DNA from: Actinophytocola algeriensis
GTDB lineage: Bacteria > Actinomycetota > Actinomycetes > Mycobacteriales > Pseudonocardiaceae
Assembly (NCBI RefSeq): GCF_014203735.1
Contig: NZ_JACHJQ010000018.1
Span: forward strand, 1-52,150
DNA length: 52,150 bases
Direction of reading: 5' to 3'
The stretch's first letter is position 1; every line of letters begins with the position of its first letter. The notes beneath the pieces are model-generated. The model searched no databases, was not told where the DNA came from, and saw only the letters and a program-made list of their open reading frames with translations. A program made the translations under genes and the position numbers. Below, piece after piece: positions 1-52,150 of the stretch.

Positions 1-1
1 T

Positions 2-73
2 ACCCGGTTCGACAAACTCGCCGTCCGCTACGAAGCCACCGTCCACATCGCCGCCATCAACGAATGGCTATGA
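2..73 (+). mobile_element. C-terminal end of an IS5-type transposase (partial)
   Basis: The first in-frame codons of the window read TRFDKLAVRYEATVHIAAIN followed by EWL and a stop at 71-73. This is the characteristic C-terminal end of DDE transposases of the IS5 group in actinomycetes; the rest lies upstream of the window. It ends only about 20 bases before the stop of the proline-dehydrogenase-like gene on the other strand, so an insertion sequence abuts the left edge of the biosynthetic cluster. The catalytic part is not visible, so activity cannot be judged. The assignment rests on 23 residues. Confidence 0.7.
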
Positions 74-77
74 CCGA

Positions 78-92
78 CTTCGATACAGGCCC
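78..92. repeat. Probable terminal inverted repeat of the IS5-type element
   Basis: The sequence CTTCGATACAGGCCC lies just after the transposase stop and just before the first unique sequence of the cluster, which is where the right-hand inverted repeat of an IS5-type element should be. The reverse complement GGGCCTGTATCGAAG has the GGG-start form usual for this group. The matching left end is outside the window, so this is inferred from position and form. The following bases form the stop codon of the leftward proline-dehydrogenase-like gene, so the element lies directly at the end of that gene. Confidence 0.45.
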
Positions 93-1051
93 TAGTAGTC
101 GGCGCCGAAAACCACGCGGTCGGGTTCGGCGACGTCGGCCAGCGCGGTGATCGCCATCGGCGGGTGCTCGGCGACCCGGTGCAGCAGGTGCAGCCACCAG
201 TTCTCCCCGTAGGTCAGGTAGACCCGGCAGGAGTGGCCCTGTTCGCGGTGCGCGCGGAGCAGTTCCGGCCGCACCCCGTGCAGCATCTCGATCTCCTCGG
301 CTCCCGCCAGGACACCCGTCCGCGCGGCCTGTGCGAGCAGGCCGGCGTCGTGGGTGGCCAGCGCGACCCTGGCGCCACCCGCGATCGCGCGGGCGGCCAG
401 GTCGAGGTAGCGGGTGTCGAGTTCGGACCCGCGCGGCAGCGCGATCTCCGCCGGTTCGGCGTAGACGCCCTTGACCAGCCGGATCTTCGCGCCGGTGGCC
501 AGGACGGCGGGCAGGTCGTCCGCCGTGCGGTGCAGGTGCGCCTGGAGGGTGATGCCGACGTTGCGGTGGTCTCCGGCCAGCTTGGTGAACACACCGAGGA
601 CGTCGTCGACGAACGACGACCGCTCCATGCTGATGATGGCGTCGCTGCCGTGCTCGGCGGCGGCGTCGAGGATGCGGCCCGTGTTCTCCAGCGCCAGCTC
701 GGTGGACAGCAGCATGCCGACGTTCGACAGGTCGAACCCGAGCTGCACCGGGGCGGGCGAGCGCCGGACCAGTCCTATGTAGCCGGTGACGACGGCCTCG
801 ACCTCGGCGGGGTCGGTGATCTCCTCGCCGACCGCCTCGACCGAGATCCGGTAACCCTTGGCGCGCAGGGTGGCGGCGCGGTCGAGCAGTTCGTCCTCGG
901 TGGCGGCGGCGACATAGCGCCGGGCGGCGGGGGCCAGCAGCGCGCGCAGCAGCGAGTCCGGCTGGGCGAAGGCCGCGCGGCAGGCCGGGTCGGCGGCCAG
1001 GCCGCGCAGGCCCCGGCCCGCCAGGGCGAGTTCGGCGGCGGAGTGGGTCAT
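92..1051 (-). CDS. Proline dehydrogenase-like flavoenzyme, last gene of the leftward operon
   Basis: The 319-residue protein has the single-domain (beta/alpha)8 proline dehydrogenase form. Visible family motifs are RLVKGVYAEP (usual RxVKGAY), LATHD, IEMLHGV and VYLTYGENWW. Proline dehydrogenases oxidise proline to pyrroline-5-carboxylate with FAD. In the substrate-binding helix the usual YxxRR reads HLLHR: the Tyr and the first Arg, which contact the proline carboxylate region in E. coli PutA, are both His. This suggests a different substrate, perhaps a modified or bound amino acid. The ATG shares one base with the stop of the upstream desaturase (TGATG), so the two are translationally coupled. 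I infer a role in making or tailoring a building block. Confidence 0.85.
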   Translation of the reverse strand: MTHSAAELALAGRGLRGLAADPACRAAFAQPDSLLRALLAPAARRYVAAATEDELLDRAATLRAKGYRISVEAVGEEITDPAEVEAVVTGYIGLVRRSPAPVQLGFDLSNVGMLLSTELALENTGRILDAAAEHGSDAIISMERSSFVDDVLGVFTKLAGDHRNVGITLQAHLHRTADDLPAVLATGAKIRLVKGVYAEPAEIALPRGSELDTRYLDLAARAIAGGARVALATHDAGLLAQAARTGVLAGAEEIEMLHGVRPELLRAHREQGHSCRVYLTYGENWWLHLLHRVAEHPPMAITALADVAEPDRVVFGADY

Positions 1052-2295
1052 CAGGCTGCCTTCCGGTAGTCGATGTCGTCGGGCGGCTGCTCGTCGGACG
1101 GCTGCTTGCCGAACGGCAGCACACTGGACGGCTGCACGCCGGAAGCCTGCTCGTCGGACTGCTGCGCGGCGGACGGCTGCTCGCCGCTCCTCGCGGTGAT
1201 CATCATCAGTGTGGCGAAGCTCGGTCCGACGTCGGGTTCGCCGCCCGCGGACCGCCACTCGCGGTACTTGGCGGCGTAGCTGATCACCGTCTCCTTGTCC
1301 TTGCGGGCGGCGGGGCGGCTGAACACGCCCGCCCACATCCCGTCCCACATCGCGTACCCGGGGTCGTCCAGCAGGACCTTGTGCGCGTGGCGCAGGTTCC
1401 AGAACGGCACCCCGGTGTTGAGGTGGTGTACCAGGTGGAAGCGGTCGGCGTGCCTGCTCAGCAGGAACTGCTCCCAGCGCCTGCCGTGCCGGTTGCGGGT
1501 CAGGAGGACGCGCTTGGACTCGCCCTCCGGCATCGGGTAGTGCTCGGCCAACTCCGAGAGCCACCCGATCGCGACGCCCGAGGTGCACAGCGGGACGAAC
1601 CAGAACAGCAGCAGCTCGGGCAGCCAACCGAACCACGCGCACAGGCCGATGATCAGCGCCCACTCGGCGACCAGGATCAGCCGCTCGATCCGCAGCGGCA
1701 CCGGGGTGGAGATCTGCGGCATCGACGAGTTCGACCAGAAGCGCTCGCGGAACAGGTACTTCAGGTAGGAGAAGGTCCGCAGTCCGATCGCCGACAGGAA
1801 CACCTCGCGGATCACGAAGGCCCGGCTGGAGCGGTTGTGGTCGTAGAGGCCGCACTCGATGTGGAACCTGTAGTCCGGGTCGAGGTCGGCGTCACCGAGG
1901 TTGCGGTGGTGCAGGCCGACGTGTGTGTTGCGGTAGGGGCCCTGTAAGTGAAAGATCAGGTACCCGCTCAGCACTGTCCCACCGATGACGTTCAGCACGG
2001 AGTTGCGCGCGAAGGTCTTGTGCGAGGACTCGTGCAGCAGGTGCGCGAGGAAGCGGTGCGTCGACCCGATCAGGACCAGCGCCACCGGGTAGAACCAGTA
2101 GGACACACCGACGCACAGCGCCACGGACAACGCGATCACGGCGTACTCGAACGCGATGGCGAGCAGGCCGTGGAAGTTGTCCAGTTTGCACAGTTCCTTC
2201 AGGCCGCGCCGGACCTGTGGCGCCAACCGGTCGAAGCTGAGTTGCTCGGGGTGGCCCGGGCCATCCGGCCCCGTGGAGAACTCCCGTAACGGCAT
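1051..2295 (-). CDS. Membrane fatty-acid-desaturase-type oxygenase
   Basis: The 414-residue integral membrane di-iron protein has three histidine boxes: HLLHESSH (about 85-92), HVGLHH (125-130) and HLVHH (287-291). Hydrophobic segments lie at about 45-80, 100-117 and 205-245. The family desaturates or hydroxylates acyl chains and, in some natural-product pathways, amino-acid-derived substrates. The start follows a good ribosome site (GGAAGGA, 8 bases). It lies between the S9 peptidase and the proline-dehydrogenase-like gene, so a tailoring role is likelier than lipid housekeeping; a separate delta-9-type desaturase lies at 42982-43944. The C-terminal 40 residues are an unusual Gln/Pro/Ser-rich tail encoded by a 15-bp tandem repeat. 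Confidence 0.85.
   Translation of the reverse strand: MPLREFSTGPDGPGHPEQLSFDRLAPQVRRGLKELCKLDNFHGLLAIAFEYAVIALSVALCVGVSYWFYPVALVLIGSTHRFLAHLLHESSHKTFARNSVLNVIGGTVLSGYLIFHLQGPYRNTHVGLHHRNLGDADLDPDYRFHIECGLYDHNRSSRAFVIREVFLSAIGLRTFSYLKYLFRERFWSNSSMPQISTPVPLRIERLILVAEWALIIGLCAWFGWLPELLLFWFVPLCTSGVAIGWLSELAEHYPMPEGESKRVLLTRNRHGRRWEQFLLSRHADRFHLVHHLNTGVPFWNLRHAHKVLLDDPGYAMWDGMWAGVFSRPAARKDKETVISYAAKYREWRSAGGEPDVGPSFATLMMITARSGEQPSAAQQSDEQASGVQPSSVLPFGKQPSDEQPPDDIDYRKAA
1078..1182. repeat. Seven-unit 15-bp tandem repeat in the desaturase C-terminus
   Basis: Seven consecutive 15-base units are visible, for example GTCGGGCGGCTGCTC, GTCGGACGGCTGCTT and ACTGGACGGCTGCAC, giving exactly 105 bases. On the coding strand they specify a run of degenerate pentapeptides of the form xxQPS or DEQxx (GEQPS, AAQQS, DEQAS, GVQPS, SVLPF, GKQPS, DEQPP). 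The array lies beyond the third histidine box, so it should form a flexible cytoplasmic tail rather than part of the catalytic core. Confidence 0.85.
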
Positions 2296-2344
2296 TCTCG
2301 ATGTCCTTCCCAGACATGTGGCCCCGCCACCGCGGGGGACGCGG

Positions 2345-4273
2345 TCACAAATCGTCGGCCGGCGCGAACCCGAGGGCCCGGCCGTAGAGGTGCAGCTCGG
2401 CCCGCAGGCAACGGGCGGTGGTCGCGGCCCGGCGGAAGCCGTGCCCTTCGCCTTCGAAGGTCAGGTACTCGTGGTCGACGGAGGAGGCGGTCAGGCCCGC
2501 CAGGAGCCGTTCGGCCTGTGCGGGCGGGCACACCGTGTCGTCGAGCCCCTGGAAGAGCACCAACGGTGCGGTGATGCGCTCGACGTGGTGCACCGGTGAG
2601 CGGTCGCGGTAGACCTCGCGCCGGTCCGGCCACGGGCCGACCAGGCTTTCGAGGTAGCGGGACTCGAAGTCGTGGGTGCCCCTGGTGCGCCAGCCCTCCA
2701 GGTCGAGAACCGGGTAGTAGATGGCGGCGGCGTGGTAGAGGTCGGGTTCGGTGGTCAGCGAGACCACCGCGGTCCAGCCGCCCGCGCTGCCGCCGCGGAT
2801 CGCGATCCGGTTCGGCGTGGCGGTGCCGTCGGCGATCAGGCCGCGGGTGACGGTCGCGCAGTCGGCGACGTCGACCACGCCCCACTCGCCGCGCAGCCCG
2901 TCCCGGTAGGCGCGGCCGAAGCCGGTGGACCCCCGGTACTGCACGTCGACCACACCGATGCCGCGGCTGGTGAAGTAGGTGATCTCCTGGTTGCGGACGC
3001 GGTGGCTGCGGCTGGTCGGTCCACCGTGGACGAACACCAGGAACGGCGGCGGTTCGCCGTCCGGTGCGGTGAAGTCCGGGCTGTGCGGCGGATACACGTG
3101 TGAGTGCACCTCGACGCCGTCGGCGCCTCGGTCGGTGCGGTGCACCGGGACCGAGGCGAAGTCGTCGTGGCCGGCGGTCGCGGGTCGCAGTACGCGGGTC
3201 GTGCCCTCGGCGAGATCCACGAGCACGACGGCCCTGCGGTGGCGCGGCCCGGCGGCGACGACGGCGACCCTCGTGCCGTCCGTCGCCGGGTAGGCCCACT
3301 CGGTGTACGGGCTGTCGATGTCACGCAGCGAGCCGTCCGGGGACAGCACGCCGAGCGAGCGACCGCTGGTGCCGTGGATGACGGCGACGGAACCATCGGC
3401 CAACGGCAGTGCCCAGCGCAGCCCGATGCGCCACAGCGCCTCGCCGAACTCCTCCTCCCGCGCGCACAGGACCCGCGCGGCCCCGGTGGCCGGGTCGACC
3501 TCGTGGAGGTTCCACCAGCCCGCCGGGTCGCTGATCGCGTAGAGGGTGTCGGTCCCCACCGCCCAGTCCACCTGGGTCACCGAGACGCCATCGCCGCCGT
3601 GCGTCCGGCGGGGTTCACCGAGGGTGCCGTCCGGATTGATCCCGGCGACGACCAGGTCCGTGCTGTCCCAGGGCATCGCGGGGTGGTTCCACCCGAGCCA
3701 CGCGACCTGGGTGCCGCTGGGCGCCAGGCGCGGGCCGGTCATGAAGTCGTGGGTGGCGGCCAGCACGCGCACGGCCGACGGGTCGGTCGCGCCGGTGCCG
3801 TCCAGCGGTAGCGCGACCAGGTGCCGGGTGACCTTGGTGCACTCCGGGTCGAGCACGGTCTCCCGCAGGCACCACACCTCGGTGTCCCGCACGGAGAGGT
3901 CCGCGTGGCGCAGGGACGCCCCGTCGCCGACCGGGCTCAGCGGGACCGGCTCGGCGCCGGGAGTCCACCGGTACACGCGCTGGTCGGCGTAGTGCACGAA
4001 GACGACGCCGTCGCCTGCGGGCGCCCACGGCCTGCCGCCGTACTCGATCACCCGTGTGCGCACGTCCCAGCCGGGCAGCGCGTCGACGATGCCCTCACCG
4101 GTGTGGCGCATCAGCGCGTTGCGGCCGCCCTCGCCGGGGCGGACCTCGGTCCACCAGACCTCGTCGCCGACGAAGCCCAGCCATTCCACGAGGGCCTCGC
4201 CCGCGGCGACGTCGTCGGCGCCCACCGGCGATGGCCAGCTGCCATAGGGGGCCGTGTTGCGGACGTGGTTCAT
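2345..4273 (-). CDS. S9-family serine peptidase (prolyl oligopeptidase / dipeptidyl-peptidase type)
   Basis: The 642-residue protein has an N-terminal beta-propeller-like region (about 1-380) and a C-terminal alpha/beta hydrolase domain. The triad is visible: nucleophile Ser about 496 in GGSAGGW, Asp about 578 in GLDDTVCPP and His about 611 in GEGHGF. An HGGPTSR motif (about 415) forms the oxyanion region. Family members cleave short peptides, often after proline or release N-terminal dipeptides. No signal peptide is visible, so it should be cytosolic. Placed between the dipeptide epimerase and the desaturase in a peptide-ligase cluster, it may trim a protected precursor, activate the product or hydrolyse it for self-protection; the sequence does not decide. 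Confidence 0.88.
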   Translation of the reverse strand: MNHVRNTAPYGSWPSPVGADDVAAGEALVEWLGFVGDEVWWTEVRPGEGGRNALMRHTGEGIVDALPGWDVRTRVIEYGGRPWAPAGDGVVFVHYADQRVYRWTPGAEPVPLSPVGDGASLRHADLSVRDTEVWCLRETVLDPECTKVTRHLVALPLDGTGATDPSAVRVLAATHDFMTGPRLAPSGTQVAWLGWNHPAMPWDSTDLVVAGINPDGTLGEPRRTHGGDGVSVTQVDWAVGTDTLYAISDPAGWWNLHEVDPATGAARVLCAREEEFGEALWRIGLRWALPLADGSVAVIHGTSGRSLGVLSPDGSLRDIDSPYTEWAYPATDGTRVAVVAAGPRHRRAVVLVDLAEGTTRVLRPATAGHDDFASVPVHRTDRGADGVEVHSHVYPPHSPDFTAPDGEPPPFLVFVHGGPTSRSHRVRNQEITYFTSRGIGVVDVQYRGSTGFGRAYRDGLRGEWGVVDVADCATVTRGLIADGTATPNRIAIRGGSAGGWTAVVSLTTEPDLYHAAAIYYPVLDLEGWRTRGTHDFESRYLESLVGPWPDRREVYRDRSPVHHVERITAPLVLFQGLDDTVCPPAQAERLLAGLTASSVDHEYLTFEGEGHGFRRAATTARCLRAELHLYGRALGFAPADDL

Positions 4274-4318
4274 CGGTGGCCGGTCCCTTTCGCTGTCGAT
4301 AGCCCGCTGGAGGCGGTG

Positions 4319-5320
4319 TCAGTAGGCGATGCGCGGCACGCCGGGGGCGGAGCTGTCGAGCCGGTAGGACATGACCGACGGGTCGCCGGTCAGCCAGAAG
4401 TGCCCGTCGAGGTCGGTCCACTCGCACAGGCCGACCAACTGCGCGGCGTAGGCGATGGCGCGGGGTGGTTCGAGGAAGCAGCCGAGCATCCTGGTCGCGC
4501 CGCGGGCGCCGAGGTCGGTGAGGACCCGGTGTCCTGGCAGCAGCCCGCCCAGCCGCATGAGCTTGGTGTTGGCGCCGTCCGCGACGGCCACGGCGGCCTC
4601 GACGTCGGCGACGGTGTTGACGCCCTCGTCCAGGATGACCTTGGTGTCCGGGAGCGCGGCGCGGACCTCGGCGAGCAGGTCCCGGTCGTGCACCGGGTCC
4701 TCCAGCACCGCGGGCGCGATCTCGGTGACCAGGTCGCGCAGGCGCCCCCAGTCCCGCGCGTCCCAGCCGCGGTTGACGTCGAGGATGATCGGACCCGGGA
4801 CGCCGACGAGCCCGCGCAGGACCACGTCGTCGTCGGGGCCGCCGAGCTTGATCTTCACCGGGCGGGTGCCCGCCGGGATCTCCTCGCCGATCGGCACGGT
4901 GTGCAGCAGGCGCACCGTCCCCGGTGCCGGCAGGTCGAGCAGCCGCCAGACCGGCACGCCCGCGCGCCGGGCGGCGCGGTCGAGGAACGCCATCTCGACC
5001 AGCATCCTGGCCGGTCCGGACGCGTGTTCGCCCACCTGGTCCAGCGCGGCGACGAGCTCGGCCGGGGTCAGCTGACCGCGGTCGGCCACCGCGCGGGCCA
5101 TGGCGGCCGCCTCGGTGCCGATCACGGTGGCGTCCTGGCCGTAGCCGAGGTCGGCGGCGATCTCGCCGTCGCCGACGTGCCCGTCCCCGGTGTCGCCGAG
5201 GGAGAGCCGGACGATGTCGACCGTCTCGATGGTCATGTGCGAGATCTCGAACGAGCGCGGTAGCGGCAGCGGCTCGACGGTGAGGTCGACGGTCCCGTCG
5301 GCCGGTGTGGTGGTCGTCAT
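4319..5320 (-). CDS. Enolase-superfamily dipeptide epimerase
   Basis: The 333-residue protein belongs to the muconate-lactonizing subgroup. The active site is complete: K156-x-K158 in VKIKLGG, metal ligands D181 (DVN), E207 (LEDP) and D231 (LDEG), and the opposing catalytic K253 (NTKLMRLGG). A D303-x-D305 motif near the C-terminus is the feature that binds the alpha-amino group of the dipeptide in L-Ala-D/L-Glu epimerases. It should epimerise the second residue of a dipeptide. Its stop-start junction with ATP-grasp A is an ATGA overlap (5317-5320), so it is co-translated with a peptide ligase. I infer that a ligase-made dipeptide is its substrate, introducing a D-residue without an NRPS epimerisation domain. 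Confidence 0.85.
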   Translation of the reverse strand: MTTTTPADGTVDLTVEPLPLPRSFEISHMTIETVDIVRLSLGDTGDGHVGDGEIAADLGYGQDATVIGTEAAAMARAVADRGQLTPAELVAALDQVGEHASGPARMLVEMAFLDRAARRAGVPVWRLLDLPAPGTVRLLHTVPIGEEIPAGTRPVKIKLGGPDDDVVLRGLVGVPGPIILDVNRGWDARDWGRLRDLVTEIAPAVLEDPVHDRDLLAEVRAALPDTKVILDEGVNTVADVEAAVAVADGANTKLMRLGGLLPGHRVLTDLGARGATRMLGCFLEPPRAIAYAAQLVGLCEWTDLDGHFWLTGDPSVMSYRLDSSAPGVPRIAY

Positions 5321-6561
5321 CGCACGTCCACCGCCGGGGCGATGGTGAAGCGCACCGCGTCGACGAGCTTCGCGGCGAGCGCGCGGGCCTCGGCCGGGGT
5401 GTCCGCGCCGACGACGATCACGCCGACCCGGTCCTCCCCGTTGTGGAACGGGCGGATCTCGTCACCCTCCCCCACCGACAGCTCGGCGTGCACGACCGCC
5501 GGGTGCGAGCTGGCCGACTCCCAGCCGGTCACCGACAGCACCCGGCCCGGTGGCGGCGCGAAGTAGCGCGCGGCGGCGGCGCGGGCCACGATGACGGGAC
5601 CGGGCTCGGTGGCGCCGAGGACGTCGTCGTACACCAGGCCGTAGAGCTCCAGGCCGGGGATGGCGTGTTCGAGCATCTTGTGGATCCACCCGCCGCCGAC
5701 GCGCACGTGGACCTCGCCGATCACCACGCCGCGCTCGGTCAGCCACAGCTCGACGTGGAAGAGCCCGAAGGTCAGCTCCAGCGCGCGCAGCGCCGCCAGC
5801 ACCTCCCGCTCGATGCGCTCGGTGTCGGCCGCCGGAAGGTCGGCGGGCAGGACGTGCCCGATCTCCACGAAGTACGGCGGCGGGAGCTTCTCCTTGGCGG
5901 TGACCGCGAAGACCCTCGGCTCGCCGCGGAGGAAGACGCCCTCCACGCTGAACTCCGGACCGTCCACGAACTCCTCGATGAGGAACTCCTCGGGGTTCGG
6001 CAGCGCCTCGACGGCGTCGCGCAGCTCGGCGACCGCGGTCACCTTGCGGACACCGTCGCTGCCGGACCCGTCGCGGGGCTTGACGACCCAGGGGCCGTCG
6101 GTGCCGAGGGTGAACTCCTCCGCGTCGGCCAGGCAGGCGCACAGGCGCACCGCGGGCTGCGGGAACCCGGCGGCGGCCAACGCCGCACGGCCGTCGTCCT
6201 TGGTGCGCACCCGCCGCACGGCGTGCGGTGGGTTGCCCGGCAGGCCGAGGACGTGCGCGGTCTCGGCGACGGCGACCTGGGCCATCTCCCGCACGCCGAA
6301 CACGACGTCGAACCCACCGGGTCGCTCGGCGGCCCACGCCGCCACCGCGCCGGCGGTCCCGTGGTCCACGACCGACCCCTCGTTCGCGGCGGCCGCCACC
6401 GAGGGCGTGGCCGCGAAAGTGGTCTCCTGGTTGGTCACGTGCGTGGCGAGGCCGCGGTCGGCCGCCTGCCGCAACGCCGCGATCGCGACGTCCACGCTCA
6501 GCGACATGTCTCCCGCCCCGCCGACCAGCAGCAGGCGGCCGGGTTCGCGTTCGGTGGTCAT
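5317..6561 (-). CDS. ATP-grasp ligase A
   Basis: The 414-residue ATP-grasp protein has a nucleotide-binding segment VVKPRDGSGSDGV (about 157-170), an FLIEEFVDGPEFS segment and a metal-binding strand VVIGEVHVRVGGGW in which the usual ExN reads E-x-H. Such enzymes activate a carboxylate as acyl phosphate and join it to an amine. It is the most divergent of the larger ATP-grasp proteins here, with an extended N-terminal domain beginning LLLVGGAGDMS. The start has a strong ribosome site (GAGGAGG, 6 bases). It is immediately upstream of, and overlaps, the dipeptide epimerase, which suggests that it makes the epimerase's dipeptide. The substrates cannot be read from the sequence. Confidence 0.85.
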   Translation of the reverse strand: MTTEREPGRLLLVGGAGDMSLSVDVAIAALRQAADRGLATHVTNQETTFAATPSVAAAANEGSVVDHGTAGAVAAWAAERPGGFDVVFGVREMAQVAVAETAHVLGLPGNPPHAVRRVRTKDDGRAALAAAGFPQPAVRLCACLADAEEFTLGTDGPWVVKPRDGSGSDGVRKVTAVAELRDAVEALPNPEEFLIEEFVDGPEFSVEGVFLRGEPRVFAVTAKEKLPPPYFVEIGHVLPADLPAADTERIEREVLAALRALELTFGLFHVELWLTERGVVIGEVHVRVGGGWIHKMLEHAIPGLELYGLVYDDVLGATEPGPVIVARAAAARYFAPPPGRVLSVTGWESASSHPAVVHAELSVGEGDEIRPFHNGEDRVGVIVVGADTPAEARALAAKLVDAVRFTIAPAVDVR

Positions 6562-6589
6562 GCTCGACCTCCTCGGTGCTCGAGCGCGG

Positions 6590-7843
6590 TCAGCGCAGCC
6601 GGTAGACGCGGTCCTTGAGCTCCTGCACGCGCTCGTAGTCGCGCTCGAGCTGCTCGGCCGAGTCGGTGCCCAGGTGCACCGCCAGGGTGCTGGTGTAGAG
6701 GTCGATGGTCGGCTTGATCCGGCTGCCCGGCTTGAGCTTGACCCGCAGGTGCCGCACCGAGGGCAGGGCTTCGATGTCGGCGACCACGTCCTCGTCGATG
6801 CTGTCGACCACGCCGTCCAGCTCGGTCGGGGTGATCACCATGCAGCCGTACAGGAGCCGCTGGTAGCGCCGGTCCGCGTAGCGGTCGAGGAACTCCTGCG
6901 GGCGGACCGCGGCGAGGGCGGTCAGGTCGGCCTGGTTCGCCCCGCAGCACGCGTCGTTGTACGCGGGCACCACACCACCGGTCATCCGGGCGCCGACCTC
7001 CACCAGCGTGGGGCCGTGCTCGGTGCGGATGACCTCGGCGTGGGTCGGGCCGTAGTCGATGCCCAGCGCGTCCAGCGCGGAGGAGGTGTAGGCGATCAGC
7101 TCCGCGACCTCGGGCGAGTCCGGGTCCTGGATGTCGTCGCGGTCGTAGATGTTGTGCACGTCCACCAGGCGCTTGCGGTACTTCCACACCGCGCTCGTGT
7201 AGCGGCGCCCCCCGTGCGACACCATGTCCACCGAGTACTCGTCGCCGGCCAGGTAGGACTGGACGAGCACCTCGCGGTTGGGGTCCTCGAAGATGGTGGA
7301 CGCGCCGAGCACGGCCTCGGCGGCCTTGCGGACCTGCTCCGGGGAGGTGCAGATCGCCACGCCGTCGGTCGCGGCCGAGGCGAGCGGCTTCACCACGACC
7401 GGGTAGGCGCCCCTGGTCTCGGCCCAGGCCACGATGTCCTCGGCGGCACCGCTCTTGAACTGGTCGGCGCACCGCACGCCCGCCTGGCGCAGCGCCTCGA
7501 TCATCTCGTACTTGTCCCGCCGCGCCCGCGACTTGTCGCTGCCGTTGCCGGGCAGCCCGAGCAGCTCGTTGAGCCGGTCGGTCCACTCGACCCCGGGCTC
7601 CTGCCCGGTGACGACGGCGACCGGCGCGAACGCGGCGAGCTCGGCCGCGGCCTCCTCCGGGGTCGCGCACACGACGTTGGCCCGGTAGGCGCTCAGGTCC
7701 GGCAACATCATCGAGGTCATCATCTCGATGCTGCTCTGCACGTGGACCACATCCGCGCCTGCTCGCGCGAACGCGGGAGGCAGGTGGTTGCCCGAGGTGT
7801 ACCCGTCGACGATCACGGCGACCGGGCGCGGTTGTCCAGACAT
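6590..7843 (-). CDS. ATP-grasp ligase B (BacD-like amino-acid ligase)
   Basis: The N-terminus VAVIVDGYTSGNHLPPAF, the core PVVVKPLASAATDGV and the metal-binding strand LVEVGARMTGG mark a BacD-like L-amino acid ligase. It is a clear paralogue of ligase B' at 24222-25499, colinear along its full length and ending in the same KDxVYRLR/E motif. I chose the ATG at 7843 because the paralogue starts at the equivalent point; a GTG at 7891 that overlaps the upstream stop (GTGA) would add 16 residues and cannot be excluded. The product should be a peptide bond formed at the expense of ATP. It lies between the Asp/Asn-hydroxylase-like gene and ligase A, so a hydroxylated amino acid is a plausible substrate. 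Confidence 0.88.
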   Translation of the reverse strand: MSGQPRPVAVIVDGYTSGNHLPPAFARAGADVVHVQSSIEMMTSMMLPDLSAYRANVVCATPEEAAAELAAFAPVAVVTGQEPGVEWTDRLNELLGLPGNGSDKSRARRDKYEMIEALRQAGVRCADQFKSGAAEDIVAWAETRGAYPVVVKPLASAATDGVAICTSPEQVRKAAEAVLGASTIFEDPNREVLVQSYLAGDEYSVDMVSHGGRRYTSAVWKYRKRLVDVHNIYDRDDIQDPDSPEVAELIAYTSSALDALGIDYGPTHAEVIRTEHGPTLVEVGARMTGGVVPAYNDACCGANQADLTALAAVRPQEFLDRYADRRYQRLLYGCMVITPTELDGVVDSIDEDVVADIEALPSVRHLRVKLKPGSRIKPTIDLYTSTLAVHLGTDSAEQLERDYERVQELKDRVYRLR

Positions 7844-7887
7844 GTTCCTACTCACGGGTTGGTCGATGGTGTGCTGGCGCGGGCTGG

Positions 7888-8460
7888 TCACTCGACCTTG
7901 GTCATGGTCAGGTGGATGCGCGAGGTGCCACCCGCGTTGTAGGCCGAGTGGTGCAGCTTGGTGTTGAGGATGTGGATGCGGCCGTCGGTGGGCACGTGGT
8001 AGGTCTGGCCGGTCCGCAGCAGGAGCCTGCAGTCCTCATTGGTGATGATGGCCATGTGCGCGACGCGGGAGGCGTCGGTGTGCATGTGGTAGATCTCCGA
8101 CGGGTGCAGCGCGACCAGGCGCATGCGGCCGATCCGGAACGGCAGGCTCTTGTAGATCTCGTAGAAGTAGGTGTCCTTCAGCTCCTCGTTGAAGAAGCTG
8201 AAGTCGCTCTCCTCGAAGTTCTTCTCGCCGGTGGCCTGGTTGAACTGGCCGTTGCCCGCGTCGTGCCACGGGTCCTCGGCGCCTGCGCGGTGCGTCAGGC
8301 CGAGCCTGCGCAGGCGGTGGTCGGGGTTCTCCGGGTCGGTGACCGGCACGCGGTCGACGACCTGCTGGTAGGCCCTGAGGATTTCGTCGTGCTCGAACTG
8401 CAGTCCGGGCACCAGCTCGATCATCTCGGTGTTCACGGACTCGACAACGGACTGGGACAA
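7888..8460 (-). CDS. Aspartyl/asparaginyl beta-hydroxylase-like dioxygenase
   Basis: The 190-residue protein resembles the Asp/Asn hydroxylase fold of Fe(II)/2-oxoglutarate oxygenases. The motif IYHMHTDASR supplies a likely HxD pair (H127, D129); the distal His is H170 or H171 in LHHSAYN, and R181 could bind 2-oxoglutarate. Members hydroxylate free or bound amino acids such as Asp, Asn or Pro. The start appears to be TTG at 8460, preceded by AAAGGGGTGG. It lies between the exporter and ligase B. The iron-ligand assignment is by motif only, and the substrate is unknown; a cupin-like relative with another substrate is the main alternative. Confidence 0.72.
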   Translation of the reverse strand: MSQSVVESVNTEMIELVPGLQFEHDEILRAYQQVVDRVPVTDPENPDHRLRRLGLTHRAGAEDPWHDAGNGQFNQATGEKNFEESDFSFFNEELKDTYFYEIYKSLPFRIGRMRLVALHPSEIYHMHTDASRVAHMAIITNEDCRLLLRTGQTYHVPTDGRIHILNTKLHHSAYNAGGTSRIHLTMTKVE

Positions 8461-8496
8461 GATCCACCCCTTTGGACGGTTGCTACGCGGTTGACA

Positions 8497-9735
8497 TCAC
8501 AGGTGCGCGGGACGCCACCTGCGCAAGGACCAATCGACCAGTGGCCTGCTCGCGGCACCGATCACGAGGAACCCGGCGGCGATCGTGAGCCAGGCGGGCA
8601 GGCCGTAGGTCACGGCCAGCCCGAGAACCGCAGGGGCCACCGCCTCGGCGACCCCGCCGCCGAGGCCGAACACGCCGGAGTACTGCCCCTGGGCGTGCGG
8701 CGCGGCGAGGCCGAAGGAGTACTCCATCGACGCCGCGGCGTGCCACAGCTCGCCCAGGGTGTAGATCGCCATGGCCACCAGCAGCAGCGCGATGGCCACG
8801 CCGGGAGGCTGGTCGGCGGCGAAGGCCATGCAGACCATGCCCGCGGCCACCGCGACCCCCGCCCAGAGCATGCGCCTGCCCGCGGAGTCGTGGTCGGCGA
8901 CGTTGCGGCTGACCACCACCTGCAAGGTGATGATCATGGCGGTGTTCAGGGCCAGTGCGACCGAGACCATCCACCTCGGCGCGTCGGTGTGGTCGACGAT
9001 CCACAGCGGCATCAGGAAGGTCGGGACGGCGAAGTGCAGGGACATGAGGCAGTTGAGGATGGTCGCCGTCAGGTACGGCCGGTCGCGCATGGCGGCCCAG
9101 CGGTCCTTGACCTCGGGGCCGGTCGTCGGCGCGAGGTGCGGCAGCCGGGTCAGCATGATCGCGCCGCCCGCGAAGGCCAGCACCCGGCCGCCGATCAGCG
9201 CCAGGTAGGCGGCCTCGGTGTCGAGCTGGATCGCGACGCCCGCGGCGAGCGACCCCAGCGCGACGGCGAGGTTCACCACCGAGCGCAGGTACGCGCGGAA
9301 GGTGGCGGGGTTGTCCCCGGCGAACCCGCGGATGAGCGGCGCCTTGCTCGACTTGTCCGCCGCGAACACCAGGCCGACCAGCACCGAGACGATGATGTAC
9401 GGCAACAGCGAGCTGACGAACATGTAGCACGTCATCGCGCCCGCGCCCGCGATCATGACCACGACCTGGGTCTCGCGCGCGCCGAACCGGTCGGCGACAC
9501 GGCCGGCGAGCACGCCTGCCACGAGGCCGACCATGGCGCCGAGGAACAGGCCGAGCGCGACGTGGGTCATCGGGAGCTTGACGATGCGGGTGAAGTACAG
9601 CGCGCTGCTCGCCATGAACATGCCGCTGCCGACCGCGTTGACGAACGACGCCACGGCCAGCGCGCGCTGCGGCGGGGTCTCCGGCAGGAGCCTCGCCACC
9701 AGGCCGGGCTTGCCGGGGCTCTGCGTCAGCGCCAC
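8497..9735 (-). CDS. MFS exporter 1
   Basis: The 412-residue protein has about 12 hydrophobic segments and the loop 2-3 motif GRVADRFGARETQ typical of major facilitator drug/H+ antiporters. The GTG start at 9735 follows ACAAGGA at good spacing and lies 10 bases inside the end of ATP-grasp C, so the two genes are translationally coupled. Its position in the leftward operon, with a second unrelated-looking MFS gene in the rightward operon (26826-28064), suggests that the cluster product or an intermediate is exported, with a likely self-resistance role. Confidence 0.88.
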   Translation of the reverse strand: MALTQSPGKPGLVARLLPETPPQRALAVASFVNAVGSGMFMASSALYFTRIVKLPMTHVALGLFLGAMVGLVAGVLAGRVADRFGARETQVVVMIAGAGAMTCYMFVSSLLPYIIVSVLVGLVFAADKSSKAPLIRGFAGDNPATFRAYLRSVVNLAVALGSLAAGVAIQLDTEAAYLALIGGRVLAFAGGAIMLTRLPHLAPTTGPEVKDRWAAMRDRPYLTATILNCLMSLHFAVPTFLMPLWIVDHTDAPRWMVSVALALNTAMIITLQVVVSRNVADHDSAGRRMLWAGVAVAAGMVCMAFAADQPPGVAIALLLVAMAIYTLGELWHAAASMEYSFGLAAPHAQGQYSGVFGLGGGVAEAVAPAVLGLAVTYGLPAWLTIAAGFLVIGAASRPLVDWSLRRWRPAHL

Positions 9736-11066
9736 AGCTGGTCCTTGTAGTCCTCGTCGGGCCAGGTGGCCTGCTGCCAGGCGCGCAGTTCGCGCATGGC
9801 GCCGCCGGACGGGGCGATCAGCAGGCGCTCGTCGAACCACGCCCGCAGCTCCTCGAAGCGGCGCAGCATCGCGTCCTCCGACTCCGCCGACACCAGCACC
9901 TGGGCGATGCGCGCGTTCGTGCTGCCGACCCCCGAGGAGATCTGGCTGCCGAAGGCGTACTCGACGCGCACGTGCTCGACACCCGGCAGCGCCTTCATCT
10001 CCGCGGGCGACGGGCACCGGAACAACGTGCCCGACCTGCCCATCAGGTAGGTGCCGCCGATGGTTTCCGGACGCACCTGGATGTCCAGTTCCGGCTTGCG
10101 CCCCAGGGCGCCGAGCAGCGCGGCCGCCCCGAGGTGGACGTTGAACTTCGCCTGGACTTCCTCGTGTACCAGTGCACCGCCACGCCGGGCCGCGCACTCG
10201 CCGAAGGTCAGCGTCCCGGTCGCCGGGTCGTGGAACAGCTCCATGTGGAACACGCCGTCACGCAGGTCGAGCGCTTTGAGCGCACGGGCCACCAGGGGCT
10301 GGCCGCGCTCGTAGGCCCACGCCTCGGTAGTCGGGTCGAACCGGCGCAGCCACAGCGGCAGCGCCTGGTCGACCGTGCTCAGGCACGGCACGCCGTAACG
10401 GCCGAGCGCGCAGAAGATCATTTCACCGTCGAAGACGACGCCGTCGGCGACCCACTCCTCGGCGCCGTCGATGAACTCCTCGAGAACGAACGTGCGCTGG
10501 CCGGTCCGCTCGGCGCGGTACTTCGCGCTCAGCGCGCGCAGCTGCTCGACGCTGTCCACCACGGATGTCATGGCGGTGGCCGCGCCCGCGATGGGCTTGA
10601 GGACCGCACGCTCGTAGGGCAGCTCGGTGATGTCGCCGACGTCGTGGACGTCATCGATCACCGTGGTCAGCGCGGCCGGGATGCCCGCGTCGCGCACCCG
10701 TCGCTTCTGGAGGGTCTTGTCGCGGAAGTACACCGCCGTGACCGGGTCGATCGCGCGGGCGCCGAGGTGCCCGGCGAGAACACCCGCGGTGACCATGGCC
10801 CACTCGTCGCTGGTCTGCACGGCGTCGAACCGGCGATCACCGAGCCCGGCCCGGTGCAGCGCGCTGAGCACGGCCTCCGGACTGGACGCCTGGTCGACGC
10901 GGAGCACCGTCATGCCGTCTGGCACGAGCTGCAGGCCGTAGTCGTGCGCACCGGCGCCCCAGGCGACGACGCCCTCGACGTCGTGTTGCTGGCAGGCCTC
11001 CAGGACGTACTTGTCCACGCCCAGCATCAGCACCAGTGGTCGGGGTGCAGCGGTCATCTGATCCAT
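9726..11066 (-). CDS. ATP-grasp ligase C, first gene of the leftward operon
   Basis: The 446-residue ATP-grasp protein starts LVLMLGVDKYVLEAC after a short leader. It has the conserved segments RAVLKPIAGAATAMTSV (nucleotide-binding region), RTFVLEEFIDGAEEWVADGV and TFGECAARRGGALVHEE (metal-binding Glu and Arg). It is a full-length paralogue of ligase C' (25496-26818), down to the C-terminal AWQxATWPxxDxxDxLWR. The start is ATG at 11066; a second ATG three codons on (11057) is equally possible and closer to the paralogue's start. It is the first gene leftward from the divergent control region and overlaps the exporter gene. It should form an amide or peptide bond; the substrates are unknown. 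Confidence 0.87.
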   Translation of the reverse strand: MDQMTAAPRPLVLMLGVDKYVLEACQQHDVEGVVAWGAGAHDYGLQLVPDGMTVLRVDQASSPEAVLSALHRAGLGDRRFDAVQTSDEWAMVTAGVLAGHLGARAIDPVTAVYFRDKTLQKRRVRDAGIPAALTTVIDDVHDVGDITELPYERAVLKPIAGAATAMTSVVDSVEQLRALSAKYRAERTGQRTFVLEEFIDGAEEWVADGVVFDGEMIFCALGRYGVPCLSTVDQALPLWLRRFDPTTEAWAYERGQPLVARALKALDLRDGVFHMELFHDPATGTLTFGECAARRGGALVHEEVQAKFNVHLGAAALLGALGRKPELDIQVRPETIGGTYLMGRSGTLFRCPSPAEMKALPGVEHVRVEYAFGSQISSGVGSTNARIAQVLVSAESEDAMLRRFEELRAWFDERLLIAPSGGAMRELRAWQQATWPDEDYKDQLWR

Positions 11067-11098
11067 CGCATTTCGGGTGCAGCCGGGCGACGAGCCCG

Positions 11099-11111
11099 AT
11101 CGTCGGACGAT
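11099..11111. promoter_or_regulatory. Perfect palindrome, candidate operator
   Basis: ATCGTCGGACGAT is a perfect 13-base inverted repeat (ATCGTC-G-GACGAT). It lies 33 bases upstream of the ATP-grasp C start in the divergent region, next to a TTGACA on the leftward strand (11116-11111). Its position suits an operator for a dimeric regulator. No pathway-specific regulator gene lies within the cluster; the nearest are the SARP at 34118 and the ArsR-type at 36176. Confidence 0.35.
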
Positions 11112-11231
11112 GTCAATCTTTTGTCGAATATAAGCGGAGCCGCCACAAGGTATATCCATTAACCGATGGCGCGCGCAAGTAATGCGCCGCAAGAATCCAT
11201 CGACAATCCAGGCGAAGAGCAATATCGCGTA

Positions 11232-11262
11232 TTGACATCCGGGCCGCCGACTTGCGTACACT
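11232..11262 (+). promoter_or_regulatory. Candidate sigma-70-type promoter for the rightward operon
   Basis: TTGACA at 11232-11237 is followed after 19 bases by TACACT (11257-11262). The -35 is a consensus match and the -10 is reasonable, but the spacer is two bases longer than ideal. It points toward the CmlA-like gene at 11546. A transcript from here would have a leader of about 275 bases. Confidence 0.35.
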
Positions 11263-11545
11263 ACGGCCGGGCACGGATTCAGAGCTTTGACCACCGCATA
11301 TACGAAGCCGACGTGCTCAAGTGGGGATCGGCGCGAAATCACGAGGTAGCGCCGTCCGGCGACTGGGGAACACCTTTCAGACCGCAACAAAATAATCTTG
11401 AACAGTCCACCAAGGTCGATGCCGCGGGCGTTAGCCGACACGGGGACATCACGCCCTCCCGACGTGACGGGGACAACCGCGTCACTGACGATCACACGAA
11501 TTTCAGGCACCGGCTGCCTCGCCACCACCTATCGAAGGAATCTCG

Positions 11546-13177
11546 ATGAGTTCGAGCAAAGCCGCCATGCGCTATCTCGCCACGTCCACCGTGGTGCAGC
11601 CGCTGATCCACCGGTGGTACGCCGTTCCCTACTTCGCGGCTCCCCACACCGGCGCGATGAACCTCGCGAAGCGGCAGCTCCCCGCGTTGCGCAGCTACCT
11701 CGCCGCACCAGAGGCGCACGCGTTGGCGCTGACCAACCCCGACATGTTCGGCGCGCCATTCGTCAACGCGCGGGAGGGCGGACCGGCCGCCATCGAGGAA
11801 CTGGTCGAGCGCACGCTCAAGGAGGGCCAGCCCCGGCTGCGGCTCGCCGAGGACATCGACACCATGCGCGCGGTGCTCAAGGCCAAGGCGGACGGTGGCT
11901 CGCTCGCCCCGCTCTACGCCGAGCTGCCGCCCAGCCTGCACGGGGTGTCCGAGCTGGTCTACGACACCGCCGGCAACGCGTCGCTGCGGTTCTTCGAGTC
12001 ACTGCTGTACCGGACGGCGGCGCTGCAGCCCGAGGCCCAGACGATCTCGCTGCTGCCCCGCCACGACCCGAACCAGCCGTTCGTCTACGGCTCCCCCGTG
12101 CTCCCGCACGGCCGGGCCGAGCTGAACGTGCCGTTCTCCGCGCCGGAGCTGGGCGAGCTGTTCGCGGGCCACCGCCGGCAGGTCGACGTCGAGCAGCTGG
12201 TCGAACTGTTCGAGCTGGCGGGTGCGCAGCAGGAGATCTTCCGCGGCCTGTTCACCGACCGCGAGCCCCGCCCGTACACCTACGCCGCCCCGGGCGAGGT
12301 CCGGATGCGCTACTTCGGACACGCCAGCGTCCTGCTGGAGTTCGAGGGCTTCACCGTGATGACCGACCCGACCCTCGGCTACGACGACGACGGCCACTCG
12401 CACTACACCTTCGCCGACCTGCCTGAGCGCATCGACGTCGTGGTGATCAGCCACGGCCATTCCGACCACTTCTCGCTGGAGACGCTGCTCCAGCTCCGCG
12501 ACCGGATCGGGACGATCGTGGTCCCGCAGACCTCCGGCGGCACCCTCCCGGACTTCAACCTGCGCGTGTTCCTGGAGAACTTCGGCTTCCGGAACGTGGT
12601 GGAGCTCGGCGAGGTGCAGTCCCTCGACCTCGGCCACGCCCGGATCACCGCGCTGCCGTTCCTCGGCGAGCACGGCGACATGGACATCCGCGCGAAGATG
12701 GTCCCGATGGTCCGCATCGGCGGCCGAGGCTTCCTGTTCGCCACCGACACCTCGCCGATCGACCCGTCGATCTACGAGCTCGTCGGCCGCGAGATCGGCA
12801 CCATCGACGCGCTGTTCATCGGCCTGGAGTGCGTCGGCGCGCCCATGAGCTGGCTCTACGGCCCGTTCCTGGACACCCCCATCGGCCGCGACCACGACAA
12901 CGACCGCGGCCTGAAGGGCTCGTTCGCCGGTCCGGCCGACAAGGTGGCCCAGCAGGTCGGCGCGCGCAACGTGTTCGTCTACGCGCTGGGCATGGAGCCG
13001 TGGCTCAAGCACCTGTCCGGCTGCTGGTACGACCCGGAGGCCGAGCAGATCAAGCAGTCCGAGCTGCTCACCGAGCTGTGCGCCCGCCGAGGCGTGTCCT
13101 CGGAGCTGCTCTACATCACCGACCAGCGCAGCTGGCCCTCGGGCTCCGAGGCGGTCACCCCGACCCGCGCGAAGTAG
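11546..13177 (+). CDS. CmlA-like di-iron hydroxylase (metallo-beta-lactamase fold)
   Basis: The 543-residue protein has an N-terminal alpha/beta domain (about 1-245) and a C-terminal metallo-beta-lactamase-fold domain with SHGHSDHF (H303, H305, D307, H308), E375 in FLGEHGD and D401 in FATDTS. CmlA of chloramphenicol biosynthesis has this length, this two-domain plan and an oxygen-bridged di-iron site with ligands at almost the same numbering, and beta-hydroxylates an amino acid held on an NRPS T domain. The position of the last CmlA His here reads LECVG, so a Glu may substitute. It is the first gene of the rightward operon, upstream of the NRPS, with AAGGA 7 bases before the ATG. I infer beta-hydroxylation of a T-domain-bound residue. 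A plain hydrolase of the fold is the alternative. Confidence 0.68.
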   Translation: MSSSKAAMRYLATSTVVQPLIHRWYAVPYFAAPHTGAMNLAKRQLPALRSYLAAPEAHALALTNPDMFGAPFVNAREGGPAAIEELVERTLKEGQPRLRLAEDIDTMRAVLKAKADGGSLAPLYAELPPSLHGVSELVYDTAGNASLRFFESLLYRTAALQPEAQTISLLPRHDPNQPFVYGSPVLPHGRAELNVPFSAPELGELFAGHRRQVDVEQLVELFELAGAQQEIFRGLFTDREPRPYTYAAPGEVRMRYFGHASVLLEFEGFTVMTDPTLGYDDDGHSHYTFADLPERIDVVVISHGHSDHFSLETLLQLRDRIGTIVVPQTSGGTLPDFNLRVFLENFGFRNVVELGEVQSLDLGHARITALPFLGEHGDMDIRAKMVPMVRIGGRGFLFATDTSPIDPSIYELVGREIGTIDALFIGLECVGAPMSWLYGPFLDTPIGRDHDNDRGLKGSFAGPADKVAQQVGARNVFVYALGMEPWLKHLSGCWYDPEAEQIKQSELLTELCARRGVSSELLYITDQRSWPSGSEAVTPTRAK

Positions 13178-13186
13178 CGGTCCCCG

Positions 13187-14443
13187 GTGAACCAGGTGCT
13201 GGCCGTCGGCTACGACCTCGGCTCGGTCGGTCCCACCGAACTGGCCGCGGCGGGCCGGGCGTGCGGTGTGGACGTGGTGCTCGTGGTCGACTCCACGTGC
13301 GCCCACGTCGCGAGCGTGCTCCCGGTGCTGCGCAGGCGGTTCGAGGTGGTCGACATCGCCGGTCTGTCCACTGTGGATGCCGCGGGCGAGGTCGCGCGGC
13401 ACCGGGTCGACGGCGTGCTCACCTTCAGCGACCTCTGCCTGTCGACCACGGCGGGCATCGCCGACCGGCTGGGGCTGAAGCGGTGGCACTCCCCCGCGGT
13501 GACGGCCGTGCTCCTCGACAAGAGCGCGCAGCGCACCGCGTGGGCGGCGGCGGGCCTGGACACCACCAGGCACGCCGCGGTCGACGCGGAGACCGAGGTG
13601 GCCGCCGCGTTGGCCTCGGTCGGCCTGCCCGCCGTGCTCAAGCCCCGCGGTGGGACCGCGGGGCAGCACGTCAGCCGGGTGGACGACCTCGACGAGGCGC
13701 TGGACGCCGCCCGCCGCTTCTTCGCCGACGCGCCCCGCGGCACCGCGATGGTGGCCGAGGAGTTGCTGGTCGGTGACCCGGACGTGGCCGGGGAAGCGTT
13801 CGGCGACTACGTCTCGGTCGAGGCCGCGGTGCACGACGGCGAATGCCTGCCGCTCGGTGTGGTGGGCAAGCTGCCGCTCGTGCCGCCGTTCCGGGAGCGC
13901 GGGTTCTTCCTGCCCGCCACGCTCGACGCGGCCACCACCGCGCGGGTCCTGGAGGTGGCCGACGCGGCGGTGCGCGCGCTCGGGGTGCGCGACGGGATCG
14001 TCCACACCGAACTCAAGCTGACCGCGGCAGGCCCCAGGGTGCTTGAGGTCAACGGCCGCGCTGGCGGGCACGTCCCGGACCTGTTCGAGCGCGCGTTCGG
14101 CTATTCCGTGGTCGAGACGGCGATGCGGCTCGCGCTCGGTGAGCGGCCCTCGGCACCGGACGGGTCCGGTGACGCGGTCACCTTCCAGTACGTGTTCCTG
14201 CCCCCGCGCGACGCCGAGACCGTCGTGGCCGCCGAGCGGCTCGCCGAGCTTCGTGCGCTCGACGGGATCGACCTGCTCGACGTCCGGGTGCGACCGGGCC
14301 AGCGGGTCGACTGGCGCGACGGCGCGTTCGGCCGGTTGGGCAAGGCGTACGGCCGCGTGCCGGACCACGCGGCGCTGGCGGACCTGGTCCGCGGCATCGA
14401 AGACACGTTCCACCCGACCTTCACCACGGGTCGGCCCACCTAG
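13187..14443 (+). CDS. ATP-grasp ligase D
   Basis: The 418-residue ATP-grasp protein has PAVLKPRGGTAGQHV as the nucleotide-binding loop and a textbook metal-binding strand VLEVNGRAGGHVPDLF (E-x-N-x-R). The N-terminal domain begins LAVGYDLGSVGPTELAAAGR. It starts with GTG nine bases after the hydroxylase stop and ends 37 bases before the NRPS, so it belongs to the core of the rightward operon. It has no close paralogue in the window. It should ligate a carboxylate to an amine, perhaps adding a cap to, or supplying a dipeptide for, the NRPS/PKS core. Confidence 0.87.
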   Translation: MNQVLAVGYDLGSVGPTELAAAGRACGVDVVLVVDSTCAHVASVLPVLRRRFEVVDIAGLSTVDAAGEVARHRVDGVLTFSDLCLSTTAGIADRLGLKRWHSPAVTAVLLDKSAQRTAWAAAGLDTTRHAAVDAETEVAAALASVGLPAVLKPRGGTAGQHVSRVDDLDEALDAARRFFADAPRGTAMVAEELLVGDPDVAGEAFGDYVSVEAAVHDGECLPLGVVGKLPLVPPFRERGFFLPATLDAATTARVLEVADAAVRALGVRDGIVHTELKLTAAGPRVLEVNGRAGGHVPDLFERAFGYSVVETAMRLALGERPSAPDGSGDAVTFQYVFLPPRDAETVVAAERLAELRALDGIDLLDVRVRPGQRVDWRDGAFGRLGKAYGRVPDHAALADLVRGIEDTFHPTFTTGRPT

Positions 14444-14480
14444 TCCCCGGAAATCCGGATCGGTCAGAGGAGTCATCGAA

Positions 14481-17400
14481 ATGGTGCACGGCAGACCCAC
14501 GGCCGCGGCGAGCCCGGCACTGTCCGCGGCCCAGCACAGGCTCTGGCTCGCGGCGCGCGTCGAACCCGACAGCTTCGAGTTCACCGTGCCGTGGGCGGCG
14601 CGCGTGCACGGCGCGCTCGACACCGGCGCGCTGGCCGCGGCGTGGACCGCGGTCGTGCGCAGGCACGCGGAGCTGCGGCTGCGCGTGACCGAGCACGCCG
14701 GTGAGCCGGGCAGGGCGGAGTGGCCGGTCGAGCGGCTCGCGGCCCGGGTCCGGGTGATCGACCGCAAGGACGTCGACGAGGAGCTGCGGCTCGCGGCGTC
14801 GCGCGTGTTCGACCTGGCCGAGGAGCCCCTGGCCGAGCTGGAGATCCTCCGGATCGGGCCACTGGAGCACCTGGTGCTGCTGACCGCGCACCACATCGTC
14901 ACCGATGGCCGGTCGGTGCACCTGATCACCACCGGCCTGTTCCGCGCCTACGAGGGCAGGACCGACCTCGGGTCGGCGCCGAGCTACGTCGACTACGCGG
15001 CCTGGGAGGCGACGTCGTCGCGACCGGCCGCGGACAAGCTCGAGGCCCGGATCGAGGAATTGCGGGTGCCGATCGCCGACCGCCCGCTGGGCCTCGGCGA
15101 GCCGCGCCCGGTCGAGGGCAAGCGCGGCGCCGTGGTCCGGGTGCCGCTCGACGCCGGCCTGTGGGCCGCGGTGCGCGGCGCCGCGAGCGACCTGCGGACC
15201 ACCCCGCAGGTGATCGGCATGGCCGCGCTTGGCCTGACGCTGCGCCGCTACACCGACACGCGGGACATCGTGCTCGGCGGCACCATGGACACCAGGACCG
15301 CCGCCTACGCCGACACGGTGGGCATGTTCATCAACCCGACGCCCGTGCGGCTGCGCGTCGAGGACGACCAGACCGCCGCGGACTACCTGGGTTCGGCGCA
15401 CCGCGCGCTGCTGCGGGCCTTTCTCTTCCGGCACCTGCCGTTCGAGGAACTGGTGCGCGGCCTGGGCAGCGCCCCGGCGAGCGGCCGTTCGCCGGTGTTC
15501 CAGGTCCTGTTCAACTACGTCGCCGGCCCGTCCCACCTCACGGCGGCGGGACTGGACATCACCGAGGTCGACTTCCCGGTCGAGGTGTCGAAGTACGACA
15601 TGACCATGTGGCTGCGCGGGCTGGGTGACACCGCCGAACTCGCCGCGGTCTACCGGGCCGAGCAGTACACCGAGGCGCGGATCGAGCAGTTCACCACGCA
15701 CCTGCGGGCGGTGCTCACGAGCCTGGTCACCGACCCCACCGGCCGGCTGGACGACATCGCCATGCTGGCCGCGGCCGAGGTCGAGCGGCTGGTCGCGCTG
15801 GGCGACGGCGGCGAGGTCGCCGACGCCGACGCGCTCGTGGCCGACCTGATCACCTCGGTCGCCGCCACGCACCCGGATCGGGCCGCGGTCGTCCACGCCG
15901 AGGAGATCGTCGACTACCGCGAGCTGGACGGCTGGTCCGCGGTCATCGCCCAGCGCCTGCGCGGGCAGGGCGTCGGCGCGGGGTCGACGGTCGGCGTCCT
16001 CACCGACCGCTCCCCCGCGATGGTGGCCGCCGCACTCGGCGTGCTGCGGGCGGGGGCGGCGTACGTGCCGCTGGACCCGGCGCACCCGGACGAGCGCCTC
16101 GCCGCCACCCTCGCCGACGCCGCCGCGAGCTGCGTCCTGGTCACCGAGGCCACCGCGTCGGTCGCCACCGGTCTGCCGACCGTGCGTGCCGACAAGGAGC
16201 GCGGCGCCCCGGCCGAGCCGCTCGACCTCCCCGCGCCCGACCGGTCCGACGCGGCGTACGTGATCTACACCTCGGGCACCACCGGTGAGCCGAAGGGCGT
16301 CGTCGTGGAACACGGCCAGCTCGCGGCGTCCACCGCGGCCCGGCGGGCGGTGTACCCGGGCGCGCCGGTGTTCCTGCACGTGTCACCGCTGGCGTTCGAC
16401 TCGTCCATGGCGGGCCTGTGGGGCACCCTGACCGCCGGTGGCACCGTGGTGGTCGCCGATGGCGACGACGTGCGCGATCCCGAGCGCCTGCTCGCCCTCG
16501 TCCGCCGCCACCAGGTCACCGATCTGCTGTGCGTACCGACGCTGTACGCGCTGGTGCTGTCGCGGGCAGGCGACGGCACCGCGCTGCGGTCGCTGCGCCG
16601 CGCCATCGTGGCGGGCGAGGCGCTGCCGGAGGCCCTGCCGCGCGAGCACTTCGCCGTGGCGCCGAACGCGGCACTGGTCAACGAGTACGGCCCGACCGAG
16701 ACGACCGTGTGGGCGAGCTACCGCCGCTACACCGAACCGGGCCCGATCGACATCGGCGGCCCGGTCCCCGGCACTCGACTGTCCGTTGTGGACAGTCGCG
16801 GCGCCCTCTCGCCGCACGGCGCGATCGGCGAACTGCGCATCGGCGGGGCCGGGGTGAGCCGGGGCTACCTCGGTCGCGACGCCGACACCGCGCGGGCCTT
16901 CGTCACCGACCGCCGCACAGGTGAGCGGGTCTACCGCACCGGCGACCGCGTGCGGTGGAGCGACGCGGGCACGCTGGAGTTCCTCGGCCGGGCCGACCAG
17001 CAGGTCAAGATCCGCGGCCACCGGGTCGAGCTGGGTGCGGTCGAGACCGCGCTCGGCGGCCTCGACGGGGTACGCGCCGCCGCCGTGCTCCCGGACGCCG
17101 CCGGTGCGCGGTTGGTCGGGTTCGTCGTCGCCGACCCGGCTTTCGACACCGCCGCCGCCCAGCGCCGCCTGGCCGAGCGGTTCCCCGACCCGATGGCGCC
17201 GCGCACCCTGCACGTGCTGGCCGAGTTCCCGTGCACCCCCAACGGCAAGGTCGACCGCGCGGCACTCGGCGACCTGATCGACGCGGCCCCGGCCCCGACC
17301 CCGACATCGGTCGCGGCTCCGGCAGCGGCCGCGGTCACCGACGACGCTTCCCAGGTGGCCGCGGCGTGGTCGAAGATCCTCGGCAAGACCGACCTCCCGG

Positions 17401-17870
17401 TCGACGCGAACTTCTTCGACGTCGGCGGACACTCGCTGCTCGTCCCGGCGCTCCAGGTCGCGATCCAGGCCGAGACCGGCACGAACGTCTCCATCGTGGA
17501 CCTGTTCACCGCCACGACGATCGCCGCCCAGATCGAACTGGTTCGCGCCGCCGCGGTCCCGGCCGACGACACCGCCACCCAGGTCGCGGCCGCGTGGTCG
17601 AAGATCCTGGGCAAGACCGACCTCCCCGTCGACGCGAACTTCTTCGACGTCGGCGGGCACTCGCTGCTCGTTCCCGCGCTCCAGGTCGCACTGGAGAACG
17701 AGACTGGCACCTCGGTGTCCATTGTGGACCTCTTCACCGCCACCACCGTCACCGCGCAGACCGAGCTGGTGCGCGCGGCGGCCGCACCCGCGGCGGCGCC
17801 GGAGGAGACCGATGACCGGCGGGCCAGGATGGCCGCGCGGTCGCGGCGGTCGGCCGGGGCGGCGCGGTGA
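14481..17870 (+). CDS. NRPS with domains C-A-T-T
   Basis: The 1129-residue synthetase starts with a condensation domain (about 10-430; H137-H-I-V-T-D-G, an intact HHxxxDG) and an adenylation domain (about 455-955; YTSGTTGEPKG, NEYGPTETT, YRTGD, NGKVDR). Two T domains follow, with phosphopantetheine serines at about 985 and 1061 in DVGGHSL. Reading the specificity pocket by eye gives D-S-A-L-I-A-E-V-W with the A10 Lys; I cannot assign it confidently. Glu in the pocket could suit a basic or amino-substituted side chain. There is no epimerisation domain. The ATG follows AGAGGAG at 9 bases. The GTGA overlap with the PKS implies that the growing chain passes to the KS. Confidence 0.93.
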   Translation: MVHGRPTAAASPALSAAQHRLWLAARVEPDSFEFTVPWAARVHGALDTGALAAAWTAVVRRHAELRLRVTEHAGEPGRAEWPVERLAARVRVIDRKDVDEELRLAASRVFDLAEEPLAELEILRIGPLEHLVLLTAHHIVTDGRSVHLITTGLFRAYEGRTDLGSAPSYVDYAAWEATSSRPAADKLEARIEELRVPIADRPLGLGEPRPVEGKRGAVVRVPLDAGLWAAVRGAASDLRTTPQVIGMAALGLTLRRYTDTRDIVLGGTMDTRTAAYADTVGMFINPTPVRLRVEDDQTAADYLGSAHRALLRAFLFRHLPFEELVRGLGSAPASGRSPVFQVLFNYVAGPSHLTAAGLDITEVDFPVEVSKYDMTMWLRGLGDTAELAAVYRAEQYTEARIEQFTTHLRAVLTSLVTDPTGRLDDIAMLAAAEVERLVALGDGGEVADADALVADLITSVAATHPDRAAVVHAEEIVDYRELDGWSAVIAQRLRGQGVGAGSTVGVLTDRSPAMVAAALGVLRAGAAYVPLDPAHPDERLAATLADAAASCVLVTEATASVATGLPTVRADKERGAPAEPLDLPAPDRSDAAYVIYTSGTTGEPKGVVVEHGQLAASTAARRAVYPGAPVFLHVSPLAFDSSMAGLWGTLTAGGTVVVADGDDVRDPERLLALVRRHQVTDLLCVPTLYALVLSRAGDGTALRSLRRAIVAGEALPEALPREHFAVAPNAALVNEYGPTETTVWASYRRYTEPGPIDIGGPVPGTRLSVVDSRGALSPHGAIGELRIGGAGVSRGYLGRDADTARAFVTDRRTGERVYRTGDRVRWSDAGTLEFLGRADQQVKIRGHRVELGAVETALGGLDGVRAAAVLPDAAGARLVGFVVADPAFDTAAAQRRLAERFPDPMAPRTLHVLAEFPCTPNGKVDRAALGDLIDAAPAPTPTSVAAPAAAAVTDDASQVAAAWSKILGKTDLPVDANFFDVGGHSLLVPALQVAIQAETGTNVSIVDLFTATTIAAQIELVRAAAVPADDTATQVAAAWSKILGKTDLPVDANFFDVGGHSLLVPALQVALENETGTSVSIVDLFTATTVTAQTELVRAAAAPAAAPEETDDRRARMAARSRRSAGAAR
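17352..17790. repeat. In-frame tandem duplication of the T domain (228-bp period)
   Basis: The segment starting at 17352 recurs at 17580, exactly 228 bases (76 codons) later, with near-identical protein: AAAWSKILGKTDLPVDANFF and DVGGHSLLVPALQVA occur in both. The differences are mostly synonymous, with some divergence in helix III (AIQAETGTN against ALENETGTS). This is a recent duplication that gave two carrier domains in series at the end of the NRPS. Confidence 0.93.
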
Positions 17871-20770
17871 GCCGGGACGACGCGTTCGACGTCGCGGTCA
17901 CCGGGCTGTCGGCCCGCTTCCCCGGGTACGCGGACCTGGCGGACTGGTGGGCCGCGATCCAGCGCGGCGAGGTGCTGACCACCCGCCGTCCGGCAGCGGA
18001 GCTGATCGCGGCCGGGGTACCGCGGGCGCACGTCACCGACCCCGACTACGTCCCCGTGTGCGGCTACCTCGAGGACGCCGACCGGTTCGACAACACCCTG
18101 TTCGGCCTCAGCCCGCGCGACGCCGAGCTGACCGACCCGCAGCACCGGCTGATGCTGGAGGCCGCGTGGGCCGCGCTGGAGGACGCGGGTCGCGATCCGT
18201 ACGACGACTCGGTGCGCACCGGCGTCTACGCCAGTGCCACCAGCAGCGCCTACCACCGCCGCATCCTGGTGGGTGGCAGGCTGCCGCACGACCAGCACGA
18301 CCGGCTGGAGGTCGGCACCGGCCAGGACTACATGGCCACGCGGATCGCGTACAAACTCGGTCTGCGCGGGCCTGCCCTGAGCGTGCAGACCGCGTGCTCG
18401 TCGTCCCTGGTGGCCGTGCACACGGCCGTGCAGGCACTGCTCAACGGTGAGTGCGACCAGGCGTTGGTCGTCGCGGCGTCGGTCGGCTTCCCGCAGGAGG
18501 GGCACCTGCGGGTGCGCGGCGGGATCATGTCGGCGGGCGGCGCGTGCAGGCCGTTCGACGCGGGCGCGGACGGCACTCTCGCGGGATCAGGCGTCGCGGC
18601 GGTCGTGCTGCGCAGGCTCGCCGACGCCCACGCCGACGGCGCGACACCGCACGGTGTCATCCTCGGCACCGCGGTCAACAACGACGGCGACGCGAAGGCG
18701 GGTTACAACGCGCCGTCCGCGCTGGGGCAGGAATCGGTGATCCGGGCGGCACTGCGGGCCGCCGACGTGCCCGCCGACTCCCTCGGCTACCTCGAAGCGC
18801 ACGCGACCGGCACCTACGTGGGTGACCCGATCGAGTGGACGGCGATGTGCGCTGCGCTCGCCCGGGTGCCCAGCCGCCAGATCGCGCTCGGCGCGGTGAA
18901 GGCCAACATCGGCCACCTCGACGCCGCGTCCGGGTTGGCGTCGCTGGTCAAGACCCTGCACGTGGTCAAGGACGGTGTGGTGCCGCCGGTGGCGGGCTTC
19001 ACCGAGCTCAACCCGCTGCTCAGCGCGGCGGGCGCCCCGCTGACGGTGCCGACCGAACTCGCCGGGTGGAGCGGCCCCACCCCGCGGCGCGCGGGTATCA
19101 GCTCCTTCGGCATCGGCGGCACCAACGCCCACGTCGTCATCGAGCAGCCGCCCTCGGTCGCCCCACCGGCCGCGGCCCCCGCCAGGGACACCATCGTCGT
19201 GCTCTCGGCCGCCGACCCGACCGTGGTGACGCGGGCCGCGACCCGGTTGGCCGACCGCGTGGCCTCCGCCGCCGACCTCACCGACGTCGCGCACACCCTC
19301 GTGCACGGTCGCGCGCCGCTCCAGCACCGGGTGGCCGTCGTCGGGCACACGCCCGAGGACGTCGCGCGCCGGCTGCGGACCGAGTCCGAGCACGTCGTCG
19401 GCACCCGGCCGGCGACCGGTCCCGCGCCGCTGGTGTTCCTCTTCCCGGGACAGGGCGCGCAGCGTCCCGGGATGGGTCTGCCGTGGCGGACGCACCTGCC
19501 CGGGTTCGCCGCCGCCTCGGCCGAGTGCCTGGCGGACCTCCCGGGCGACCTGGCCGACGACGTGCGGGCCCTGCTGTACGACCCGGACTTCCCGCGCGAC
19601 CGCGCCGAGCACACGGACCTCGCCCAGCCCGCGCTGTTCGTGCTGGAGTACGCCGCCGCGCACGCGCTCAAGGGCCTCGGGCTGGTCCCCGCCGCCGTGG
19701 CGGGGCACAGCCTCGGCGAGATCACCTCGGCCTGCCTGGCGGGGGTGCTCACCCGCGCGGACGCGGTGCGGCTGGTGACCGAGCGCGGGCGGCTGATGCG
19801 GGCGTGCCCGGCCGGCACGATGCTCGCGGTCGGCTGCGCGGAGGACGAGGCGGTCAAGCTCCTCGGCGACGCCGCCGACACCGTGGACACCTCGGTGCTG
19901 GAGATCGCCGCGGTGAACACCGCCGACAGTTGCGTCGTGGCCGGCCCGGGTGCGGCCGTCGACGCGTTCGCCGCGTGGCTCGGCGACCGCGTGCGCCACC
20001 GCCACCTCGCCACCTCGCACGCCTTCCACACCGCGCTCATGGAGCCCGCGGTGGCCGGGCTGGAGGCGGTGCTGGCGAGGACCGCCACCGCCGCGCCGAC
20101 CATCCCCTACGTGGCCAACGCGACCGGGACGCTCGTCGGCCCCGGGACCGCGGTGGACGCGCGCGCGTTCGCCGAGTCCGCCCGCCGGGCGGTGCGGTTC
20201 GCCGACGGCGTGGCCGCACTCGCGGACCGGTTCCCCGGCGCGGTCGCCGTCGAGGTCGGACCCGGTCGCGCGCTGAGCGGCATGGCGGAGGCCGAGGGCA
20301 TCACCTCGGTCACCATGGCCGCCGGCCGCGGTGGCGAGGCGGAACCGCTCAACGGGCTCGCCGCGCTGTGGACCCTTGGCCAGCCGGTCGACCTCACCGC
20401 GATCAACGGCACCGGCCGGCGCACCCGGATCCCGGCCTACCCGTTCCACGGTCCACAGTGGATCGCGCCGGAGGCGGTCCCGCTGCCCGTCCAGGAGCCG
20501 GACGCCGCCGTCTCACCACCGGCACCGGACTCCCCCCGGGTGCTGGTCACCTCGGGCTGGGCCGACCTGCTGGGCTACCAGGACCTCGCCGACGACACCG
20601 ACTTCTTCGCCGTGGGCGGCGACTCGCTGGTTCTGATCCGGCTGGTCCGCAGGCTCGGCAAGGACCTCGACCTGACCATCCCGATCCGCGAATTCGCGAC
20701 CGCGCGCACCCTGGGCGACCAGATCGCCCTGGTGGAACGCCTGGCCGCGCAGGAGGACGACGAACGATGA
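17867..20770 (+). CDS. Type I PKS module KS-AT-ACP (malonyl type)
   Basis: The 967-residue single module has a ketosynthase (Cys 177 in TACSSSL, His in EAHATGT and in KANIGH), an acyltransferase (GQGAQ, Ser 615 in GHSLGE) and an ACP (Ser about 920 in VGGDSL). The AT specificity box reads HAFH, the malonyl-CoA form. There is no ketoreductase, dehydratase, enoylreductase, methyltransferase or thioesterase, so a beta-keto acyl chain should remain on the ACP. The gene starts with GTG overlapping the NRPS stop and ends overlapping the next start (ATGA). The KS should accept an aminoacyl or peptidyl chain from the C-A-T-T protein and add one acetate unit. Confidence 0.94.
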   Translation: MSRDDAFDVAVTGLSARFPGYADLADWWAAIQRGEVLTTRRPAAELIAAGVPRAHVTDPDYVPVCGYLEDADRFDNTLFGLSPRDAELTDPQHRLMLEAAWAALEDAGRDPYDDSVRTGVYASATSSAYHRRILVGGRLPHDQHDRLEVGTGQDYMATRIAYKLGLRGPALSVQTACSSSLVAVHTAVQALLNGECDQALVVAASVGFPQEGHLRVRGGIMSAGGACRPFDAGADGTLAGSGVAAVVLRRLADAHADGATPHGVILGTAVNNDGDAKAGYNAPSALGQESVIRAALRAADVPADSLGYLEAHATGTYVGDPIEWTAMCAALARVPSRQIALGAVKANIGHLDAASGLASLVKTLHVVKDGVVPPVAGFTELNPLLSAAGAPLTVPTELAGWSGPTPRRAGISSFGIGGTNAHVVIEQPPSVAPPAAAPARDTIVVLSAADPTVVTRAATRLADRVASAADLTDVAHTLVHGRAPLQHRVAVVGHTPEDVARRLRTESEHVVGTRPATGPAPLVFLFPGQGAQRPGMGLPWRTHLPGFAAASAECLADLPGDLADDVRALLYDPDFPRDRAEHTDLAQPALFVLEYAAAHALKGLGLVPAAVAGHSLGEITSACLAGVLTRADAVRLVTERGRLMRACPAGTMLAVGCAEDEAVKLLGDAADTVDTSVLEIAAVNTADSCVVAGPGAAVDAFAAWLGDRVRHRHLATSHAFHTALMEPAVAGLEAVLARTATAAPTIPYVANATGTLVGPGTAVDARAFAESARRAVRFADGVAALADRFPGAVAVEVGPGRALSGMAEAEGITSVTMAAGRGGEAEPLNGLAALWTLGQPVDLTAINGTGRRTRIPAYPFHGPQWIAPEAVPLPVQEPDAAVSPPAPDSPRVLVTSGWADLLGYQDLADDTDFFAVGGDSLVLIRLVRRLGKDLDLTIPIREFATARTLGDQIALVERLAAQEDDER

Positions 20771-22551
20771 CCGACACACTCCCCCACTACGACCGCGTCG
20801 ACACGATCGTCGGGCGGGTCGCCACGGCGAACCCCGACAAGGTGGCGGTGTCCGACGCGGGTGGCGACCTCACCTACGGCGAGTTGTGGGCCGGGGCAGG
20901 CGACCTCGCCGCGTCGCTGCGCGCCTGGGGCGTCGAGCCCGGTGACGCGGTCGCGCTGTACGCGCAGAGCAGCCGCGAGGCGATCACGGCGATGCTGGGC
21001 GTGCTGGTCGCGGGCGCGTTCTACGTGCCGATCGACCCCACGTTCCCCGACGAGCGGACCCGCTGGCAGGTGGCGGCCTCCGGCGCGAAGCTCCTGCTGT
21101 GCGCCGACGACCACCGCCCCGCGAGCGACATGGGCGTGCCCCTGCGCCGGGTCGCCGACGTGGAGCCCGGTGCCGACGCGGTCGCGCCGACCGGGTCGCC
21201 GGAGTCGGTGATCTACATGATGTTCACCTCCGGGTCCACCGGCACCCCCAAGCCGGTGGCGGTCCCGCACGGCGGCATCACCGCGTTGCTGCTGCGACCG
21301 AGTCCACTGCGGACCGAGGCCACCGACGGCATGCTGGCCGGCGCGACGCTCGCCTTCGACACGTCGGTCCTGGAGATCTGGTCCTCGCTGCTGGTCGGCG
21401 CGTCGATCGTCTGCGCACGCGGGTCGAGCACCACCCTCGGGGACCTGGCCGCGATCCTGGCCGAGCCGCGGATCACCGCGGCGCACCTGAGCCCGGCGCT
21501 GTTCGCGCTGCTGGTCGACAACTACCCGGACGTGTTCGGCGGCCTGCGGATGGTGGGCTGCGGCGGCGACGTCATGCCGACGACGCAGACCACCCGGGTC
21601 CGGACCGAGCACCCCGGCCTGCGCCTGATCAACAGCTACGGCCCCACCGAAGCCTGTGTGGCCAGCACCGTGTGCGAGGTGTCCACGTGGGACGAGACCG
21701 AGTCGGCGACCGTGCCGATCGGCGTTCCCCTGTCCGGGGCGCGTTGCTACGTGCTCGGCGAGGACCTGCGCCCGGTCGCCGACGGCGTGCCCGGTGAGCT
21801 GTTCGTCGGCGGCGACCGGCTCGCCATCGGCTACCACAACGACCCCGAACTGACCGCGAGCCGGTTCCTCGACGACCCGTTCTCCGAGGTCCCCGGCGCG
21901 CGCATGTACCGGACCGGTGACCGGGTCCGCACGCTGCCCAGCGGCGCGCTGGAGTTCCTCGGCCGCACCGACGCCGAGGTGAAGATCCGCGGCTACCGGG
22001 TCAACCTGACCGAGTCGCAGGTCGTGCTCGCCGCCGACCCCGAGGTCGCCGAGGCGGTCGTGGTCGCCGTGGGCGACCCCGGCGCCCGGTCGTTGATCGG
22101 GTTCGTCCGCCCGGGTACCGCCGGGCTCGACGCGGACGCGCTGCGCGAGCGGTCCTGGGAACGCGCGCCCCGCCACGTCGTGCCCGACAAGATCCTCGTG
22201 GTCGACACCTACCCGACCGGCCCCACCGGCAAGGTCGACAAGCGCGCCCTGGTGGCGCTGTGGGACGAGCGGCATCCCGTCGCCCCGGCGGCCGATCCCG
22301 CGACCGACAACGCCGCCGGGTACGCGGCGGTGCTCGCCGGGCTGTGGACGACCCTGGCAGGCCAGCCGCCCGCGCCCGGCAAGGACTTCTTCCACTGCGG
22401 CGGGAGCTCGCTCGGGCTGATCCAGCTGATCGAGGAGGTCAGCACCCGCTTCGGCGTCGAGCTCGACTTCGCGGCGGTCTACGGCATGCGCTCGTTCGAC
22501 GAACTGCTCGACCTCGTCCGGCCCGCGTTCCCCGCGCACGCCAACGCATGA
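20767..22551 (+). CDS. NRPS with domains A-T
   Basis: The 594-residue adenylation domain plus carrier has FTSGSTGTPKP, NSYGPTEAC, YRTGDR and PTGKVDK core motifs, and the carrier motif HCGGSSLGL near residue 547. The eye-read pocket is D-T-L-H-V-C-S-V-A, which I do not recognise. There is no condensation domain, so it cannot form an amide itself: either it loads the starter for the C-domain protein at 14481 despite its downstream gene position, or it supplies a tethered amino acid for the CmlA-like hydroxylase. Core A3 has KPV where KGV is usual. It overlaps the PKS and thioesterase genes (ATGA on both sides). Confidence 0.92.
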   Translation: MTDTLPHYDRVDTIVGRVATANPDKVAVSDAGGDLTYGELWAGAGDLAASLRAWGVEPGDAVALYAQSSREAITAMLGVLVAGAFYVPIDPTFPDERTRWQVAASGAKLLLCADDHRPASDMGVPLRRVADVEPGADAVAPTGSPESVIYMMFTSGSTGTPKPVAVPHGGITALLLRPSPLRTEATDGMLAGATLAFDTSVLEIWSSLLVGASIVCARGSSTTLGDLAAILAEPRITAAHLSPALFALLVDNYPDVFGGLRMVGCGGDVMPTTQTTRVRTEHPGLRLINSYGPTEACVASTVCEVSTWDETESATVPIGVPLSGARCYVLGEDLRPVADGVPGELFVGGDRLAIGYHNDPELTASRFLDDPFSEVPGARMYRTGDRVRTLPSGALEFLGRTDAEVKIRGYRVNLTESQVVLAADPEVAEAVVVAVGDPGARSLIGFVRPGTAGLDADALRERSWERAPRHVVPDKILVVDTYPTGPTGKVDKRALVALWDERHPVAPAADPATDNAAGYAAVLAGLWTTLAGQPPAPGKDFFHCGGSSLGLIQLIEEVSTRFGVELDFAAVYGMRSFDELLDLVRPAFPAHANA

Positions 22552-23330
22552 GCGCCCAACCCGTGAAAGGCGCACCCGTGACCTGGCTGCGCGGCATCGA
22601 CCCCAGGCCCGGCGCCGAGACCGTCCTCGTGTGCTTCCCGCACGCGGCCGGGTCGGCCTCGTTCTTCCGCGACTGGGCCGGGGACCTGCCCGACGTCGAC
22701 CTGCACTCGGTCCAGTACCCCGGCCGGGCCGACCGGATGGCCGACCCGCTGCCGACCGACCTGGTCGAGATGGCCAGGGGGGTGCGCGAGTCGCTGGAAC
22801 CGTTGCTGGAGCGGCCGATCGCGCTGTTCGGCCACAGCATGGGCGCGATCGTGGCGTTCGAGGTCGCGCGCATGCTGGCGGCCGACGGCGCGCGGGTGCC
22901 GCACCTGTTCGTCTCGGGCGCGCGGGCCGCGCACGACCCGGACCACGCACCGGCCGGGGCCGCGCAGCGCGGTGACGAGAGCATCATGCGGTCGCTGGCC
23001 AAGCTCGGCGGCACGCACGCCGAACTGCTCGACGACCCGCTGCTGGCCGAGCTGGTGATGCCCTACGTGCGCGCGGACTTCGTCATGTTCGAGCGGTACC
23101 AGTACGTGCCCGGCGCGAGCCTGACCTGCCCGGTGACCGCGATCAACGGCGACGAGGACTCCCACTGCACCGAGGACCGGACCCGCCGGTGGAGCGAGCT
23201 GACCTCGGCCGGGTTCGCCCAGCACGTGTTCCCCGGTGAGCACTTCTACCTGATCCAGCATCCCCCGTTCGGGATCATCCGCGCCGCGCTCGGCACCGGC
23301 GTGCGCGGCCAGGCCGCCCCGTCCACCTGA
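22548..23330 (+). CDS. Type II thioesterase
   Basis: The 260-residue alpha/beta hydrolase of the RifR/GrsT type has FPHAAGSASFF near the N-terminus, nucleophile GHSMGA and a C-terminal GEHFYL His. Such enzymes remove misprimed acyl groups from carrier domains; no type I thioesterase is fused to any synthetase here, so this one may also release the chain. The ATG overlaps the A-T stop (ATGA). A GTG at 22579 with GAAAGG upstream would give a protein ten residues shorter. Confidence 0.92.
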   Translation: MSAQPVKGAPVTWLRGIDPRPGAETVLVCFPHAAGSASFFRDWAGDLPDVDLHSVQYPGRADRMADPLPTDLVEMARGVRESLEPLLERPIALFGHSMGAIVAFEVARMLAADGARVPHLFVSGARAAHDPDHAPAGAAQRGDESIMRSLAKLGGTHAELLDDPLLAELVMPYVRADFVMFERYQYVPGASLTCPVTAINGDEDSHCTEDRTRRWSELTSAGFAQHVFPGEHFYLIQHPPFGIIRAALGTGVRGQAAPST

Positions 23331-23350
23331 TCGGCGACCCCGGAGGAAAC

Positions 23351-24184
23351 GTGAGGATCACCGCGCCGGTGCGCCGGCTCGATGTCGGCGACCTGACCGC
23401 GTGCCTGGACCTCGGCGCGGACCGCGGCTGGCCGCGCGAGGAGCACAAGTGGCGGTTGCTGTTCGCCGTGGGCCAGGTCAACGGCATCGACGACCCGGAA
23501 GGCGGGCTCGCCGCGGTGGTCGTCGGCGCGCCCTACGGCACGGCGGTCACGGCGATCAGCATGATGCTCGTCGCCCGCAAGCACGAGCGGACCGGTCTTG
23601 GCAAGCGGGTGCTGGCGCACACGCTGGCGCAGACGGGCACCGAGAGCGCGCTGCTCACCGCCACCCCGATGGGCAAGCCCCTGTACGAGTCGGTGGGGTT
23701 CCGCACGATCGGCCGGTGCTCGACCTACAGCGGCACGCCAACCGGGGTGCGGGCGGCCGGGATCTCCCGCCCGTACACCGACACCGACGCGGCCGCTGTG
23801 TCCATTGTGGACACCGAGGTGTTCGGCGCCGCTCGCAAGGAGTTGACGGCCGCGCTGCCCGGCTTCGCGAGCGCGCTGCGGGTGGTCGACGCCCCGGGCG
23901 GGATCACGGGGTTCGGCGCGGCATGGCCGAACATCGACCAGACGGTCCTCGGCCCGGTGACCGCCGAGGACGCCGAGGACGGACTGGGCCTGCTGTCCGA
24001 CCTGGCCGCCACCGCTCCCGGCGAGGTGCGGCTGGACATCGACCACCGGCAGCCGCGGGTCCTGGCCTGGGCCGAGGCGCACGGCCTCCAGCACCGGTTC
24101 ACCACGGCGATCATGGTTCTCGGACCGGACATCCCCGGTGACCCGGCGCGTTCGTTCACCCCGGTCATGCTCGCCCTGGGCTGA
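23351..24184 (+). CDS. GNAT acetyltransferase 1
   Basis: The 277-residue protein has an N-terminal GNAT core (acetyl-CoA loop RTGLGKRV at about 80-87, then YESVGF) and an extra C-terminal domain of the type seen in two-domain GNATs of actinomycetes. The GTG start follows GGAGGAA. It lies between the thioesterase and ligase B' in the same direction. It probably acetylates an amine of an intermediate or the product, as tailoring or self-protection; the substrate is not visible. Confidence 0.85.
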   Translation: MRITAPVRRLDVGDLTACLDLGADRGWPREEHKWRLLFAVGQVNGIDDPEGGLAAVVVGAPYGTAVTAISMMLVARKHERTGLGKRVLAHTLAQTGTESALLTATPMGKPLYESVGFRTIGRCSTYSGTPTGVRAAGISRPYTDTDAAAVSIVDTEVFGAARKELTAALPGFASALRVVDAPGGITGFGAAWPNIDQTVLGPVTAEDAEDGLGLLSDLAATAPGEVRLDIDHRQPRVLAWAEAHGLQHRFTTAIMVLGPDIPGDPARSFTPVMLALG

Positions 24185-24221
24185 CCCCGTTCCCGTCCCA
24201 CCCAGCGAAAGCGATGACCTG

Positions 24222-25499
24222 ATGACCGGTGCCACCCCCCAGCCCACCGCCGTGATCGTCGACGGCTACTCCACGGGCAACTTCCTTCCCGCGGCGTTCG
24301 CCCGGCTGGGCGTCCGCGTCGTGCACGTGCGCAGCACCGCCGAACTGATGGCCTCGATGCTGCCGCCGGCGATGGCCGACTACGACGCCGAGTACGTCTG
24401 CGCCGGCGACGACGCGTTCGAACGGGTCTGCGCCGAGTTGTCCGCACTGGGACCGGTCGCGGTGCTCGCGGGTCAGGAACCCGGCGTGCCGCTGGCCGAC
24501 GCGATCAGCGAACGGCTCGGCCTGGCCACCAACGGATCCGCGCTGTCGCGGGCTCGCCGCGAGAAGTACGCGATGATCGAGACCCTGCGCGCGGCGGGCA
24601 TCCACTGCGCGGAGCAGGTGCTCGTGACCAGCGCGGCCGACGCGGTGACCTGGGCGGAGGGCCGAGGCGACTACCCGGTGGTGGTCAAGCCGCTGAGCTC
24701 GGCGTCGTCGGACTGCGTCAGCGTGTGCCGCGACGCCGCCGAGGTGGCCGCGGGCGCGGCGGCGGTGCTCGCCGCGGTCGACATCTTCGACCGGCCCAAC
24801 ACCGAGGTCGTCGTCCAGTCGTTCCTGTCCGGCACGGAGTACATCGTGGACTCCGTCTCGGTCGACGGCGCGCGTTTCGTCTGCGGCGTGTGGGAGTACG
24901 ACAAGACCACCACGCCCGAGGGCAAGCGGATCTACGACCGCGACATCCTGCTCGACCCGGACGAGCCCCCGGTCCCCGACCTCGTCGCCTACCTCGACAC
25001 GGTGCTCGCCGCGCTCGGCATCGTCAACGGTCCCGCGCACGCCGAGGTGATCGTCACCCCGGACGGCCCGGCGCTGGTCGAGATCGGCGCGCGGCTCAAC
25101 GGGAACATGAACCCCGGCTTCCACGACGTGTGCCTCGGTGCGAACCAGGCCGACCTGATCGCCCTGGCCTACGCGCGACCGGACGAGTTCACCGAGCGCT
25201 ACGCCGGCCGCGTCTACACCCGCCGCGCGCCCGCCGTCGTGCACAGCACCACCACCACGTTCGACGGTGTGGTGGCCGAGGTCGACCAGGCCGTGGTCGC
25301 CGCCATCGCCGAGTTGCCGAGCGTGTACCTGGTCGGGGTGAAGCTGGCGCCCGGCAAGCGGATCCGGCCGACCGAGGACCTGCTGACCAGCCCGCTGCGG
25401 ATCTTCATGACCGCACCGGACACCACCGACCTGGACGTCGACTACAAGACGATCCAGACCCTGAAGGACCAGGTCTACCGGCTCGAGGAGCAGCCATGA
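24222..25499 (+). CDS. ATP-grasp ligase B' (paralogue of B)
   Basis: The 425-residue BacD-like ligase starts TAVIVDGYSTGNFLPAAF, with PVVVKPLSSASSDCV as the nucleotide-binding region and LVEIGARLNGN as the metal-binding strand. It aligns end to end with ligase B at 6590-7843, but the substrate-side residues differ (GARLNGNMNPG against GARMTGGVVPA), so the two probably use different amino acids. I chose the ATG at 24222; an upstream in-frame extension overlapping the GNAT has no support. Its stop overlaps the start of ligase C' (ATGA at 25496-25499), so B' and C' are made together. Confidence 0.9.
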   Translation: MTGATPQPTAVIVDGYSTGNFLPAAFARLGVRVVHVRSTAELMASMLPPAMADYDAEYVCAGDDAFERVCAELSALGPVAVLAGQEPGVPLADAISERLGLATNGSALSRARREKYAMIETLRAAGIHCAEQVLVTSAADAVTWAEGRGDYPVVVKPLSSASSDCVSVCRDAAEVAAGAAAVLAAVDIFDRPNTEVVVQSFLSGTEYIVDSVSVDGARFVCGVWEYDKTTTPEGKRIYDRDILLDPDEPPVPDLVAYLDTVLAALGIVNGPAHAEVIVTPDGPALVEIGARLNGNMNPGFHDVCLGANQADLIALAYARPDEFTERYAGRVYTRRAPAVVHSTTTTFDGVVAEVDQAVVAAIAELPSVYLVGVKLAPGKRIRPTEDLLTSPLRIFMTAPDTTDLDVDYKTIQTLKDQVYRLEEQP

Positions 25500-26818
25500 G
25501 CCGACGCGTCCCGGTCCTGTGCCTCAACGCCGACAAGTACGTCCTGGAGGTGTGCGAGCGGCACGACGTCGAACCGGTCGTCGTCATGGGCAACGGCATG
25601 TACGACTTCGGCCTGATGCACGTCCCGGACGGCGTCCGGGTGCTCCGGGCCGCTGACGTCGTCAACCCGGAGTCCGTCCTGGGCGCGCTGCACCGCGCGG
25701 GCCTCGGCGACCACGCCTTCGCCGCGGTGCTCACCAGCGACGAGCAGGCGGTGGTCAGCGCGGGCGTCCTCGGCGGCCACCTCGGCGCCAGGGCGATCGA
25801 CCCGGGGACCGGCCTGCTGTTCCGGGACAAGTACCTCCAGAAGGTCCGGATCGCGGCGGCGGGCCTGCCCACCGCGCGCGCCACGGTCATCGACGACATC
25901 TACGACGTCTCGGCGGTCACCGAGCTGCCCTACGCCCGCGCGGTCCTCAAGCCCGTGGCCGGGCTGGCGACCCTCCAGACCTCGGTGATCACCAGCGTGG
26001 ACGCGTTGCGGGCCAAGAGCACGCGGTTCCGCCGGGAGCGGATCGCGGAGCGCACCTTCGTGCTGGAGGAGTACGTCGACGGCGACGAATGGGTCGCCGA
26101 CGGCATCGTCTTCGACGGCGAGGTCGTGTTCTTCGCGCTGGGGACCTACGCCACGCCGTGCCTGACCGCGGTGGACAACGGGTTGCCACTGCGGCTGCGG
26201 CGGTTCGACCCGGAGCGCGAGAGCTGGGCCTACGAGCGTGGCGAGCCGACCGTGCGTGCCGCCATCGCCGCGCTCGGCCTGCGCGACGGCGCGTTCCACC
26301 TGGAGATGTTCCACGACCCGGCCACGGGGGTGCTGACCTTCGGTGAGTGCGCCGCCCGCCGCGGCGGGGCGCTGATCCACGAGGAGATGCAGGCCAAGTT
26401 CAACGTGCACATGGGTGAGGCCACGTTGCTCAGCGGCCTCGGCCGCCGCCCCGCGATCGACGTCAAGATCCGCCCCGGCGCGGTCGGCGGCGCGTACCTG
26501 CTCGGCCGGCCGGGAACGTTCATCCACTGCCCCTCCCCGGCCGAGATGCTGGAGCTGCCCGGGGTCGAGTACGTGCGCATCGAGTTCGCGTTCGGCACCC
26601 AGCTCGGCGACGAGGTGGGCAGCACCAACGACCGGATCGGGCAGGTGCTCGTGGCCGCCGACTCCGAGGACGCCCTCGAACGCAGGCTCGCCGAGGTGAT
26701 CGCGTGGTTCGACGAGCGGCTGATCATCGCGCCCTACGGCGTGCCGATGCGCGAGCAGCGGGCGTGGCAGCGGGCCACCTGGCCGAAGGACGACTTCCGG
26801 GACCCGCTGTGGCGTTAG
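25496..26818 (+). CDS. ATP-grasp ligase C' (paralogue of C)
   Basis: The 440-residue ATP-grasp protein starts VPVLCLNADKYVLEVC, with AVLKPVAGLATLQTSV, FVLEEYVDGDEWVADGI and TFGECAARRGGALIHEEM in the same order as ligase C (9726-11066). The two share most of the C-terminal half almost residue for residue, so they are clear paralogues. In C' the gene is fused by overlap to B', whereas C is separated from B by the exporter and the dioxygenase. It should make an amide bond at the cost of ATP. The B-type/C-type pairing on both arms suggests that the two ligase types act in sequence. Confidence 0.9.
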   Translation: MSRRVPVLCLNADKYVLEVCERHDVEPVVVMGNGMYDFGLMHVPDGVRVLRAADVVNPESVLGALHRAGLGDHAFAAVLTSDEQAVVSAGVLGGHLGARAIDPGTGLLFRDKYLQKVRIAAAGLPTARATVIDDIYDVSAVTELPYARAVLKPVAGLATLQTSVITSVDALRAKSTRFRRERIAERTFVLEEYVDGDEWVADGIVFDGEVVFFALGTYATPCLTAVDNGLPLRLRRFDPERESWAYERGEPTVRAAIAALGLRDGAFHLEMFHDPATGVLTFGECAARRGGALIHEEMQAKFNVHMGEATLLSGLGRRPAIDVKIRPGAVGGAYLLGRPGTFIHCPSPAEMLELPGVEYVRIEFAFGTQLGDEVGSTNDRIGQVLVAADSEDALERRLAEVIAWFDERLIIAPYGVPMREQRAWQRATWPKDDFRDPLWR

Positions 26819-26825
26819 GCGACCC

Positions 26826-28064
26826 GTGAACGTCCCCACGCCCGCACGTGACGGGCTGCGGCGACTCCTGCTCGCGCTGTTGTTCAGCGAGTTCGGCTTC
26901 CGGATCATGGTGCTGGCGATCCCGCTGATCGCGGTGACGGAGCTGCACGCGACGCCGTTGCAGATCAGTGTGATCGCCGCCTGCCAGACCGGGGCGTTCC
27001 TGCTCGTCGGGCTGCCCTCGGGCGCGATCGTGGACCGGTTGCGCCGCAGGCGGGTCATGGTCGTCAGCGATCTGGTTCGCGCCGCGGTCCTGGTCACGCT
27101 GCCGCTGATGTGGCTCTCCGGCGGGATGTCGGTGCCGTACCTGTGCGTCGCGTCGATCGCGCTCGGCGTCTGCACGGTGTTCTTCGACGTCGCCAACCAG
27201 ACCTACCTGCCCAGGCTGGTCGGACCGGACCAACTGGTCGCGGCGAACTCCAGGCTCGTGGTGATCGACTCGGTGGCCGGCACGCTCGGCCCCGGTGCGG
27301 GCGGTCTGCTCATCGAGCGGCTGACCGCGCCGTTCGCCACGGTGCTCGGCGTCGCCGGGTGGCTGTGGTCGGCGCTGTGCGTCTCGCGCATCCGCGACGA
27401 CGACCCCAAACCGGAACGGCGCGCCGACACCCACCTGCGCCGCGACATCGCCGACGGGGTGCGCGCGATCGTGACCGACCCGCTGCTGAGGCCGATCGCG
27501 CTGTGCTCCACCACGCTCACCTTCTTCTGGGCGGTCGCCGGGACCATGCTGATCGTGCTCATGGCGGGCACACTCGGCGCGACGGCGACGACGATCGGCG
27601 TGGTGTTCGCCGTCGGCAACGCGGGCGGGATAGCGGCGACGCTGGTGGTGCGCAGGCTGATCGACCGGGTCGGCGACGGCGTGGCGATCCGGTGGAGCAT
27701 CGCGGTGTGCGGCCCGTGCACGCTGCTGGCACCGCTGGCCGGACCAGGGTGGCGGGTGTGGTTGATCGCGGCGGCGTCGTTCGCGCTCAGCGCCGGTCTG
27801 GTGGTCTACAACGTCGCCCAGGTCAGCTACCGGCAGCGAACCGTGCCCGCCGACCTGCTCGGCCGGGTCAACGCGACCATCCGGTTCTTCGCGTGGGGCG
27901 CCCGGCCGCTCGGCGCGCTGTGCGGCGGGCTCATCGCCGCCGTCCTCGGCATCCGCTGCGCGGTGTGGGTCGGTGCGGCCGGCACCTCCCTCTCCGCGCT
28001 CTGGCTCTACCTCTCTCCGCTCCGCACCCTGCGCCATCTCCCGGTGCCCGCAGGCACACCCTGA
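26826..28064 (+). CDS. MFS exporter 2
   Basis: The 412-residue protein has about 12 membrane segments and the loop motif GAIVDRLRRRRVMVVSD. It resembles actinobacterial MFS exporters of the EntS-like group. The GTG start is seven bases after the ligase C' stop. It is not obviously paralogous to exporter 1 at 8497-9735, so the cluster carries two different exporters. A role in export or self-resistance is inferred from position. Confidence 0.87.
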   Translation: MNVPTPARDGLRRLLLALLFSEFGFRIMVLAIPLIAVTELHATPLQISVIAACQTGAFLLVGLPSGAIVDRLRRRRVMVVSDLVRAAVLVTLPLMWLSGGMSVPYLCVASIALGVCTVFFDVANQTYLPRLVGPDQLVAANSRLVVIDSVAGTLGPGAGGLLIERLTAPFATVLGVAGWLWSALCVSRIRDDDPKPERRADTHLRRDIADGVRAIVTDPLLRPIALCSTTLTFFWAVAGTMLIVLMAGTLGATATTIGVVFAVGNAGGIAATLVVRRLIDRVGDGVAIRWSIAVCGPCTLLAPLAGPGWRVWLIAAASFALSAGLVVYNVAQVSYRQRTVPADLLGRVNATIRFFAWGARPLGALCGGLIAAVLGIRCAVWVGAAGTSLSALWLYLSPLRTLRHLPVPAGTP

Positions 28065-28080
28065 CCCGAAAGGACCTCCG

Positions 28081-29016
28081 GTGGACATCGTCTGGATCTC
28101 CCACCCGGACAACTACCGTCCGGCGACGCTGCAAGGCATCGGCGCGGGTGCGCAGGAACGGCTCGACCTGTTCGCCGAGCACGGGCACACCCTGCGCGTC
28201 GTGCAGTCGCACCTGATCGTCCCCGGCTGGGCAGGCGGACCGCGCCTGTGGGTCGGCGACGAGGACCTGCTCGACGAGCGTCGCGGGTTCATGGTCACCG
28301 GCTGGACCTGGGACGCCGCGGCGGCCACGCACATCAGCGCGATCTCCCGCGCCATCCGCGCGTCCTCGTCGGTGTTGCTGACCGACGGCATCCTCGACCC
28401 GGAGCGGCTCGGCAGCGACAAGCTCGCGATGTACCACTTCGCGGGCGAACGCGGCGTCCCCGTGCTGCCGACGGTGTCGGTGCCCTACGGCAGGCACGCC
28501 GGCGCGGCGCTGGAACAGGTGACCCGGCACCTCGACGCGGACGGCTACGTGGTGAAGCCGAGGGAGATGGCCAGGGGCTTCGGCGTGCTGAAGGTCGACA
28601 CCATCGAGCAGCTGTCGGCGACCGTCGACCTGCTCACCCCGGGCGCGCTCGGGTGCGTCATACAGCCGTACTTCGCCAACTCCGGCGACCTGCGCGTGTA
28701 CGTGCACCGCGGTGAGGTGATCGCCGGGCTGCTGCGCAAGCCCGCGGCGGGTAGCTACCTGGCCAACGTGAGCCAGGGCGGGTCCGGCTCGGCGATGTCG
28801 GTGCCCTCGGAGATCCGCGAGCACAGCGAGCGCCTCGCCCGCGACCTGGAGAGCCCGTACCTGTGCATCGACTGGCTGCTGTCGGACGCGGGCCCGGTGT
28901 TCAACGAGTGGATGACCGTGTCCGCGGCGTTCGAGAACCTGCCTGAACCGGAGAAGACCAGGGTGTCCGACGCGTTGTTCGCGACCATCGCCGACCGCCT
29001 CGCCGCGGGCGAGTAA
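28081..29016 (+). CDS. ATP-grasp ligase E (RimK-like, compact)
   Basis: The 311-residue protein is the shortest ATP-grasp of the window. YVVKPREMARGFGVLKV is the nucleotide-binding loop, VIQPYFANSGDLRVYVHRGEVIAG matches the RimK-type hinge and central strands, and VFNEWMT supplies the metal-binding acid and Asn in the order N-E. The family adds amino acids to carboxyl groups of peptides or small molecules. The GTG follows AAAGGA at 6 bases, 17 bases after the exporter. It may carry out a late ligation on a formed peptide; this is inference. Confidence 0.83.
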   Translation: MDIVWISHPDNYRPATLQGIGAGAQERLDLFAEHGHTLRVVQSHLIVPGWAGGPRLWVGDEDLLDERRGFMVTGWTWDAAAATHISAISRAIRASSSVLLTDGILDPERLGSDKLAMYHFAGERGVPVLPTVSVPYGRHAGAALEQVTRHLDADGYVVKPREMARGFGVLKVDTIEQLSATVDLLTPGALGCVIQPYFANSGDLRVYVHRGEVIAGLLRKPAAGSYLANVSQGGSGSAMSVPSEIREHSERLARDLESPYLCIDWLLSDAGPVFNEWMTVSAAFENLPEPEKTRVSDALFATIADRLAAGE

Positions 29017-29028
29017 GGGGCCGCCGCC

Positions 29029-29994
29029 GTGACCGGATCCCCTGCGGTGGAGTACCGGCTCCTCGACCCGAGCGACGGCCAGGCGGTGGCGGCCTGGCTG
29101 GTGCTCGTGGCCGAGGGCGCAGGCGACAGCCCCGACGACCCACCACCGTGTCCCAAGGACGTCGCCGGGTCGCTGCGGTACCCGCCGCCGGGGATCGAGC
29201 TGGCCGATTGGCTGGCGTACCGCGGCGGCGCCCTCGTCGGCACCCTGCGCCTGGCCTTCGACACCGGGGCGACCGGCGCCCGCGTCGACCGCCTGCTGGT
29301 GCACCCGTCCCACCGCCGCCGGGGCGTCGGGCGCGGCCTGCTCGCGCTGGCCCGCACCGAATGCCGCGACCGCGTCGACCTGACCGCACTGGTGCCCGAC
29401 CCCGGCACGGCCTTCGCCGCGGCCGCCGGCGCGACCCGACTCGACGGCGCGTACCTCCGGATGCGCCTGGACCTGGCCCACGACCTGCCCGCCGCGCCAC
29501 CCCCCGCCCCCGGGTATCGCCTGGACGCCTGGGAGAACCATGCGCCCGACCACCACGTCCTCGCCGCCGCCTGGCTGGAACGCACCCTTGGCGACGACGC
29601 CGTGGCCCCGCAGGACGAACCGGTCGACACCAGCTACCTGCGCGCCCTGGAACGCATGCGCACGGGCCGCGGCAGGCACGCGTACCACATCGGCGCGGTC
29701 CACGAGGCCACCGGAACGCTGGTCGGATACACCAACATCACCACGATCGAGGGCAACCCCGACCACCTGTACCAGGGCATGACGGTTGTGCACCACGCCC
29801 ACCGCGGCCACGGCCTGGGCCGGACGCTGAAGCTGACCAACACCACCAACGCCCGCCGCGACCACCCCGCGGCCAGGTACATGGACACGACCAACAGCGC
29901 CACCAACCACCCGATGAAGGCCCTCAACGAGTCGATGGGCTACGTGGTCCGCGACCAACTGGTCCCCTGGCACCTCCCCACTGCGACTACCTAG
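29029..29994 (+). CDS. GNAT acetyltransferase 2 (tandem GNAT)
   Basis: The 321-residue protein has two GNAT halves. The first has VDRLLVHPSHRRRGVGRGLL and the second has MTVVHHAHRGHGLGRTLKL, both with the R/Q-x-x-G-x-G acetyl-CoA loop. This double-GNAT form is common in antibiotic clusters, for self-resistance or tailoring. It is the last gene of the rightward operon. Its TAG stop (29992-29994) is the first part of the TAGTGCTGTG terminus of the dispersed repeat that follows, so the present C-terminus may have been set by that insertion. Confidence 0.85.
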   Translation: MTGSPAVEYRLLDPSDGQAVAAWLVLVAEGAGDSPDDPPPCPKDVAGSLRYPPPGIELADWLAYRGGALVGTLRLAFDTGATGARVDRLLVHPSHRRRGVGRGLLALARTECRDRVDLTALVPDPGTAFAAAAGATRLDGAYLRMRLDLAHDLPAAPPPAPGYRLDAWENHAPDHHVLAAAWLERTLGDDAVAPQDEPVDTSYLRALERMRTGRGRHAYHIGAVHEATGTLVGYTNITTIEGNPDHLYQGMTVVHHAHRGHGLGRTLKLTNTTNARRDHPAARYMDTTNSATNHPMKALNESMGYVVRDQLVPWHLPTATT

Positions 29995-30320
29995 TGCTGT
30001 GTCCGCCAACGTTTGCCGGGTCCTGCGGCGGTCCCGGCCAAGCCCGACGGTGATCGCCCGTGCCGGGATGGGGCTGGTATGCCGCGAAAGGCGCGTTCAG
30101 GACATCGCCGACGCTGTGAAAGGCGCGTTGAGGGCGCCCAGACCTGAAAGCGCCTTTCACACCATGGCCAACGCCGTGAACGCGCCTTTCACAGCACAAC
30201 GGCATGCCGTGAGGGTGCGCAGGGCGCCCGGGGCGCAAGCCCCACACCACACCTGAGGCTGCCTGCCATCCCGGAGACCTGCCCTCCGGCGAGGAGCCGC
30301 CGGAGGCAGACCCGTAAGCA
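29991..30320. repeat. Dispersed repeat copy 1 (truncated, MITE-like)
   Basis: From CTAGTGCTGTGTCC at 29991 the sequence matches the reverse complement of the copy at 39641-40093 for about 300 bases. Shared blocks include AACGTTTGCCGGG, AAAGGCGCGTT (twice), AGCGCCTTTC, ACGCGCCTTTCAC-type units, GCCCCACACCACAC and CTCCGGCGAGGAGCCGCC. The far end is shortened and has lost the second terminal inverted repeat. The internal AAAGGCGCGTT units face AACGCGCCTTT units, so the transcript could fold strongly. It marks the right boundary of the biosynthetic cluster. Confidence 0.85.
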
Positions 30321-30378
30321 CATTGAGGTAGCGACGCACAGCCGGGACCACCAAGTCTGAGCGCAGACCAGGACAGGA

Positions 30379-30675
30379 ATGCGCATGACAGAACCGCGAT
30401 CCGAGGCGAACCGCGCGAGGCAGCGCCGTGCCCTCTGGTCGCGGCGCACCCGATTTCCCGCCTTCGTCGTGTCGCGGTTCATCTCGCAGGCGGGCGACAT
30501 GGCGGCGATCACGGCGCTCACCGTGTACGTGTACGCGTCCCCCGACTCCGGTCTGGCCGTGGGCGCGCTGTTCGGCGCCGCGGTCATGGTGGTCTGCGCC
30601 GTCCCCGTGCTGCGCCGAGCCGGCCGCGAACCCGGATGCGACCAACGCGATCCGCGATCTTTGCCGATCACGTGA
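30379..30675 (+). pseudogene. N-terminal remnant of an MFS transporter
   Basis: The reading frame starts after AGGA and gives FPAFVVSRFISQAGDMAAIT, then one or two membrane segments ending near VMVVCAVPVL, and loses resemblance after about 75 residues. Intact relatives have about 400 residues. The remaining frame (GREPGCDQRDP and on) looks like out-of-frame sequence. It lies just right of repeat copy 1, so it is probably debris of a former neighbour. Confidence 0.6.
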
Positions 30676-30677
30676 TG

Positions 30678-30705
30678 CAGGCCGAACCCGCACGGGCTCG
30701 GCCTG
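30678..30705. terminator. Hairpin between MFS remnant and epoxide hydrolase
   Basis: CAGGCCGA and TCGGCCTG pair over 8 bases, with an inner CCCG/CGGG extension and a tiny loop. There is no T-run on either side. It lies between convergent reading frames (remnant on the plus strand, epoxide hydrolase stop at 30723 on the minus strand), the usual position for a bidirectional actinomycete terminator. Confidence 0.55.
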
Positions 30706-30722
30706 ATCGCGGTTCCGTGATC

Positions 30723-31856
30723 TCAGCGCAGGGCGGCGAAGAACGCCCGGATGTCGTCCGCCACGGTCTCGGGGACCTCGAGTGCGGCGAAGTGGCCACC
30801 CTTCTCGAAACGGCTCCAGTGCACGATGTTGGAGTTGTCCCGTTCCGCGAACACCTTGATGGTCTGGAAGTCGGCGGCGAACACGGCCACGCCGGTCGGC
30901 GCCGCGTTGACGGGCGTGGGCTCCTCGGTGACGGCGGCCGCGTTGTCGAAATAGGACCGGGCCATGCCCGCGGCCGCGTTCGCGAACCAGTTGACCGACA
31001 CCTCGGTGAGGATCGTTTCCAGTGGCACCAACGAAGTGCCGTTGCCGAAGGAGTTGAACAGTTCGCTGTAGGCGAGCATCCCGACCGGTGAGTCGCTGAG
31101 ACCGGCCGCGACCGTCTGCGGCCTGCTGGCGTTCATGGTGTTGTAGCCGCCGACCTTCTGGAACCACTGCATGTGCTCGAGACCGGCGTAGTCCCGCGGT
31201 TCGAGGCGCTCGAACTCCGCCGGGTCGCCCGACGGGAAGGAGAACAGCTGCAACACGTGCAGCCCCAGGAAACCCTCGGGGTTGAGGAGGCCGAGTTCGC
31301 GGGCGACCATCGCGCCGTGGTCGGAGCCGTGGACGCCGTAGCTCTGGTAGCCGAGCCTGCGCATCAGGGTGTCGTAGGCGCGGGCCACCCGGGCGGTGGT
31401 CCAGCCTGGTTCGGTAACCGGGTTGGAGAAGCCGTAGCCGGGCGCGTCCGGCACCACGACGTGGAACGCGTCCTCGGCGCGCCCACCGTGGGCGACGGGG
31501 TTGGTGAGCCGGTCGATCAGGTCGAGGTAGTCGACCGACGAACCGGGGTAGGTGTGCGCCAGCAGCAGAGGCGTCGCGCCGGCGTGCTGCGACTCGACGT
31601 GGATGAAGTGGATCGGCTGGTTCTCGATCTCGGTGGTGAAGTGCGGGTAGGAGTTGATGCGCTCCTCGGCGGCGCGCCAGTCGAACGCGCGCCACGCCAC
31701 CACGGCCTCCCGCAGGTAGTGGTTGGGGGTGCCGTGCTCCCACGTGTCTCCCGGTGCCGGCTGCGGCAGGCGGGTGCGGTCGAGGCGGGCGGTCAGGTCG
31801 TCCAGCTCGGCCTGGGTGACCTCGAAGCGGAAGGGGCGGATGTCCGTGTTCGTCAT
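30723..31856 (-). CDS. Epoxide hydrolase (EHN-type alpha/beta hydrolase)
   Basis: The 377-residue protein has the N-terminal epoxide hydrolase segment (RPFRFEVTQAELDDLTARLD, then WEHGTPNHYLREAV). The core has HTYPGSS as the oxyanion motif, nucleophile Asp in GSDHGAM and a C-terminal GGHFAALE His. It should open an epoxide by an ester intermediate in the cytosol. I place the start at the ATG at 31856 (MTNTDIRPF); the longer open frame runs through the promoter. It is divergent from a WYL regulator with an AT-rich palindrome between them, so that regulator probably controls it. Confidence 0.88.
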   Translation of the reverse strand: MTNTDIRPFRFEVTQAELDDLTARLDRTRLPQPAPGDTWEHGTPNHYLREAVVAWRAFDWRAAEERINSYPHFTTEIENQPIHFIHVESQHAGATPLLLAHTYPGSSVDYLDLIDRLTNPVAHGGRAEDAFHVVVPDAPGYGFSNPVTEPGWTTARVARAYDTLMRRLGYQSYGVHGSDHGAMVARELGLLNPEGFLGLHVLQLFSFPSGDPAEFERLEPRDYAGLEHMQWFQKVGGYNTMNASRPQTVAAGLSDSPVGMLAYSELFNSFGNGTSLVPLETILTEVSVNWFANAAAGMARSYFDNAAAVTEEPTPVNAAPTGVAVFAADFQTIKVFAERDNSNIVHWSRFEKGGHFAALEVPETVADDIRAFFAALR

Positions 31857-31866
31857 GACACAGACG

Positions 31867-31881
31867 CTATAGTTCATATAG
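31867..31881. promoter_or_regulatory. AT-rich palindrome between epoxide hydrolase and WYL regulator
   Basis: CTATAGTTCATATAG consists of inverted half-sites CTATA and TATAG separated by five bases. It lies 11 bases before the epoxide hydrolase start and 36 bases before the regulator start, and contains TATAGT, a plausible -10 for the regulator. This is the only AT-rich stretch in the intergene, so it is the likely shared promoter/operator. Confidence 0.5.
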
Positions 31882-31916
31882 GAAAGGTTCGTTCCCATTC
31901 GACGAGAGTGGTTGAA

Positions 31917-32864
31917 GTGACAGCGGACACATCAGCGCGGCTCCTGGCGCTTCTCGCGCTGTTCCAGTCGCGCCCGTCGTGGAGCGGCACCGAACTCGCC
32001 GACCGGCTGGGCGTCACGACCCGCACCATCCGCAACGACGTGGAACGCCTCCGCACGCTCGACTACCCCGTCGAGGCCACCCGCGGCGCGACGGGCGGCT
32101 ACCGGCTCGGAGCGGGCGGCAAACTCCCTCCACTGCTCCTGGACGACGAGGAGGCGGTGGCCGTGACGATCGGGTTGCGCGCCGGCCGGGGCATCGCCGG
32201 GCTGGAGACCGCCAGCGCCCGCGCGCTGGACAAGCTCGAACAGGTCCTGCCGCCACGCCTGCGGCCGACAGTGGAGGCGCTGGCCTCGGTCATCGAGCAC
32301 GCACCGGAGAACACCGGCACCGACGCCCCGGACCCCGAGGTCGACCCCGCCGTGCTGCGCACCATCGCAACCGCGATCCACGACGTCGAGTGGTTCCGCT
32401 TCGACTACCAGGACACCTCGCTACTCGTCGAGCCCTATCGCCTGCTCGCCTGGCAGCGACGCTGGTTCCTCGTGGCCCGCGACCCGTCCAGCGGCGAGTG
32501 GGACGTCTACCGCGCCGACTGGATCACCCCGCGCATGCGCACCCACCGCCGGTTCGCCCCCACCGCCCTCCCCGACGACGACTACACGACCTTCACCATG
32601 CGCCGCGTCGCGTCCAGCGGATGGCAGGTGCACGCGCGCCTGCGGATCGACGCCCCGGCCCACGCCGTCCTCGACCGGATCAACCCGGCCGTCGGCGTGG
32701 TCGAGGCGATCACCGAGACCACCTCGGTCCTGGTCACCGGCGCCGACTCACTGGACACGATCGCGGCCTACATCGGCATGCTGGGCATGGACTTCACCGT
32801 CGAGTCACCCATAGAACTCCGGACGCTGCTGCGCGCCCTCGCGGAACGCTACGCCCGCGCCTGA
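31917..32864 (+). CDS. YafY-type transcriptional regulator (HTH_11 plus WYL domain)
   Basis: The 315-residue protein has an N-terminal winged helix (SARLLALLALFQSRPSWSG, then LADRLGVTTRTIRNDVERLR) and a WYL domain (about 140-210; EPYRLLAWQRRWFLVARD) with a C-terminal WCX-like region. This class senses small ligands or nucleotides through WYL and usually represses a neighbouring gene. The GTG at 31917 is the best start; one at 31908 is possible. It is divergent from the epoxide hydrolase. Confidence 0.9.
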   Translation: MTADTSARLLALLALFQSRPSWSGTELADRLGVTTRTIRNDVERLRTLDYPVEATRGATGGYRLGAGGKLPPLLLDDEEAVAVTIGLRAGRGIAGLETASARALDKLEQVLPPRLRPTVEALASVIEHAPENTGTDAPDPEVDPAVLRTIATAIHDVEWFRFDYQDTSLLVEPYRLLAWQRRWFLVARDPSSGEWDVYRADWITPRMRTHRRFAPTALPDDDYTTFTMRRVASSGWQVHARLRIDAPAHAVLDRINPAVGVVEAITETTSVLVTGADSLDTIAAYIGMLGMDFTVESPIELRTLLRALAERYARA

Positions 32865-32971
32865 GCCGGGATGGGCCGGAAGTTTCGAGATCGCCGAGCA
32901 CGGCACTTCGCCCTCTGCCCGGTAGCTGGTTTGCCCTATGTGGCAGACGAAAAGTCGAGTACGGTCGGTTG

Positions 32972-33613
32972 GTGACGTTGGCGAACCGGGGGTATATCGG
33001 CTTGTCCGCGAAGTTGGCGATCTGCGTTGTCGTAGCCGGTGTGCTGGCGGGATGCACACCGGCCCCACTGGAGGAGACCACGGCGCCGACCACGGCGTCG
33101 GCCACCCCGCCCGCCGCCGCCGCACCGCCTCTCGCCGAACCGGTGGTGACAGCACTGCCCCCCGCGCCGCCGCCGATCGGCCGACCACTGGACGCGAGCC
33201 GGTACGCCACCGGGGGCACGGTGTGCGATCTGCTGACTGACACCCAGGCCGTCGAGTTCGGCCTGCAAAGTTCCGGGAATCCGTACAACGCGAGCGATGG
33301 CAGCCTGCTGACGTGTAGCCGGAACGGTTTCGGCACAGAGCGGGACGTCGAGTACAACCTCTGGCCCGACTCCGACGTGTTCGCCGCGCAGTTCGGCGAC
33401 AGGAGGCGCCAGGGCGGTGACGACGCATACCTCGTGGACGTGGCGGGTCAGCCCGCTGTGGTGAACGGTAGTGATCCCAAGCCGGCCTGCCTGGTGACCG
33501 TCGGGCTCGCGGAGCGTCAGGGCATCGAGGTGTTGGCCAGTGACGGCAAAGACCACGCCTGTGCACTGGCGGTGGCGGTGGCTGAGCAGATGGTGCGAAA
33601 CATCACCGGTTAG
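32972..33613 (+). CDS. DUF3558-type lipoprotein
   Basis: The 213-residue protein has an N-terminal membrane segment (AKLAICVVVAGVLAGC) ending in a lipobox LAGC, then a Thr/Ala/Pro-rich linker and a domain with paired cysteines (GTVCDLL, LLTCSRN, PACLVTV, HACALAV). This is the plan of the DUF3558 lipoproteins of mycobacteria and Pseudonocardiales. It should be anchored on the outer face of the cell membrane. Its function is unknown. The GTG start has only a weak ribosome site, and it stands alone. Confidence 0.78.
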   Translation: MTLANRGYIGLSAKLAICVVVAGVLAGCTPAPLEETTAPTTASATPPAAAAPPLAEPVVTALPPAPPPIGRPLDASRYATGGTVCDLLTDTQAVEFGLQSSGNPYNASDGSLLTCSRNGFGTERDVEYNLWPDSDVFAAQFGDRRRQGGDDAYLVDVAGQPAVVNGSDPKPACLVTVGLAERQGIEVLASDGKDHACALAVAVAEQMVRNITG

Positions 33614-34117
33614 GTCAGCAGCAGCAGGTGCCGGCGAGACCGTGGGGCGTGAGCGCCTACGGGCGGCGTCGAACTGGCCGTGGACGACCTGTCTGAGTAG
33701 CGACCCCGCGGATCGCTGAGCGGTGCCGACATGTCAGCCGAGATCCCCGCCGTGGCCGCCGAAGTAGCCCGTGGCACCTTCGCCGTCGAGCCCGACCCCA
33801 TCGCACTGCGCGACGTCGAACGCGCATGGTCGCGCCCGGCCGACAGCAGCAAGCGCATCGTGTTCACACAGCTCTAGGAACGCACCCGGCCGTGCGGCGC
33901 ACCCCGATCGTGGACGACTGCGACGTACGAACCTGCCGTCGAGTTTTCTTCACTGTCAGCCGGACTTCACCGGTCCTCGTCCCCGTGGGTCTGTTCGAGA
34001 GTTCCGCTGCACCCGTGGCAGCCCCGGTACTGTCGCAGGTGGAGATGCATGGTGGGGGCGGTCGGCGGCGCGTTTCGGGCGGGAGCCGGAACCGTGTGGG
34101 GACGTGGTGGGGGGACG
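33614..34117. other. Gene-poor stretch before the SARP
   Basis: This 500-base gap holds one short remnant reading frame (33731-33877) and then about 240 bases with no coding resemblance, which should contain the promoter of the SARP gene. I see no clear direct repeats of the kind bound by SARPs and no strong hairpin. Confidence 0.5.
33731..33877 (+). pseudogene. Short remnant resembling the C-terminus of a zinc-type dehydrogenase / quinone reductase
   Basis: The 48-codon frame reads IPAVAAEVARGTFAVEPDPI, then ALRDVERAWSRPADSSKRIV and a stop. The pattern of a helix, a short beta strand, LxDVExAW and a terminal KRIVF is what the last 45 residues of medium-chain dehydrogenases look like. The catalytic and NADPH-binding parts are missing. 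The ATG is probably fortuitous. Confidence 0.4.
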
Positions 34118-35977
34118 ATGGTTCCGGTGGCGCCCAGCGGCTCCGGGGTGGAAGTGGGCGCTGGGCTGAGCTTCGGAGTCCTGGGCCCGCTGGAGGTGTT
34201 TCACGACGGGCATGGCATCGACATCGGTGCCGGCAAGCTTCGAGCATTCCTGGCGGCGCTGCTGGTCCGCGCCAATCAGCCGGTTTCGATGGACGAGCTG
34301 GCGGTGTGCCTGTGGGGTGAGCACGTACCGCGGGGGGCGCGTGGCACGCTCCAGGTCCACGCGCTTCGGCTGCGGCGTCTGCTCGGCGACGATCGCGACC
34401 CGAAGGTTCTGCGCACTCGCTCCGACGGGTACAGCATCGATGTCGCGCCCGACCAGCTCGACCTGTTGCGCTTCCGGCAACTCCGCGCGGAAGCCAGGAG
34501 CGCGCAGCGCGGTGGAGACCTGAACGCGGAGGCGACACTCCTCAGACGAGCGATCGAGCTGTGGCGAGGCCGTTCGTTGAGCGACATCCCGTCGGACTCG
34601 CTGCAGCGAGAGGTGGTTCCCCAGCTCGAGGAGGACAAGCTGCTCGTGCTCGAGCGCCGCCTGGACATCGACCTGGAGATCGGCCGGTGGCGCGACGTTG
34701 TCAGCGAGCTCGTGCAGTTGACCAAGGACCATCCGTGGCACGAACGGTTCTGGGAACAGCTCATCATCGCGCTGCACCGCTCGGAGCGAGTCGCAGACGC
34801 ACTCGACACCTATCGAACGGTGCAGCGGCGGTTCCGGGTGGAGCTGGGTGTCGAACTCAGCGAGCGGCTGCACCGGCTGCACCAGGACATCCTGGCCGGC
34901 GCCGGGACGCTCGGTACCGGCTCGGCGCCTGCCGATCAGCCCGTGCACACCGAGCCGAAGCGCTCCCCCGCGCTCTGCCAGCTGCCGCCTGCGATCCAGG
35001 GCTTCGTCGGGCGCCGGGAGGTCGCGGACCTGGTCGTCCGGGCCTGCGCCACAAACGACACGACCGTGCCGATCCTGACCGTCAGCGGCATGCCGGGAGC
35101 GGGCAAGACAGCGTTGACCGTGCATGCGGCGCACCGGTTGCGCACGCAGTACCCGGACGGCCAGCTGTACCTGGACCTGAAGGGGTTCTCGACCGCGCCC
35201 CCGCTGTCCCCGGCGGACGCGCTCGAACGGTTCCTCCGCTCTCTCGGCGTGCCACCCGACCGCATCCCCGCCGACGTGGAGGGGCGAGCCGCGCTGTACC
35301 GCGCCGAGCTGACCGGGCGGCGTGTCCTGGTGGTGCTGGACAACGCCGCCAGCCCGGGTCAGGTTCGCCCGCTGCTGCCCGGCGCTCCCGGCACAGCGGT
35401 ACTGGTGACCAGCCGCATGGACCTGCGCGGCCTGACGGTGACGCACGGCGCGCACCACATCCTGCTCGACGTGCTCACCACTGACCAGTCGGTGGAACTG
35501 CTCGCCGACCTGGTCGGCGCGAAGCGGGGCGCGGCGGAACCCGGTGAGCTCGCGGCACTCGCCGAGCTGTGCGGGCACCTGCCCTTGGCGCTGCGCATCG
35601 CAGGCGCCAACCTCGCCGCGGATCCCCACGGCCGGGTGGCCGAGCACGTGCACAACCTGCGGGAACGAAGCCGGTTGGCCGAACTCGCCATCGAGGGGGA
35701 CGACCTGGCTTCGGTGAGCGCGGTCCTCGACCTGTCCTACCGGCGACTGACCCCTCCTGATCAACAGCTGCTCCGCACGCTGGGAGACAGTCCCGCTCCT
35801 GAGTTCACCGTGCCGACCGCGGCCTCGCTGAGCGAGCTGGCGCCGGGCGAGGCACGGCGAGCACTGGATCGGCTCACGGCGGCGAGTCTGCTTCAGCAGC
35901 CCGCGGCAGGCCGGTACCGCCTCCACGAACTGGTTCGGGAGTACGCCCGGGACCAGGCGCATCAGCCGATCCGCTGA
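34118..35977 (+). CDS. AfsR-like SARP regulator without the TPR domain
   Basis: The protein (about 619 residues) has an OmpR-type winged helix (FGVLGPLEV to DGYSIDV), a bacterial transcriptional activator domain (about 115-265) and an NB-ARC ATPase with P-loop SGMPGAGKTAL and Walker B VLVVLDN. It ends soon after the winged-helix region of the NB-ARC part; full AfsR proteins continue about 300 residues with TPRs. SARPs activate antibiotic operons by binding direct repeats near -35. I prefer ATG 34118 (after GGGGGA); ATG 34049 would add 23 atypical residues. It lies 4 kb from the biosynthetic cluster and could control it, but repeats and remnants separate the two. Confidence 0.88.
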   Translation: MVPVAPSGSGVEVGAGLSFGVLGPLEVFHDGHGIDIGAGKLRAFLAALLVRANQPVSMDELAVCLWGEHVPRGARGTLQVHALRLRRLLGDDRDPKVLRTRSDGYSIDVAPDQLDLLRFRQLRAEARSAQRGGDLNAEATLLRRAIELWRGRSLSDIPSDSLQREVVPQLEEDKLLVLERRLDIDLEIGRWRDVVSELVQLTKDHPWHERFWEQLIIALHRSERVADALDTYRTVQRRFRVELGVELSERLHRLHQDILAGAGTLGTGSAPADQPVHTEPKRSPALCQLPPAIQGFVGRREVADLVVRACATNDTTVPILTVSGMPGAGKTALTVHAAHRLRTQYPDGQLYLDLKGFSTAPPLSPADALERFLRSLGVPPDRIPADVEGRAALYRAELTGRRVLVVLDNAASPGQVRPLLPGAPGTAVLVTSRMDLRGLTVTHGAHHILLDVLTTDQSVELLADLVGAKRGAAEPGELAALAELCGHLPLALRIAGANLAADPHGRVAEHVHNLRERSRLAELAIEGDDLASVSAVLDLSYRRLTPPDQQLLRTLGDSPAPEFTVPTAASLSELAPGEARRALDRLTAASLLQQPAAGRYRLHELVREYARDQAHQPIR

Positions 35978-36022
35978 TCACTCACCGATGACGCACTGTG
36001 CCGGGCCCGGCCATGGGCGTTG

Positions 36023-36042
36023 CCTTTAAGAGGATTTAAACC
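36023..36042. promoter_or_regulatory. Inverted repeat upstream of the ArsR-type regulator
   Basis: The sequence contains TTTAA and TTAAA half-sites separated by six bases, flanked by CC and CC. It is the only AT-rich block in the gap and lies about 135 bases before the regulator start. This is typical of an autoregulated winged-helix repressor operator, by form only. Confidence 0.35.
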
Positions 36043-36175
36043 AGGATGTCGCCGGACTTGAAGCCGGGTCGGCCATGATCTCTTCGTCGAGACATGGTTG
36101 AAACATCAACTGACATTGCTCACGGGCGCCGCGTATTCCTCGAACCGACCGTGGACATATCAAGGGGGCAGCGCG

Positions 36176-37183
36176 TTGCTGCGCGTCTACTTCACACCGG
36201 ACGATCTCGCTCGAATCCGGGTGCTCGGCGAACCGCACCCGTTGTGGGAGGTGTTGCTGAGCCTTCACCTGCTCCAGACCCAGCAGGGCACCGCGGTGTT
36301 CGGCGGCTGGCGCCACGGCGCACGCGCGACACCACGGCCCCTCATGAGGACGCTCACCACCTTGGCCCGGCCCCAGGGTTACTCACCGGACTTCCTGACC
36401 CCGTCGCTCACCACGCCGGACCTCGACACCGCGCTGGAGACGATGCTCAGCACCGGCAAGCGCGTGCTGCGTGCCGACATCGGTGCGCTCGCGGCGGAAA
36501 CGGCCGTGCCCCCGTGGGTGGGCGGCATCGCCGAGGGAAACGTCGACATGCTGCGGCGCCTCGCCGACGGCATCCGGCGCTACCACGCGGCCGTGCTGGC
36601 GCCGCACTGGCCCGCGATCCAGGCGCACGTCCGCGCAAGCCGAGCCCACCTCGCGGAGCTCGCGGTCAGCGGCGGGCTCAAGCACATGCTGGACGGGCTG
36701 CACCCCGGAGCACGATGGCACGGCTCGTTGCTGGAGGTGCCCTATCCGGTCGACCAGGACCTGGACCTGGACGGTCGTGGACTCACGCTCGTGCCGTCCT
36801 TCTTCTGCTGGCAGAACCCCATCACGTTCGCCGACCCGGACCGCGGCCCGATGCTGGTGTACCCGGTGGAGCGCAGCCTCGACTGGGCGAGCGGTGGCCT
36901 CGGTTCGCAGTCGGCACCGCGTCCAGAGTCGCTGATCGCCCTGCTGGGCCGCACCCGCGCGGCAGTGCTCCACACGATCGCGGAACGCCCGCACCTCAAC
37001 ACGACCGAACTCGCGGGCGCGGTCGGCACCTCACCCGCCAACGCCTCCCAGCACGCGACCGTCCTCCGCGAGGCCGGGCTGCTGGTCACCCGTCGCCACA
37101 ACGGATCCGCGCTGCACACGCTGTCGTCTCGTGGCACAAGCCTGCTCGCCCGGCCGTCCCTCGCGACCACTCGGGGAAGTTGA
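36176..37183 (+). CDS. ArsR-type winged-helix regulator (DUF5937-like)
   Basis: The 335-residue protein begins LLRVYFTPDDLARIRVLGEP, the usual start of this family, which supports the TTG at 36176 after AGGGGG rather than the longer frame. The N-terminal and middle parts form a ligand-binding region; the C-terminus (about 255-325) is an ArsR winged helix (LNTTELAGAVGTSPANASQH, then LREAGLLVTRR). It should repress or activate unknown targets. A strong terminator follows. Confidence 0.85.
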   Translation: MLRVYFTPDDLARIRVLGEPHPLWEVLLSLHLLQTQQGTAVFGGWRHGARATPRPLMRTLTTLARPQGYSPDFLTPSLTTPDLDTALETMLSTGKRVLRADIGALAAETAVPPWVGGIAEGNVDMLRRLADGIRRYHAAVLAPHWPAIQAHVRASRAHLAELAVSGGLKHMLDGLHPGARWHGSLLEVPYPVDQDLDLDGRGLTLVPSFFCWQNPITFADPDRGPMLVYPVERSLDWASGGLGSQSAPRPESLIALLGRTRAAVLHTIAERPHLNTTELAGAVGTSPANASQHATVLREAGLLVTRRHNGSALHTLSSRGTSLLARPSLATTRGS

Positions 37184-37251
37184 TCCACCGCCGCCAGGCG
37201 GGGCATCGCGGACTGGTCCGCCATTCTCCGCGCGCAGGGTTTACCTGACAC

Positions 37252-37291
37252 ACCTCGGTCCCGCGCGAAAACCGCGCGGGACCGAGGTTTT
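37252..37291 (+). terminator. Strong intrinsic terminator
   Basis: A perfect 16-base stem (ACCTCGGTCCCGCGCG with its complement at 37273-37288) encloses a five-base loop and is followed by a short T-run. It lies between the ArsR-type regulator and the convergent secreted hydrolase, and should end transcription of the former, probably of both. Confidence 0.9.
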
Positions 37292-37302
37292 GCCAGTGGC
37301 CG

Positions 37303-38310
37303 TCAGGCCACGCAGTTCGCCAGCTCTGGGCTGGGTGCGGGAACGCCCTGCGGCCCGAAGAACAGCTCGGCGCAAGCGTCAAGGAACGCGGTGTTCTCCT
37401 CCGCGATCCAGTGCCCGCTGTCCGGCGCGACGACGCCGCGGACATCGTTGCCCACCTGGCTGAAGGAGTTGGCCACGAGCGGGCCGAACGCGAACTCCGC
37501 GCCCATCGCCAGTACCGGCATCGGCAGGCGTTTGTGTGCGTTGGCCTGGTTGTTCGCGGCGTCGCCCGCGAAGGCCCGGTAGTACTCGTAGCCCGCGGTC
37601 CTGCGTGCCGGGCTCGAGTAGGCGCTGAAGAAGGCCGCCTGGTCGATGCGGTCGGGGTGCCGGGCGCCGCTGAACAGCCAGCCGAGGAAGGTCGGCACGT
37701 CGTCGTTGTCGATGATGCGCTCCGGGACCGGGGCGGCGGTCTGGTTCAGGCCGAGGTGGAAGCTGACCCCGTAGAGGTCCTCGAGACCGAAGCCGGACAA
37801 CGGCGTCTCCAGCACGGCCAGCCGGACGACCTCGGCCGGGTAGTCGCGGGCGTACGGGTACGCCACGAGCGCACCGGTGTCGTGGCCGAGAAGCGAAACC
37901 TTGGTGTACCCCAGTTTGTGGACGCCCTCACGAATGCGCTTCGCGGTGGTCACCTTGTCGTAGCCGCCGGACGGGATGCTCGACTCGCCCGCACCGGGCA
38001 GGTCGAACGCGATCACGGTGTGGCGCTCGGCCAGCGCGGGCATGATCTTCGCCCATTCCCACCAGGTCTGCGGCCAGCCGTGCAACAGCACGAGCGGCGG
38101 CCCGGAGCCGCCGCGGACGTAGTGCAGCGTCGTGCCCTCCACGGCCACGGTTCCGTGGCTGAAGCCAGGAAGAACCCGGGACTCCGCCTTGTCGGCCGCG
38201 GGCGGCTCCGCGCCGCTCGCCGCCGATCCGGCCAGGAGCAGCACGACGGCCGTCAATGCGGCGTAGGCGCCACGGCCCACACGCCGAAAAGGACTGTCTC
38301 TTCGGACCAC
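37303..38310 (-). CDS. Secreted alpha/beta hydrolase (epoxide hydrolase type)
   Basis: The 335-residue protein has a signal peptide (RRVGRGAYAALTAVVLLLAG, then SAASGAEPP). The hydrolase core has HGWPQTWWEW (oxyanion), nucleophile Asp in GHDTGALVA and the C-terminal GHWIAEE His. The Asp nucleophile marks the epoxide hydrolase / haloalkane dehalogenase group. The GTG at 38310 is preceded by AAGGGGGACC; the longer frame reads through the promoter. It should act outside the cell, possibly in detoxification. Confidence 0.86.
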   Translation of the reverse strand: MVRRDSPFRRVGRGAYAALTAVVLLLAGSAASGAEPPAADKAESRVLPGFSHGTVAVEGTTLHYVRGGSGPPLVLLHGWPQTWWEWAKIMPALAERHTVIAFDLPGAGESSIPSGGYDKVTTAKRIREGVHKLGYTKVSLLGHDTGALVAYPYARDYPAEVVRLAVLETPLSGFGLEDLYGVSFHLGLNQTAAPVPERIIDNDDVPTFLGWLFSGARHPDRIDQAAFFSAYSSPARRTAGYEYYRAFAGDAANNQANAHKRLPMPVLAMGAEFAFGPLVANSFSQVGNDVRGVVAPDSGHWIAEENTAFLDACAELFFGPQGVPAPSPELANCVA

Positions 38311-38342
38311 GCTGGTCCCCCTTTGAGTTGTGACAAAAGCGA

Positions 38343-38366
38343 CTGTCGGTTGTGGATATCCGACAG
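38343..38366. promoter_or_regulatory. Inverted repeat upstream of the secreted hydrolase
   Basis: CTGTCGG and CCGACAG half-sites are separated by ten bases and surround GGATATCC. The repeat lies about 35 bases upstream of the hydrolase start, where an operator would overlap the promoter. No divergent regulator is next to it. Confidence 0.35.
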
Positions 38367-38499
38367 CAAGCGACGTCAACGTAGTCCAACCGGTCGCACC
38401 GAAACAACCCTTTGTCCACACCGAAGAGAGCAACCAGAAAGAAGATAAGCGCGGCGGTGCGTGATATGCCGGTTCGCGGCGAAGAGCGGTGAGCGGGCC

Positions 38500-39075
38500 G
38501 TTTCCGCTGTTTCAATTGGATGGTGGCCAAAGGTTTGGCGGCAGGCACCGAAGCGACGGCCGCGTACTCCGCCCGGTCCAGGTCACCGGACAACGCCGAC
38601 AGCAACAGGCGCAGGCAGTACCTCCCGGACAGCGAGAAGGTGGCGGGGTTGTGCTCGTCGGCACGCAGCGCCTCTGCCAGCTCGTGTGTCGCGAGTGGAC
38701 GATCCTCGGTGAGCAGCGCGCAGAACGCCTTGGCCAGACCGTGGATCCGGGGCGTGTACGGCGTCACGTCACCGGGCCAGGCCCCGAGCTCGTCGATGGC
38801 GGCGGCCATGTCCTCACCGCGGCCACGGTGACCGGCGAGCACGGCACGCAGCGTGCGTCTCCCCGATCTGGAGGTCGTGCCGGGCAACGCCAGTCGGGAC
38901 CCGGTATGTCGATGTGCAGGTAGGCGACGACCACGTCGATCGGCACCGTCTCCTCGGCCCGCGCACCGGACCCAAGGAGGGTCCTCGCCATCTCCAGCTG
39001 CCGCAACCCTTCCGTGGTGCGACCGTCGACGTTGGCGACCCACGCGAGCTGCGGCTCGCCGCGTTGAGATCCCAC
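38500..39075 (-). pseudogene. Frameshifted remnant of a LuxR/AfsR-type regulator (TPR part)
   Basis: On the minus strand, LAWVANVDGRTTEGLRQLEM to VVAYLHIDIPG in one frame continues, after a shift near 38900, as AVLAGHRGRGEDMAAAIDEL to FCALLTEDRPLATHELAEAL and SLSGRYCLRLLLSALSGDLD in another. The helical repeat character fits the sensor part of large LuxR-type or AfsR-type regulators. There is no DNA-binding domain on either side, so this is a decayed internal fragment. The identification is tentative. Confidence 0.45.
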
Positions 39076-39130
39076 TACCGGCGGCTCGCGGCGGGTGGTG
39101 GAGTGCTGCCCCGGCTCGTGACGGCGCGAC

Positions 39131-39565
39131 TCAGCCGATCTCCATGCAGGCACGCAGCCGGTCCAGGTCGGCGACGATGCTCGTGCGCACCCGGCGGGCC
39201 ATCAGCGGGGTGGCCCACCCGAAGAAACGGCCTGGCGAGCCGGACGCGTGGATGGTCACCAACGTGCCGTCCGGGTGTTGCGCGAGCTCGTAGCGGACGA
39301 CCATCGGGAACGGGCGGTCGACCTTCAGCTCCACGAGCCGGTTCGGCTCGTGCCGGGTGACGACATAGCCATAGGTGAACGTCCGGCCGAGGAACTTCGC
39401 GGTCCGGACCACGGTCGCGCCCGCCACCAGCGGACCGGGTTGGGCGGGTGTGCTGGACGTGATGCCACCGGTCCACCGCAGGTCGTTGGCGGGGTCGAAC
39501 ATGAACGCCGCGACCTCGGTGGGCGAGCGGCGCACCACCACACTGGGCTTGACATCGACCGCCAC
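39131..39565 (-). CDS. SRPBCC-family (polyketide cyclase/dehydrase-like) protein
   Basis: The 144-residue protein has the START-like pattern VRRSPTEVAAFMFDPANDLR at the N-terminus and a C-terminal helix RRVRTSIVADLDRLRACME. Members bind hydrophobic ligands and are rarely enzymes with a predictable reaction. It stands alone between the regulator remnant and repeat copy 2. The function is not predictable. Confidence 0.8.
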   Translation of the reverse strand: MAVDVKPSVVVRRSPTEVAAFMFDPANDLRWTGGITSSTPAQPGPLVAGATVVRTAKFLGRTFTYGYVVTRHEPNRLVELKVDRPFPMVVRYELAQHPDGTLVTIHASGSPGRFFGWATPLMARRVRTSIVADLDRLRACMEIG

Positions 39566-39640
39566 GACATCCCTCTCAAAGACGGTACCCGTGAAGGCTA
39601 ACCGCTGGCTGAGAGGTCAGCGAGTCGGGTGGTGGCGCAA

Positions 39641-40093
39641 TAGTGCTGTGTCCACTTACGTGGCCGGTGTGGGTTCGTGGTTTGTCCTCGCCGGACGGGT
39701 GTCGTCGCCGAACGGCTTTGTCTCCGGCGGGCGGGGTTCGCCTCCGGCGGCTCCTCGCCGGAGGGGCAGGTCTCCGGGAAGGCCTCGCGGGTTGGCATCT
39801 TCGGTTCTTGGCATGGGTCGGTCTGCCTGGGGTGTGGTGTGGGGCATGCGCCCCCGGCGCCCTTTGCACCCTGACGACGGTCCGTTGTGCCGTGAAAGGC
39901 GCTTTCACGGCATTGGCCATGCTGCGAAAGGCGCTATCAGGGCACTCAACGCCCTCAACGCGCCTTTCACAACACCGACCATGTCCCGAACGCGCCTTTC
40001 ACGGCACACCAGCCCGTCCCCGGCACGGACGATCATCGTCGGCTCGGCCGGACCCGCCGGAGGGCCCGGCAAACGTGGGTGGACACAGCACTA
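39641..40093. repeat. MITE-like repeat copy 2 with perfect 15-bp terminal inverted repeats
   Basis: TAGTGCTGTGTCCAC at 39641-39655 and GTGGACACAGCACTA at 40079-40093 are exact inverse complements and bound a 453-base segment with no plausible gene. The interior has AAAGGCGC and GCGCCTTT units and a CTCCTCGCCGGAG hairpin. Copy 1 (29991-30320) is its reverse complement with a deletion. The ends begin and finish with TA, which fits a TA target of an IS630/Tc1-type transposase, but none is in the window. Confidence 0.88.
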
Positions 40094-40112
40094 GCCACCA
40101 CGCTTCACTCAC

Positions 40113-41003
40113 TCACGTGGCTCGGTGCAGTGCGTGCTGGTGTGCCGCCTCGAGCGCCTGCTCGGCGGGTACGGCGTGGTCCGGTGCGACGCCCACGCCT
40201 TCCCAGTTGGTGCCCGTGACGGTGTTGATCGTGCGTCCCGTGGGGACGGCGACGGTGATGTGTTCGGAGACCGGGTACCGGGCGGTCGGGTGGGCACCAC
40301 CCCGGGTCGTGTCGCCGACGATCAGTGCGCGCCCGTGCGCCTGCAGCGTGTAGGCCACGTCCTCCCCGCCTGAGAACGTGTCGACACTGGTGAGCACGTA
40401 GACCGGGCGGTTCAGGTAGCGCGGCGCCGGCAGGTGCGAGGCGGTCCAGTACTGCCGGGTGGAGTCAGTGGCGCGCTCGTAGATGTCGTTGAGGTGTACC
40501 TGGTCGTCAGGGAAGAAGTAGCTGCACCACATGGCGGCGCCGGTCGGGGCGCCGCCGCTGCACTGGCGCAGATCGAGGATGAGCGCACTGGTGTGCGCGA
40601 CCAGTCGCATGGCCGCGCCGATCATGTGGGCACCTTCGCCGGCGTCGGCGATCCGAATGACTTCGAGGTAGCCGATGTTGCCCTCAAGGTGCTCGAACCG
40701 TCGGACCCCCTCGTTCTCGGCCTTGCTCTTGGCCAGGAACGCGGCCCGGCCGTCATCCTCGTCCACGGGGTCCGTGGACTGAGGCTCGTCCACCCACAGC
40801 AGCCGCAAATGCTTGTCCGGGCAGGCCCGCTGCATGTCAGCGGTCACGACCTCGCACAGGACGGGGCCGCTCAACGTGTCGTAGTCGCCGGCGTCGAGCC
40901 GCTTGCGGACCGCGCTGTCGATTTCCTCGACGCGCTCGGGAAACACATAGTTGGTGGCGATCCGGTCCAGTGCCCGGCCGACTACCTGCGCAGTGGTGAT
41001 CAT
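40113..41003 (-). CDS. S41-family peptidase
   Basis: The 296-residue protein has an N-terminal helical domain of the IRBP/S41_N type (VVGRALDRIATNYVFPERVE) and a catalytic domain with GNIGYLEV, LILDLRQCSGG and VLTSVDTFSGGEDVAYTL, where the Ser of TFSGGE is the nucleophile. There is no signal peptide or PDZ domain. The ATG at 41003 fits the family start. It lies 20 bases from the end of repeat copy 2 and about 60 bases from another repeat terminus at 41060-41106, so it is framed by repeat ends. Confidence 0.85.
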   Translation of the reverse strand: MITTAQVVGRALDRIATNYVFPERVEEIDSAVRKRLDAGDYDTLSGPVLCEVVTADMQRACPDKHLRLLWVDEPQSTDPVDEDDGRAAFLAKSKAENEGVRRFEHLEGNIGYLEVIRIADAGEGAHMIGAAMRLVAHTSALILDLRQCSGGAPTGAAMWCSYFFPDDQVHLNDIYERATDSTRQYWTASHLPAPRYLNRPVYVLTSVDTFSGGEDVAYTLQAHGRALIVGDTTRGGAHPTARYPVSEHITVAVPTGRTINTVTGTNWEGVGVAPDHAVPAEQALEAAHQHALHRAT

Positions 41004-41059
41004 CACCGGGAACCCTAAACTCCCCACCACGTCTGCCCTATCGATTTCGCGATGGGGAG

Positions 41060-41106
41060 AACCGCGGGGGCCGAAGGACCGGCAGACGTCGGTGGTCACA
41101 GCACTA
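41060..41106. repeat. Isolated terminus of the TAGTGCTGTG repeat family
   Basis: Read on the minus strand, CTAGTGCTGTGACCACCGAC is followed by GTCTGCCGG, matching the corresponding end of copies 1 and 2 for about 40 bases. The rest of the element is not visible. It is in the same orientation as the right end of copy 2, with the S41 gene between them. Confidence 0.7.
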
Positions 41107-41226
41107 GTTGGGACGCGATCTCGTCGAGGTCCACACCGGACACCGTCGGTGCGTCGGCGGCGGGTAGTGGCACCCGGCCCTCCCGGGCCACGAAGGCGGT
41201 CCGCAGCCCCGTGCTGGCCGCGCCCG
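41096..41226 (-). pseudogene. C-terminal fragment of a haloacid dehalogenase
   Basis: The minus strand reads AASTGLRTAFVAREGRVPLP, then TVSGVDLDEIASQLVL and stop. This is the last quarter of a type II haloacid dehalogenase. The stop codon and the last four residues (LVL*) are specified by the repeat terminus CTAGTGCTGTGA, so the repeat lies at the 3' end of the gene. The upstream part is missing: the sequence switches at about 41227 to an unrelated plus-strand fragment. Confidence 0.55.
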
Positions 41227-41229
41227 CGA

Positions 41230-41346
41230 CTGATCGTCCAGCGCGACGCGGGCAACGGCACCTTCGTCCGGCTCCGCCGCGCCGAGTTCGAGCGACGCTT
41301 CCCCGGCCTGCTCGCGACCCTCACCGCGCTCGCGGACGACGAATAG
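41230..41346 (+). pseudogene. Short C-terminal fragment of an unidentified protein
   Basis: The plus-strand frame reads LIVQRDAGNGTFVRLRRAEF and ERRFPGLLATLTALADDE, then stop. It looks like the end of a real small alpha-helical protein, but I do not recognise the family. The junction with the dehalogenase fragment at about 41227 suggests a deletion that fused two broken genes. Confidence 0.4.
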
Positions 41347-41421
41347 CCGCGCACCGGTTGCACGCTCCGGCGGGTGGACAGCACCGGGAGAATGGACGAG
41401 CCTCACTGGGGAGGGCGGACC

Positions 41422-42855
41422 ATGGACGTGTGTGTCGTCGGCGCCGGACCAGCCGGGATCGTCGCCGCCAAAGTGCTGCTGCAGAACGGTTTCGACGTCA
41501 CGGTCTTCGACAAGAACGCCCGCGTCGGCGGGATATGGGCGCCGGGCGGCAACTACGACGGACTGTCGAACCAGGCGTCGCTTCGCCTGTTCGAGTTCTC
41601 GGATCTGCCCAGCGGACTGCACTACGGCAGCGCGGTGGACAGCCAGCGTTACCTGGAACGGTATGCCGCCACCTTCGGGGTGTTGCGACGGGTTCGCTTC
41701 GAGACCGAGGTGACCACGGTCCGGGCCGTGGACAGCGCGGAGCGGCTCGGCGCCGGCGGGTGGGTGGTCGGGTTCCGGCCCGCCGGCAGCACGGCCACAC
41801 AGCAGGAGACGTTCGACCACGTGGTGGTCGCGAGCGGTGCCCACCACCACCCGCACGTGCCGGATCTCCCTGGGCGGGACGCCTTTCCCGGGACCGTGCT
41901 GCACTCCAACGACGTGCGGGCCGGCGTGTTCGACGGGCGGCGGGTGGTCGTCGTGGGTGGCGGCAAGTCCGCGCTGGACCTGGTCCTGCGCGCCGCACGC
42001 GTGGGCTCGTCGGCGACCCTCGTGCAGCGCAAGGTCAACTGGATGGTCCCGCAGCGGCTGCTCCTGGGAACCGTTGGCTACAAATGGATCCTGATGACCC
42101 GGCTCGGTGAGGCCCTCCTCCCCCACTACGACAACGAGGCCTGCGTCCGGGTTCTCGACCGGATGAGTGAACGCGTCAAACGCGTCCTGTGGCAGGTCGT
42201 CGCCCGTGACATGCTCATCTCCTCCGGGCTCCACCGGCTGCCGAAGGACCTGCGGCCTGCACACCCGCTCCCCCACCACCTGGCGCACGCCGGGGTGATG
42301 CCGCGCGGCTACGCACGGGCCGTGCGCCGCGGGCTCGTCTCCGCGCGGCTCGGCACCGTCACGGCGTTCACCGGTACCGGTGTGCGGTTGGCGACGGACG
42401 AGGAGCTCCCGGCCGACGTCGTCGTCCTCGCCACCGGGCACCGCAGGGTCTTCCCGTTCCTCGACCCTCGGGTGCGCACCCACGACGACGCCGGGCGGGT
42501 CCGGCTGTTCCGGGGCATCGTGGCGCCCGGCGCCGACCGGCTGGCGTTCTCCGGTTTCCGGCAGATCTTCAACAACATCCTGGGTGTGGAGCTGACCGCG
42601 CACTGGATCGCCGCCCACTTCCGCGGCTCCCTCCGCGTCGCCCCGGACGAGGACGCCGTGGACGCGCGCCTGGCCTGGCAGGAGCGGGTGCTGCCCGGCT
42701 CCGGCGGCTACGACCTCGGGCCGTACGACATCCACAGCGCGGACGAGCTCATGCACGACATGGGCCTGCCGTCGCGCCGGGCGGGCAACCCGTTCGCCGA
42801 GCACCTGCTGCCCGGCGGCGTCGCGCGCCGCTACACGGGGCTCCGGACGCCCTGA
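41422..42855 (+). CDS. Flavin-containing monooxygenase
   Basis: The 477-residue protein has an N-terminal FAD site (VCVVGAGPAGIVAAKVLL), the FMO-like GIWAPGG segment, a second dinucleotide site for NADPH (VVVVGGGKSALDLVLRAA) and an ATGH motif (VVLATGHRR). It should oxygenate a soft nucleophile or ketone at the expense of NADPH. I chose the ATG at 41422 after GGGGAGGGCGG; an ATG at 41392 is possible. It stands alone beside the acyl-CoA desaturase. Confidence 0.9.
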   Translation: MDVCVVGAGPAGIVAAKVLLQNGFDVTVFDKNARVGGIWAPGGNYDGLSNQASLRLFEFSDLPSGLHYGSAVDSQRYLERYAATFGVLRRVRFETEVTTVRAVDSAERLGAGGWVVGFRPAGSTATQQETFDHVVVASGAHHHPHVPDLPGRDAFPGTVLHSNDVRAGVFDGRRVVVVGGGKSALDLVLRAARVGSSATLVQRKVNWMVPQRLLLGTVGYKWILMTRLGEALLPHYDNEACVRVLDRMSERVKRVLWQVVARDMLISSGLHRLPKDLRPAHPLPHHLAHAGVMPRGYARAVRRGLVSARLGTVTAFTGTGVRLATDEELPADVVVLATGHRRVFPFLDPRVRTHDDAGRVRLFRGIVAPGADRLAFSGFRQIFNNILGVELTAHWIAAHFRGSLRVAPDEDAVDARLAWQERVLPGSGGYDLGPYDIHSADELMHDMGLPSRRAGNPFAEHLLPGGVARRYTGLRTP

Positions 42856-42981
42856 ACGGTCTGGTTCACCGTGGCAGGGAGACACGGTAGATCGGCGAAC
42901 GCCGCCGCCATGATCACCGCGGCTAACACGCACGATGATCTGAGCGGCGACGTCAGGTTCAGCGCACCGATCGTCCGCGTG

Positions 42982-43944
42982 TCAGGCCTGGTTTGTGGCG
43001 GCCTTCAGCTTGCGTTCGAAGCGTTCCGGCTTGGGCCAGCGGACCTTCGAGGCCCAACCGAGCTTCTCGAACACCCAGATGACCCGTGCCGAGATGTCGA
43101 GCTGGCCGCGCCGCACGCCGTGCCGGGCGCAGGTCGGGTCGGCGTGGTGGGAGTTGTGCCAGGACTCGCCCATGGAGGCGATGGCCAGCGGCCAGAAGTT
43201 GGCCGACTTGTCGCGTGCCTCGTAGGGCCGGTCACCGATCATGTGGCAGATGGAGTTGACCGACCAGGTGACGTGGTGCAGCAGCGCAACCCGGACCAGG
43301 CTGGCCCAGAAGAACGCGGTGACCGCACCCCACCAGGACATCGTGATCAGTCCACCGAGAACCGCAGGAGCCAGCAGGGTGACCACGGTCAGCACCGGGA
43401 AGAGCCGGTCCACGCGCTGGATGTCGCGGTCGGCGAGCAGGTCGGGCGCGAAACGGACGGCGTTGGTCTTCTCGCGTTCGAACATCCAGCCCATGTGCGC
43501 GTGCCAGAAACCCTTGACCAGCGCGGCCGGGGTGGTGCCGAACCGCCACGGTGAGTGCGGATCGCCTTCCCTGTCGGCATAAGCGTGGTGGCGGCGGTGG
43601 TCAGCCACCCAGCCGACGACCGGGCCCTGCATGGCCATGCTGCCCACCGAGGCGAGCGCGATACGCAGACCGCGGCGGGCCTTGAACGCGCCATGGGTGA
43701 AGTAGCGGTGGAAGCCGACGGTCACCCCGAGACAGGTCAGCGTGTAGAAGAACGCGGCAAGGCCGACGTCGACCCAGCCAAGCCCCCAGCCCCACGCGAA
43801 CGGCACAGCCGCCACCAACGCGAGAAGAGGCACTATCGCGAACAGTCTGACCAGATTGAGCTGGGTTCGGGACTTCTCACCCGCCAGCATCGGTTCCGGC
43901 CCGTCATTCCGGCCCTGGACGGGCCGTTCGAGCATGTCTGTCAT
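42982..43944 (-). CDS. Acyl-CoA desaturase (delta-9 type)
   Basis: The 320-residue membrane di-iron desaturase has histidine boxes HRYFTH, HRRHH and HNSHH in canonical order and four hydrophobic segments. It should introduce a double bond into fatty acyl chains for membrane lipids. It has no link to the biosynthetic cluster. The start has GGGAG upstream, and the gap to the divergent sigma operon is about 440 bases. Confidence 0.93.
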   Translation of the reverse strand: MTDMLERPVQGRNDGPEPMLAGEKSRTQLNLVRLFAIVPLLALVAAVPFAWGWGLGWVDVGLAAFFYTLTCLGVTVGFHRYFTHGAFKARRGLRIALASVGSMAMQGPVVGWVADHRRHHAYADREGDPHSPWRFGTTPAALVKGFWHAHMGWMFEREKTNAVRFAPDLLADRDIQRVDRLFPVLTVVTLLAPAVLGGLITMSWWGAVTAFFWASLVRVALLHHVTWSVNSICHMIGDRPYEARDKSANFWPLAIASMGESWHNSHHADPTCARHGVRRGQLDISARVIWVFEKLGWASKVRWPKPERFERKLKAATNQA

Positions 43945-44381
43945 TAGTCGCTACTCCCGGTAATTGTCCATAGAAGCGTCACCGGATCTGGGGCGACTGC
44001 GGTAAGAGTTGACGGCCAGTTGCGGCTCAAACTTCGTTGCTCAGGCAGCGTGGACGTCGGTGCGCGTGCGGAACGAACTCGCGATCCGAACTCGTGGTGT
44101 CAGTTCCTCGGCAAAGGAAGAACGCGCAAGCCCGCGGACGTTGTCGGCGAGCGCGCGAAACCCGACCAGAAATTCTGCTACCTAATGCGTACAACGTTGT
44201 CCGTAGAACATTTGTTCCGGCCACATCCACGTCCATGGTCCCGATCGGGCGAGATCGACCGCATCACTGTGACCCACGTCACTACAATTGTATCGTCGAT
44301 CGTCGTGACGTCGCTGGTGTCGGCGTGTCTGAACACCGGTGACAACGAGCGCGGCCGTCCTGTGGGAGAGGAGCATCCTCG
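43945..44381. promoter_or_regulatory. Divergent promoter region, acyl-CoA desaturase and sigma-factor operon
   Basis: This gap of about 440 bases is less GC-rich than the genes. It contains a perfect 10-base palindrome TACAATTGTA (44283-44292) next to a GTGAC...GTCAC inverted repeat (44269-44282). These lie about 90-110 bases before the leader ORF of the sigma gene and may form its promoter/operator. Nothing else with a clear signature was seen. Confidence 0.4.
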
Positions 44382-44414
44382 ATGTTGAGCGCAGTTCACG
44401 ACCGCCGCCGATGA
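44382..44414 (+). CDS. Ten-residue leader ORF coupled to the sigma factor
   Basis: An ATG at 44382 preceded by the best ribosome site of the region (GGGAGAGGAG, 8 bases) encodes MLSAVHDRRR, and its stop overlaps the ATG of the sigma gene (ATGA at 44411-44414). The sigma ATG has no good ribosome site of its own, so translation may depend on the leader. The C-terminal Arg run (Arg-Arg-Arg) would make it sensitive to arginyl-tRNA supply. Confidence 0.4.
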   Translation: MLSAVHDRRR

Positions 44415-45016
44415 TCTCGCGAGCGGGGACCCCGTCAGGTGCGCAGACGCCACCCGCCGACGTGGCTCCGGACGATTCGAGGCTGGACGACACCACCCTC
44501 GTCGTCCGTGCCCGCGATGGGGACGTGCGCGCCTACGAGCAGTTGGTGCGGCGCTACCAGGGGCCGATGTTCCGGCTCGCAGTGCGGATGCTGGCCAGCC
44601 GGGGCGATGCGGAGGACGTGGTGCAGGAGGTGTTCCTGACCGCGTGGCGCAGCCTCGCGAGCCTGCACGAGGAGGCCGCGTTCGTCGCGTGGCTGTACCG
44701 CATGATCACCAACCGCTGCCTGAACGTCATCCGTGACCGGCACACCACCGTGGACGTGGACCTGGCGCAACGGGAGTCGCGGAGCCCCGGCTCCCGCCCG
44801 GAACGCACCGTCGAGGTGAGCGAGCAGCTCGCGGCCGTGACGGAGGCGCTGCAGCGGTTGACGGGTGAGCAGCGCGCGTGCTGGTTGCTGCGAGAGGTGC
44901 ACGGCCGCTCCTACGAGGAAATCGCCCAAGCGGTGGGAGTCACGACCACAGCCGTGCGCGGACGGATCGCGCGGGCAAGAGCACAGCTGACGGAGATGAT
45001 GGCGCCATGGCGGTGA
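44411..45016 (+). CDS. ECF-type RNA polymerase sigma factor
   Basis: The 201-residue protein has region 2 (YEQLVRRYQGPMFRLAVRML, then DAEDVVQEVFLTAWRSL) and region 4 (LQRLTGEQRACWLLREVHGR, then SYEEIAQAVGVTTTAVRGRI). It is preceded by a disordered 40-residue N-terminus. The next gene overlaps it by 10 bases and carries a zinc anti-sigma motif, the usual sigma/anti-sigma order. I infer that it directs the downstream Gls24 operon. A longer GTG start at 44339 lacks a ribosome site. Confidence 0.9.
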   Translation: MISRAGTPSGAQTPPADVAPDDSRLDDTTLVVRARDGDVRAYEQLVRRYQGPMFRLAVRMLASRGDAEDVVQEVFLTAWRSLASLHEEAAFVAWLYRMITNRCLNVIRDRHTTVDVDLAQRESRSPGSRPERTVEVSEQLAAVTEALQRLTGEQRACWLLREVHGRSYEEIAQAVGVTTTAVRGRIARARAQLTEMMAPWR

Positions 45017-45603
45017 ACCCCGAGACCCAGGGTTACCTCCTTCCCTGCGGGCGAGACGTGGAGACGGTGTGGGAACGGCTGGCGGACGTGGCGGCCGGCC
45101 GTGGCGACGAGCACGACCTGACGTGCCCGGACTGCCGCGACGCACGGGCGAGCCTGAACGCCTTGCGGGACGTGACGGGGGAACTCGTCGCCGACACCAC
45201 CGAACCCGCGCCGCACCTGACCGGCCGCATCATGTCCGCGGTCCGCGCCGAGGTCCGCCGCAGGCACGACATGCTCCCGCTACCGACGACCGAACCGGGC
45301 CTGGTGCGGATCAGTGAGCACGCCGTCGCGGCGGTCCTGCGCTTCGCCGCCGACAGCGTCGCAGGGGTTCGGGCGCGCCGCTGCCGGGTACACGACCTCC
45401 GGGTGCGGGCAGCGGATCCCGGTGGCGGCGAGGAAAGCGGACCGGTTCTCGTGGTCGAGCTCAGCGTCGCGGTGAGCTACCAGAGTTTCGCCTGGCGAGC
45501 GCTGGACCTCGTGCGGGAGCGGGTCGCTGCCGCCGCGGTGACCAGGATCGGCTCCGAGTTGCACCGGCTGGACTTGATCGTCGAGGACGTCTACGGGGCG
45601 TGA
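45007..45603 (+). CDS. Zinc anti-sigma motif fused to an Asp23/Gls24-like domain
   Basis: The 198-residue protein has C14, H36, C40 and C43 in the order C-x21-H-x3-C-x2-C (HDLTCPDC), matching the zinc-binding anti-sigma motif. The C-terminal part (about 100-198) has the Gls24-type alternating pattern VRISEHAVAAVLRFAADSVA and VVELSVAVSY, DLVRERVAAAAV. The start lies inside the end of the sigma gene. I infer an anti-sigma factor whose Gls24 part senses the state of the downstream envelope proteins. Confidence 0.75.
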   Translation: MAVNPETQGYLLPCGRDVETVWERLADVAAGRGDEHDLTCPDCRDARASLNALRDVTGELVADTTEPAPHLTGRIMSAVRAEVRRRHDMLPLPTTEPGLVRISEHAVAAVLRFAADSVAGVRARRCRVHDLRVRAADPGGGEESGPVLVVELSVAVSYQSFAWRALDLVRERVAAAAVTRIGSELHRLDLIVEDVYGA

Positions 45604-45607
45604 ACAG

Positions 45608-46063
45608 GTGAAAGACACGATAGACAGGGGTTCCAGCGACGCCCCGGACACCGGACCGGGTCACGCTCCGCTGTTCGAATGGGTGGTCGGCGCGGCCGTG
45701 GTGGCCGCCGTCGCGGTACGTGCCACCGCTGCCGTGCCGGGTGTCGTACAGGTGGAGCCGGGCCTGGTCGGGCTCGTGGGATCCGTGGTCCGCGCCGCGC
45801 GCCAGCGGATCAAGGGGTTGGAGCCGGCGCCGACAGAGGGCGCACGAGTCGAGTTCGAACGGGCGAGCGGCGGCGACACCGGCGCCGCGCGGTCCGTGCG
45901 GGTGGAGGTGGACGTGGTGACCTCCGGGCAGGACCAGGCCACCGCGGTGGGCCAAGCGATACAGCGCGCGGTCGCCAGTGCGGTCACCGAGGCCACCGGT
46001 CTCATCGTGACCCAGGTGCGCGTGTCCATCATCGACATCCGCTGGGACATGGATCGGCCATGA
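45608..46063 (+). CDS. Asp23/Gls24-like protein 2
   Basis: The 151-residue protein has the Gls24 pattern VVAAVAVRATAAVPGVVQVE and RVEVDVVTSGQDQATAVGQA, ending VTQVRVSIIDIRWD. Members of the family associate with the membrane anchor AmaP in cell-envelope stress. The GTG start is four bases after the previous stop, and the end overlaps the next gene (ATGA). Confidence 0.75.
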   Translation: MKDTIDRGSSDAPDTGPGHAPLFEWVVGAAVVAAVAVRATAAVPGVVQVEPGLVGLVGSVVRAARQRIKGLEPAPTEGARVEFERASGGDTGAARSVRVEVDVVTSGQDQATAVGQAIQRAVASAVTEATGLIVTQVRVSIIDIRWDMDRP

Positions 46064-46383
46064 ACACCTCCTCCGAGTTGGTCCACGACCTGTTGGCGGC
46101 CCTGGCGGAGGTCCCCGGGTTACACCCCGCCACGCTGGCGAAAGCCAGGCAGACACCGTGGGGGTCGAACTGGGACTCCCTGGCCGTCGACATCACCGAC
46201 GAAACCGGTGGCGGCCACACGGTGGTGGTTCGGGTCGTGGCGACCCGGCTGCCGCTGCCGCCCCTCGTCAGGCGAGCGGAACAGGCGCTGCTGGCCGTCG
46301 TGGCCGCCAGCCATGTGCCCGTCACCCGGCTGTGCCTGGAGATCACCGATCTCGACAACACCGCGTTCGGTGGTCACCCGTGA
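46060..46383 (+). CDS. Small protein of the Gls24 operon
   Basis: The 107-residue protein (MNTSSELVHDLLAALAEVPG to LCLEITDLDNTAFGGHP) has no cysteine, membrane segment or signal. Its pattern of a helix followed by paired strands (WDSLAVDITDETGGGHTVVV) suggests a Gls24-related single domain, but I cannot name the family. It overlaps the preceding gene by four bases, so it belongs to the operon. Confidence 0.65.
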   Translation: MNTSSELVHDLLAALAEVPGLHPATLAKARQTPWGSNWDSLAVDITDETGGGHTVVVRVVATRLPLPPLVRRAEQALLAVVAASHVPVTRLCLEITDLDNTAFGGHP

Positions 46384-46506
46384 CGGAGATTTCCGCGATC
46401 CGGCCGTGACGTTGCCGCCACACGGGTGTCTATCCAGTGTGCGAAGTCGGGAACAGCCTCCGGCTTCGCGAGACCAACCACTGCGACACCCAGGAGCGCG
46501 CACGTC

Positions 46507-47013
46507 ATGACCGCTACTCACAGCCCTCCGGCAAACTCGACCTCGCCATCCGGCACCACCTCGGCCGCCACGTCCACGGAGAAGCCCACCACGTCGCCGG
46601 GCTCCTCCCAGGGCACCTCACTGGCCACGCAGCAGGGCACCACGACGGTGGCCGACACCGTGGTGCAGAAGATCGCCGGTCTGGCCACCAGGGAGATCAA
46701 CGGCGTGTACGACCTCGGTGGCGGCGCGTCCCGCGCGTTCGGCGCTCTCCGGGAGCGGATTCCCGGCGCGACCGCGAGTGCCGCGCAGGGCGTGGCGGTC
46801 GAGGTCGGCGAGACCCAGGCCGCGATCGACCTGCAGCTCCTGGTCGAGTACGGCGTCTCCATCGCCGAGCTGGCCAAGGCGGTACGCCGCAACGTGATCA
46901 CCGCGATCGAGCGGATGACCGGCCTGGAAGTGGTCGAGGTCAACATCCACGTCAGCGACGTGCACATCCCCGGCGAAGAGGACAGCACGCCCGAACCGAC
47001 TCGCGTGCAGTGA
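46507..47013 (+). CDS. Asp23/Gls24 family envelope stress protein 3
   Basis: The 168-residue protein has a disordered Thr/Ser-rich N-terminus (about 1-45) and a canonical Gls24 domain: VADTVVQKIAGLATREINGV, YDLGGG, VGETQAAIDLQLLVEYGVSI and VIERMTGLEVVEVNIHVSDV-type strands. The ATG at 46507 follows AGGAG. It is the most typical family member of the operon. Confidence 0.9.
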   Translation: MTATHSPPANSTSPSGTTSAATSTEKPTTSPGSSQGTSLATQQGTTTVADTVVQKIAGLATREINGVYDLGGGASRAFGALRERIPGATASAAQGVAVEVGETQAAIDLQLLVEYGVSIAELAKAVRRNVITAIERMTGLEVVEVNIHVSDVHIPGEEDSTPEPTRVQ

Positions 47014-47138
47014 CCTTCGGCGTCGCGATCGACGCCGAGCGCATCGCCGCCGCTGTCCAGGCCACCGAGACATCGCGGGCCTGGACGGCGGCCCCTCACA
47101 ACGTCGACACCGGGTCGACCACCGTCGACCGTAGCTAG
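47010..47138 (+). CDS. Small 42-residue protein
   Basis: The GTG overlaps the preceding stop (GTGA) and the frame reads VTFGVAIDAERIAAAVQATE to STTVDRS. Longer actinobacterial Gls24 neighbours begin with a similar IAAAVxACPGV segment, so this may be a shortened relative or a decayed one. The overlap supports translation; the function is unknown. Confidence 0.45.
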   Translation: MTFGVAIDAERIAAAVQATETSRAWTAAPHNVDTGSTTVDRS

Positions 47139-47152
47139 GAGAACCAGATCTG

Positions 47153-47335
47153 ATGAACTCCACGACCCTGGGACTGATGACCGGACTGGCGCTGGGCTTC
47201 GCCGGTGCGTTCGGCGGCTTCGGCGCCTTCCTCATCGTGCTCGTCCTTGCGGCACTGGGCCTTCTCGTCGGACGTGTCCTCGACGGCAAGCTGGACGTGT
47301 CGCAGCTGACCGGCGTCGGCCGGGACCGAGGCTAG
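47153..47335 (+). CDS. Small membrane protein (DUF2273-like)
   Basis: The 60-residue protein has two hydrophobic segments in a single hairpin (GLMTGLALGFAGAFGGFGAF, then LIVLVLAALGLLVGRVL) and a polar tail with DGKLDVSQL. DUF2273 proteins of this size and shape stand between Asp23/Gls24 genes in many Gram-positive bacteria. It follows AGGAG and is four bases before the next gene. Confidence 0.82.
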   Translation: MNSTTLGLMTGLALGFAGAFGGFGAFLIVLVLAALGLLVGRVLDGKLDVSQLTGVGRDRG

Positions 47336-47338
47336 AAC

Positions 47339-47740
47339 ATGGCCACCACCACCGCTCCCCGCGGCCAGGACACCGGAACGGACCACGACCTTCCCGGTCG
47401 GACGACCCTGGCCGACCGGGCCGTCGAACGCGCCGCCGCCCAGGCGATCACCGAGATCGCCGACGTGGGCGGCGCGGGCCACCGGGTGTTCGGGGACGCC
47501 CTCGGTGGGTCACCCGAGGAACGCTCCGCGCAGGTCAGTGCCACGGTCGACGACACGACCGCGGCGCTGCGGGTCCGGCTCTCGATCGCCTACCCGGCGT
47601 CGGTGGCGGGTACCGCCCGCGAGGTTCGCAACCACCTGGTCCGGCGGCTCCACGAACTGACCGGGCTGGTGGTGACGCGAGTGGACATCACCGTCGTCAC
47701 GCTCTACCTCAACCAGCCGGGGCCCAGGAGAGTCCGATGA
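47339..47740 (+). CDS. Asp23/Gls24-like protein 4
   Basis: The 133-residue protein has VERAAAQAITEIADVGGAGH as the first helix and VRLSIAYPASVAGTAREVRN and VTRVDITVVTLYL as the Gls24-type strands. Its stop overlaps the next start (ATGA). No signal or membrane segment is visible. Confidence 0.78.
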   Translation: MATTTAPRGQDTGTDHDLPGRTTLADRAVERAAAQAITEIADVGGAGHRVFGDALGGSPEERSAQVSATVDDTTAALRVRLSIAYPASVAGTAREVRNHLVRRLHELTGLVVTRVDITVVTLYLNQPGPRRVR

Positions 47741-48279
47741 TGCGCCGCCCCCGCCGCACCGCCCCGGCCGTGGTCACCGCCCTGGCCCTGCTCAGTGTGT
47801 GCGTCCTGACCGCGATCAGCGTGATCCAGCTACTCGCCGGCACGCGTCCGCTGATCAGCTACGCGGCGATCGCCGGCCTGGCACACACCACGCGCTGGGA
47901 CAGCCTCGGCGTCGCGATCGCCGCCGGCGTCGTCATGCTGGTCGGGCTCGTCCTGCTGTTCACCGCGGTCCTGCCCGGCAGGCCTACCGTCGTTCCCCTG
48001 CTGGCCACGGACACCGGCGCGGCCATCGACGCCGGTGCGTCCCGGCGGAGCCTGCGCAGCACGCTGCGTGCGGCAGTGCACGCCGTGGACGGTGTCACCG
48101 CTGCCAAGCTGACGTTGCGCCGCAGAACGGTCACCGCGGTGGTGCGCACCCACCGCACCACCCCAGAAGGGTTGACCGAGGCCGTCCATGCCGCCATCGA
48201 GCGCCGGCTCGACCAGGTCTCCCCGGCCACTCGCCCGGCAGTGCGGGTCAGGGTCGTCGCCCCCAGGAGCACCTCGTGA
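47737..48279 (+). CDS. DUF6286-like membrane protein
   Basis: The 180-residue protein has two membrane segments (about 12-32 and 58-80) and a C-terminal domain of Gls24/AmaP type (RSTLRAAVHAVDGVTAAKLT, then VHAAIERRLDQVSPATRPAV). The topology fits a protein anchoring or regulating the Gls24 proteins at the membrane. It overlaps both neighbours by four bases. Confidence 0.75.
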   Translation: MMRRPRRTAPAVVTALALLSVCVLTAISVIQLLAGTRPLISYAAIAGLAHTTRWDSLGVAIAAGVVMLVGLVLLFTAVLPGRPTVVPLLATDTGAAIDAGASRRSLRSTLRAAVHAVDGVTAAKLTLRRRTVTAVVRTHRTTPEGLTEAVHAAIERRLDQVSPATRPAVRVRVVAPRSTS

Positions 48280-48845
48280 GCAGTATGAACCGCCCAGCCC
48301 GCCTCAACCGTGGCCTGCTCGCGATCATCGGTGTCGCGCTCGTGACCGGCGGCGGTCTCGCCATGGCCACCAGTCTCGGGATGCTGCCGGTCGACCCGGC
48401 CACCACCCTCGTGCCCGGTACCGGCCTTCCGCCCACGTGGGTGCTGTACGCCGTCGCAGGCGTCGCAGTACTGCTGGCCCTGTTGTGCCTGCGCTGGCTG
48501 ACCGCACAGCTCGTCAGGACACCCAGGACCCACACCTGGCGCTTCGAGGACGATCCCGAGCACGGCCACACCGAACTCGCCGCCCGCGTCGCCACCACAC
48601 CATTTACCGCCGATGTCACCGCGTACCCGGGTATTCACACCGCGCACGCCGACCTCACCGGCCCCCAGCACTCCCCCACGCTCGCCGTGGTCGTCACCAC
48701 CGAACACGATGCCGACCTGTCCGACATCCGCCACCGCCTCGACACCGACGGCCTCCCCCGCCTGCGCCGCGCACTCGACCTCACCTCGCTGCCGATGACC
48801 CTCGAGTTCCGCTTCACCACCAAACCGGGCGCCCGGACCGTCTGA
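48276..48845 (+). CDS. amaP: Alkaline-shock membrane anchor AmaP-like protein
   Basis: The 189-residue protein has two membrane segments (about 14-38 and 53-75) followed by a cytosolic domain with HGHTELAARVATTPFTADVT and LRRALDLTSLPMTLEFRF. AmaP of Staphylococcus anchors Asp23 at the membrane and has the same two-segment plan. It is the last gene of the operon, with a GTG start overlapping the previous stop. A hairpin follows. Confidence 0.75.
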   Translation: MSSMNRPARLNRGLLAIIGVALVTGGGLAMATSLGMLPVDPATTLVPGTGLPPTWVLYAVAGVAVLLALLCLRWLTAQLVRTPRTHTWRFEDDPEHGHTELAARVATTPFTADVTAYPGIHTAHADLTGPQHSPTLAVVVTTEHDADLSDIRHRLDTDGLPRLRRALDLTSLPMTLEFRFTTKPGARTV

Positions 48846-48898
48846 CTCCTCGCCGAACGCCCGCACACCTGTCGCGCCGGCGCTCGTTGCGGGCATGA

Positions 48899-48923
48899 CC
48901 GGCCGCGTCGCGGACGCGGCCGG
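48899..48923. terminator. Hairpin after the Gls24 operon
   Basis: CCGGCCGCGTC pairs perfectly with GACGCGGCCGG across a three-base loop. It lies 54 bases after the AmaP-like stop and 53 before the stop of the convergent DUF5994-type gene. There is no T-run, as is common in actinomycete terminators. Confidence 0.7.
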
Positions 48924-48975
48924 CTCTCACTCCGATGTCACCCGAGTCCATCGCACACTTCATCGCACCGCGGTC

Positions 48976-49494
48976 TCAGTCACGCCGGTGCGAGTGGCCG
49001 CCGTCGCTTTCCCCACGTTCCGAGGAGTACTCGGCCTGCCGGGGCGCGGGGAGGGTGACCGCGGCGAGGATTTCCTCTGGCCGGTCGGCGTTGCCTCGGT
49101 GTCCCGCGGTCATCATGGCGTCGTGGCCGGCGGTGTCGGTCATCCCGGGTGGGACGACGAGCAGACTGATGCGGCCCGCCTTGGAGCCGGTCACGTGGAT
49201 GATGTTCTGGGCCTGGTAGGTGAATCCCTCCAGGCGGACCGGGACGCCGTCCACATCGACCCTGCGTGGCGCGGTGTCCCACGCGGACAGTCCATAGGAG
49301 ACTCGTTCGATCCGGCCGAGCCGGACCGCGAGGACCTCGGCCAGTGCGGCCAGTTCCGCGGTGAGGTCGCGGGACCTCGGCCACCAGCCACCGTCGACGT
49401 AACCGGTGGCCGGAGCCTTCGGCTTGAGCCGCAACCGGAGCGGCGTGTGCCGTGCCGGAGGGGGCTGGGTGTGTGCCTGTGAGTTCGATGTCAT
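48976..49494 (-). CDS. DUF5994-type protein
   Basis: The 172-residue protein starts MTSNSQAHTQPPPARHTPLR and has the conserved GYVDGGWWPRSRDLTAELAA and RISLLVVPPGM segments of a family of unknown function common in actinomycetes. No signal or membrane segment is visible. I prefer the ATG at 49494 to the longer frame because the longer N-terminus is low-complexity Pro/Arg. Confidence 0.75.
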   Translation of the reverse strand: MTSNSQAHTQPPPARHTPLRLRLKPKAPATGYVDGGWWPRSRDLTAELAALAEVLAVRLGRIERVSYGLSAWDTAPRRVDVDGVPVRLEGFTYQAQNIIHVTGSKAGRISLLVVPPGMTDTAGHDAMMTAGHRGNADRPEEILAAVTLPAPRQAEYSSERGESDGGHSHRRD

Positions 49495-49598
49495 GCCCGT
49501 GTTCCCGTCGTCAGAGGCGGCCGGCCGCGGCGATGCGCCGCGGCCTGGAGGTGGTACCGCACGCTGGTGCCCTGATGGCACCCGACCGCTGAGGGAGT

Positions 49599-49754
49599 TC
49601 AGCGGGTCGGCTCCGGAATGTGGTCGATCGCGTAGACGACCTGCACGGCGAGTTCGCGGGCCGCCTGGTCACCGAGCGCCGAGTTCTTCGCGAGTACATC
49701 CTGCACGAAAGAGACTCGCCGGTCGTAGCGGGAGATGAAACTGATGTCCGTCAT
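49599..49754 (-). CDS. Conserved 51-residue protein (DUF6307-like)
   Basis: The small protein reads MTDISFISRYDRRVSFVQDV, then ELAVQVVYAIDHIPEPTR. An almost perfect ribosome site (AAGGAG, 6 bases) precedes the ATG at 49754. The FxSRYDRR start and DHIPE end fit small actinobacterial proteins of the DUF6307 type; that name is from memory. The function is unknown. Confidence 0.75.
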   Translation of the reverse strand: MTDISFISRYDRRVSFVQDVLAKNSALGDQAARELAVQVVYAIDHIPEPTR

Positions 49755-50035
49755 GTCGTTCTCCTTGTGCCGGCCGCGCTTCTCGCGAACCAGAAGGGTG
49801 ACGCGCGCGTGGCTGACGAGTTGTGGACGCGGCACGAAAGGGTCTGGAGACGCACCGAATTCGAGGCTTTGCCGGAACCGGCACCTCACAATGTGGGTGT
49901 CATCGGTCCGGATGTCTTCATCTTACGCCTGCTGATCACCGAAGTGCTGAGAATCGGCTATGAGTGTCGATATCGACCGCCCGGACCGATACCCCTTCCG
50001 TCCTGTGCCTCCCGGGTGGTCCGCGGCGGGCTGCA

Positions 50036-50866
50036 TCAGTGAGTGCGGTGTGCGGTGATGGCGTCGACGTCGGCGATGCCGTCGATGACCTGCCGCGCGA
50101 GGTCGGACAGGCGGTGGTGGTGGGTACGTGCGTAACCACGCAGGGCGGTGAATGCCTCCTCGGGTGTGAGGGTGCCGCTGTGAGCGGCGAGCATGCCCTT
50201 GGCCTGTTCGATGATGACGCGGGAGTTGAGGGCGGTCTGCAACTGCTCGGTGACGATGGTGGCGTGGTCGATGGTGCGTTGCTGCAGGATGCCGATGGTG
50301 GCGACGTCCGCCAGGGCTTGGCCGAGCTGGCTCTGGCTGGACACCGGCCGAACGCCATCGGCATCGGCGTTGAGCAGCGACAGGGCACCGATCACGTCGC
50401 GGCGTAGCCGCATCGGCAGCGCGTGCACGGCGCGGAACCCGCAGATCTCGGCCGCGGCGACATAGCGTGGCCACCGATCGGTGTCGGCGCTCAGGTCGGT
50501 GCTGACCACGGCTTCACCGGTCCGCACGCACTCCACGCAGGGACCGCCGTCGGTTTCCGCGGCGAACATTTCGAGCAGTTCGGATTTCTCCGACGAGGCG
50601 GCCGCCATCCGGATCCCACCGCGCTGGTCGGAAAGCAGCACACCGGCGGCGTCCACGTCGAGGAGATCCACACAGTGGTCGACGAGCATGTGCAGGAACT
50701 CGGTGAGATCGAAATCGGCGACCATCGTGTCGGCGAGGTTCACGAAAGCCTGCCCGATCCGCTGATCCCGCAGCGCGGCCGCACCACCCTCGCTGCCGGC
50801 ATCGACGGATCGCACCGTGTCGGAAAGCATGGGCTTAGCTCGTGGTTCGCGTTCCAACCTGCTCAC
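50036..50866 (-). CDS. GAF-ANTAR regulator 1
   Basis: The 276-residue protein has a GAF domain (about 50-195; VDLLDVDAAGVLLSDQRGGI, then GGPCVECVRTGEAV) and an ANTAR RNA-binding domain at the C-terminus (NSRVIIEQAKGMLAAHSGTL, then ALRGYARTHHHRLSDLARQV). ANTAR proteins bind paired hexanucleotide stem-loops in mRNA and block termination. The start overlaps the end of GAF-ANTAR 2 (GTGA), so the pair is one operon. Confidence 0.92.
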   Translation of the reverse strand: MSRLEREPRAKPMLSDTVRSVDAGSEGGAAALRDQRIGQAFVNLADTMVADFDLTEFLHMLVDHCVDLLDVDAAGVLLSDQRGGIRMAAASSEKSELLEMFAAETDGGPCVECVRTGEAVVSTDLSADTDRWPRYVAAAEICGFRAVHALPMRLRRDVIGALSLLNADADGVRPVSSQSQLGQALADVATIGILQQRTIDHATIVTEQLQTALNSRVIIEQAKGMLAAHSGTLTPEEAFTALRGYARTHHHRLSDLARQVIDGIADVDAITAHRTH

Positions 50867-51561
50867 TCTCCGCTGTCCAGCCGCAAACGGCGCTCGATGA
50901 TGTCCTTCGCGACCTCGGCCAGGGTCATGTGATGAGCGAAGGCGTGCCCTCGGATCCGCAGCAGCGCGTCTGCCAGGCTCACCCGTATGTCCGCTGCGAC
51001 CATACCCGTCGCCTGGTGCACCTCGGCCTGGATGTCGACCAGCCCGGACAGCGTCAACGGCGCCACCGCGTGCACGTCGTCGAAGATCGTTTCGGTGGCC
51101 GCGTCCGCGAGCAGAAGTGCGTCAGTCAACTGTGCCGGCGTCAGCGACCCGGCCGACAGCCGGTGCATCTCCAGTACCCCCAGCCGCACGCCACCGACCT
51201 GCAGAGGGAAGGAGAACACCGCCGCGGCGCCCGCGGTGATCGCGTCCGCGGTGAACCCGGGCCAGCGCACGCCGTCCGCGGTCAGGTTCGGGATCAGTAC
51301 CGGCCGCCCGAACTCGTAGGCGTCGATGCACGGCGCCGAGCCCGCGGTGATGGCGAGATCGTCCAGCCGCGTACCGAGTTCGTCAGACGAGTAGACCAAC
51401 GCGCCCCCGCCGTCCGCGTTCGTGCCGCCCAGCACCCGCACCCGCGCACCCGAGACGGCGAGCTCCATCACGCAGAGCTCGCAGATGCCCCGCAGCAGAT
51501 CCGCCGCGTTGTCGTGCTCCGCGAGCAGAGTTTGCAGATGCTTGCGCCGGTCCGCGCTCAC
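50863..51561 (-). CDS. GAF-ANTAR regulator 2
   Basis: The 232-residue protein has a GAF domain (about 15-160; APCIDAYEFGRPVLIPNLTA) and an ANTAR domain (about 165-228; VDIQAEVHQATGMVAADIRV, then ALLRIRGHAFAHHMTLAEVA). The GTG start at 51561 follows GGAGAG. It is upstream of GAF-ANTAR 1 in the same operon; the two may work as a heteromer or sense different ligands. Confidence 0.9.
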   Translation of the reverse strand: MSADRRKHLQTLLAEHDNAADLLRGICELCVMELAVSGARVRVLGGTNADGGGALVYSSDELGTRLDDLAITAGSAPCIDAYEFGRPVLIPNLTADGVRWPGFTADAITAGAAAVFSFPLQVGGVRLGVLEMHRLSAGSLTPAQLTDALLLADAATETIFDDVHAVAPLTLSGLVDIQAEVHQATGMVAADIRVSLADALLRIRGHAFAHHMTLAEVAKDIIERRLRLDSGE

Positions 51562-52003
51562 CTCTCCGCCCCTTCCGCACACGCGACCCCACCGCCGGCG
51601 AGGTATGACCGTTCACCGTACTCCGGGTACCACCCGGACACCTTTCCGACACCGGACCGGACGTCACGATCGCGCGACGACGCCGACGGGCGAACCTCCC
51701 GGTCACGCGAGGCGTCGTGTACCGCCGGTTCGTGACGCCGGCGCCGTGCGCACGGGTCGGTCTCGCCTACCGGACACCGCCGACTCCCCCCGCCCGGCAC
51801 TTTCTGGACCTCGCCGTCGAACTCCAGCGCCCGGCCGAGCACTGGCCGCGGGGTCATGGCCTGCCGGAGAATCCACCGCGAGAGACGGGGAGGATGCTCC
51901 TAGCGTGCGCGTACCATGGGGAGATGCCCGAGACCCCGGTACGTCGTCGCTACCAGTCAACGGGCCGGTCGTGTCGCCCTCGTTCGTCCTGAAGAGCACC
52001 GAC
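51562..52003. other. Intergenic region before the GNAT gene
   Basis: This 440-base gap should hold the leftward promoter of the GAF-ANTAR operon and the rightward promoter of the GNAT gene. An open frame at 51717-51992 has no family resemblance and codon use unlike the neighbours. No clear hairpin or repeat was seen. Confidence 0.4.
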
Positions 52004-52150
52004 ATGCGCACGAACCCATCCAACACCGGTGCGTTCACCACCGAGCGGCTGACGGTGAGACCCTGGCACGTCGAGGACGCCCAGGCCGCGCTGGACGTCT
52101 ACGGGCACCCCGAGGTGACCCGCTGGCTCAGCCCCGACATGGACCAGGTG
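52004..52150 (+). CDS. GNAT acetyltransferase (RimJ/RimL type), partial
   Basis: The frame reads FTTERLTVRPWHVEDAQAAL and YGHPEVTRWLSPDM, the characteristic start of RimJ/RimL-like GNATs, and runs off the window end. The ATG at 52004 is likely; a GTG at 51971 in the same frame is possible. Only 49 residues are visible, so the acetyl-CoA motif is not seen. Confidence 0.7.
   Translation, partial: MRTNPSNTGAFTTERLTVRPWHVEDAQAALDVYGHPEVTRWLSPDMDQV

Follow-up and report, generated by a model that had tools for sequence, protein, structure and literature searches.

Peptides made by ligases are usually regarded as di- or tripeptides, and the ligases that come closest to those described here are the dapdiamide synthase DdaF, with the PRK07206 ligases, and RizA, the rhizocticin ligase that forms Arg-X. 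On the carrier-bound side, bleomycin assembly uses a histidine code with acceptance of beta-hydroxyhistidine; bleomycin clusters consist of large NRPS/PKS proteins and are not known to carry ATP-grasp ligases of the type seen here. The window, which is the whole 52,150-base stretch analysed and also an entire contig, carries enzymes of both kinds. Domain searches confirmed the preliminary description of seven ATP-grasp genes together with C-A-T-T, KS-AT-ACP and A-T proteins in two divergent operons (92-11066 on the minus strand and 11546-29994 on the plus strand), and the MR/MLE epimerase, S9 peptidase, Asp_Arg_Hydrox and CmlA genes, two MFS genes and two GNAT genes that it listed are all present. 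Three further genes were identified, encoding a proline dehydrogenase (PRODH)-like protein (92-1051), a GntB-like hydroxylase (1051-2295) and a thioesterase (22548-23330). On balance, we favour the view that these genes form one biosynthetic cluster, whose product would be an uncharacterised hybrid peptide with a carrier-bound core and a carrier-free part.

Neighbouring genes of the same operon overlap by up to 10 bases or lie at most 49 bases apart, and about 480 bases separate the two operons. The NRPS/PKS and ligase genes share the plus-strand operon, where AG5-AG7 lie downstream of g12-g15. Six of the ten PF13535 matches (E<=1e-3) in the 9.73-Mb genome fall inside 21 kb at the cluster; at E<=1e-5 there are four within 20 kb in the window, while elsewhere in 198 genomes of the phylum, its own included, the maximum among the matches listed is three within 15 kb, as judged by eye. 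This clustering, the operon packing and the co-inheritance described below argue against a chance grouping of ligases or genes of primary metabolism, and the retention of motifs speaks against degenerate duplicates. As the window is a whole contig, the left edge of the cluster is the end of the assembly, and the cluster may be truncated there. A promoter scan of the divergent gap found no sigma-70-like sites; actinobacterial promoters frequently deviate from this pattern. A search for repeats in the gap found none, and there is no Rfam match at the gathering threshold anywhere in the window. The tRNA-Arg called at 17809-17906, across the overlap of the g12 and g13 coding sequences, is probably a false positive.

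The PF13535 cut-off is passed by four of the seven ATP-grasp genes (5317, 6590, 13187 and 24222), and the RimK and GSH-S Pfam cut-offs by that at 28081. Those at 9726 and 25496 are below the Pfam cut-offs, and a profile of these two with L021 matches RizA (4wd3) at 6.9e-30 over about 335 positions. In the six LAL-type ligases both lysines, presumably for ATP, are retained, as is the H.E ... E...R motif with its presumed acidic metal ligands; AG7 retains the lysines, and its final motif aligns poorly. AG2 aligns over nearly the full length with DdaF and with the ligase structure 30vh (6.9e-60) and scores 330 bits against PRK07206 (cut-off 302), but at 197.1 bits it is far beneath the equivalog cut-off of 840 for the DdaF model (NCBIfam NF041595). 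It is 53% identical to its paralog AG5. RizA is specific for N-terminal arginine, according to PMC9321006. At the position of RizA D376, which is not conserved, g09 has Ala, g18 has Asp and the seven Streptomyces AG3 halves have His, so that arginine specificity of AG3 is unsupported by this one site of low local identity. The 650-656-aa "ATP-grasp" proteins of four relatives are biotin-carboxylase-like, as seen on scanning the G190 copy, to which those of G149, G204 and G220a are 87-89% identical, and these are excluded from the ligase counts.

At the left of the minus-strand operon, g01 (92-1051) encodes a proline-dehydrogenase-like flavoenzyme (Pro_dh, PF01619, 2.4e-17), 79% identical to its counterpart in G073 and 58-63% to those in G060, G061, G063, G064 and G631. 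The g02 product (1051-2295) is a membrane hydroxylase of the fatty-acid-desaturase type (PF00487, 4.2e-26) with three HxxxH-type motifs in all eight proteins compared. Its nearest named family is GntB, the L-arginine gamma hydroxylase of guanitoxin, and the match covers nearly the full length of the model (NCBIfam NF041365), yet at 289.5 bits is below the cut-off of 380. An S9 prolyl-oligopeptidase family peptidase follows (g03, 2345-4273; PF00326, 1.6e-45), with GGSAGG in 4/4 proteins compared. In the enolase-superfamily dipeptide epimerase g04 (4319-5320), KxK, D.N, E, DE, K and DLDG are conserved in all eight aligned proteins, which we take to be the KxK pair, D/E/D metal ligands, second lysine and DxD of dipeptide epimerases; the L-Ala-D/L-Glu epimerase 1jpd, the nearest solved structure (5e-17), has the same catalytic motifs.

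AG1 (g05, 5317-6561) is an L-amino acid ligase with an LAL_C2 domain (PF18603, 9.6e-23; PF13535, 2.9e-20), matched by structure 3vot at 2.1e-21, and the DdaF-like AG2 (g06) lies at 6590-7843, starting at 7843 or 7891. Next on this strand are g07 (7888-8460), an Fe(II)/2OG enzyme of the Asp/Asn beta-hydroxylase type (PF05118, 6.3e-06) with HxD in 9/9 proteins compared and 90% identity in G073, and g08 (8497-9735), the first MFS exporter (PF07690, 1.3e-19). The RizA-like AG3 (g09, 9726-11066) has a longest frame extending to 11528. In this frame GC3 is 0.60-0.68 over the first 150 codons and 0.93-0.94 past codon 200, and the G073 ortholog begins MDQM, which places the start at 11066 or 11057.

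The first gene of the plus-strand operon, g10 (11546-13177), encodes a CmlA-type diiron beta-hydroxylase (PF18456, 4.6e-60), with CmlA_N and metallo-beta-lactamase-like domains aligned over nearly the full length to the diiron monooxygenase 8a90 (2e-107) and CmlA (4jo0, 3.4e-90). It differs from these in that the neighbouring module is predicted to load histidine. That module is g12 (14481-17870), a C-A-T-T protein by Pfam with the A-domain code DSALIAEVWK, reported in PMC12283262 for histidine-activating domains that also accept the beta-hydroxy form. It carries the motifs HHIVTDG and two copies of FFDVGGHSL, the tandem T domains being nearly identical (62/72 aa). In g13 (17867-20770), a KS-AT-ACP protein by Pfam without a reductase domain, the AT motif is HAFH, which we take to be of the malonyl type. 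The A-T protein g14 (20767-22551; Pfam) has the code DTLHVCSVAK, read by eye, and g15 (22548-23330) is a stand-alone thioesterase (PF00975, 2.6e-43; GHSMG, GEHF). The A, C, T/ACP, KS, AT and TE motifs are thus all intact, as in a hybrid NRPS/PKS.

Between g10 and g12 lies AG4 (g11, 13187-14443; PF13535, 2.2e-08), a ligase of an NRPS-neighbour type. Its homologs in the host's bacterial family are 34-48% identical. Matches occur in 26 other genomes, and in all five loci fetched from these they adjoin NRPS-like genes; the earlier statement that NRPS/PKS pathways usually carry no such ligases is therefore too strong for this family. Downstream of the thioesterase are a GNAT acetyltransferase with two GNAT regions (g16, 23351-24184; PF18014, 8.5e-20; PF13673, 3e-05), the DdaF-like AG5 (g17, 24222-25499; PF13535, 9.2e-10) and the RizA-like AG6 (g18, 25496-26818). 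AG6 is a paralog of AG3, 65% identical to g09 and grouped in the tree with AG3 of the window and G073 (support 100/98). The second MFS exporter (g19, 26826-28064; PF07690, 1.4e-35) is followed by the RimK/glutathione-synthetase-like AG7 (g20, 28081-29016), with 33.7 bits for PF08443 (cut-off 21) and 29.7 for PF02955 (cut-off 23), and by a GNAT acetyltransferase with two GNAT stretches (g21, 29029-29994; PF00583, 2.2e-17). Homologs of AG7 in the host's family are 39-41% identical, one of them, in L161, adjoining a gene like the second exporter; the predicted structure of AG7 alone (mean pLDDT 36.5) is too poor for a fold search.

Genes of the relatives were called with our own gene finder, for which the window genes served as training set, so that their starts are approximate. 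Comparison with these relatives suggests that the cluster has three layers. In the first, AG1, AG2, AG3 and AG5 are accompanied by the epimerase and the S9 peptidase, by two hydroxylases and by one exporter; this set is present in G073 at 77-90% identity. In this single-contig genome no NRPS/PKS gene lies in the 40 kb fetched around the layer, and the best KS match in the whole genome, at 43%, is not close, which would make part of the ligase set a separable carrier-free pathway. A core of KS-AT-ACP, A(His)-T and thioesterase makes up the second layer, which is found again in other loci alongside one to five ligases; the code in G062 was read by eye, and G084b and G187 are excluded from the codes read. 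In G084b, G187 and NBC_00158 the core has just one or two ligases and lacks most of the first layer. The two layers, being found apart, may make separate products. In that case the minus-strand operon with AG5 would make a carrier-free oligopeptide beside an independent NRPS/PKS pathway, having only location and export in common with it. This seems unlikely, as genes of both layers lie in one same-strand run in the window and in Streptomyces (AG5-AG3, MFS, AspH, A-T, KS-AT-ACP, TE), and in G220b the KS-AT-ACP, A-T and TE genes are followed directly by AG5 and AG1 in one run.

Indeed, the two layers occur together in seven Streptomyces-type clusters (G060-G065 and G631, of which G062, G063 and G065 break off where their contigs end). 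Annotation also places them together on the linear plasmid of Streptomyces NBC_01006. The hybrid logic proposed in the preliminary description is thus upheld by the shared operon, this co-occurrence and the G220b run, and qualified by the first layer standing alone in G073 and by loci elsewhere that have four to five ATP-grasp domains. In the ligase tree the window and G073 are sisters in each of the AG1, AG2, AG3 and AG5 groups (support 100/99 or 100/100), with the Streptomyces rows as one clade each time, which fits a co-inherited set. This Streptomyces family has 13 genes in common with the window, where the genes are split, the order is rearranged, and there is a CmlA gene but no P450, aminotransferase or A-T-C protein. 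A class-V aminotransferase adjoins the PRODH gene in G060, G061, G063, G064, G631, NBC_01006 and G073. It is absent from the window, and a search of the host's own genome for the missing left part found nothing close, the best matches being 33% for the aminotransferase and 40% for the A-T-C protein.

The third layer comprises AG4, AG6, AG7, the CmlA-type enzyme, the A-T protein and the GNATs, as additions in this cluster. No close counterpart of AG4, AG6 or AG7 is present in G073 or the Streptomyces clusters compared, and a BLAST search with g10 of the relatives' gene sets found no match. These three ligases may, given this lack of counterparts, have other jobs.

AG1 and the epimerase form one protein in all six Streptomyces-type clusters whose contig covers the pair, and AG5 and AG3 in 7/7, AG5 of the window being 65-70% identical to the N-terminal half. 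The predicted structure of the AG1-epimerase fusion (with five rows, mean pLDDT 58.0) is too poor for a fold search. Such fusions suggest that each pair acts on one another's product, and chain building would suit them better than the addition or alteration of self-protection caps by several of the ligases. On the latter account, which we think more doubtful still than two adjacent pathways, an inactive capped form would leave through an MFS exporter and be uncapped outside by the S9 peptidase. In its favour, AG3 stands beside an exporter of one and the same MFS family in L028, L030, L031, L037, G440, G665 and G730, which are otherwise different loci, and an S9 peptidase is also found in the NBC_00158 locus; capping would not, however, need five to seven ligases.

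For the favoured single cluster, the best reading is a carrier-bound core, built from (beta-hydroxy)histidine and a single malonyl unit, to which a peptide made without carriers and bearing a D-residue is attached. The A-T protein would load an amino acid, g13 would add one malonyl unit without reduction and g12 would bring the predicted histidine, while g10 would hydroxylate a carrier-bound amino acid and the thioesterase release the product. In parallel, AG1 would couple two L-amino acids free of any carrier, g04 invert one residue of this dipeptide, and AG2, AG5, AG3 and its copy AG6 append further residues, a hydroxylated basic amino acid from g02 and g01 probably being one building block. 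AG4 and AG7 may join or cap the two halves, after which the MFS proteins would export the product and the S9 peptidase trim or activate it. These substrates, the order of steps and release are inferred, as are the peptidase role and any for the GNATs. A bolder proposal, possible but less probable than the single cluster itself, is a third assembly logic in which serial ligases form a carrier-free elongation line, end-to-end with a one-ketide NRPS/PKS core, the ligase-epimerase pair being a D-residue module, the two-ligase protein a dimodule, and all seven ligases working on one product.

The view that the pathway was unrecognised agrees with the open-licence literature, where no matching system was found among the titles and abstract beginnings listed. 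There is a small chance that the pathway is already known from a subscription paper or a curated cluster entry beyond this literature, but the gene names of the Streptomyces plasmid copy are generic, and the product seems to be an unknown peptide. Four to seven conserved ligases working with a carrier-bound core would extend the length and complexity of carrier-free peptides, and the Streptomyces members of the family allow the idea to be tested by gene removal. A natural ligase-epimerase fusion, unlike known dipeptide epimerases, would also be on offer for making D-residues. Dipeptide epimerases are treated under valine epimerisation, and amino acid ligases cited, in PMC13338154, which probably combines the two artificially.

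Mapping in the window bears out the two divergent operons of the preliminary description: the minus-strand operon runs from g09 to g01 and the plus-strand one from g10 to g21. Intergenic gaps are -10 to +49 bases within each operon, with about 480 bases between the two. All seven of the ATP-grasp ligase genes that it claimed in the cluster (92-29994) are present, as are three genes that it did not name, for Pro_dh (g01), a GntB-like hydroxylase (g02), and a thioesterase (TE, g15). AG1 (g05) is an LAL of the BL00235 kind, AG2 (g06) and AG5 (g17) are DdaF-like and 53% identical to each other, and AG3 (g09, starting at 11066 or 11057) and AG6 (g18) are RizA-like and 65% identical to each other. 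The remaining two are AG4 (g11) and AG7 (g20), the latter RimK/glutathione-synthetase-like.

The window is the whole of contig C18, one of 23 in the 9.73 Mb host genome, and the contig begins immediately beyond the g01 stop (window 1-92). In G073, G060, G061, G063, G064, G631, and the Streptomyces sp. NBC_01006 plasmid, PRODH is followed by a class-V aminotransferase, so a gene may be missing from the assembly here. The tRNA-Arg called by ARAGORN at 17809-17906, across the g12/g13 coding overlap, is probably a false positive.

The carrier-free ligase set, layer 1, is found alone in G073. Here PRODH, GntB-like, S9, epimerase, AG1, AG2, AspH, MFS1, AG3, and AG5 are all present at 77-90% identity, with the additional class-V aminotransferase; no NRPS/PKS gene is seen in the 40 kb around the ligase set, and the best KS match is 43%. 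The gene set in G220b, G084b, and G187 is layer 2, the NRPS/PKS core, with KS-AT-ACP (55-56%), A-T (52-55%), and TE (46-48%) together with AG1, an A-T-C protein, and a P450; each of these loci has two LAL-type ligases. The same core is present in Streptomyces sp. NBC_00158, with at least one ATP-grasp gene (one among the genes listed). On the linear plasmid of this strain (L148, 1562-24586) it is accompanied by P450, S9 peptidase, TauD, cupin, MFS, and YcaO-like genes, the listed ATP-grasp gene being about 4 kb from the P450.

The shared operons point to a single product served by both the carrier-free and the carrier-bound part, and to this extent they favor the proposed hybrid logic of a carrier-bound core plus carrier-free bonds. 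The stand-alone ligase set of G073 tells against that logic and keeps alive the alternative of two separate pathways. No description of this gene set was found in the accessible portions of the open-licence literature searched.

AG1 itself has a match at E≤1e-40 in 24 of 390 genomes of the window's family (host included), and none in the other five genomes from the genus to which the window belongs. Its neighborhoods were compared at 11 loci from 9 of the 24 genomes, leaving out G183 and G186 (about 60% identity) and weaker matches. In G190, G149, G204, and G220a it sits in a separate conserved set, with 85-97% identity to the copies in G190, where the set includes a biotin carboxylase and a carboxyltransferase; this indicates that AG1 is also used elsewhere. 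At L111 (9788-18982) the AG1 ortholog adjoins these two genes, in the set kept in all four genomes. Still other settings are seen in G084a, G109, and G275. In another ligase cluster, near the end of a Streptomyces sp. NBC_00891 linear plasmid (L144, 11572-25424), amidinotransferase, TauD, cupin-like, and SDR genes accompany an AG1-like ligase.

When 84,980 genomes were scanned with the AG3 alignment, 54 loci were recovered, of which L022-L027 and L042 hold much of the window's cluster, several being cut by contig ends; six are titled Streptomyces and L024 is titled Actinobacteria bacterium OV450. The same gene set, with generic gene names, is on a 570-kb linear plasmid of NBC_01006. In the Streptomyces-type clusters (G060-G065, G631), AG5 is fused to AG3 in seven out of seven, and AG1 to the epimerase in all six whose contig covers the genes, which excludes G065. 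These fusions suggest that AG5 and AG3 act one after the other, and that the epimerase receives a dipeptide from AG1. Among 392 genomes drawn from the genus of G060, eight have an AG3 match at E≤1e-60, four with the Streptomyces-type cluster (G060, G063, G065, G631) and four with AG3 in different neighborhoods (G440, G665, G730, G538). An AG3-MFS pair is also carried by L030, a public contig labelled Candidatus Melainabacteria; this label looks wrong, as L030 appears to be contig C809 of G016, in the window's family.

In a tree of 71 LAL-type ligases, which leaves out AG7, each of the AG1, AG2, AG3, and AG5 groups has the window and G073 as sisters and unites the Streptomyces rows in one clade. 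Within the AG3 group L028, G440, G665, and G730 fall on the window's side of the split, with weak support. AG6 joins the g09/G073 AG3 pair (support 100/98), which means that this copy predates the divergence of the two. Branches are long and placement is uncertain for AG4 and for AG8, the fifth ligase of the Streptomyces clusters.

AG4 and AG7 look like later recruits to the cluster. Relatives of AG4 (34-48% identity) occur in a further 26 genomes of the family, with an NRPS-like gene adjacent in all five loci fetched. In two genomes (L170, 3-14608; L171, 7069-19999) a KS-AT / C-A NRPS-PKS of about 2,400-2,600 aa, truncated where the stretch ends, occurs with a class-V aminotransferase-like gene, an AG4-type ligase, A-T, and a thioesterase. 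AG7 relatives (39-41%) are in six other genomes, all six loci of which were fetched; four (L162-L165) have NRPS-like genes inside the 20-kb stretch, L161 has three AG7-like genes in tandem adjoining an MFS2-like gene (12044-15052), and L166 is a 4.7-kb contig.

In the carrier-bound core, the g12 A-domain code, at the positions we take to define it, is DSALIAEVWK. The code is identical in five of the seven Streptomyces-type His modules, with Val for Ile at one position in G063 and G064, and also in G220b; those of G084b and G187 are read in part only. The tandem T domains of g12 are near-identical (62/72 residues). The AT motif is HAFH, presumably malonyl type, and since there is no reductase domain the ketone should stay. 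The portion of PMC12283262 available places DSALIAEVWK among His-activating domains, with the beta-OH form accepted. The relatives' His modules are without the HHxxxDG C-domain motif in 10 out of 10 examined, and a C domain with this motif ends the separate A-T-C protein in four out of four; in the window, g12 begins with C, and A-T is separate, as g14. Both arrangements thus comprise A-T, C, A(His)-T, KS-AT-ACP, and TE. A P450 adjoins the A-T-C protein in the relatives, where the window instead has CmlA (g10), which has no match in the relatives' gene sets; we infer that both would hydroxylate a carrier-bound amino acid. The A-T-C code in G060, read by eye, is DALWMGGVFK, linked in the available part of PMC13122637 to L-allo-Ile domains.

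Six of the ten PF13535 matches of the host genome (E≤1e-3) fall in the window. At E≤1e-5 the window has four, and the same threshold gives a match in 91 of 198 phylum genomes (host included), with elsewhere up to three per 15 kb (G991) among the matches listed, judged by eye. Relative-directed searches, counting ATP-grasp domains per locus with a local HMM, find five in G060, G061, G062, G064, G631, G665, G730, and L028, where one in G665 is weaker and carboxylase-like and the G730 and L028 counts each include a weak one. There are four in G073 and G063, and three in G275 and G065, the G063 and G065 loci being cut.

To the right of the cluster (30723-43944) are genes for an epoxide hydrolase, a WYL regulator, a DUF3558 protein, a BTAD/NB-ARC regulator, a flavin monooxygenase, and a second fatty-acid desaturase. 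An ECF sigma factor with an Asp23-family gene close by (44462-47740) is apparently unrelated to the cluster.
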